In this document: positions 1 through 64,000 of the stretch, piece after piece
Position numbering within the stretch: position 1 is the stretch's first letter
Layout: each line of letters opens with the position of its first letter
Assembly (NCBI GenBank): GCA_033439295.1
Contig: JAVTLE010000003.1
Coordinates: 558,001-622,000 of the forward strand
Source of the DNA: Deuterostichococcus epilithicus
Taxonomy: Eukaryota; Chlorophyta; Trebouxiophyceae; Prasiolales; Stichococcaceae
Reading direction: 5' to 3'
Length of the DNA: 64,000 bases
Made by a program: the position numbers and the translations under genes
The notes under the pieces: model-generated
What the model saw: only the letters and a program-made list of their open reading frames with translations
Told to the model about the DNA's origin: nothing
Databases searched by the model: none

Positions 1-182
1 GCGGTGCAATGCCCCCTTGAGCGTTGCGCTCGAGCTGTGGCTGCTGTCCCGCTCGCCGACAGAGCTAGCAGCTCAGCAATCCCTGCACGACTGAAGTTCT
101 GCAGACTAAATGTCACCCCTCATGCACCCCATCATCTGTAGCCCAGGGCCCTAGACTCTACATCTGGGGGCGCATGCCGCAG

Positions 183-3100
183 GCCACATGAGGGCGCTGA
201 CGACGCGCGTGGCGCACGTGCTGCCGGTGTCCGACGACGGCGGCTCCACGGCGGAGATCGTGCGCGTGCTGGGCGGCCCGGCGGTCGGCGACATCCGCTC
301 CCGCTGCCTGCGCTTGGCCGACGACAGCAACGAGGAGGCGCGGCCTCCCTTCCTAGCGCCGCTGCTGTGGCTCTGCCACTGCGGCGCCCGCTGCCATGAT
401 GCGAGGCGCCTCGTCTCTGCTGGGGCGCCTGCATGCATGTGAAGTTGTAGGCCTGCAAACACCGCATCCCTGGGAAAGACGCTGCGTTCGTCTTGGCTGG
501 GGCCCGGCACGTCAGCTCCGTCCCGGCATCTCCTGTGACACCAGCGGCGAGGGCGCTGCGTGCTCTGTGGGCAGCAGTCTGCCACAGGCAGCGACCTGCT
601 GCAGGCAGCGCCCGGCTCGGCATGAAAAGTGCCGCACCTTGGCAGGCAGCCGGCACGTCAGGCGCTGACCACGCCTGTCATCCTGCCACAACCGCTCTGT
701 CGTCGCTCTCTCTCATGTCACGTTTGGGGTTTCACATCCGTCCTCGTCCATGCACATGAACATGTCCTCAGCGGTTGCGCTCCACAGGCTCGGGCAGTGA
801 GGGAGCTGCTGGCGTACCGCCTGCACCCGCACGACGCGGCGGCGGCGCGCCGCGAGTGGCACGACCTGGTGGAGGGACAGCACGCGCTGTGGGGCGGCGT
901 GAGCGACCCCTACAAGCACACCATCCGCGCCTTCCTGGTGCACTTCCACTCCGCGATCCTGCGCCACTCGTCGGAGCGGTTCAACTTCCGCAACGGCAGC
1001 GTCGGTGCGCGCAGTTGCTCATGAGGCTGCGGGACCCCGAACCCCACTTGCGCATCCAAGGGCAGCTCTCTTCGTGGCGTGTGACTTGAGAAACAGGTCT
1101 GCATGAGGTTGGCCAGCCAGGCCCGCAGGGGACACAAGCCCAACAGTTGGACTCGGTATCCCCCGAGGCCTGCGTGTGGGACAGGCCTGCTTCCTGGGGT
1201 CGTCACTGCCTGCAGCTTCAGGAAACCATTGCTGTGATACTCCTGATACTCCTGCTACGCAATGGAGGCAGAACATGCTGTAGTGCTCACTCAACAGGCG
1301 ATTTTGTTTCCTGCGCTCCCTGGGAACCGCCATCTTCCCTCCGCAAAAAGAAGTTCTCACATAGATGCGTGCTCAACACTCAGGCAATTTCTTCTTCGCG
1401 GGCGCCCGCCTGTTCCTGCGTTCCCTGGAGGCCGCCATCTTCCTGTTCTCCCGTGTGGCGCGCATCCCGGACGGCTCCGCCGTGCTGCCCGCCATCTGCA
1501 CCGAGGGCGTCATCACCCTCGGCGCCGAGCTGGTGCGATTGCTTGTTGTTACTGTGCCAAAATGGCAAGTCGGTAATTCCTGCCGAGCCGGTGCGGTTCT
1601 TGTCTGTGGCCGGCAGACGCCGGCGGGCAGCTGGGCCACAGGGTCGTGCGGAATGTTGGGCACGCTTCCTGCTGGTCGGTTTTTTGGGGCCTCAGGGCAC
1701 GCTCATTGCGCACTGCGCCGCAGGCCCAGTGTGATGCCCGGTTGCACGAGCGGCAGCACTCGAGTGACACCTCGCGCACCCGGCCTTGGTTCAGCCAGCT
1801 CTCGTGCAGTGGCTCATGCAAGGCTTCGACGCGTGTGTGCGCAGGAGGGGGGCGCGGTGATCCGGGGGCAGAACCAGATATCGCACCCGCCGTGTGCAGC
1901 CGGCACGGTGGACAAATCCACTGGGGGGCCCGCGCTGCCGGCGCCTGTGCGCCGCATCCTCTACCTCTCCTCCGAAGGCACCCAGCAGGTCACGCCCCCA
2001 GTGCCGTGCTGCCCCTCAGCGGGCTCCTGCCTGCTCCTCCGAGCTGCTGCCGGCCCGGCGCTGCCAGGGTGCCCCTGCGCCGCGTCTTTTACCTATCTTC
2101 GGAGGGCACCCAGCGAGCAGCGTCGGGGGCAAACTGCCTCAGATATTGCTGTGTATTCAAGCGCAAACACCTGATCGGTGGCGGTCCAGCACTGCCATCC
2201 TGCCGCAGCTGCGCTGCCTGCAAGGGCGCACGGCTAACGCACGGATCGACAAAGCCATGAGCAGCGTCACTCTGCTGACGGACTGGCAGCTGCCGCCCAG
2301 CGCTGGCGGCTGCTGCACTGCCGCCGCCAACCGGTGAACCTGCTGGCGCAAAGCTAAGCCACGCCTGCCGTCCGCTGCCGGCCCGCAGCCAGGCGACATC
2401 CAAAACACAAACCCAGCCAGAATCCAGCGGATCGACCACACTTTGCAGAACAGGCTCACAGGACAAGCAACGCATCAAAAGAAGTGCACCAAACAGCAGC
2501 CTGAGACAGGGTGGTGACGCCTGCGAACATCTGCTGCCGCAGGAGCACGAGGTGTTCCCACAGCCCAACCCGGCGGTGCTGGCGGAGGTGGGCGCCGCAG
2601 ACGGCGTTGTGTACGCGATGGGCTCACTCTACACCTCCATCTGCCCGCCGCTCGTGCTCGTCGGCGTCGGGTAGCTGTGTATGGATCAGGCATCCAGATG
2701 TTGCGCTTTAGTGCCTTCGCGGGCTGCCGCGCTGTTGATGCAGTCTGTGAGAGCTTTGTGAGACGGTGTCCGCAATCGGCAATGGGGATCAGCGCCCAGC
2801 GGCAGTCCCTCCTGCCTGCCGCGGCGCCAGCGCCTGCGGTGGCAAACCGGCCTGCTTTCGACGGTGACTCGGCGGCTCCGCCCGCTGCAGGGAGGCGATC
2901 GCGGCGCGGCGCGGCGCCCCCAAGCTGCTGCTGCTCAACGGCAGCCACGACCGGGAGACGGGGGCGGTTGCCGGCGGCGAGGGCGGAATGTCCGCTGCCG
3001 ATGTCGCTCTGGCAGTGAGCGCCCCACACAGATTCTCGGTTCTCCAGGGGCAGTGGCCCGCTGCATAGAGTAGTGTGCGCAACAAGAATTCGTGACATGC

Positions 3101-3859
3101 CTGCGGCAGCCTGATCGAGCTGGCACAGCAGGAGTGCCCGCTGGCGAGGCGAACAAAAGGGTCATGGATGTTGGGATGCATGCTGTCTCCTGGTGGCGCC
3201 GCTGAGCAGTTGACTGGTGTTGCACTGCTGCTCTTTTGGCCGCTACATCACACTACTGCACTCTAGAGCCCGAGCAACTGCTGCACCCTCGGCGCTGCGC
3301 AGCGCACCTCCGAGCGCCGTTCCTCTTCCCCTGTCCCCGCAGCTGACGCACGCGCTGAACCGGCGGCACTCGCCGCGCGGCCCCGCCCTGGAGCACCTGC
3401 CCTCGTCTTACATCACCCACATCCTGGCGCCCGCGGGCGGCGCGCTGGCGCTGGACCGCGAGCGCCTCTCCGCGCTCGGGGTGCCGAGCGTCACTGAGGT
3501 GGGGGCCTGCCCGGCAGCGTCGCTCCCACGCACCTGTTGGGTCTGGACGCACGCGCAGCGTGGCTTGCTGCTCTGCGCCTGCTCCCGGGCTGTGTGCAGC
3601 CTGCAGGGCGGAGATCGTGTGGAGTGGAGATGTTGGGGGCCTGTGGCCCGTGCATGGGGCTATCGATCCGACTCCTGGGAATCGATTGAGAAGTTGATCG
3701 AGAACGCGCGGATGGTTGTCGCAGGTGGCCTCGCAGCGTGACGGCGCCGGCAGGGCGGTGTTCGAACCAGACGCCCTTGTCGCTGCCGTCGGCGCAATCC
3801 TTGCCGAGGCAGCCAGCTTGCAGATGGACGGTTCAGCGGCAGCGGCGGCAGCAGGGTGA
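183..3859 (+). CDS. CofD-like / UPF0052 family protein (5' partial)
   Basis: Eight joined exons read in one frame: 183-337, 788-1004, 1384-1532, 1845-1988, 2543-2670, 2891-3014, 3343-3498, 3725-3859, giving 401 residues plus TGA. Diagnostic stretches are VSDDGGSTAEIVRVLGG, GDIRSRCLRLADDS, NGSVGNFFFAGARLF, RGQNQISHP, YLSSEG, VVYAMGSLYTSICP and LLNGSHDRE. These belong to the family of archaeal CofD (2-phospho-L-lactate transferase) and bacterial YvcK. The function of the eukaryotic members is not established, so no reaction is assigned. The usual N-terminal GGTxFN nucleotide-binding motif is missing. Exon 1 opens after an AG acceptor in mid-codon, so at least one 5' exon lies left of the window. 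Intron 1 would use a GC donor (338). Intron 4 holds a second copy of the exon 4 end. Family call is secure; exon 1 donor is less so. Confidence 0.9.
2053..2116 (+). repeat. Second copy of CofD exon 4 end in intron 4 (possible alternative exon)
   Basis: This stretch aligns with 1928-1988, the 3' part of exon 4, about 125 bp upstream. It encodes RRVFYLSSEGTQR where the exon encodes RRILYLSSEGTQQ. Four of the seven codon changes are silent. A CAG acceptor sits just before it, and a GC donor is possible after CGA at its end. Confidence 0.8.
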
Positions 3860-4370
3860 TGGACGTGTGGCATGGGCAGCGGGGGCCGGCGGCGGCGGCG
3901 GCTGCCCATCGGCATGCCCGCAGTCCTTCGGCTGCTGCAGGCCATTACTGCAGCAGCGTCAGCCACAGCGGCGTCGCGTACTGAGCAGCAGAGATGACAA
4001 CACAGAGTGTCCGCACTTCGGGGATGCACATGGTGTGTCTGTGCTTCTAGCTTGTCCCATGTTTGAAAGGATCGACTCTAGACCCCAAAATTGTAGAGTT
4101 GCCTAGGTCGTAAGTGTCGCTGTTGACGATGATCGTGTGGTCTCCTTTTGCCCGGCATACATATGCCAGCGGCAAGCAGAGAACAGACAAACCCAGATCA
4201 TGCAGCGGTAGGAAGCACGGATCTGCTTGCCACACACACTGAAGTGATATGGATCTGCTTACAAGTATTCTGCAGCCGGTCAGAATTCGATCACGTCATC
4301 AACCACTGCCTGCCTATGCGTGTCTCCCAGCTCAGAGGCTGCACAGGCTCTGCTTCTGGAAAGGGGTGGC
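3860..4370. other. Convergent intergenic region between CofD-like gene and Ku80
   Basis: No coding exon was recognised here; it should hold both 3' UTRs. On the minus strand a TGTAA, the usual green-algal polyadenylation signal, lies at 4259-4263, about 110 bp past the Ku80 stop. No TGTAA was seen on the plus strand for the CofD-like gene. Confidence 0.5.
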
Positions 4371-7300
4371 TCAGTCCATGTCTTCGAAGTCGTCCTCTTC
4401 AGTGCCGGCACCCGCCACCTGCGTCTGCTGCGTGCCCTGCATGTCAAAAGAGCACCGCTGAGTCGACGCCCAGCTGACGAGTGGACATGCCAAACGAATC
4501 GAGGGCTCCTGCACTCATCAGCTGTGCAGCTGATGTCCGCAGTCGGCACCGCCATTGGCTGCCAGATCCCATGCGACTCGGCCGTGTGCAAGTCTGCGGT
4601 TCCTGCGCCCTCCACCCAGCTGCTGCGAGTCGATCAACTACGAGTCGATCGACAAGAGTTCGCCAGAACCGGTGTATCAGCATGGATACCTGGACAGCGG
4701 GTGCGTGGTCCTTGAGAAACTTGGCGGCGTCGTTGGCGGTTGCGCCGCTGCCGGGCGCCTCCTCCTCGCTCAGCAGCGTCACGCCCCGCGCCATGACCAT
4801 GGCCCTGCAGGGGTCAGGGTCAGGCCTGAGGGGACGCCGACGCCAGGTCATCATTACTGCAGAGTCGCCTTCGATTCGAGTGCGGCTGGCAGGTGCACCG
4901 TGCCTAAGCTCCTGCCCCGGCAACGTGGAGGTGTGCGGCTGCCGGCCCACTTCGCATGAAGTGCGCATCTGGGAGCGGCTGCACTTGCGCCATGAATTGC
5001 AGGGTGCGTGACCTCCAGGCAGGCACAGGCCGAGCAATGCGCATGCAGGGGCAAAGCCTCCCGATGCACACCGGCTGCAGCGCAATGACGACATTCATCC
5101 CAGGGCGACTGGAGCGTTCCATGCGCGAGAGCCGTCTCGAAAGCGTGGCCTGCGGCACACAATGCCGGTGTCTTGGTGGCCTCGGCAGGACAGGGCAGAA
5201 CAACTGCGGGGCGCACCACCAGGCGGCGCGCTCGGAGTCGGCCTCGAAGTCGGCCGCCAGGCCGCGCAGCGCGGCGTTGAAGGCGGGCGCGTAGTCGCGG
5301 TGCCGGGCGCCGCCCTCCCGCATCTCGTCCAGCGCCGCCAGCGCCTTGTCGTAGTACCTGTCATGCAGAGGCACGAAAAGAAGCCATTATGCTTTTCAGC
5401 GATGTTGTTCCTGGGTTGTGCTTGACGCCGCCCTGATGCGCCGCCAGTGCCTTGTCGTGGTGCGCAGAGCAGACCCATCAGCTGAAGGGTGTTGTGGCAG
5501 GTCCTTCAGCCCGCGAAGCCACAGGCAGGCCGCCAACTGCCAGCCGGCGCGGCGGCGCAGTCGTCCTGCCGGGGCTTGCTCTCCCCGCGGGTCGGTGCCA
5601 TCAGGCCATCTCGTCAGCGGCCTTGACGCATCGGATGCGGGCTTGACAGATGCGGCAGACTCAGAGCAGTGGAGAATTTTGCAAGGGAGCTGCACTGCAG
5701 GCGTCGGGCGACGGCATTGCAACACGGGGAAAGCTCACGGAGACACTGAAGGAGCGAAGGAGCTGGGATCTACAGAAGATGGAGACTCAGGCCGAACCTG
5801 TCACCGATGCTCTTGTTAACGAGCGCCGCAACAACTTTCGGCATGCCGGCAAACGCGGCGTCGTGCCTGCCGTTCTTCAGCATCGCCTTAAAGTCTTCCA
5901 CCGGTGACGCGGTGCTGACAGCCTCCACTTCGGTGCCGGCGTCGGCCTCGGGGTCGAAGGCTGCGCTGCTGGCGGCGCGGCCTAGCAGGCCCTCAGCATC
6001 CGCGCCGCCGTCCTCGCCCGGTCCCGCTTGCGCCTGCATTTCACATCCTATGTACATTTCTGGTGTGGGGCAAACTGGAAGCCAGGAGGTCCGTGGCCCC
6101 CCGTCGGCAGCCGCGCCGTCGACCTCGCCCGCCGCTGCTCACTCGACACCTGCATTATGAAGCCCTGGTGTGGGACACAGCAGGATGCAGGAAGGGGGTG
6201 TGAGTCATCGTTAGGCTCGTCTGCCGCAACTGGCGAAGAGGCTCCTTCGGACCTGACGTGACTCAGCAGGGCCAGAGCTCGCCTGCGACCGCCCCTGCAA
6301 ACACACTGAGATTCAGGCTCATGGCTGCGCTCATGTCCACTGGCAATCGACCGAATATCTGCCACCTTGCCGGAGGCTGGTGTCGAAGGCGCAACAGCAC
6401 CGGATGCGGCTCATGCCTCCCCCCTGCCCCCTCGTGCGGCAACGACGAGGTGGTTCAGCTGGACCTGCCGAGCCAAATTCCGCCTGTCAGGCTTGCGTGC
6501 TCAGGGTCCGTGCACTGCACCTTCTCCGTGATGCTGAAGGCGTCGGGCAGCGCCGCGAGCGCGTCCGCAGCGCCCGCCGGCAGGCCCTGTGCTGGCGGCG
6601 CCGCCTGCCGGCCGGCCCCGGGGCCGGGCTCCGGCACGGGGGCCTCGGAGTCCAGTGCCCGCGCCGCCAGCAGGTCGTACACGCGGTGCAGCGCCGGGTT
6701 GGCAGTACCCTCCGGTTTGAGGAGCTCAGGCTCGCCTGAGTAAGGAAAGGAAGAGCCTGAGCAAGGAAAGGAAGATACCAGAAATCAAGAAGTGCTGCCA
6801 GCAGGCCGTACACCTGGTGCAGCGCGGGTTGATGGTGCCCTCTGGTTGCAGCAGCTCCGGCGCTCCTGAGTTTCTAGACCTGGTGCATCAGGAATGCCGC
6901 CAGCAGGTCATGCATTGCATGCGGTGCCGCATCGGTGGCGCCCTCCGGCCGCAGCAGCTCCGGCTTGCCTAGCTGCACACTCGAGGAGTTCCAGTGTCTC
7001 GGTGCTTCAGAGACAAGGTGGGCAGATGCTGCGTCAGATCAGCCCTTCGTGCTGGCCAGCGCTACCTCGCCTGAGGCGCGCTTTAAGGCCAAGCTAGTTC
7101 TCTTCATATCAGGCGCATCCACATGCCACAAGCCAAGGCAGTGCGAAGCGGCTGCGAGCACGTGCCGAGGTCGCCAGTGCAGCGTGGGTTGACTTGGCGC
7201 TCTGCTCCGTCTGCCCGGCGTCTACAGTGCCTAGGCAGATCAGCAGCAGACCGCCAATATGTCACCGGCATTAGCACCTGACAGCTGCTTTAATGGCAAC

Positions 7301-10300
7301 AGCAGGGCATAGAGCCTGCCCCGACTGAGCTGCTCAACCGCAGGGATTGCAGTAATAGGCTCGTCAGGGGCAGGCGAAGCCGAGATATTTAGCCCGTCAA
7401 AAGCAGGTCTCCCTGTGCATCTGCGGCGCACCTTTGCTGAGGTCCAGCCCCTGAACGAGGCCACGCATGGCCTCCTGCTGCGTCCGCGACGGCTTGTGCC
7501 GCTGGTTCTCCGAGTCGAAGGACTGGAAGGGGAACTGCCGGATGTCCTCCTGCACGGAATTTTGACGCAAGGCTGGTAGAATACTTGCAAAGGGTTCCAG
7601 GCATGACCGACTGCTCTCATGCTCCTGCTCTCACGGCAGCTGCAGACCACTGGTGCAAGTTTGCAGTGGCTGCTTCGGAAGTACCGGGTGCAGAGGCTGC
7701 GGACGGGGCCGCAGTTCCCTTCCAGAGGCGTATCGGGAGCGTCAGAGGCGTCATGCTCAGGCAGCCGCAAGCGTGAAGGGCTGCGACGCTGGCGGCACAG
7801 CGACGGCCCTGTGACAAGCTTGTCGCAAGCTTTTCAATTTGAGCGGCGACAGTGACAACAACGACAGCAGAAGGAGGCGCACAAAGAAGGGCAGCTCGTT
7901 GAGCAGCAGGCAGGCGGGTCGGCCGGGCGCCGCCGGCAGCGGCGAGCCGGCGTGCAGCTTTGGCGGCCCGCTGTCTCGCGGCAGGAAGCGGATGATTGCC
8001 AGCTGCACCAGGCACGACGGCAAGTGCATCATTCACCTGGAGGCGCTGTGACAACAGGTCGCTCACGAGACGGAGCCTCCTCAGCTGCAGCATGCGTCTT
8101 GAACGAAGTGAAGAGGGCCAACGACAGAGGGTGGTAGACCATGTCACATGGGGCGGCAGGTTGTCGCAGGTGATGGCTGGTCACAGCAGTGGGAAGTCAG
8201 CACAAATGCAACACTCCCCTTCCCCATCCTCCACCCCATCCTCGACTCGCACACCTGGTTGCTGTTGCGGCTCATGGCGGCGACGAGCGCTGACATGGCC
8301 AGTTGTGCCTTCTCGTCCGCTTTGTTGGGGACTACGATCCACACGTCCTGCAACACGGATCCAGGCAAGTGTGTGCCTACACGTTGTTCCAGCGCCCGTG
8401 AGCAGGGCGCACCTCTCCGTCTGGAATCGCTCCTGGCCGACGCCGCCCGCATGCCGGCATTGGAGCACGGCGGCTGCCGGCCGGGCTGTTGCCCCTCTAA
8501 GTCGCTCACGCAGCGGAGTGGGCTGCTGCATGTTCCGACGACAGGAAGACCAAACGATTCTTCGACGAGGATCCTCTCCAGGCACCTGGACTCGGGGCAA
8601 GCGCAATTCACCCGGGGTTCTGCCCGGAACCCTCTGCCTGGAAACCCCATACCTTCATGTAGTGATGGCGCGGCACGGCGGGCGCGTCCGGGTCGTTGTT
8701 GACAAAGCCCAGCAGCTGCATGCCCTTGGTCGCGGGGAACTTGAGCATTGGCAATCTCTCCTTTGACACGGGCACCAGCTGGGAGCCGTACTGCAGGGGG
8801 AAGACAACAGAAACAGAGCCGTCAGACCGGTGAGTGCGCCTCGCCTGTGTAGCCTACCAGGAATCCTCGGCAGCTGGCTGGCATGCATTCGTTCAGATTG
8901 CATTGCATCACAAGTACCTAGCTTCGTTCGCCCGCAAGCCGCTCGGGAGAGGCGGAGGCTGGAGGAGGTAGCGGAAGGAGCATGGCATGCTGAGTATGCC
9001 TTGATGTGTCCCTCGACAAGGCCGACCTTGCCTGGGTCGGCTACAGCCTTGCAATCGGCACCCTTTCACCTCTCTCGGAAAATGATGAATGCGGGAGGCG
9101 ATGCAGGTAGCCTAAACCCCTGACCTCTCAATCCTAAACTCTCAATCAAAAGCTGGTGTGGCGAGATGCGCTCGTCACGGGGGGACGACCTTGTCCGCGT
9201 CCGCACCGCCCACTGACGAGCGCCTGCACTCTCGACTCTGAAACCCCGGCAGGAGCAGTGGAAGCAGCGTGGCCCACCTGGAACGCCACGACTCTTTCAT
9301 CGGGCACAACGACCTTGTCCGGGTCCGCCACGTGCTTGTACTCAGTGTCCCGCTTGACGGTGTGCGTTGCGGCATCGCCCCGCCCCCGGTCCGACCACTT
9401 GCCCAGGGACGGCGGTTTCTCCGCTGCCACCTTCTTCACGACCTGCACGGCGGACGGAGAGCTGCTGGGTGTGCACCCCGTCGTGCATAGTGGTGCCTGC
9501 CGTGCGAACTCAGCGTTGGCATCATGCGTGCGGCGGTGCGTGTGGAGGCCCCCTGCAGGGCAGTACATGCCGTGCCTGTTTGCAACGCAGGCTGGCGGGC
9601 TATCAGCCAGAACCAGGCCGCATGCTGGCTGCCATGCTCGTGCATCCAACCCTTGTTTGAGGTTTAGGGTTCGTTGACGAACAACTGGCGGCTGTGGGTG
9701 ATGGCGTATTCCATGGCTTTGTCGCAGCATCTCCAGTTGCAGGGTTCCGGACACACTGCAGCCCAACACGCCGCATGTTGTGCAGCGGACCCAGAGGATT
9801 ATTGCCGCAATGCCGTTTGCGCGCACCTTGACGCCGATCTTCATGAGGTTGCCGATGTCGAGCGTGCCACTGAAGTATGCCTGGGGTGACGTCTCCTTCA
9901 GCCTGAGCGGAGGGCAGGCAACTTCTCTCGTCGACACCATGGTTCACGTTGTGACCTCACCCGTTTCACAGCAAGACAATCCAATCCGCCGCAATGCAGA
10001 TTGTGGCTGAATATCTGAACTGCTGGCCGGCACAGCGTCTGACAGCGGAGCAGCAGGACATCCAACCTGGACCTCCCTCACGCCCACACGAATGCTACCA
10101 GGCAACAGCAGCAACAGTCGGGTCAGATCGCGGCACCTGAAGGCCGTGCGCAGCTCGACCGGGTCCTGGATGCTGCGCAGCTTGTGGCGCACCTCTTGCA
10201 GCACCTGTCCCAAATTCCACAGCACAGAGGTCGTACGATTGCCGCGCGGACGGCTGCTCGCATCATCTGACCTTCTGCATCGTACCGAGCGCCATCACAG

Positions 10301-12258
10301 AGCTGGCATGTACAGACGGAACAGGTCTCAATGGCCTGTATCTCACGCTAAGATGTGCCCTGCTGCAGGCGCCAAGCACCGTCATGGTGGCCAAGCTCGC
10401 GCCGTTCGCTGTGTTCTGCAGGAAGATGCGACGTGCAGACTACAGCGCGGACCGCGAAGCCACCAGAGGAAACAACAGGGATGATGATCAGGCAATGAAT
10501 CATGCCTGCGCCAGGGTGTTAAGGTTAGTGTTCTTGATCTCCGTCGCCGCAGGGTCGGATCCATCGTCCGGCAGGTCGATGGACACCACGTCCAGCAGCG
10601 TGTCCTTATCCCCGTCGCCTGCGTTCCAGACGGAGACCGCAGATCCTCAATCGCTGCCGGAACACGTGTGGTTACGGAAGATGGCAATCACGAAGAAGGG
10701 AACGATGTACTTGTGTGCGCGAGCCTGATCACTGAAGAAGGGCTCTTACACTGCCCGGTTCCACACCCGCATCTCATACACTCTTCATAGGGCTCACCTG
10801 TGCTGCCCTTCAATTTGCCGACCACATGCTCGATGAACTCGTCGTCCGCGGGCGGCGACTCCCCCGTGAAGTTGGACACCTGCGAGACGCAGAAACTTGC
10901 ACATGGCAACACCACGACTTGACACGAAGGTGAGCACACTGGTCGAGAGATTGGCGGCGACTCCCCGATGAAGGTGGTCGCCTGCGGGCACAGGAAGGGC
11001 GGCTCGCAAGCGAGACTTGCACGGACCTGTGTCACCTGTCAGGTCCTGCTAGAGAGGTGTACAGGTGCAGAGGTCGCGACACCACGTCACTGGTCGCCTC
11101 ACGCTCCTGATTGCAGAGGACATCCGGGCCATATGCCCTCTTGCAGAGCGCATCCAGCCTGGCCCGCCTGTTGCGTCTTCTGCAACATGCCCCCAACCCC
11201 TCTCCCCGGCTGGCTGCGCAACAAGGGCTCTCGGTCCCACCGCAGCAGGCCGTTGCCTCAGGGAGGGCGCCCAAAGCACACTGAACGCACGCGTCCGCAA
11301 CTTCAAACCCTGTGCCAGCCGGCCTCACCAGCACTATACGCCGGGGCGACTTGACCAGCTCCACGCCGCGTCCCCCATCCTCCTCAGGCGCGAACACGCG
11401 CGCCAGAGCGTCCACGCCCACGGTCAGAGCGGAAAACCAGTCTGCGGGCGTGCCCGGCGCGCCCGGCTGCACCGCCGCCAGCGACTGCAGCCATGCGACG
11501 TCGGGCGTGCCCATTGGCCGCTCCTCTGTGATGTTGGCGTACTGCATACCAGGGTTTCACCAATTGTGAGACGTGTCAGAGTTGTGCAGCGTCAGGGGTT
11601 TGCACATGTTCGAGTCCAGTACCCTGATGAGACACCAAACATGTCGTCGCAGCTTGAAATGTCACCTGCGAGTCGTCGCCCTGGTCCGCCATCTCCTGGT
11701 TCAGACAGTTTGAGGTGCCTGGCATGAGCACATGAACATGCCATGAGCGGAATCAATCGTGCAGATCACGTTTGGTTGGGGTGGACACTGCAATGTCCTA
11801 GCAGATGGCTTCGGCCAGCAGAGTGGCATGAGTGCGAGCGGACAACCACCTGTCGTGCCGAAGAACACGAGTTGCACCTCGTGCGTGGGCTTGTTGATCA
11901 TCTACGGGGCAGCATGTTCGAGGCGTCAAACGAAACACACACGTGTGGACTCATTCATCCGAACGAGCGGCGACCCCTGCATCATCCAAGATGCCCCGTT
12001 AAACCTGCCATGCCGATCTGGTAGTCGCCTCGAGCCACACACCTTGCCCTGGATGAATGCGGAGACAGCCTTGGCGGCGGGCTCCAAGAGGTCGCCCATT
12101 TGCGGTCCGACGTCCAGCAGCACGACGCATATCTCCTGCGATACGACCGTTACAGCCTTACCAATCGCTCCAGCATTGTTATCATGTGAACTTGCAGCAA
12201 GTGTGTCGGTCTTAAATAGGTAACACACCAGCAAAGCGCGCACCTTGTTGCGCGCCAT
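4371..12258 (-). CDS. XRCC5: Ku80 subunit of the Ku heterodimer (XRCC5)
   Basis: Twenty exons join without a frame break into 734 residues, a normal Ku80 length. Ku70/Ku80 binds DNA double-strand ends in the nucleus for non-homologous end joining and also acts at telomeres. The N-terminal vWA domain starts MARNK-EICVVLLDVGPQM and continues with HEVQLVFFGTT and QYANITEERP. The Ku core follows with YFSGTLDIGNLMKIGVKV, TVKRDTEYKHV, YGSQLVPVS and DVWIVVPNKADEKAQLAMSAL. The C-terminal helical domain shows SPVEDFKAML, YYDKALAALDEMRE and GVTLLSEEEAP. The last exon ends in an acidic tail, EEDDFEDMD. The start is the only ATG that gives the conserved first strand, and exon 1 has five codons. Intron 7 would use a GC donor. 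Four introns carry decayed copies of neighbouring exon edges. It is transcribed away from the SMYD gene. Confidence 0.95.
5434..5465 (-). repeat. Decayed copy of Ku80 exon 18 start in intron 17
   Basis: On the minus strand this reads HHDKALAAHQ, matching YYDKALAALD at the start of exon 18 about 108 bp downstream in the transcript. The DNA match is clearest over the codons for DKALAA. Confidence 0.7.
6799..7070 (-). repeat. Array of decayed Ku80 exon 16 copies in intron 15
   Basis: The functional exon 16 begins at 6735 with GEPELLKPEGTANPAL. Copy B begins at 6865 (APELLQPEGTINP, then a one-base deletion). Copy C begins at 6968 (GKPELLRPEGATDA and onward to a stop). A weaker copy D begins near 7070. 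Each copy is preceded by an AG acceptor. Steps between starts are about 130, 103 and 102 bp. A fainter echo lies near 7150-7215. Confidence 0.8.
9184..9204 (-). repeat. Decayed copy of Ku80 exon 11 segment in intron 11
   Basis: On the minus strand this reads ADADKVVPP, against ADPDKVVVP in exon 11 (9308-9329), about 124 bp away. The nearby DNA between the two is not clearly alignable. Confidence 0.6.
10951..10981 (-). repeat. Decayed copy of Ku80 exon 6 start in intron 5
   Basis: The copy begins after an intact CAG acceptor at 10982-10984 and reads ATTFIGESPP. The real exon 6 begins at 10879 with VSNFTGESPP, 102 bp away. The frame stays open from the copy into exon 6, so using this acceptor would add 34 residues in frame. 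Confidence 0.75.
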
Positions 12259-12711
12259 GCCTGCTACACGCACAGGACAGGCGGCTACGACCTCATGCAC
12301 GGCACGAAGCGAAGGGTTCGGCTCAACGAGCGCAGCCCAGTCGGGTCAGTATTGAGCCTTATAGATGTGTGTACGTGCAGGGCGCTGAGTCCGACGGGAG
12401 GTGCGCAGCTGTAAGGCAATGCCTTGTGGGTGATCTGAGCGATGTACTCTCGGTTGTGCCATCAAAATGTCGCAGCTCCTGCTGGCACCATCATGCTGTG
12501 CTGCGGTCACGTGCCGTGCTGCGCCCGCAGAGGGTCTTGCGTGTTGGCGATTTGCGAAACAGTTCATGATTGCAGAATTGATATAGTTGGCAGAAGGCGT
12601 GCATTAGCCCGTATGTGCAACACCATGTGCACCCGCCTCCGTTTCCTGTCTGCACACCGCCGCCTGCAGGAAATTGCAGCTCGTGCAAGCTGACCCCTCT
12701 CGACTGACTGG
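12259..12711. promoter_or_regulatory. Shared divergent promoter region of Ku80 and the SMYD gene
   Basis: The two start codons point away from each other across about 450 bp with no recognised exon between. This region must hold both 5' UTRs and promoters. I saw no clear TATA box or other named element. Confidence 0.6.
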
Positions 12712-15517
12712 ATGAGCATCATCAGAGTGAGCGCCGCCTCCGCTCCGGAGGTCACGCAGCGCCACGCCGAGTACTTTGCTGGTTCTCACTGCTGCCTGGC
12801 CGCCAGCGCTGCGAAGGGCCGCCACCTGGTAGCGACTCAAGACTTTGCCTGCGGCGAGGCCGTCCTTGTCTCCGAGGCCTATCTGACGGCGCTGTTTCCC
12901 AGCTTCAAAAAGCGCATCTGCGCGGCGTGCCTGCGCGACGGCGGCCGCCGGCTGGCAGTGCAGTGCGCGGCCTGTGGCCAGGCCTGGTACTGCTCCGAGG
13001 CCTGCCGCGCCGCGCACAGCCGCGGTGATGAGGCCCCAGGTCCGGAACAGCCTTTTCTTGGTAGCATGCCTCGCTATCAGCTGCCGCAGCAATTGGAACT
13101 AACACTGCTGAGTTGGGCTGGACCAACAAGTGCACCCACTCCATAACTGCTGGCGGCAGGCGTGCCGAGCAGCGACGCCCACGTGCCACGCATCCCGCAC
13201 AGCATGCTGTGCCCCGTGCTCAAGCAGTTCGGCGGCCTGAAGGTGAGGAAGCTCGCAGAACTTGAGCCTGTGCAAACGGGGGGGAGGGACAGTGACAGGG
13301 GCGCAGTCCGATGAATGCTCGACCCAACATCATGTTCTAGGCGACATCATGTGCTGCGCTTGTCATGGTCACGCCCTCATTCTGCGTAGGCGGACGCCGA
13401 CATGCACTGCATCATCGTCATGTGCCTGGACCTGCTGGCGCTGCAGCGCCTCACGGCCGCGCCCATCGGCGCGGTATCTCCGCAGAGCCAGGCAGCTGCA
13501 GCGCCCGGCAGCGAGGCAGCTGCCCACAGCGAGGCGGCGGCAGCGCCCAGCAGCGAGGCAGCTGCAGCAGGCGAGGCCGAAGCAGCGTCAGAGGCAGCGG
13601 CACCGCCAGCAGCGGCAGCAGCGCCGGCCATGGCAGCGGTGCCAGCGCGGTCGCCCGGTCCTGCGCGCAGGCACGCCGGCCCCGCAGCACCGGGCTCTGC
13701 GGCCCCGGCGCTGCAGCCACGCCACGCCGACTTCGAGCTGCTGCAGTTCCACCCGGGCGGCTTCTCGGAGCGCGACGCGCAGCAGTGGCGCCGCGCGACG
13801 GCGTTCCTGCAGACAGCGCTGCGACGCGCCGGCTGGGGCGGCAGCGTGCCGTCGCAGGAGGCGCTGCTGTCCTGGGTGGGCCGCATCGCCGCAAACAGCT
13901 TCGGGCTGCACTTGGACACTCCTGCATGCGCGGCGGGCGGTGCGGCAGGAGGAGCTGGTGAGGCACCTGACGTGGAGCGGCAGGCGGCGGCAGAGAGCAG
14001 CGGCCCGGCGTTGCCGGCGAACGGCCGACCAGCCGGCGGCTTGGCGGCGGGAAGCCGGCAGCTGGATGCGGCTGACGCCGCTGCGCGGCTGCAGCGGCTG
14101 CAGCTGGCGCAGCGGCGGCTGTGGGAGGACGGCGCCGCGCCCGCGCGGCCCGATGCCACGGCCGCCGGCGCCACATGCCAGCCGTTACATCGCCAGGGGG
14201 AGGACGCAACGCCCTCTGGTGGGGAGACCGCCGCAGAGCGAGATCCTGCCGACAGCGGCTCAAGACCGCCCGCGGTAGGCACTGCCACGGCATTGCCGGC
14301 GTCGCCGGCTGCAGCGCCAATACACGGCTGTAACGACGCTGCTCCAGCGACGCGTGATGGCCGGCAGGCAGACGGAGCCGCCGCCGATGATGTCGGCCCG
14401 CCGTCAGACGCTGCCGGCGACGGCCTGGCGGTGGCGTCCACTGGCCTCCCTCTGGACGGAGGTCCAGCCGCCGCCAGCGATGTGCCGGCAGCAGTCACTA
14501 GCGACGGTCTGGCGGTGGCAGATCACGCCGGGCACGGCCGCTCGGAGCCCGTTGGCCGTGAGCTGTTCATCAGCGCCTCGTACTTCAATCACAGGTCTGA
14601 AGTTGCATCCTCCGACATGTTACTAGGTGTTTCATAATAGAGAATCCTTGCGGTTTCTTCTGTGTGTTTGCTGACTTCCATGTTCTGTCTATTGCCTGAT
14701 GTGCTTGCTGTGCCCGGTCGCCTGCAGCTGCCAGCCCAACTGCATCATCAGGCGGCGGGCGGCTTTTGGCGTCGTCGCGGCGCAGGCCGACATTCAGGTG
14801 CCTCCATTTTCTCCAGCCGCTGTCCAGGAGCAACCATGCTTTTGCCGTCGTGAGGCACGGGCTTGCCCACCTTGCTTGTGGCACTGTGCTCATGGTGTGG
14901 ACTGCAACGCGGCCCTGCGCTGCCGCCTATTTGCATTTGTCTCAGAGGCTGTAAGGCGTGCCACTCACGGTCCGGGTGTCATGAGGGACCAGGTCGACCT
15001 TGCAAAATGATTGCATGAGCCCCAAACTGCGTCCACATGCTCCACCATGCAGGCCGGCGACGAGCTGTGTATCAGTTATATCGACCTGGAGGTGCCGCGC
15101 TGCGCCCGGCAGGCCACGCTGCAGAAGTGCGCAGCCGAGAATCGTAGGCTTTGTCTCGTTGCGAACCAGCGTGAAGCAGTGCCCGAAAACAGAGGAACTC
15201 CACTTGCCAAACGCCATTGCGTCGCGCTTCTGGCTTTCTCGGTGCTCATTCCTGTCCCGCTAGTGTGCACAGGTTCTTCCACTTCACATGCGACTGCACC
15301 AGGTGGGCGAGCGTTGTGGCGCAGATATAATGCTCAGCCTTGCACAGCGTCACCGTGCAACAGAGAAAGCAAATCATGCCAACGACGCTGTTACAGGTGT
15401 CAGGAGGAGGCAGTGACGGGGTCAGGGAAGATGCACTGGGAGGCGTCAGCCTCAGTGAAGCGCGGTAAGGACAGCGCTCCGAAGCGGCGCGGTCGCAAGG
15501 CACGCATCAGCCGGTGA
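12712..15517 (+). CDS. SET and MYND domain (SMYD-type) protein lysine methyltransferase
   Basis: Seven exons, 12712-13024, 13160-13242, 13390-14594, 14728-14797, 15053-15126, 15273-15302 and 15397-15517, give 631 residues in one frame. The family transfers methyl groups from S-adenosylmethionine to lysines of histones or other proteins. The N-terminal SET half is followed by a MYND zinc finger (CAACLRDGG then CAACGQAWYCSEACRAAH, about residues 70-103). The SET core appears as FNHSCQPNC across exons 3 and 4 and AGDELCISYID in exon 5. Post-SET cysteines CDCTRC are in exons 6 and 7. Exon 3 codes for about 400 residues, much of it Ala-, Ser- and Pro-rich low complexity that separates MYND from the SET core and is unusual for the family. 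The C-terminus is basic (KRRGRKARISR). Substrate is unknown. Confidence 0.92.
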
Positions 15518-15965
15518 ACGGCTCGAGCAGGATCCATTGGCTCGGTTTGCTGGTGGTGCTGGTGGGAACTTACGTTGAACAGTCTGGACACGGTGGAACA
15601 CACTCATGCTGCAAACATGGCGCAGAAACGGTATGCAAACGATAATCAACTAAGCTGTACGAGTTGGTACACCATCACAGACGCACGGTATCCACACAAA
15701 TACTCAGCCAAGTGCCACAGACTCTATGTTAGTCTCTGGTTCGAGTGAAGCTTGCCGCAGTGCAAGAAGAATAACAAGCTCAATGGTCGCAATGACCACC
15801 GGCCGGCGGCACAATCCAACAGGTCCACCGACACCATATCAAGTCCTAATTGATCATTGCGAGGCCCCCTTGCACCACCTGATGGACCAGCGCACGGAAC
15901 CTCCGTCCTCAGATCGCCCGGTAACCTCAGGGCGGCTGTGACTTGATGCTTCGTTTGAATATATA
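15518..15965. other. Convergent intergenic region between SMYD and ABC transporter genes
   Basis: No coding exon recognised; it should hold both 3' UTRs. I found no TGTAA signal on either strand. Confidence 0.4.
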
Positions 15966-30008
<14,043 letters not shown>

Positions 30009-30826
30009 GGCGCCGGCTCAGGCTTATGCGCCGGTCCAGAACGCGATGTCCTGCAGCAGGAGCCCGCGCGCTTGGGCACCGAGCACTGGGCAGCGGAGCG
30101 GCGGCCGCCAGTGCAGCCTCACAACAGCGAAAGGCACAAGGTTTTCTGGCACCCAGACGCGGAAAGGCTGGCTTAGTTCATGAAAACATAGACGACCACG
30201 ACACATGGCTGCCGAGGGGCCGATGCGACCGTTGCACCCCTGGTCGATCGACGTCACATACAGGTGCACGGTCGATGCAAGGGTTGTGAAGCCTCTCGCA
30301 ACGCCAGAGTTGCAGCATAACATCCCATAGCAGCTGATACAAGCGCGAGGTGAAGCAAAATCAATCGCCTAAGTCCAGCTGGGCGTGTTACAGCACGGGA
30401 CGGCGTGCCCGCACGATGCACACATACGCACCGTTTCGACGGCGTCCGATACGTAGGCCTCAGAAACACAACAACTTCCAGAAAGCAGGGCGGCCCAAGT
30501 CCTGAGTGTGCCGCCTCCGGAATCCGCGAGCGATGGCCCCGGGCTTACTTATCACCGGGCGCACCCTGAGCGGCTCGACGAGAAATTTGACGCGCCGCCG
30601 GTACCGTCGTGCAACTTGAGTAAGTAACTAAAACAGTCGTGCCACTGTCGACGCTGTCCCTGCTTCAGGCGTCTACAAGTCACTGGCCAGATGTGACACA
30701 CATTATGGGAACCACCTAATGGAGGTGCAGTGTGGCTTCTGTCAGACCGTGTCCGACTGCCCGACATTGATGGCGGCACAAGCAGCTTCAACAGAGGCGA
30801 TCACAAACAAGTCCTCATGTTAACTA
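30009..30826. promoter_or_regulatory. Intergenic region upstream of the PDR gene and downstream of NOP16
   Basis: The two flanking genes are in tandem on the minus strand. This 820 bp should hold the NOP16 3' UTR and the PDR promoter. No coding exon or named element was recognised. Confidence 0.45.
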
Positions 30827-32162
30827 TCACCACAGCCTCTTGTGCGGCACCCGAAAGTCTACGCCGCTGCCGCGCCCATGCGTCTTGTACGACTGCAGCA
30901 TCTGCTTGAGCTTGGACTCCGGCAGCAGCATGGAGTTCAGCTTGGTGTCCCGCTTCATAGCCTGCGAAAATACGAGGGCACGTCACGCTCTCAGCACCAG
31001 CAGTGGCGGCAGGCCGTGCATCTGGCACAGCACACAGCCCAGCCAAAAACCACGCCCATGTTTCTGACAGTTTCCCTTCTGGCATGTACCATTGAGACCA
31101 CGAGCGTTTTACATGTGACCGGGTATAAGAACAAGTGACACACTGTTTCAAGACAGCAACGTGCCTGGACGTCGTCACCGTGTGCCGCTATGAGCCGCTC
31201 CACGATTTGCCGCTGGTGCGATGTCAACCGCGGTGGCGGTGCTGGGCCAGTCTCCCGCTGCTGCTTTAGAACTACCGCTGCAAAGTCTGCAAAGCCAGGA
31301 AAGCCACTGCTGTGCCGAGGGATTGCAAACATTCAGGTGCATTTGTCGAGAACTCCGCTGCCAAGGGCTCGAAAGCAATGGCCACTGTCGGGGCTTCATG
31401 ATGGTATGAAACCGAAACTGTCGGCTTGTGCCTCACCTTCGTCAAGCTTGGCCTCCTCGCCCGTCGCCTCCCGAGCATTGGCGGCTTCCTGCATCCACAT
31501 GCATGCCAGTTTCAGCATCAAGGGGCTCCAGTCCATGGCTGCCTTAAATGGGTCTCCCCAATGGGTCTCCCAATGGTCTCTGCTGTGGCTGCCATGCCGC
31601 CTTGAAAGCGGGAGTATGCCGAGATGGGCGGGCTCAGCACCAACGAGCATGTCACCTGCAGCGCGTCGAACTTTGCGTTGCGTCCAAAGCCGGCGTTGAT
31701 ATCGCTCAGCAGGCCCGACTCCTTGTAATTCTGAGTGTAGCCCTTGTCCTTCTTCCACTGCGGTCTGCATCAGGATGAAACACTTGCAGCGGTTGATGGC
31801 AGGATCTTCTGGGTTGGTCAACCGTCCCGTTTCAAAGCATCGGGTTGCGACTTCAGCGTGCCACAGCGGAGACAAAACAGCACGGGTGACTCTTCGAAGC
31901 ACGCTGCGCAGCCCATCACGCGCGTGCCGCCCTCCCGATATGGAGCACAGCGCACGTCTTGCTGCTGCCGCGAGCCCGAGAGCAAGGGAGCAAGGTATGT
32001 GCAGAGCTAGGGGACTCACCGCACGCCCAGCTTCGCCTCGATATCGCCGGTGTTGCCCTGAGAGACGTCATGTGCAATTTTCCCCTTGTGGAACGGCTGC
32101 CGCTTCTTCTTGATTGTCAGCTTCGGCCTGTACCGTTTGGACCGCCTGAGGCTGCCTCCCAT
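30827..32162 (-). CDS. NOP16: NOP16-like ribosome biogenesis protein
   Basis: Five exons, 32020-32162, 31656-31764, 31437-31488, 31165-31271 and 30827-30961, give 181 residues in one frame, close to the family length. NOP16 is a small basic nucleolar protein needed for 60S ribosomal subunit assembly. It begins MGGSLRRSKRYRPKLTIKKK, the conserved basic start. Further matches are QWKKDKGYTQNYKESGLLSD, SHQRQIVERLIAAHGDDV and AMKRDTKLNSMLLPESKLKQ, followed by the C-terminal PHKRLW. The acidic-to-neutral middle (EAKLDE) is shorter than in yeast. Exon 4 starts after a TAG acceptor at 31272, chosen because only this joins in phase. Intron 4 has a GC donor (31164). The gene lies in tandem with its neighbours on the same strand. 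Confidence 0.9.
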
Positions 32163-32809
32163 GTTATACTCGGTGCGTGTCAGAAGGCTTGCAGCTGCTG
32201 CTGCGGTCGTGCCTCACGACGGCGCTGAAGCCTGGTATAGCCAGACGGCGCCCTTGCAGTAGGTGGCAAACAGTGGGAGCTACGCTCCGCGAGCAGTAGC
32301 CTCAGGCTCACCGGTCAACCGCGAATGCTAAGAGGCTGTTCCTGGTAGCGGAGCTGCAGTCAGACAAATAGGCCACGGGGTGATGTGTGTTGCAATGGCC
32401 GCTTAGTGGAGTGTCTTGCGATTGAGGAGTACGCTCGCAACGAAGCCTCAGTACGACTCTAAAATGCAGTGTTTTCAACAATGCATTGTTTTTCTTTGCG
32501 AGCATGTCTTGCGAGCAAGACATGAAATTCACGCCGTGAACACATGTGAACTACACGCTCCTGTGAGCTGGCGAAACCCTGAGGCTACAGCAGACTACAG
32601 AAACGAAGCGCACTAGTGTTGCTTGGCAACAGCTCTCAGAAGTAAAACTGTCCAGATTGCTTTGGCTACGCTTTCGCCGTCGCTTTCGCCGTCTTGCGCG
32701 CTGCTGCACCCAGCGTCCCCCACCTTTTCTTTCCAAGCCGCGTGACTGCTGCTTGCAATGTGGGGAGTCGCGGCTGCAGCACAACATCCACCGCCGCGGC
32801 GGACCGCAC
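32163..32809. promoter_or_regulatory. Intergenic region upstream of NOP16 and downstream of the FUSC-like gene
   Basis: About 650 bp between tandem minus-strand genes. No coding exon recognised. It should hold the FUSC-like 3' UTR and the NOP16 promoter. Confidence 0.45.
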
Positions 32810-35800
32810 TCAGACCTTGTCTACCCTCGGCGGCTTCGCTTCTGGCCGCTCACGACCCCGCTCCTGCTGCTGCTCCTGCTGCTTGGAGCCGGAAGGCCGC
32901 CGCTCCTGCTCCAAGCCCAGCCAGGCGCGCCACCGGGGGCCGCTTCGGTGGCAGCGCGCACGTAGCCAGGCATCGCCGGCGGCGGTGTTGGCCAGCAGCA
33001 TGATTTTGTCCATGGCCGCGCTCGACGAGTACGCCCAGCTGAGCCACCGAACTGCGCAGACCGAGACATGCGTGACATGCGGTCCGACAGCTCGCTCGCC
33101 ATGGATGCCTATGCAGTCCAACAGGACGGGGGGCTTCCAAGGTCCAGGCCCTGCGGCAGCGTCCGATGACACCGCGCACCAGACATAGGGCCATGCAGCT
33201 GACACTGCAGTCCCGCGCCTTTTCATTGGTTCCGTTTGGTGGAGGGACGCTACGGCGCATTTGCACGAGCACAGCTGCGCACAGCGGGCAGAGCAAGAGC
33301 AGCAGGGTCGGGGCTGCAGCGGAGCTCACCCGCATCGTCGGCGGTGCGCTCGGGGTAGGCTCCGGCCCGAATCTGCGCGTGGTACGTCTGCATCGTCTCC
33401 AGGTACGCCCGCCGCAGCTCCAGCCTGCAGCCGTGGTGTGAATGTGGTTGTGGGTGGGTAGATCGGTAGTCCAGTGTACATGTGCGGCGTGGGCTCATAT
33501 GCGTACAGCTGCACCACCAATACCACAACACAAGAAGACTTTGTCGCCAGCACCCCGGCATTCGTGAGAGAATGCAGTCCTTCAGGAAGGCTGCGCAGAT
33601 CCTAATCCTTCGATCATGCAGTCAGAGCCCGCCAAAGCCTCACCTAGCGGCCGTCAGGCCAGTCACGGCCGCGGCCACGTCGGCAAGCTGCTGCGGGCTG
33701 TGGCCGCCCTCGTCGCCCGCCAGCAGCACATTGACGGACTTGCCCACCTGCGAAAGCGACACAGGGCTGTGCATGGGCTGGCAGAGGAGCGACGGCAGCG
33801 TCACAGCGGCAGGTCGCCAGCCAGCGCTTCGGAGCTTTTGATCCCCCCTCCAGCTGCCACAGGGAGCCTTTTAATCGAGAACCCGCCGGGAAACCGCAAA
33901 GACTTCGACTTCCAGGCGTTGCAGGCGCAGCGCGTCACCTCGATGGCAGCGTCAAAGCCAGCGACGCAGGCGGCGTGCACGGGGCGCGCGATGGCGACGT
34001 AGGTGGCGTCCGAGTAGCGCCCCGTGATAATGGGCCGGTGCTGCAGCACGGCCTCCACCGCCGTCATGCGCAGCAGCACCGTCGACAGGCAGTCCCTGAG
34101 CGAGTACACCACCTGCGATCAGCCGGGTGAGGGGTTCGGGTTCGGGTTCGGGGTCAGGAGAGGCACGCCGCAGAGTGCACCTGATGATGGGGTTCACCGA
34201 AAATGGAGTTGTCAGGAGGCTGGCGACTGGGGAGGGCTGTCGGGGAAAGCGAGGGCCTCAAGCCTGGGTCGAGTCATTGCGGCGCACAGGAAATGCAATG
34301 CTGCAGAGCCCTCTTGGTGAACACGTGGACAGCCGCGCAGGCGTACCCCGACCGTATCCAGAAAGCCTGCCACCTCCCGGTCTAGCCACTCGTGCTGGCT
34401 ACAGTGCAGCCATGGCACAGCCTCGAGGCAGCAACTGCTGATGCAGCGCAGTGCAGATCGTTCACTGAGGCGTGCCTTGGGCATGGCCTGGCAGCTGGAC
34501 AGTCCACAGAACGTCCCAAGCACCTGCACCCGCATCAGTCACCACCGAGTCCCACAGCCAGGGGGAGCCGCTGCAAGGAGCGGCGCGCCTTGGGCATGGC
34601 GAGGTAGCCAGACGTCCACAGGACCTGCTCCCTGGCCAGCACCACCTGCACCAGCGCGAGGCGGCCGCCCAGGCGCTGCTCCAGCACCTTGCGCTCCCGG
34701 CCCGCCAGCGCCGGCTCGCCGGTGGTGCGCCCGCCTGCGGGGCGGCAGGACGACAGCTCTCGGCCTGCTTTCAATCAGCTCCTAATGAGCCGACGTATCC
34801 AGCTCCCAGTCGGGGGACCGCCAGCCTCCCGCAAAACCGCCCGCACGCTCCTGAAAGCGCGTGTTTTGTTCTGGAGACCGTCGAATTGGCGGCTGGCTCG
34901 TTGTCGCCTGCGGCCCTGCTCAGGCGGCGGCCGTGCGGCCGCTCTCGTGCCCAGAGCGGCACGCTGGCATGCCATGAGCGGCACGGCGGTGAACGCAGAC
35001 CATCTGGCGCTGCGGGCCGCACCAGGCTGCCCCAGCGCGCCTGCCACCCTGCTCAGGCAAGCGACCGCCGGGAGGTCGCAGAAATGTGTGCTTTGCAGCG
35101 AGACAGCATCCAAAGCGCAGTCGTGGAGCCTCACCGGGCTGCTGCAGCGCGTGGTACATGACGTCGTTGAACTCCCGCAGCGTGGCGCAGGCGTCCTCCA
35201 CGCCGGCGCCTAGCGTCTCCAGCACCGCCGACGAAGAATACCAGGGCAGGAACAGGATGTCCACCACCTGCGGCGCCCGGGTCGTGACTCATGAAAACAA
35301 ATCATGTGAACCAACCATTTAAACCCCGTCAATGCGTCTGCCTGCGCATGGCTGCCTCGGGCATACAGGTGGGCGGCACAGCATGCGGCAGCTGTTTTAA
35401 GCAATGTTGTGTCATCCTGTGCCTGTCATGGACTCCAACAGTAAATGACGACACATATTGGGTTGGGCAGATCAAGGAGCTTTCGGAAAGCACACCATGA
35501 CAACGAAGAGGCCGATGGCGATGTCCACGACGCGGGCGTAGAAATACAGCACCGTCCCCTTTTCCAGGCCCCACTGACAAAGGACTACCGCTTCCGTGGT
35601 GATCAGCGTCAGGAACACTGCGTACCGGATCTGCAGACCAGCTCATGCAACAGAGTCACCAAGAGCACGAAACATGGGGCAAACGGACGTGCTGTGCAGC
35701 AGCCCACGGCCACAGGGCAACGCCTGCTGCACCGGAGCACTCCAGTCGCGGCACGGCTGCGGCCAGGGACTGCAGACAAATCAGCAGTGCGAGGCAGGGC

Positions 35801-38800
35801 GAGCGCTGGGGGAGTCCGGTCTGTGGATGGACGCGGGGGCGGAAGGCACTGCGAGAGCCAGTGCACACACGGTGGCGAAGGCGGGCGAGCTTCAGGAGCT
35901 GCGGCTGAACATTTGCGCAGGGATTGAGCTGGCGCAAGGGACATTGCGACACTGTCGAACAGTAGAGAGCGAGCTCAAAGAGTTAGTCTCAACAGCGGGG
36001 GTGCGCACCTCCGTCTTGAGCGCGAGGAAGGAGCCGATGAAGACCCAGGCACACAGGATGACGGTGAGCGCATAGGGGTTCGTCGCGCTGGCCGGCCGCA
36101 GCATCGCTACATAGCCCACGGCGCCTGCGGGTGGTCCCACCCATCAGCTTTCATGTCCGGGCTGCCAGTCGCGTCCCGCAGCGCACGCACAAAGGGTTCC
36201 GAGACTTGGCACATGCGACACATCGATGGGCACATGCTCGGCCGTCAACACCACCGATCGGTGTTTCGTCGCGTTTGGTTCCGAAGAATGTGCTGCATCT
36301 GCATTTGAGGGTGCGTTCCTGCCCCGGAAATTGGAAGGCATCAGGATAGCGCGCGCACCGCCGACGACTGTGCCCAGCGCGCGGAAGATGCCCTTCTGCA
36401 CCGTCGTCTCCACCTTCTCCGACAGCACCACCACCACCGTGAACAGCACATCTGCAAACGGCAGGGTATCTATTACACAGCTGACGCGACCGGCTGCCAG
36501 ACGAGACACACAGCGGCCGGACCGCCTCGCCTGCATGTTTGTGTAAGCCAGACTTGTCGTTGATCAGTCGGCAGAGCCTGGCAGCTCGGTGCACAGGCGA
36601 TTGCTGCGCCGAGACGACCGGGAGGGGGGATGCAGTAGTGGAGCGCACAGAGCGGGTTCCACTTCTGGACGCTGGTGGCGTCGACAGTCACGATGAAGAT
36701 GACACAGGTGCAGCCGGCGCAGAGGACGTAATACTTCAGGAAAAAGTGCCAGCTCCTGCCGCAACTGCGAGGCGACACACCGAGGAATCGCTTCGTACGG
36801 GGCATTCATCATATGAGAGCCTGCGATGGCTGGAAAGGCAGCAGCAGCATGGCAAGAAAGCAAGCATGCAGGCTGCCCCCATCTCTGCAAGGCTGAGACG
36901 CTGGCGCAATGTCCAGCAGGTGATGCCCTCGTGTGAGGCCCGATCTGGCGACGGCTTTCACAGCAGCACCTCGTGCCCGCCAATGCCTGGGCTTTGGCCA
37001 CTGCAGCCTGCGGTGGCAGCGTGCACATGTGCCAGCAGAAACATGAGAATGGCACAAGCGCACTTGACCTGCCGGCGCATTCTGGCCCAGCTGCTGCACT
37101 CGCTCCTTGCCTCCTTCCAGACGAGCGCCAGCGTCTGGAAGATGCTGAGGCAGAGCACCTGTGGCATGACGCCGCACAAGATGGCCCAGATGTGAGAGGC
37201 CGAACCAGTTGCCAGGCACGCAGCGAGCTTCCAGGTCGTCATGAGCAAAGCGGGCCGGATTTGGAAGCAACGGGTCGGGCCGATGGCGCAGCCACTCACG
37301 TGCATGATGACGCCCCTCAGCCAGGTGACCTCGTTCAGAGTCCACGCGCGACTCCACCGCCATGGCGGGCTCGTCGTCGGCTCCGGCTGGACGGCGGCAG
37401 ACGGCTTATCAGCCTCGCTGCCGGCGTGTTCCGAATCGCTGTCCGCCACTGCCGCCGCCGCCTGAGAGTCCTCCCTGCTGGCGGCCGCGGGGTGCCGTGC
37501 AGCGCCGGTGTGGCTCTTCGACAGCCGCTGTACCGGCCGCAGTGGCAGACTGCCTCCACCGCCGCTGCTGCCGCCGCTTACCGCGTCGCTGGCGCTGGCG
37601 GCTGTGTGGCCATCGACAGCACCCCCATCAGCTGCGCTGGCAGCGTGCGCCGCCGCCCCGCTGCTGTCTGTCGAGCTGGAGGCATCCGATGCCGAGGGAT
37701 AGCTGTCCTCCGGCAGGATCGCCCTGCCGGGGACCTTCGGCAGCTGGGCGGCGGGCTCTGCTGGGTTCTCGACGTCGTGCGTGCCGTTGCTGAACGCCGT
37801 GCTGCAGTTGCCGCCTGCCATTGTGGCGTCAGCAACGCCGCCATTGCCGTCCGGCTTTGAGAGCGCGTGATTCACTGCTGCCACGGCTGCGCAGTTGCGT
37901 TTCCGCTGCATCGCCTCGTCGTGCCTGTAGGTGAAACCAGTGTGTCATGGGCGTGTTACAGATCCCAGGAGGCAAGCAACACTCCTGCGCTGGCCCACGC
38001 CCCGTGCGCATGCCGTCGAAGGAACTGTAATGCAACCTCTCTGCGAACCCTCGTACCAGGCATTGCCTTCCCACTCTACGCCTTTGCTGTGCATACGCGA
38101 CCGTCACTCTCAGCATCCCATGCACAGCAACCAGCAGGACAAGCGCGCACCCGAGGTACTTGGGCCGGTGCTGCCGTCGGTGCGCCCGCTGCGGCCACAC
38201 CGTTGTCTGGTGCGCCGCCGCCGCCTCCAGCGCATCCTCCACATCCGCCATCGCGCCTGCGCAGCGGCATGCAGGGCGTCAGCAGGCACGAATGCGAGCC
38301 TGCATTTCTGGACGGCTGCTGTTGTTCGAGTTCTGCTGTTGTTCGATTTCTGATGTGGGCCAATCGGATCCTAGCGGCTGCCGGAGCATAACCGAATGGC
38401 GGCTTCGAGGAAGCGGGCAGAATGGTGGGTGGCACGCCTCACCCATGATCTCGTTGGTCAGCGTCGTCACGTACATCAGCGCCCGCACCTGCGACGTGCG
38501 GAGCGACTGACTGTTGACAGGTCGCAATGAAGCGAGAAGGTTTTGTTCCTTCACTTCTAACAGCAGTAAGGAGGTTTCAGCAAGCGTGTCTGGGGCCACC
38601 ATGGCAACTGCATGTGAAAGGGCTGACGGAACATCCAGGCGCTCCAGCATGGCTTGACCGCATGTTCGTGCAGCACCCACCTGCAGGTGGGGCGGGTTGA
38701 GGGGGTTCTCTGCCCACACGTGTGTGTGGCGGTCCCAGTATCCCCGCATGAGCGCTTGTTGCAGCGTGGCCGCCAGCTGCCCCTCCAGCGCCGCCCACGT

Positions 38801-41800
38801 CGGGTCGAACAGGCGGCCGTACTGGGAGACCTGTTGATTGGACGCGCATCGCTTCGGCGGTAGCATGTGAGCAGCCAACGCTTGAGGCGCTGTACGGGCT
38901 GGGTGAGTGGAGACATGACCAGGCACATAAATGCACATGATTCCAGAGACAGAGGCTGGCTCAGTGCATCAACAGCTCAGAACCATCGATTTGGAACAAC
39001 AGGGTTTCACGGCTGCATGTGCGGTGCGGGCATGGCAGCAGCTGGAGCGACAAGCAGGTCACGGGCGCACCCGCTTGAGGCCCTGCCGGAAGTGCAGCAC
39101 TGTGGCGAAGTTGTTGCAGCAGGCCGCCACGTGCGCGTACAGCACACGCAGCATCGGCATGACGTCATGGCCTGCGGCGCAGCCAGCTTTGCTTGGGCCT
39201 GTAGATCGGCAGAGGAGCAAACACCCGAGTGCGCGCAGCAGGCTTTGGTGCACCAGCGTACTTGCCCAGTCAGTGCCGATAGGAGTCGCGAGCGCCTGCA
39301 GCGGTGGGGTTGGTGTTGCGCGGCTGGAGGCCGCCGAGCAGAGCCCGCATGGGCACTCCTCGCGTCAGAACCTCCGCCAGATGCACATCGCCAGACAGGC
39401 AGCGGCCGCGGCCGGCTCACCCAGCACGTGCTGCAGCCGGGCGGCGTTGAGCAGCTGCTCCTGGCCATCGAGCACGCACTCGAGCGCGCCGCAGCGGAGC
39501 ACCAGTGTCTCCACAGCGGCTATCACCGGGCCCCAGAAGCTGAGCTGCATGCGGTGGCGTGACAGCTGCGGCGGCTCCAGGCTGGCCTGCGAGACGCAGG
39601 GTTTCAAATTTAGGGTTTAGGGTTTTGATTTGAGGAATTTGATATGAAAGCATGAAATATAATGATTTGATGAAAACAGGATCAAGGGCCTGTGCCGCCG
39701 CAGCGCCGCACCAGCACATCCACTGCTCTGCACGAGAAACAGAACTCGAAGTGTGAACATCCAGACCTGGAAAGCCAGCCATGGCAGACACCTGTGCAAG
39801 GGCTCGGTGGCAGCATTGCCGCTAGACAGCTCCGGCCTGTGGAGCGACCACTTCTCTGTGTGCATGATGCACCATACGGGCCCTGATGTATGGCGAGAAT
39901 GCCAGGTCGAATAAGACATGACCCGGCCCGTTTACCTGTACTGCTTTGGGCTGCCGGAGCGGTCCAAGGCTGGGGCACCTCGTTCACAGCTGTCAACCCC
40001 ACAGTCTTAAGATGGCGAATAAGATGCGGAAAGGCGCGCCTCCATGAGCAGCCGCTTGCACAGCTGCAGCCGCGGCAGCAGCGTTGCGACGGAGGTGAAG
40101 CCGTGCGACTCCACACGCACCAGCTTCCGCTGCTTCCCCGGATCCGTCGCTGCCCGCAGCGCCGCCTGCGCCCAAGCCAGCAGATTCAGGGCCGTGATCA
40201 CCATGTACGCGTCAAGTGTGCACCAGCTTCCGCCGCCATTCGCCGCCTTCCTGAATCATCCGCCGCCCGGAGCCCCGCCTGCAACTCGATGCCGCTGGCT
40301 GCACTCTGCGCTTGGGTCATCTCCACATGGCGACGGTAGGACGAGGGAGAGGATCAATCATATTTTCTGACAGAGGCAACCACAAGGGTGCCAGTATGTG
40401 AGCGGTTGTTGGCTGGGGCCACACAACAGAAACAGATGCCGATCTAAACCCAACCTTTGCACAGTCCGAGCACGCAACATGGACAACCATAACGGCCTCA
40501 CATGGTATTCCTTGTCGGCAGGCTGCTCGAAGGCGGCTATGATGCGGCGCGAGAGTCCCGGCGCCGAGGCCTCCACCTCCGCTTGCAGCTGCTCGTGGCT
40601 GTTGGCCTCATTCTGCTCCGCGACAAACGCCCGCTGCACCTCCTGTCGCGCCAGCGCGTGCTGCGGCACCAGCATGTGACTGGCGTAGCTGCGCGGAGGC
40701 GCCATGCGGGGGCAGGCGTCAGTTCAGGGCTTTGCGCCATGGCTCTGCGGACCTGGTCGCGAGCATGCCAGCACATGGCCGGGCGCTTCGCTGCTGGTGC
40801 ACAGGCATCGTGGCCGCCGCCGCACAAGGTCGATTGCACCACCCACAACATTCACACGAAGAGAAGTTCCACTCAAAGGAGCCCTTTGTCATCCAACCAA
40901 ACACAGGACTGCCAACTGACCCAGTGACGCTGGTGCCGACGGCGCGAAGCGTGTCGGACAGCACGTCCCGCAGCTCGTCCCGTGCAAGGCTTGGCAGCGT
41001 GACCAAGCCGGAGACCACCACGCCCAGCGCGGCCACCAGAGCCGTGTATATTGCCGGCAGTACCGCCTGCAGACGCACGAGGCAGCAGCTCGCTGCTGCG
41101 GCAGTGGCCGGACATCTCAAAGCCGCGCCGCAGTGCGGCCCCGCCCTCCGCTGCCCTCGGCCAGGGGCACTGCGTCGCTGGCGAGGCGCTGGCACGGGTC
41201 TGCACGGTTGCAGGCACCTGTCACGTGCTGACAGAGCGACCTCCAGTGCGGTGCTGCGGTGCGAGGCCCAGGGGGATGCAAGGGTGGGGACACCGCACCT
41301 GCGTCCACAGCTGGCCGACGCCCCAATGCAGCTGAGCGTTCAGGACTGCAAGCACACAGATCAAGCTCAGCTCTGAAGTGCTATCCACGGTCTTTCATCA
41401 AAATGTACGGGTGTCCCATCCACCAAAGGGCAGCTCTCCGTGCCTGTCACCGCACCAACCTCGGCCATGCTTGCAGTGCAATGCGGCGCAGCGCAGCAGC
41501 TCACTCACTTGTGAAGGCGAAGCCCAGGTTCACAACCTGCATGTGGCACCATGCAACAGTGAGCATAAGGAGCATGGTGCTGTATCGTCGATTGACACAG
41601 GTCAGAGGGGTTACACTAAGGTGCGGCTGCACTGAATACGGTGTCAAGTTCAGATGCTCGCAGCGGGGCAGCTCACCAGCGCCATCGGACCCATCTTGGC
41701 GCGTAACGCGGCGATGGGGATCCAGGCCACCACCGAGAAGAGGCACAGGAACGTTGTGTAGGCGATGTGCGGCGCCCGCGCCAGCATGATCTGTGGCAAT

Positions 41801-42602
41801 CACGCTGTAGGGGTGATGGGGTGAGGGTATGAGAAGCATCAGAACATGGCTTCGTTCGCCCATGCGCCTCCCTTTGCATTGCAACCACGCCAACCGCGCA
41901 ATGCATACGGCATCCAGGCGGTGAACTCACCACGAGGCCCGCAAACACGCTGCCCATGATCAGGTGGCCCGCGGCAATGGCGCCCGCAAGGAAGTGAGAG
42001 CCCTGCGTACAAGCAGCGCAGGCTTGCCGTGCTCGTTGCGTGGCATTGGAGCTGCCGGTGCAGTGGTGATGCGATGCGGCCGCCATGTCACCATGCACAG
42101 CAGCAGCCTCAGGTTGCCGCCCGCACCACATGCTGATCCTGCGCCACCAACAGCTCGGCGGCCACGTAGAAGATGGACGCCAGGCAGCTCAACCGGAAGC
42201 TGAGCTTTCTGACGACCACAAACAGCGTCACAACCACCTGGCCCGTCGCAAGCTGAGCTCCGAGCTGGACGCCTGCCGCAAAACGACACACCCGGCATAG
42301 CTAAGCCTCGTGCGGTAAGAACGATCGAGTAGCATCAGGATCGATTTACATTTCGCGGAACAAGCAGGTCACTGAGGTAGTGACTGTCATCACCTCGGGA
42401 CAGCATGAAGCCGCGCACAACATCCAGGGCCTTGACCCATCGCGGCCTGGACTCGTGGGCGCTTGTGAACTCGGCCTTACCGCCTACGCCCATGACTGCG
42501 GCACCAATTGCCGCGGCCTCCACCTGGGCTGCGTCAAATGTACGACCTCTGGCTCACACACGTCACACAGCTGCACAGCCCCACCCTTGCGGCCTTGCCC
42601 AT
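32810..42602 (-). CDS. Large ALMT/FUSC-like integral membrane protein
   Basis: Twenty-seven exons join in frame to 1194 residues. The layout is membrane bundle, cytosolic region, membrane bundle, cytosolic region, as in the fusaric-acid-resistance (FUSC) / aluminium-activated malate transporter superfamily. Hydrophobic exons 2-8 form bundle 1 (for example AGAIAAGHLIMGSVFAGLV and IYTALVAALGVVVSGLV). Exons 17-22 form bundle 2, containing the superfamily motif VLFTVVVVLSEKVETTVQKG then FRALGTVVG. Exon 16 alone codes for 208 residues of Ser/Ala/Gly/acidic linker. The C-terminus is Arg- and Gln-rich. Plant ALMTs conduct malate and other anions; the substrate here is unknown. The first exon (ATG at 42602, six codons) is tentative. 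The stop assumes no intron in the last 79 codons. Intron 10 would use a GC donor. It diverges from the WDR90-like gene. Confidence 0.82.
34131..34157. repeat. GGGTTC short tandem repeat in FUSC-like intron 23
   Basis: About four GGGTTC-like units, resembling a decayed telomere-type repeat, next to the exon at 33939-34112. Confidence 0.8.
34470..34517. repeat. Decayed copy of the exon 23 border in FUSC-like intron 23
   Basis: Matches 34584-34630, which spans the exon 23 donor and adjacent intron, at an offset of about 114 bp. The best shared stretch is TGCCTTGGGCATGGC against CGCCTTGGGCATGGC, followed by GTCCACAG-type matches. Confidence 0.7.
39602..39632. repeat. Interstitial telomere-like TTTAGGG motif
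   Basis: Two adjacent TTTAGGG units plus degenerate flanks (GGGTTTC, GGGTTTTGA) lie in intron 10 of the FUSC-like gene. TTTAGGG is the plant and Chlorella telomere unit. The tract is too short to be a telomere. Confidence 0.7.
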
Positions 42603-43032
42603 GGATATGGACGGCCAAAGCGCATTGCTCGCAGACTTCTCAGCCAGTGCGACTGAACTGCTGCTGTTTTGTGCAGCTGAAAAATTCGGGCGTCATGGCC
42701 ATTAGTCATTTACTAATGCGCCAAGTGGCAAAGGGTCAATACTCAGACAAGGAATTGTGGCGCGCCTGGGCTTCGACAACATTCTTTGAACATTTCGGAA
42801 AGAAGGTTGGTATGGCGGTATATTGCACGCCTGCGTCGCAACAATCAAATGCGGAAAGTCTCTTTCTAATTACAGAGCGGAAGTGCATCAGTAAGTCAGA
42901 ATGATGATACGGTATGGGGCTAAGCTTTGGTGTTTCGATGCGCCCGCAGAGCGACGATCCCGTACAGCCGTGTCTTCCATCATGGTCAAGCTTTAACTGA
43001 CAATAGTCGTGCACCAGAAGCGTCGAGCTCTC
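42603..43032. promoter_or_regulatory. Divergent promoter region of the FUSC-like and WDR90-like genes
   Basis: About 430 bp separate the proposed start codons of two genes read in opposite directions. Both starts are inferred, so the exact limits may shift. An AT-richer stretch near 42690-42900 stands out from the GC-rich surroundings. Confidence 0.5.
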
Positions 43033-46000
43033 ATGAGCCGAGCAGCATCACGGCGGCGCCCCGGCCATGTGTGGGAACACCCTCATGTCAACCTGTGGAA
43101 GCTCTGCCGCGTGGAACACTGATCCCGGGGTGACAGCTCGCGCCAAGGTGATGCAAAGTCACACGTGGTGAGGATGTTTAGCTTGTTCGGCCGATCCTTG
43201 CGCCGAAGGACAGCGGCGCGCCGGCGCAGCGCCTGTGTACCAAAACGCCATGAAAGATGCAACCCTGCAACCATGTATCCTTGCAACTCAATCAGCGCAC
43301 AATTCCGTTCTGGGGCTGCAGGACCGGGCCGTGGGGCGCGTCGTCTGGCATATCAGCGGCAATGTGCCAGCCGCCAACTACATCCACCTGCCGCAGACGC
43401 GCAGCGCCAGCCTCAGCCTCACTGGGCGCTTCCTGTACCTCCAGGTGTGCAACTTTGTGCGTGGCTCAGATGAAGCAGCTGTACAGCTTTGTGCCGCCGT
43501 GTAGCATGGTGCACCTGTTGATGTGCACGCTTCTCCTCTCCGCCTCTGTTGTCCGCACATGACAGGAAGAGTCAAGCTGCCATGATGATGCCCGTGCGCA
43601 GGTGCTGCTGGACCCGGCGCAGCATTACGCCATCCACGTGGACACTTTCACCCAAGACGGCAATCCCTGCAGACTGTCAGATAGCGACCTGTACGATGCA
43701 TCGGCCGCAAGGGTGCGCAGCCCTTGTAGCTCTTGGCCCACTGCTGCTTGCATGCAATTCCTCAGGCACTCCGATTTGGGCATTGCGACACCCTGTGAGC
43801 CGTTTATTACCGTAGCTGGTCGCTTCATCTATGTGCAATACATGTACATCGACTGACTGCAAGGCTCTGCCGCTGCAGCGGAATGCGCTCAGCGTGCAGC
43901 TGGCGACATGGCAGCCTCCGGCGGCTGGACGCTGCTGTGCATCGATCTCGCGGCGGCGTTGGCTTCCCAAGGGCACGGCTACCGCTACATCAAGGGCCTG
44001 CAGCTCTGCGCAACGCTCAGCGTGCGGGGTGCCTTCACATCGGACATTGTGTGCAGCCTGAAGGTGGGTTGCCAGGCGCCTCAGGGTATGAGGTGGCATG
44101 CTTGAGGCTTGCAGCAAGCAAGACACACTGTGTTGACTATTTCGTCTGGGTCAGTTTCGGCAGATTCACGATTATATTGGCAGATTCACGATTATGTTGA
44201 ACACTGGACCATCTGCAGACGCTGCCGCGGGCAATGGCCATCAGCCAGATGGCGGTGGACCTATGCTGGCTGCCGCGGCAGCCGCACCTGGCTTCCGAGC
44301 ATACATCACCAGAGTGAGCATCGCAAGATCAACTCAGAACTACGAGTCGTGTTCAGCCCAAACGATCATGCCCCAAAGAGAGTATCCAGACCCGCAATTG
44401 TTTGTTCATCATCAGTGCTGCTGTGCAAAGCCGCCAAACCATGTTCTACTCGACAGCAGCTGTGCGCCACTCAGCACACTGACACAGTGTGGTCTCCCGC
44501 AGGCGATGCCTGCGGACGGCTGGCAGCGTCACGCTCGATTACTGGGAGGTGTGCCGCCCATTTGCTGCTCTGCTGACACGCCGCAAAGCACCCTCGGCTT
44601 CGCGCCGCTGCCGCCGCCGCCAGAGGGGCCTGAGTGTGGTGATCTCAACCAGACCCCTGCTGGAAGCTGCCACAAGGCACATTGGCAGCATTCAGCCGGC
44701 AGCGGCGGCGACCGTGCGCTGCGGGGGCTGCAGCTATCGAGCCTGCCAGGTGGCGTGCTGTGCCACTCGCCCACAGTGGACGCCTGCCCATTGCGGTGTG
44801 CCGCTTGGGGCGGACAGCGCCAGAAACGGGCCGGCACAGACTTCGGCAGCCCGCCGCGCACGTCTCTACAGCAGCCAGGCAGCTGCTGCCACCACCCGGC
44901 AGCACGATGCAGCGAGTCTCGTCAGCTGAGGCTCCGCTGTCAGTAGACGATGCTCAGCCCTCGCTGGAATCGCTTATTGGCTGCAGCAGCGGTCCAGGCA
45001 GCACGTTGGCCGGAGGCCTGTTTCCTTGCATATGCGACCGCCAATGCCATCGTCATCGAGGAGTTAGATCTCACTCGGCAGAGGTAGGCGGTCCTGTTGG
45101 CATTATCATCGAAGCCTTGACCATTGCGGTCCAGTCCTGTCATCTGCGACTGGCTGGCAATGGCTGAGTTCAAGATGTTATTCGTCATCGCTGACAGCAT
45201 TGTGCATCTGTATGAATGTTTTGTTGCAGGCTGCTGGAGACTGATGCCGACCAGGAGGTCACAGCTTTGGCATGCAGCGCAGACGGCGCGATTCTTGCGT
45301 TCGCTGCCACATCCATTGCCGAGGTTTCCTTGTGGGACAGCTCACTCTGTGCCTGCTGCACCTGCCCTTCAGATGATGTACAACCTGCCTTTCAGAATGG
45401 TGTCTTCATGCATGACCGTGAGTGTCCATCTGCCCCCAAATCCGCTGCTCTTTGATCGGCTTGATGCCGGCACGCAGCACTGGATGCAACGCCACACAAT
45501 CTGCAGCAGCAATGCAGCCCATGGCGCTGCTGCCTGTAATCATGGCTGAGTTCTACGAACGACATAATCGTACCTGACATAGGTGTCCCCGCGCTCGCAG
45601 CAGGAGGGGCCGAGTTGCGGGGCTGACATCCGTCTGTGGGACGCTGCCAGTTGCACGTGCCTGGCATCTCTTCGCCGGCACTCCGGCCCGGTCATCCACC
45701 TCGCCTTCTCGCCCGATGGCCGCTGGCTGGCATCCGCCGGCGCAGGCAATGGCGACAGCTCAGTCGTTCTGTGGGCGCTGCCCGGCGGGGAGGCAGTCGC
45801 GGCGGGCGCCCTCCACTCGCCAGCCACCGATCTCGCCTGGCTCCCTGGTCCCGGGCCGCCACAGCTGCTGTCTGCAAGCCAGGCGTGTTCCGACGTTGAT
45901 GTCAAATCTACAATTTTGCATGCCTGCGTCTGGGTGCATAGGCATGTCCTGAACCAGGAGGCGGCGCCGGGGAAGGGAGGGGAGGGGAGGGCTGCAATGT

Positions 46001-49000
46001 ATTGTCCCACTAGCACAGCCGGCCTCTCGCATTGGACAATGCTCAGTTGAGAGACCTGAACATCAGCGACCCTTGCGAACCGCACGTACTGTGAATGCCT
46101 TTGTTCCTTTTTACAAACCGCAGGAAGGCATCGTGCTCTGGACGCACCTGGCAATGCAAGCACTGGCGCTGTACCTTCAGCTGCAAGCACTGGGCCAACA
46201 ACACTGGTACTTGGCAGGGATGGTGCCGGCGGCACCAGCGTGTTTGTGGGCACCGCAGCCGGCAGTGTCTGGCAATTTGGTCTGGCGGACCGGCATGCAC
46301 GGCCGGCGGAGCAATGCGCCGTCATGTCTGGGGGCTGCCCCATGACAAGGCTCCAGGTGTGTGTCTCCGAGATAAATAGACAACCAAAAGACTCCGATTG
46401 AAAGCACCTTGAGCCCGAAGCGCAGATTGGCACCTGCTGATTGCCTGTTTCAACCCATAACAGGGCCTCACAGCAGGTGCAATTGGGCTGGATCACAACC
46501 CGAGCTGTTTGAACCTTTCACCAACGGCGAGGTCAGTTCTGTTGCCGTACAAATCCTCCGCCTTTTACTAAGGACTTCCGAGCGCTGTCTTCGACAAGCC
46601 GTGTTTCTCAATTTTTACTGTGCCTATCGGCACTAAAACCCACCCAACACCCCTCACACACCACATTCCACCCCACCCCCGCCCACCATCTTCACTCTAG
46701 CACAGTTATGGCAATATGTCAAAAGAAAATGTCGACACGTCTGAGTTTTGGTGATGCATGGTGTCACACAGGCGATTGCAAGCGGACTACTGGGCGCTGG
46801 CACGGCTGGCGGCTGTGTGGCGGTGCTGCGGCAGGCCCCTGGCGCAGGCTGGTCAATGGAATTTGAATGTGCAGCAGACGCCGCCGTGACGGCTGCCACA
46901 TTCGAGTCCAGCAGCGCAAAAGCGGTGGTGGCCACAGACGCCGGCAGCCTCTGGTGAGTCTGCTGCGCGCGATCATCGACATCAGGCGGCAGCATGCAGG
47001 GTAGCGGTCCTGCCAGCCCGTGTTGTTGGGTGTCAGAGTCTCGGTCACCTGCCCTCAAGTCCAAATTCAATTTGGGTAATGCAATGTCAGGTGCACCAAC
47101 TGCCGACAACAACCATGGCCACAACAAGACACGGCAATCCCCCTGCAGATGTCGGGTCAATGTTGAGACCACAGCCTTGCCTGCTGCAATGCAGGTCCGT
47201 TAACATGAGCGAGGGCAGCCGTTCAATGCTGGCTTGGGGCCACCCGGCGCCCGTGATGTCCCTGGCGGCGGTCTCCGCCCTGCCTGCGACTGCAGACACG
47301 GGGGTTGATGCCGGAAGCGGAGCACGCGCTTGACCTCGTAGCCAGCACAGCGGCGGATGGCTTTGCCCGCCTGGCAGCTCAGCAGTGGCAACAACAGCAG
47401 CGGCGGCCATGCTGCACCATTGCTGGAGTGCAGGTTGGGATGCACTGTCCACCACGATTCTTTGCGAAAGTGACAAGTGAAGTGAGGCAGACATGTCGCT
47501 TTGCACTGTGCACCCCGATGCCGCTTCTACGCGTGCAACGCATTTGACATCTTCAAGGCTAATCCGGCCTGTTAGTATGACCATATGAGCATGGTCTGCA
47601 CATCTCGTCGAAATGCACCCTTGTTGAACCGTTCCGATAATCGGCTCTTGCTTCCGAAGACTAACCCTTCACCACAGGTCGTCTGAACCCTGCACGGCAG
47701 CAATTGCGCTCCGAGCGCGGGGCAACATGCGCTGTGCTGCAGGCTTTGCCGACGGCTGCGTGCGGGTGCTGGACGCCGGCAGCGGCAGTGTCGCCTGGAC
47801 TGTCGCCTGCCATGACACTCGTATTGTTGGCATTGCGGCGTCGCCGGAGGCGCGGCGGCAGCTCTGCATCAGCAGGTGTGTCAAATCTGCTGATGTGGGC
47901 TGCAGACTCTGTCGCGTCAAGAGGCGGGTCCCCCGTCTGAGTTTGCTTATGCAGGAGTCAACTCATGAATGCTGAACACTGCTACGAGCAGCGCTGAACA
48001 CATCCAAGGCAGCGCTGGACACGTTCGAGCAAGTATGCTGCAAGATTGCAGGGCACTCGTGCTTGCAGCGGCGGCGCTGTGGCGGTGCTGAAGGCCGCCA
48101 CTGGGGCAGAGCTCGTGCACACCAGCGCCTTGCAGCGGCGCCGTGAGGCACAGCCGTGCGCATTTGCTGGCGCGCCTGGCGAGGCGGCAGTGGCTGCGAT
48201 CGCCTGGCCCCACCGCCTGCAGGGGCAGCAACAAGTCAGTAGTCGTCTGCTGATGCCGCCTACCGCATGCAGTCAGCTGCGGGCCCTCCAGGCAGTAAGG
48301 TGTCGGCAGCAGATGTCTGCTGCTGGCGCCATCCACCATGATGGAATGATCGGTGGCAATCAACACGAGCAGTCCAATAGCAGCAGGCGCACTACTCTTC
48401 ATGCAAAGCACTCAACTTTTGCGTTGGCGCCACAGGTATTTGTGGTGCCCTGGAAGGCGGCCGAGTGTGAGCTGCTGGCAAGTTACGAAGTCCAGGTGCA
48501 TCTTCTCCGATGCCAAAGCAATTGCGCAACCGAACTTCGTGGCGTTTCTTCATGATGAATGCCGTCTTAAATCTCGGGGCCTGTGCAAAGTCCCTCGCAA
48601 GCCATTTCAACCCCTGGAGCTTGCACGAGCTTGCACGACCAATGCTGCGGCTGTGTGAAGCCAGTTGTTCGATCTCGTAGGCGGGTTCACAGAGCGTTGG
48701 CCCTCTGCCGCCAGCGTGCATCGGCTTAGGTCTGCGGCATACAGTTGGGTTCGCGACGCCGCTCCGCCCGGGGGTGTTGCTGCTGCTCGACTGGCAGCAG
48801 CAGCGCGTGACGCACGCCGTCGACCTGCAGCCTGCAGTGGCGCTGATATCATAGCCGCCTTCAGAGCTATCTCTGTCGGCGTCCACCTGTGGCCGGCTGC
48901 TGGTGGCTGGCACGTCCGCCGGCGCCTGCGTGCTATGCCAGTATGCCACGGCGGAGCCGGTGTGGCTCTTAGCCGCCGCTGCGGCTGCGGTGGGCTTCTG

Positions 49001-49103
49001 CCGCGGCGGACGCCACCTGCTGGCAGCCAGGGGCGCAGCCCTGGAGGTCTGGGACATGGCCGCGCTGATGCAGGGGGCGCGGCTGCTACTGCCTGGCGGC
49101 TGA
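43033..49103 (+). CDS. WDR90: WDR90/POC16-like protein (CFAP20-type domain plus WD40 repeats)
   Basis: WDR90/POC16 proteins sit at the centriole wall; they combine an N-terminal CFAP20-like (DUF667) tubulin-binding domain with many WD40 repeats. Firm exons are 43322-43444 (VVWHISGNVPAANYIHLPQT, SLSLTGRFLYLQ), 43602-43712 (HYAIHVDTFTQDG) and 43893-44063 (WTLLCIDLAAAL, GLQLCATLSVRG, FTSDIVC), matching the CFAP20 fold in order. A first exon at 43033-43110 (VWEHPHVNLWKLCR) fits the domain start. WD40 parts include an exon ending 45083 (FLAYATANAIVIEELDLTRQ), 45230-45323, one from 45601 (DIRLWDAASCTCLASL, HLAFSPDGRWLASAG), and pieces near 46220, 46800, 47720, 48060 and 48900-49103 (ALEVWDMAALMQG, stop TGA). 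Several middle and later junctions were not resolved, so the full protein is not given. An extra exon may lie between 43110 and 43322. Confidence 0.78.
44159..44200. repeat. Perfect-edge 20 bp tandem duplication in a WDR90-like intron
   Basis: Two adjacent copies of a 20-base unit starting GCAGATTCACGATTAT differ at one base near the end. They precede the exon starting at 44219. Confidence 0.9.
45966..45992 (+). repeat. G-run cluster (quadruplex-forming candidate) on the sense strand
   Basis: Four or more runs of three to four G, separated by one or two A, lie in an intron of the WDR90-like gene. Confidence 0.65.
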
Positions 49104-50222
49104 CGCAGGGGTGCGCGGCAGCAGGGAGGGGGCAGCATGGATTTATCTCATGTAGCCTTACGAGATGCTGACAGCAGAAGGAGCGGCAATGTATGTGCGG
49201 TATATGGACGGCTACTGACTGCGTGGAGCACTGGACACGGACAAAGCCCGTATTTCAGGGCGGCAGAGTTCTGGCGGAAGCACGCCTGGTCAAATTGAAA
49301 GGTACATTTCAAAACTGTGTACCTAGACCTAGGCACTGCTGGCATCATGATTACCGCCAGCAAGACTTCCTAGAGGTTCGCATCCCTGTTGAAGCTGGAA
49401 ACAGGCGACACCTAAAGACGCAAGTCGGGGAAAAATCGATGAGGAAGGCTCGATAGCAAAATATTGGAGCAAAATGTGCTCGCTGAGGCGCCCAATATCG
49501 CATTTGTAGCTGGGGACTCCGAAGTCGACTGAAAACAAATGACACGCATCCTCCGAGGCAGCCGCAGATATTCGCATCGGGAGGTCGCTCAGGTCGGGAC
49601 TTCGTCAGGGACCCTCGAGTTTCGAATGGCAAAATACGAGCTGCAGCTGACGCTGGATCTGCCAGCGCCGCGCTATGCCACTGCCTGATGCCGCCCACAA
49701 CCCGGGGCTGCGTCACTGTCTAGTTGCTGTTGAATCCCCTGCCGCCTTAAGGACTGCTCAGCAGTCGGCTGGTGCGGCAGTGTCGCCCCAGCTCGACATG
49801 GGTGGGCCTAGGCGAGCTCCTGCGTCAGCCGCTTCAGTTTACCTTCATGGGGCCTGCAGGCACATGCTGCGCAAGCCACGTCCAGCCGCGGCAGCCGCTC
49901 GGCCGCCACAGGTCTCCAGCCGCCTGAGACGCAGTCGCTGCCCGCCAGCCCTGCCCGGCTGCCCTGCTGCATGCCTCGGGCCCCACCCGTCTGGCCGCCA
50001 ACGCAGCGTCACAAGCCACTTCAGCACATCTGCCTGCCTGCTGACTGAAGCTGCGGCATGCCGTGCGGCTCTGTGCGGCACTGTGAGCACACCGCCGAGA
50101 GCGCTGCGCGCCCAGACCCGCCACTTTGCAGTTCAGCGGCCTCGGCGCTGGGAAGGCTCACTGCAGCAGCTGGGTTTGCCGCCGCCGCCCCCGCGCTGCA
50201 AGCGCAGTCGTCGCACCATCAG
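49104..50222. other. Convergent intergenic region between WDR90-like and SnRK2-like genes
   Basis: About 1.1 kb. Long open frames cross it on both strands (for example + 49675-50466), but they are Ala/Arg-rich, resemble no family I know, and one runs antisense through SnRK2 exon 9. I take the region as two 3' UTRs and spacer. No TGTAA was seen. Confidence 0.4.
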
Positions 50223-53813
<3,591 letters not shown>

Positions 53814-55322
53814 CGCCTGCAGAGGGCTTCGGCGAGAGTGAGTCAAGAGGTGCCGGTGCAGGTTGGCCTAGGGCGCAACGTCGTCACCAGGTTTCAAAGC
53901 CGACGAGCCTGAATCAAACTGCCTGCAAGTGACGCTCGTCGGATCACTCCTGAGTAACGGAGAAGCACTGCGCTGTGCGCATGCAAAGATGGGAAGCCTT
54001 GCCGTGGCTGCATGATCACACAGTCAGCACCAACACAAGCAAGCTGGAGCACAGCCAGATGCTCTGTGACGTGCTGGTGCGACCACTCGACGATGGGGCC
54101 AAGCCGCTATGCAGGCTGTCAGGGGAAGGCAGCCACAGTAGCCAGAATCTTAGAGCAATACGAAGCGCTGTACAGCCGCCAGGGCACCGCCCGGAAACAA
54201 ACGCATGCATGCTGCATGCTATTGCTGGCTTGCTGTCGACACAGCCGTCTGGAGGCGGCTGCCCTCGAGCGTCAGAACGACGTCAGTTGTCACCCTGGGC
54301 CTGCGCGTGCTGGCCGTCAAAGCGTCCATCGATTCTCTGCTCATGTATGTCATGTCAGGCGCGTACAGTGATTACGGACGACGCAGCTGCAGCCGGGCCA
54401 GGTTTAATTTCTGCTCAAGCACTAGCCTTTGCCTCTCCTGTCCTGCCGCTGGCCCTGAAGGTACGACGCCCGCTTCGAAACCCGCAGACCGCTTTACGCT
54501 TCGTCCATCGGAACAAAACAAAAGGCTACCTTAGCGGTGCCTCGACTGCAGGATGCTGACACCGTACGCAGTGTCTTGCTGGTGGTCAGACCGACTTCCG
54601 GCGAGGAAGCAAGGGGTCGGACTCGCAGCTCCACCGGCTCGAACACAGCCCTCGAGGTGGGTGTGTAGACGCTCGGGCCAGCACAGACGCAAGCTGTGAT
54701 GCCGTTGTTCCGGGTGAGGATTGTAGTCAGGTGCTGACCTGTGCGGCGGGCTCGGCTCAAGTCTCGTTCCAGCGTCCGATGGCCCTGTGGCCCGCAGCAG
54801 CCAGCATTCAGCGGCCTGGGACGCTGCGGCTCGCCCGTCAGCCAAGGCTTTCCCGCCCCCCCTTGCGAGCGGTGCTGACCTACTGCCAGCTGACAAACTG
54901 GTGCCACCTGGGTACACAAGTCTGCTGGCCGGCGGCGACACCAGGAAGCCGAATTCGCAGTCACTCTTGTCGCAACTGCGCCGATTGCTAGTGGCAGCTC
55001 GAGGTCGCCCTTTGTCGTGTACCCGCGGGGGAATCCGTTCACGGGGCAAAATCGGGCAAAATCGAGAGGCTGTGAACCTCTAATCGTCGTCATGTTTCTG
55101 CTTCTGCTTCTACTTCTGCTGTCGTGGCACTCGCCAGATCACTATTAACAGTAATATGGCTCAGTATTCGACTGGTTTGGCCCTCAGTGCCGACACCTTG
55201 AACTTGGGACCAGGGTCTGGGCAGCTAAACCACGGGCATGCACCCCGGTCCAGTCCAGATTCGTGCGACAATCCGGCGGCGAGCTGTGAGCGGATGCAGG
55301 CAGCACCGCTCCCGACAACTTG
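53814..55322. promoter_or_regulatory. Intergenic region: SnRK2-like promoter side and 3' side of the PHD gene
   Basis: About 1.5 kb between tandem minus-strand genes. No frame here resembles a known family. A short CTTCTG-type repeat (about four units) lies near 55093-55122. The rest shows nothing I can name. Confidence 0.4.
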
Positions 55323-58300
55323 TCATCGCCTGCGCCGGGCAGCCTTTGGCGCCGCCGCCCTCGGCTTGGCGCCGGCTCCGGCGCCGCTGGCGGGGCGGTC
55401 GCGGGCGCCGCTGTTGGCGGGCTTCGCCACGCCGCTGCTGCGCGGCGCCGTCGCGGCCTTATCCTTCGACTTGGCCCGGCCCTTGTCCCTGGCGCGGTCC
55501 CGCTTGCCGCCATGGGGGCCGCTGGCGGCGCCTGCGGCCGGCTCGTCTGTGCGCGCGGCGGCGGCGCGCCGCGCCGCTGCCGCCGTGGGGTGCCCGGCGG
55601 CGAGGCCCCGCGGGCGGCAGTGCCGCCCATCCTCGGTGTCGCCAGCGCGCCGCGGCTGCGTGGCTGCTTCGCTGCGGCCGGCGCCGCCAGCGGCGCCTCC
55701 ATGCCGCCCGCAGCCGCAGCGTCCCCTGCGCCGTGGTGGCCCTGGAGGGAGCTGGCGCGCAGGTACGGCCCAATGGAGGGGGTTGCCGGTGGGCTCCCGG
55801 TCAGGGCGTCGGCGGCAGCGCCGGCGGCCGCCCGCGCAGCGCCCTCATCGCTCTGCGTCATGAGCACCAGCACTCCTGTTGATAGCCCGAGTGCCGCCAT
55901 GTTGCAACATTCTGGCAGTGCCAGAGTCCGAGTGGCACAGTCTGCATGCAGGCGAGGCACGGCACATGTGTGAGATGTTTGCAGACAAGCTGAGTCTCGT
56001 AGCCTTTACATTGCATTCCGCGAATGTCTGGCGGGCCGCACTGCCATCCGCATCCCCACGCTGAAAAGCCATAGAAGCCAGACGATGGCACCAGGCACGG
56101 GTTCAGTGTTCATCAGACCTGCAGGGACGCCAGCTCGCGGGGCACCTGCCGCCGGCTGCGCTTGCCGGTGCCGGTGCGGGCGCCACCGCCGCTGCCGCGG
56201 GCTCTGCTGCCTGCTTCCCGCTTCCGCTTGGCGCCCGCCGGCGGCGCGGCCCCCCCTGGAGTGACGCCGTCAGGGTGTTCCGCCCCGGACGGGCCTGCCG
56301 TGGCCGCCGTCGCGCTTGGTGCAGTGGCCGCCGCCGCAGCTGGCGCTGCCGCCGCAGCCGTGCCCCTCGCAAACGTGCTGTCGGGGGCCGCTGTGCCGCC
56401 GTCTGGCGCAGCCCCTGCCACCGCGGCCGCTGGCGGCAGCGCAGCGTCGCCGCCAACGTCCAGCCCCAGCGCCAGCGCCGCTGCCAGCGGGTCTGCCAGG
56501 TACGTCTGCAGCGCACAGCGGCATGTGCTGGCATTCGGACCCTAGTGCAGGGCCACCCCAGGGGCTGGGGCCGGTCAGATCCCGCAGTGCAACAAAATCT
56601 GGTGGCTCCACGAGAGTGGCGGGTGGGATGACAGCATCTGCTGGTTACCCAGGACAAGCCGGACCTGCGTGAGCTGGTACTGGACGTTGGCGAGGTTGCG
56701 CTTGAGCTTCTCGCGCTTGCGAACGCGGTCCAGCATCAGCCGCACCTGCGGTGGCAAGGGCGCGGGCGGCACACAGTCAGCCGCACATCGCGGTGCATTG
56801 CACGGTCAGGGACGGCCAGGAGCCGCTGCCTCTGTTCGGCATGCATGGATGCTGAGAGTGTCACTCCGGTTGCTTTCTCCCTGGCAGCCCTGCAGCACAG
56901 TCGCTCATGGCCGTCGGGGGGAGACCAGAAGACATGGGCAGCGGGGTTGCCTGTAGGGACGCCCGCTTAGTCAGGAGTGGCAGTCACGAGTGAGCTTGCA
57001 ATGCACCGCATCACTTCACGTATCACATCATCATTAAACCTTAAACGACCATCACCTCCTCCAACTCCAGGCGCGCCGCGTGGACGGCTTCCCACTCGCG
57101 CTCCCGCACCGCCAGCGCCGCGGCGCCGCGCGCCCGCCGCTCCGCCGCTGCGCCGCTCGCGCCCGGCCGCCGCCTCGCGCCGGCGTCGCCGCTGCCCGGC
57201 GGCGCCGCCGCGACCGCGAAGTCCGAGTAGCCCAGCGACGCCAGCAGCGCCTGCGGGCGAACAGGCAGCAGGGCGATGGGCGCAGGCCTGAACGGCCCAA
57301 GTACATCTTGCGTTTAAGGCAGATACGGGGGGGTAGCTGGTGACACTGCCTGGCCGCCGCTTTGGCAGCCACCCGCAAGTGGAGCAGCATCCGCCAGGCG
57401 AGAGGCGAGGGAAAGCCATTCCAGTCGCAGTCACGGTGGGCAGGAGCCTGCAGGAAGGTGCACCGCCTGGCGCAGGAGAGGCGCCCCCACCTCCTGCGCG
57501 TTGCGGTCGCGCCGGCGGGCCGCCTCGGCGTGCAGGGGGCAGAAGCCGCGGTGCACGATGCGTCCGCCGACGTCGCGGGTGGTAAGGTAGCCGCCGGCGT
57601 TTCGCGCGCACAGCGGGTGGAAGTGCGTCGTGCAGTTCTTGCCGCCGCACTTAACCGTCGCGCCGTCCTGTCGGAGGGAAACCGGCGTTGAAGTCAGTTG
57701 GCCATGTCGGTTTGGACGGTGGCACTCCTTGCGGTGGGTGGTGTACTCCCGGGGCACTTGGGCGACGTCATGAGGCCCAACCAGCAGAGGCTTTACAAGG
57801 ACCTCTTGATGCCCCTCAAGAAGCAAGTGCAATCGACCGACCATCACCGTCGCTCGTTGCCCACTTGCAGCGTGCACTGCGCAAGAACTCGGAGACACGT
57901 CAAGAAGACGCTCCGAGACTCGCCTGCTGCCGGCACACGGAGCAGGTCTGGCTCCATGTCTCGGACGGCAGCCGGCCGGAGACCACCTCGCAGCGCGGCT
58001 CGTCCGCCAGCTGCAGCGCCGGCTGCCACAGCGCGCACACCTGTTTGCACAGTCAACAGGGGAGGCTTCAGCGACCTGCTCCCCAGTGGCTCGCGGAGGC
58101 AGCGGCAGTCAGACCTTGCAGTGGGCGTACGGCGCAGTCCCCCTGGCCGCTGGGTGTCGACCCGCCTGCTGCCGCCGAGGCCCTTTCGGAGTGCCATCGG
58201 ATCCACGCAAGTGAGTTTCGTGAGCGACACCAGGTGCTGCTGGGGCTGCCATTCATGCAAGACATGTGACGCGGACGTGTGTGCTCAGTAGGGTATTTAA

Positions 58301-61143
58301 GGAACCTTCCATTGACTACTGCTCAGGGGTACGATGCGCGCACCACGTGGACCCACTGCGAGGCGTCCGTGGTCTGCTTGAAAGCGCCCAGCCGAATGGG
58401 ACACGCAGCGCACTTGCAGTCCCTCGAGCCGCCCGGCGGCTTGCTGCGCGGCGCGCTGCGTGGCAGCGAGTCAGCGAGCGTCAAGCAGGAGCGGCCAGGC
58501 AAGGCGAGACAAGACGCCGGGGAGATGAGCTCCAGCAGGCGCTTACCTCCCCGGGCAGCCGTCAGTCGGGCCACGCGTTGGCCGCAGCGAACAGGGAGGC
58601 AGGCGTCGGACCTCCAGTGCTTGCCGTCAGACAAAGCATGCTTTCCGGAACTGCAACAACAAGTCGACAACGACACGACCGCGGCGCACGTGGAGGGGCT
58701 GCCGGCAGCGTCGGCAGCGGCAGACTCCCACCGAGGCGGCCGCACCTCCGCCTGGCTCCGCCCCAGTGCCAGCTGCTGCTCCTCGTACCGCTTGCACGGC
58801 CAGCACAGCCACTCGCCTGCGCACGGGTGTGGACTCTGTCAGTCGGGCGCCTCAGTGTGCAGTGCACGTCATTGCCGGCAGCTGCGCTTGAGCATCCTGC
58901 CTGGCCCCCCACGGCTGCACGAGTCAATTTCCAACATACTCCATGTCCCAGCATGTTCCACCTCGTGTGCAACCGTCAGCTGCGCCCTCAGCAGGGTCTG
59001 CTGCCTGCCACAGAGGGTGCGGCGGCCCGGGCCCGGCGCTGCTGACAGGTGCACGCTGCGCTGCAGCCCTCACCAGAGGGGATGTCGCGCACGGCGTAGC
59101 ACTCCTGGTGCACCGCCACGTCGCAGCGCTCGCAGAAGACGATCATGTTGGGCGCCTCGCTGGCGCCGCCGCCGCACACCGCGCACAGCGCCTCCTCCTC
59201 CTCCCCCCGCTCCGCCAGCGCGTCAATGAGCGGGTCCTTGCCGGCGCTCGGCGCCGCCGCCGTCGCTGAGCGCGGCCGGTCCACGAAGGCGCCCCGCTGC
59301 CGGCCTGCGGATCGGGTGCGGGGAGTCAGGACGTGGGCTGTCTGGACCACGGCCAGCAGCGCGGGGACGGTGACACACCACGATGCTGTCTGCCGTTTGT
59401 GTCATGGGCCCCATTCCCGCCCACGCGACGAGGAACTGCAGTGCAAGCATTTGAGTAGGACGGCCGACGACCAAGTGTTTGTGGGTCTCTAGCAGCTTGT
59501 GCTGGTCTGTGGGGGTGTGGCATGTACAGCCGGTCCCAACTTGCTCGCGAGAGGGGTCAAATGGACGCAGAAGCTCAGCAGCAGAGACGGGGATATACAA
59601 AAGCCCACCCACAGCCGAGCGCGGGAACTGGAAGGCGCTGGCCTCCGCGGCCGCGACCTGCTCCCGGTGCTGCTGCTCCCGTTTCTCCCGCTTCACCACC
59701 CGCTTCACCTCCCGCTGGCTCTGCAGCACGGACGGATCGCACAACTGAGGAGACATGATGGAAAGCATGATGGCCACATGAGGTTGGCGACTGTAGCGCA
59801 CTGCGGCAACAGGAAAGTTGTGGCATCGTGAGATTCTCGCATGAGGTTCTCGCATGAGAATGTCGCTTCCTTTTACTGGGGGAAATGACAGATGTGACGA
59901 TGCAGTCATCTCTCAAACCTTTGTTCTTGCTGCCACTTGTTGGCAGCCATGGAAGTCATGGCAAGGCTGCCGCACTCCACCACCAACCATAAACCCACAA
60001 TGTACCCCCTAAACACTCTACAAGAAACTCACCATATGGTAGTCACGCACGAAGGCAGCTGCCGCATCCCGCTCTGCAGCCGCCGCCGCCTGCCACGGCA
60101 AGTCCGCCAGCACCTTGGGTATGAGCGGTATGATTGCCGCGCGGTTGGCCGCTGCCACCGCCGCCAGCTCGGCCTGTCGGGCACCGGATGCCCCAGATGT
60201 CAGCTCTTGTCACATGTCCGCATTGAGCTGGTGTGGAAGACGCATCAGAAATCAAGCTGATGGAGCTCCTGGGCGCATGTCGTGGTATGGTGTGCCAGCT
60301 CAGGGGCAGCCACTGCACTGCCCTACAAAGTGCTGTCGCAGTGCCTGCTAAGACAGGCATGCGCAACCCTACTGCATGGCAGTGCAGCAGGTTGCAAGCG
60401 TGTGTGTGGCATATCATCCCGTGGGGCTGCTGGCCTGGGGCAGCCTAGAGGGACTATGGGTGGAGGGCCAGCCCTGGTGAGGAGGCATCATCCGAGGACG
60501 GAATCCCCACCTGCAGAGCGAGGATCTCGCCAAGGATCTCGTCGTCGGGCGCGGCAGCGACCAGCTCGGCGGCATCGCCCAGGTCCGCCCACCGCTCCTC
60601 CACACTCCCCTCCGGCTTGCCTGCAGACCCGGTGGGCAAGCAGGGCCAGGGGTTTGCAGAGGCTGGGTGCCCGGATGTCTGGCAGCCGGTGCCATCGGGA
60701 GCAAGCGCACAGGTACGCTTGCAGATGCGGTCCGGAACCACACCATAGAGTGTGCACTGCAGCGCCGCTGTTTTCGAGCACAAACAGCTGCAGAGCAATC
60801 AGGCTGATGTGCATATTCAATATTCTACGGCTCTTTATGGGGCATGCCCACATATCACGCCTAGTGCAAGAGGCGCATGATGACAGTCCGGAATGGGCAC
60901 CTGCTGCCACGGCCGCTGCGTTGGCGAGCGCCGCCGGGTGGGGCGTGGTGCGCTCGCTGACAGCACCGCTGCCCGTTCGCCGCGAGCCGCCCGCCGACTG
61001 CCGCTTGCTGCCGGCCAGCGTGCTGTAGTTGACAGTACCGCCGCCCGGGCGCCGCGCGCCTGCGCCGCGGCCGCTGGCAGCTGCGATCTCGGCGTCCGTC
61101 AGCGGCGGGCCGGGCGTGCGCGGCTGTACGGCTGTCACCGGCG

Positions 61144-61203
<60 letters not shown>

Positions 61204-64000
61204 CGCTCGGCGTGTACTGCTGGTGCTGCGCTGCTGCCGCTGGTGCCTGCTGCTGCCCGGCAACAGGCTGCTGCTGTTGCTGCGCGGTAGCGGCGTCCAC
61301 GGCGGCCTGCAGGCTGTCCGAGTACTGCCGCATGGCTGCCTCGCCATGGTCCCCGGCAGCCAGCCGCGGGTCCATCGGCGGCAGCAGCGCCGCCGCTGCC
61401 GCGAGTGGGTCCGCCTCAGCATCCGCTGCAGGGCCGCCGGCGCTTGCTGCGGCGCTGCCAGAGACCACCAGCTCGCCGGCAGCACCGCCGCTCGGCGCAA
61501 CGGGCAGACCGTTCGATGAGGCTGGCGGCCCGTTCTCTGGGATGAGCTGCAGGCCGCCGGGCGTGCCCGGCGCCGCCCAAACCCCGTTGGATAGCGGCGT
61601 TACGGGGGAGGGCTTGCTGACTGCGGGCTGCCCTGGCGCTGCATCTGGCAGTCGCGGCTGCGCTGCGCTCTGCTGATGCTGCTGCTGCTGCTGCGGCGGC
61701 GGCCGTAGTGGCTCAGCTGGCCGCGTCGCTGCCGGAGACACAGTCGCCAGCGCCTGCTGGGCTCCTGCTGCAGACATGCCACCGTAGGCGGGCGCCCCAG
61801 CCAGGGTGGCCGCTACAGCCGCTGCCGCAGGGACAGTGGGGGCACTGGGAGCAACAGGCTGCCGCAGCACCATGCGCGTGTACAGGTGGGACACCTGGTT
61901 GGGGGCGCGCGCCAGCGGCGGCTGCCGGCGCAGCGCCTCGCACCAGTCGTCCCAGGTGATCGGGCCGCTCGCCGGCGGCGGTGTCGGCAGCTGCGGCAGC
62001 ATCTGGGCCTGCTGAGGGAGTGCTGGCGACAAAGGCTGCAGCGTGAGCGCCGGCAGCTGCGCCGGCGCCGATGCTGTTGCCGGTGGCTGCGGCTGCGACG
62101 CCGACGGCTGATACTGCTGCGCTGGCGGCTGCTGGCTCGCCTTGGCTGCATGGCTGCTGCCAGGCTGCTGGGGTGGCTGGGTCGGCTGGCCCTCGTCGGC
62201 CTGACTGCCTGCAGGCACTCCAGCCTTGGCGACAGCTGGTGGGCTCACCGCAGAGGCGGCAGCTGATGAAGTGTGGGCCTCAACAGTCTGCGGAGCGGCT
62301 GATGCTGCAGGTGCCGCATCAGGTGCCACGGCCGCAAGGGCGCCGCCAAGCACATCATACGGCGCCGTCGCCTCTGCACCTGCCAGCCCCGGCGCCGTAC
62401 CCCCCTCTGCCGGCTGCTGAGCAGCAGGGGGGGCAGGCTCTCGGGGCGTCACCGCTGCGAGCTGCTCGACCGCCTGCTGCTGCGCCCCAGCCTCCTCAAC
62501 TGCAGGCGGTAGAGGCTTTGCCTGGGCTGCTGCCTGCGGGGCCGCAGTGGCAGGGTCGGCGGCCGCCTGGGGGGCCTCAGCACCGCCTGCCGGAGCGTCA
62601 GCAGCAGAAGGCTCTGCAGCCATGGGCTCCACCGCAGCAGTGTCGGCACCTACTGCCGCTGCCTGAGTCGAAGGCTGGACTGCACCCTGGTCCGCTTCCA
62701 CGTGCCCCGCGCCCGGCTGCTCTGACGCCTGCTGCCCTTCTGCAGGCTTTGCATCTGTGGACGGCGGGGATGCCAGAATGGCCACTGCGGGCGACTGCTC
62801 CGCGCTCGCAGGCTGTGCCGCCGCTGCCATTGCCGGTCCTGCCGGCGCTGCTGCCACTGGTGCCGCCTGCTTCTGCTGCTGCAGCGGCGGCTGTGAGGGG
62901 GGCGCTTGCATGCCAGGCACAGGAGCAGCTTGCACTGGCGTAGGCCCCGACGGCACAGCAGCCTCCAGCACTGGCACGTCCAATAAGGGCGCGACGGCAG
63001 GTGCGGGCACGGCAGTCAGAAACGGCGCCGCACCCGGCGCCGCCGCATCTTGTGGCGGCGGGGGCGGCGCTGGCGGCGGCAGGCGCATGAGCTCGTCCCA
63101 GTCGACTCTCAGGCGGGCGACGTCGCCGGTGCCAGCAGTGCTGACAGCGGCAGCTGCGCTGCTGCCGCTGCCGGCCTCGTCGCTGGCGGCCTGGCCGTCC
63201 GCGCCTGCATGAGCGCCGCTGGGCTCCACGTCGGCGACAGGGGCGCTGCCGCTAGCTGGGCCGGCGGATGGCTGCAGCTGCTGCAGGGTGGCAGCGCCCT
63301 GCTGGGCGAACCACTCCTGCAGCAACGCCCGCTCCTCATCCGCCAGGTCCGGCAAGCTCACCTGTGCAATGTTCAGCCGTTCTGTCAGGATGGGGGCTGG
63401 TACAGACATGAGGACTGATGTGGCGCCCAATGATGCGCTTTGGCTGCATGCTTTCACAGGACAAATACATATCACTGCTGCAGCCGGAAACTGATCGGTG
63501 CGGCCGCCAGCCCAGCCTTATTAGCACTCTCAGGACAACACAAGCGTCTCACCTCCCCCTCTGGTGTCACAGACACCGCTGCGGCTGCCTGGCTGACGGC
63601 CGGTGGCACATCCAACGCACTGTGGGGGTCTGCCACCGCTGCCCACAGCTCCAGCACCTGGAACCCACGGCTTGAAGCTGTAATGAACGTGAAAGGACAT
63701 ATCGCCTCTTCAAGCCTGTGCAATTTTGCCGCATGAGGCTCAGAAGTTCATACTTGTCGTTTTCTGGGGCCAGCGTCAGCACGACTGTCTCAGCTTGCTG
63801 GCTCACAATTGTCACAGATCAGTCGTGGCAGAGAGTAGCCAGCCCATGTTCAGCACGGCAGGTCAAACTCTTGTCCTAACAAAGGGCAGCGGAAGCAACA
63901 TACTGCACCACACAGCAGCGTGCTGTAAAGAAGATGTCGTTGAGGCGCTACGCGCGTGGGCCAGCGGGATGTAGCAGTCGCACCTGGGAGGCAATGAGCG
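55323..64000 (-). CDS. PHD and extended-PHD finger chromatin protein (5' partial)
   Basis: In-phase exons: 63553-63657, 60901-63361, 60511-60620, 60033-60173, 59609-59744, 59074-59304, 58746-58816, one near 58345-58430, 57924-58040, 57491-57667, 57056-57250, 56665-56745 and 56119-56505. The first zinc finger is a PHD (CAVCGGG, VFCERCDVAVHQECYAV, GEWLCWPC). It is followed by the extended PHD module (CAACPIRLGAFKQTT, WVHV-VCALWQPAL, CSVCRQQ, CGGKNCTTHFHPLCARNAGG). This pairing is typical of BRPF/JADE-type readers in histone acetyltransferase complexes, suggesting a nuclear role. The 2461-nt exon codes for about 820 Gln/Ala/Pro-rich residues with 17 consecutive Gln. A coiled-coil-like stretch (RVRKREKLKRNLANVQYQL) and basic tails follow. 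The start lies beyond the window. The 3' end is unresolved: exon from 55852, possible stop at 55323-55325. Confidence 0.85.
61148..61198 (-). repeat. (CAG)17 poly-glutamine tract in the PHD-finger gene
   Basis: Seventeen uninterrupted CTG triplets on the plus strand read as CAG (Gln) in the coding frame of the 2461-nt exon. Pure codon use suggests recent slippage expansion rather than an old protein tract. Confidence 0.95.

Follow-up and report, generated by a model that had tools for sequence, protein, structure and literature searches.

Intron growth is usually ascribed to mobile elements or random insertions. Small tandem duplications produced by fill-in and end joining of overhang breaks have been observed as new mutations in mouse or human cells (PMC8355091, PMC5730883). 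Where introns are gained through tandem genomic duplication, duplicated AGGT sites within an exon come to bound a new intron (PMC3443670, PMC4974935), a mechanism with which Gao and Lynch (2009) are also said to have dealt.

In the window (the whole 64-kb stretch of algal DNA that was analysed), copies of exon edges lie within the adjacent introns. The initial annotation had reported such copies in three genes, and cases were found in all three: CofD, whose predicted protein matches Pfam CofD (PF01933); Ku80, whose predicted protein matches Pfam Ku and Ku_PK_bind; and a FUSC-like gene, whose product matches Pfam FUSC (PF04632) and FUSC_2 (PF13515). Our intron numbering differs from that of the initial annotation, so that the cases correspond to its list in kind rather than intron by intron. 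The features are as follows.

1308..1338, plus strand: copy of a CofD exon segment in the preceding intron 1005-1383; 27/31 identical, offset 105
1413..1443, plus strand: source segment of copy 1308..1338, in CofD exon 1384-1532
1927..1986, plus strand: 3' part of CofD exon 4, source; offset about 128
2052..2114, plus strand: decayed copy of the end of CofD exon 4, in intron 2001-2542; 50 of 63 aligned columns identical
5332..5355, minus strand: Ku80 exon start, source; offset 106
5438..5461, minus strand: copy of Ku80 exon start 5332..5355, in upstream intron 5358-5738; 22/24 identical
5990..6131, minus strand: possible weaker Ku80 pair, exon 5990-6020 and copy 6101-6131; 26/31 identical, offset 111
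6663..6741, minus strand: Ku80 exon start with acceptor, source of a two-copy ladder
6794..6871, minus strand: first copy of this ladder, in intron 6736-7431; 63 of 79 columns identical, offset about 131
about 6896..6970, minus strand: second, more worn copy of source edge 6663..6741
9185..9204, minus strand: Ku80 exon copy in intron 8791-9277; 19/20 identical, offset 124
9309..9328, minus strand: source segment of copy 9185..9204, in Ku80 exon 9278-9442
10851..10884, minus strand: Ku80 exon start with acceptor, source; offset 102
10953..10986, minus strand: copy of 10851..10884, in Ku80 intron 10880-11328; 29/34 identical
34469..34512, minus strand: copy of a FUSC-like exon segment, in intron 34113-34555; 36 of 44 columns identical, offset 113
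34582..34624, minus strand: source segment of copy 34469..34512, in FUSC-like exon 34556-34734
34905..35058, minus strand: intron-intron pair 34905-34925 / 35038-35058, in intron 34735-35134; 19/21 identical, offset 133

As far as coordinates allow, the CofD pair 1308-1338 / 1413-1443, the Ku80 pair 9185-9204 / 9309-9328 and two weak FUSC-like pairs (#83 and #98) are additional to those first listed. The Ku80 pair 5990-6020 / 6101-6131, also absent from that list, stands outside both the 25 non-low-complexity pairs and the 23 copies counted below. One predicted gene is a fusion of FUSC and Nop16 genes, and the gene model at 55323-64000 reads with many stops.

A self-match scan of the window (score at least 16, offsets 20-1000, five low-complexity tracts masked) found 15 matches, 4 of them at 20-25 bp, 11 at 84-133 bp and none at 134-1000 bp, while the shuffled control proposed in the initial annotation returned almost nothing (1 match in total from 10 local dinucleotide shuffles under the same scan). 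The wider scan covered 294 kb of the same genome at a score of at least 15; matches of low trinucleotide variety were dropped (173 of 253 direct and 92 of 123 inverted), a filter also applied in the exon-edge, flank-alignment, orientation and offset-class scans. Direct loci outnumbered inverted ones by 20 to 1 at offsets 20-79, by 24 to 0 at 80-139 and by 5 to 1 at 140-199, and the 80-139 class has the direct orientation and close spacing of small tandem duplication. Exon-intron matches were 37 direct and 6 inverted, against 8 with swapped exons. Exon edges gave 33 matches to their own intron (score at least 13, all offsets), compared with 3.3 when edges were swapped. Chance as a source of the matches was rejected on the shuffles and the swapped-edge control. 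Thus the exon-edge copies are confirmed as real, and they are more widespread than first reported.

Under gene models predicted from DNA alone and self-trained on the same 294 kb, 1049 exon edges were examined (exons <25 nt and introns <60 nt being left out), and 23 copies of the adjacent exon's edge were found in 22 of 571 introns. Their offsets ran from 82 to 166 (mean 123, sd 19; matches kept at 80-170), which upholds the claim of direct duplication of exon edges at a preferred offset. The 5 of 28 matches with offsets outside 80-170 were excluded from the offset, codon-position, fixed-offset flank and closer-simulation analyses, and the splice-signal, intron-length and junction-extension analyses used offsets 80-250 only. 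Of the 22 introns with copies, 13 are situated beyond the window, and enrichment within it was modest (9 copies in 144 introns vs 14 in 427 elsewhere). At 80-150 bp, the non-low-complexity pairs (n = 25, with the L018 array set apart) comprised 18 exon-intron, 4 intron-intron and 3 exon-exon pairs; of the last, those of L005 and L015 are in our view gene-model errors.

Exon-intron matches numbered 4 against 1.2 expected at 20-79 bp and 32 against 3.2 at 80-159 bp; the offset preference noted in the window also holds outside it, though matches at 160-399 bp also exceeded the null (13 vs 3), some of them being second steps of ladders. Intron-intron matches exceeded shuffles at 20-79 bp (30 vs 3.3) and 80-159 bp (13 vs 3.1), with no excess at 160-319 bp (6 vs 6.0 in shuffles), and the two kinds of match differed in offset class (Fisher on raw counts, P = 1e-7). 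Since the intron-intron excess ends near 160 bp, the size limit near 150 is not peculiar to exons. Ladders of two to four copies, with steps of ~94-131 bp, occurred in five introns; the copy nearest the exon aligned best in four of them, and the farther copy did so in #473. Copy-bearing introns (n = 24, offsets 80-250) had a median length of 419, whereas the median of the remaining introns 150 nt or longer was 247 (P = 7e-5), as expected from the initial proposal that the duplications lengthen introns.

Copy and source differed at 27/229, 31/227 and 52/225 sites of codon positions 1, 2 and 3 respectively (12, 14 and 23%), with 59 non-synonymous vs 36 synonymous codon changes; a stop codon occurred in 1 of 23 translated segments, which are short, and base changes were 43 GC-to-AT vs 50 AT-to-GC, without GC drift. 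Four of the 23 copies had an offset divisible by three. Thus, by codon-position pattern and by offsets mostly not multiples of three, the copies look neutral; coding constraint on both copies, as in mutually exclusive or alternative exons, was not found, and both results speak against conserved alternative exons, alternative exons being an outcome raised in the initial annotation. Its statement that each unit includes an AG acceptor or donor region held in part: AG at -2,-1 was kept at fixed offset in 4 of 14 acceptor-side copies (#21, #188, #222 and #475) and, under gapped alignment, also in #12, #98 and L015, but the donor position of nine donor-side copies read GT in one and GC in four. For creation of a new exon or intron, L015 is the sole candidate.

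At fixed offset, the intronic flanks of copy and source were at background identity (0.22-0.28 on the acceptor side, -11 to -100; 0.23-0.32 on the donor side), and free alignment of flanks scored 16.1 vs 15.3 (sd 0.6), with 27 of 300 replicates as high (22 pairs long enough). Matching outward from the junction into the intron averaged 4.1 vs 1.9 for swapped flanks (sd 0.5; 0 of 100 replicates as high; 23 pairs), an excess carried by a minority of pairs, e.g., #350 and #222. Intronic homology was seen in these two and in L006 (25 identical intron bases preceding the acceptor), and more weakly in #98 and #83; in L015, the least diverged pair, homology ends ~11 bases upstream of the acceptor.

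A closer simulation drew sets of 23 matched jointly to identity 0.854, flank identity 0.25 and flank score 16.1. Under mixed-age plain tandem duplication, 0 of 2000 sets matched all three in any of six simulated runs. With a single age, 4 of 12 runs gave any match: the fractions were 0.0025, 0.017 and 0.022 and, for a run with 11 detected pairs, 0.49. In these four the indel rate was 0.15-0.3 per substitution and the divergence 0.27-0.42 substitutions per site. Under this model, plain tandem duplication would therefore fit only if the events were uniformly old and indels frequent. An earlier, looser simulation had been more favourable, age there seeming to explain the missing flanks. As the matching runs detect 2-21% of simulated events, a large share of exon edges would once have been duplicated, a third or more in the three better fits.

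With confidence slightly short of even, we read the copies as relics of old local direct duplications across exon-intron junctions, the duplicated units being most likely contiguous, in tandem and ~80-150 bp long. Where the copies lie, their spacing and direct orientation, the neutrality by codon position, the ladders and a degree of intronic homology are observed; we infer the contiguity of the units, the age of the events, the repair route and the splicing outcome. A tandem unit of ~80-150 bp would be duplicated across the junction and the outer, original splice site would stay in use, so that the second exon edge, along with the duplicated end of the intron, turns intronic and the intron grows. 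The intron copy would then decay without selection while the real exon is still constrained, and chiefly the exon half would be recognisable now. Some junctions would have been duplicated two to four times, giving the ladders with steps of ~94-131 bp. The upper step limit near 150 bp may come from the mutational process, e.g., fill-in and end joining of long-overhang breaks. The lower one, near 80 bp, may reflect splicing, since a very short duplication would place competing splice sites next to each other. Loss of the intronic half appears faster than simple ageing explains, and counter-selection of an additional functional splice site may have contributed. One common process, as the initial annotation supposed from the similar spacing, is likely but short of proven.

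The main rival, doubtful but to be taken seriously, is that an exon-edge segment, apart from the intron sequence beside it, was copied by template switching in repair or replication and pasted 43-131 bases into the intron, with no contiguous tandem unit involved. Homology confined to the exon and a few intron bases, spacers and copy flanks unalignable on average, the rejection of mixed-age plain tandem duplication in simulation, the abrupt loss of homology in L015 and the scarcity of intron-intron pairs at 80-150 bp all speak for it. However, template switching is expected to yield both orientations, whereas the direct one dominates (24 vs 0 loci; 37 vs 6 matches); intronic homology exists in #222, #350, L006 and, more weakly, #98 and #83; intron-intron matches show the same size limit; and very old tandem duplications would look alike. 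It is conceivable though unlikely that a local copying process templates exon edges and not the adjoining intron, leaving ladders 80-150 bp apart within that intron and a few percent of introns detectably touched; if the sample is typical, ~3,500 introns would be touched genome-wide. Splice-aware or RNA-templated copying, suggested by the exon-limited homology, was rejected; a spliced RNA template is unlikely since junction copies carry intronic bases such as CAG.

The remaining explanations are far less probable. Conserved alternative or mutually exclusive exons, with both copies used and selected, would suit the AG in place in some acceptor copies and the single stop among 23 short translated segments, but differences of 12-14% at codon positions 1 and 2, the 59 vs 36 codon changes, frameshifting gaps, offsets divisible by three in 4/23 and a donor GT in 1/9 make them very improbable. 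Equally improbable is a duplication within a coding exon of which one copy later became intronic: it would account for exon-limited homology, but the spacer should then match the exon past the copied edge, and acceptor-side identity at exon positions 60-119 is background (0.20-0.28). The assembly has scattered N bases, and a second allele or uncorrected read piece might have been inserted beside the first; such pieces should bring intron flanks and few coding changes, whereas the copies differ by ~15%, neutrally by codon and without flanks, and a 401-base query from the region finds a single place in the genome, so that we give this artefact hardly any weight. Diverged alleles were rejected on the same single genomic place and neutral codon pattern. 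Least credible of all are mobile intron elements (introners) or other dispersed repeats: many introns and a recurrent spacing are involved, but all-against-all comparison of 571 introns (294 kb) gave one similar pair and the 23 spacers gave three matches elsewhere in 294 kb (21-28 bases, E 0.001-0.004), so that dispersal of copies among unrelated introns was not found in this sample.

On the favoured reading, exon-edge relics document directly how introns are lengthened by local duplications at splice junctions, and their size window allows one to test what kinds of duplication are tolerated by splicing. Because exons change slowly, they preserve a history of duplication that is erased in introns. 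If plain tandem duplications across junctions, as we favour, are indeed the source, the simulation calls for a single ancient wave that duplicated roughly one exon edge in three or more, which would be no less striking than a process that copies exon edges alone.

Among the matches listed from the open-licence literature, titles and abstract beginnings contain no description of exon-edge relics. The tandem duplications of mouse or human cells (PMC8355091, PMC5730883) resemble ours in being direct, local and limited in size; unlike them, the algal events are old and are seen at exon edges at 80-150 bp, with putative contiguity and putative enzymes. In Drosophila exon duplication with intronization (PMC2891723), duplicated exonic sequence likewise lies within an intron, but the spacer here has no match to coding sequence. 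Tandem exon duplication and mutually exclusive exons, as introduced in PMC9013439, also repeat exon pieces close by in one gene, whereas here only exon edges are repeated and look neutral. By length and position, new introns of about the offset length, the outcome of tandem-duplication intron gain, were not found among the copy-bearing introns (median 419, copies inside introns), the 91-nt intron of L015 being the one near case. As in that intron gain (PMC3443670 and PMC4974935), the extra copy of duplicated exon sequence would be spliced out; unlike it, existing introns here appear to have been lengthened from their edges.

The window (64 kb, positions 558001-622000 of contig 3 in a 46.8-Mb assembly of 21 contigs) was scanned against itself on all diagonals at offsets of 20-1000 bp. 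At a score of at least 16 there were 15 self-matches, four at 20-25 bp and 11 at 84-133 bp, with none at offsets of 26-83 or 134-1000 bp, and a repeat finder recovered most of these pairs. Shuffling that retained local dinucleotide content left one match summed over ten shuffles. The claim of the initial annotation, that several introns of CofD, Ku80 and a FUSC-like gene carry worn copies of an adjacent exon edge at offsets of 102-130 bp, was confirmed.

To the window were added 23 stretches of 10 kb each, drawn from nine further contigs and from elsewhere on contig 3, giving a sample of 294 kb. Direct-repeat loci, low-complexity excluded, numbered 20 at 20-79 bp, 24 at 80-139 bp, five at 140-199 bp and 0-5 per 60-bp class beyond, versus one, zero and one inverted-repeat loci in the first three classes. 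Therefore the process is not peculiar to the three genes, and the preferred offset holds outside the window. Many of the direct-repeat matches come from a minisatellite-like array with many offsets of 39-222 bp, in a stretch called intergenic (sample locus L018, 8294-8778).

A two-strand hidden Markov gene model, trained solely on the 294 kb and with no RNA support, settled on well-defined splice signals (donor GTGCGC-like, acceptor yGCAG), with GC instead of GT at about 11% of predicted donors. Among the 583 introns it predicted, 571 are internal, with a median length of 222 nt. Pfam supported CofD and both Ku domains, and found FUSC, Nop16, ABC-2 transporter and protein kinase among other predicted proteins. 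Inside a predicted intron of an ABC transporter gene, GCAG is repeated 30 times (window 18954-19073), a unit that resembles the acceptor consensus as well. Non-low-complexity pairs at 80-150 bp, the L018 array excluded, comprised 18 exon-intron, four intron-intron and three exon-exon pairs (n=25). Eight exon-exon pairs lay at 20-79 bp (offsets 24, 30, 30, 30, 45, 51, 60 and 72), all multiples of three, as expected of coding repeats.

When the first and last 70 nt of each exon were compared with the exon's own adjacent intron, using swapped edges as control, 33 matches versus 3.3 swapped were found at a score of at least 13 over all offsets, and 17 versus zero at score 17. Extending the exon reach to 250 nt gave 37 direct, six inverted and eight swapped matches. 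Restricting offsets to 80-170 left 23 copies among 1049 edges, in 22 of the 571 introns; within that range their offsets averaged 123 (sd 19, range 82-166). Of these copies, nine belong to the window (144 introns) and 14 to the rest of the sample (427 introns). Thus exon-edge copies are general across this genome sample, and if the sample is typical, the 46.8 Mb would hold ~3,500 copy-bearing introns.

The sources of the 23 copies were 14 exon starts and nine exon ends; the matching pieces lay mostly within the exon's first or last 60 nt, and 43-131 nt separated copy from real splice site. Copy-bearing introns (n=24, offsets 80-250) were longer, with a median of 419 against a median of 247 among the remaining introns that reached 150 nt (P = 7e-5). 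Five introns held ladders, i.e., successive copies of one exon edge (loci outside the window in their own coordinates):

L019 4257-5059, 803-nt intron: the start of the next exon in four copies (one weak), the end of the previous exon in one
L005 9537-9964: two copies
L006 7188-7714: two copies
Window 6736-7431, Ku80 intron: two copies
L019 3300-3541: two copies

The best-aligning copy was the one nearest the exon in four of the five; in L019 3300-3541 the farther copy aligned best. The least diverged exon-edge pair (L015 5825-6017, 50 of 52 columns identical) is a candidate for a recently formed exon or intron: the gene model places an in-frame exon of 39 nt there and, after it, an intron of 91 nt.

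Judged by sequence, the copies look neutral, and no function is indicated. Mismatches by codon position (27 of 229, 31 of 227 and 52 of 225 at the first, second and third) match what is expected if the copy drifts freely while the exon changes for the most part at silent sites. Between source and copy 59 codon changes were non-synonymous and 36 synonymous; a stop codon occurred in one of 23 translated segments, the offset was divisible by three in four of 23, and gapped alignments contained frame-shifting gaps.

At a score of at least 11.5, intron self-comparison exceeded its shuffled control at 20-79 bp (30 versus 3.3) and 80-159 bp (13 versus 3.1), with no excess at 160-319 bp (6 versus 6.0). 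At this threshold, exon-intron matches numbered 4 versus 1.2 expected (20-79 bp), 32 versus 3.2 (80-159 bp) and 13 versus 3.0 (160-399 bp), the last group including ladder second steps (209, 225, 235 and 243 bp at score 13); on raw counts of the two lower size classes, Fisher's test gave P = 1e-7. The upper limit of a single step, near 150 bp, is proposed to be set by the mutational process, and the lower limit by splicing. Short intron-intron repeats tend toward lower divergence; should they form a distinct and more recent class, as they may, this argument would lose strength.

The best-supported cause is old local duplication across splice junctions, probably tandem; we give it close to even credence, and it is not proven. 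If duplication was contiguous, the intronic flanks should match as well. At fixed offset, flank identity was at background beyond about 10 nt, and free local alignment scored 16.1 versus 15.3 swapped, with 27 of 300 replicates as high (22 pairs). The anchored test gave 4.1 versus 1.9 swapped (sd 0.5, zero of 100 replicates as high, 23 pairs), a significant excess resting on a minority of pairs; in one L006 pair 25 intron bases are identical. When tandem duplication followed by neutral decay was first simulated, age seemed to account for the flank loss. In a second, identity 0.854, flank identity 0.25 and flank score 16.1 were required jointly. With mixed ages zero of 2000 sets matched in each of the six runs; with a single age four of 12 runs matched at all (fractions 0.017, 0.0025, 0.022 and 0.49), all with indel-to-substitution ratios of 0.15-0.3 and 0.27-0.42 substitutions per site. 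These runs detected 49, 148, 39 and 11 of 700 events respectively, so that the fraction of 0.49 rests on just 11 pairs, and at such low detection the 1049 edges would have undergone between about 100 and more than 1000 events to leave the 23 copies seen. Thus plain tandem duplication requires either a single old wave with abundant indels or some additional force that erased the intronic half; selection against a second functional splice site could be such a force.

The background-level flanks and the failure of mixed-age simulations favor copying limited to exons, without their intronic neighbors. However, the direct-only orientation, the flank homology that survives in some pairs and the size limit common to intron-intron matches speak against such copying, which we consider somewhat doubtful, and for these reasons tandem duplication is kept ahead.

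Among the matches listed from the open-licence literature, none was found to describe introns that hold relics of exon edges at a preferred offset. Related processes are described in parts of that literature: small tandem duplications arise from break repair (PMC8355091, PMC5730883), introns are gained through tandem duplication (PMC3443670, PMC4974935), and exon duplication with intronization occurs in Drosophila (PMC2891723).
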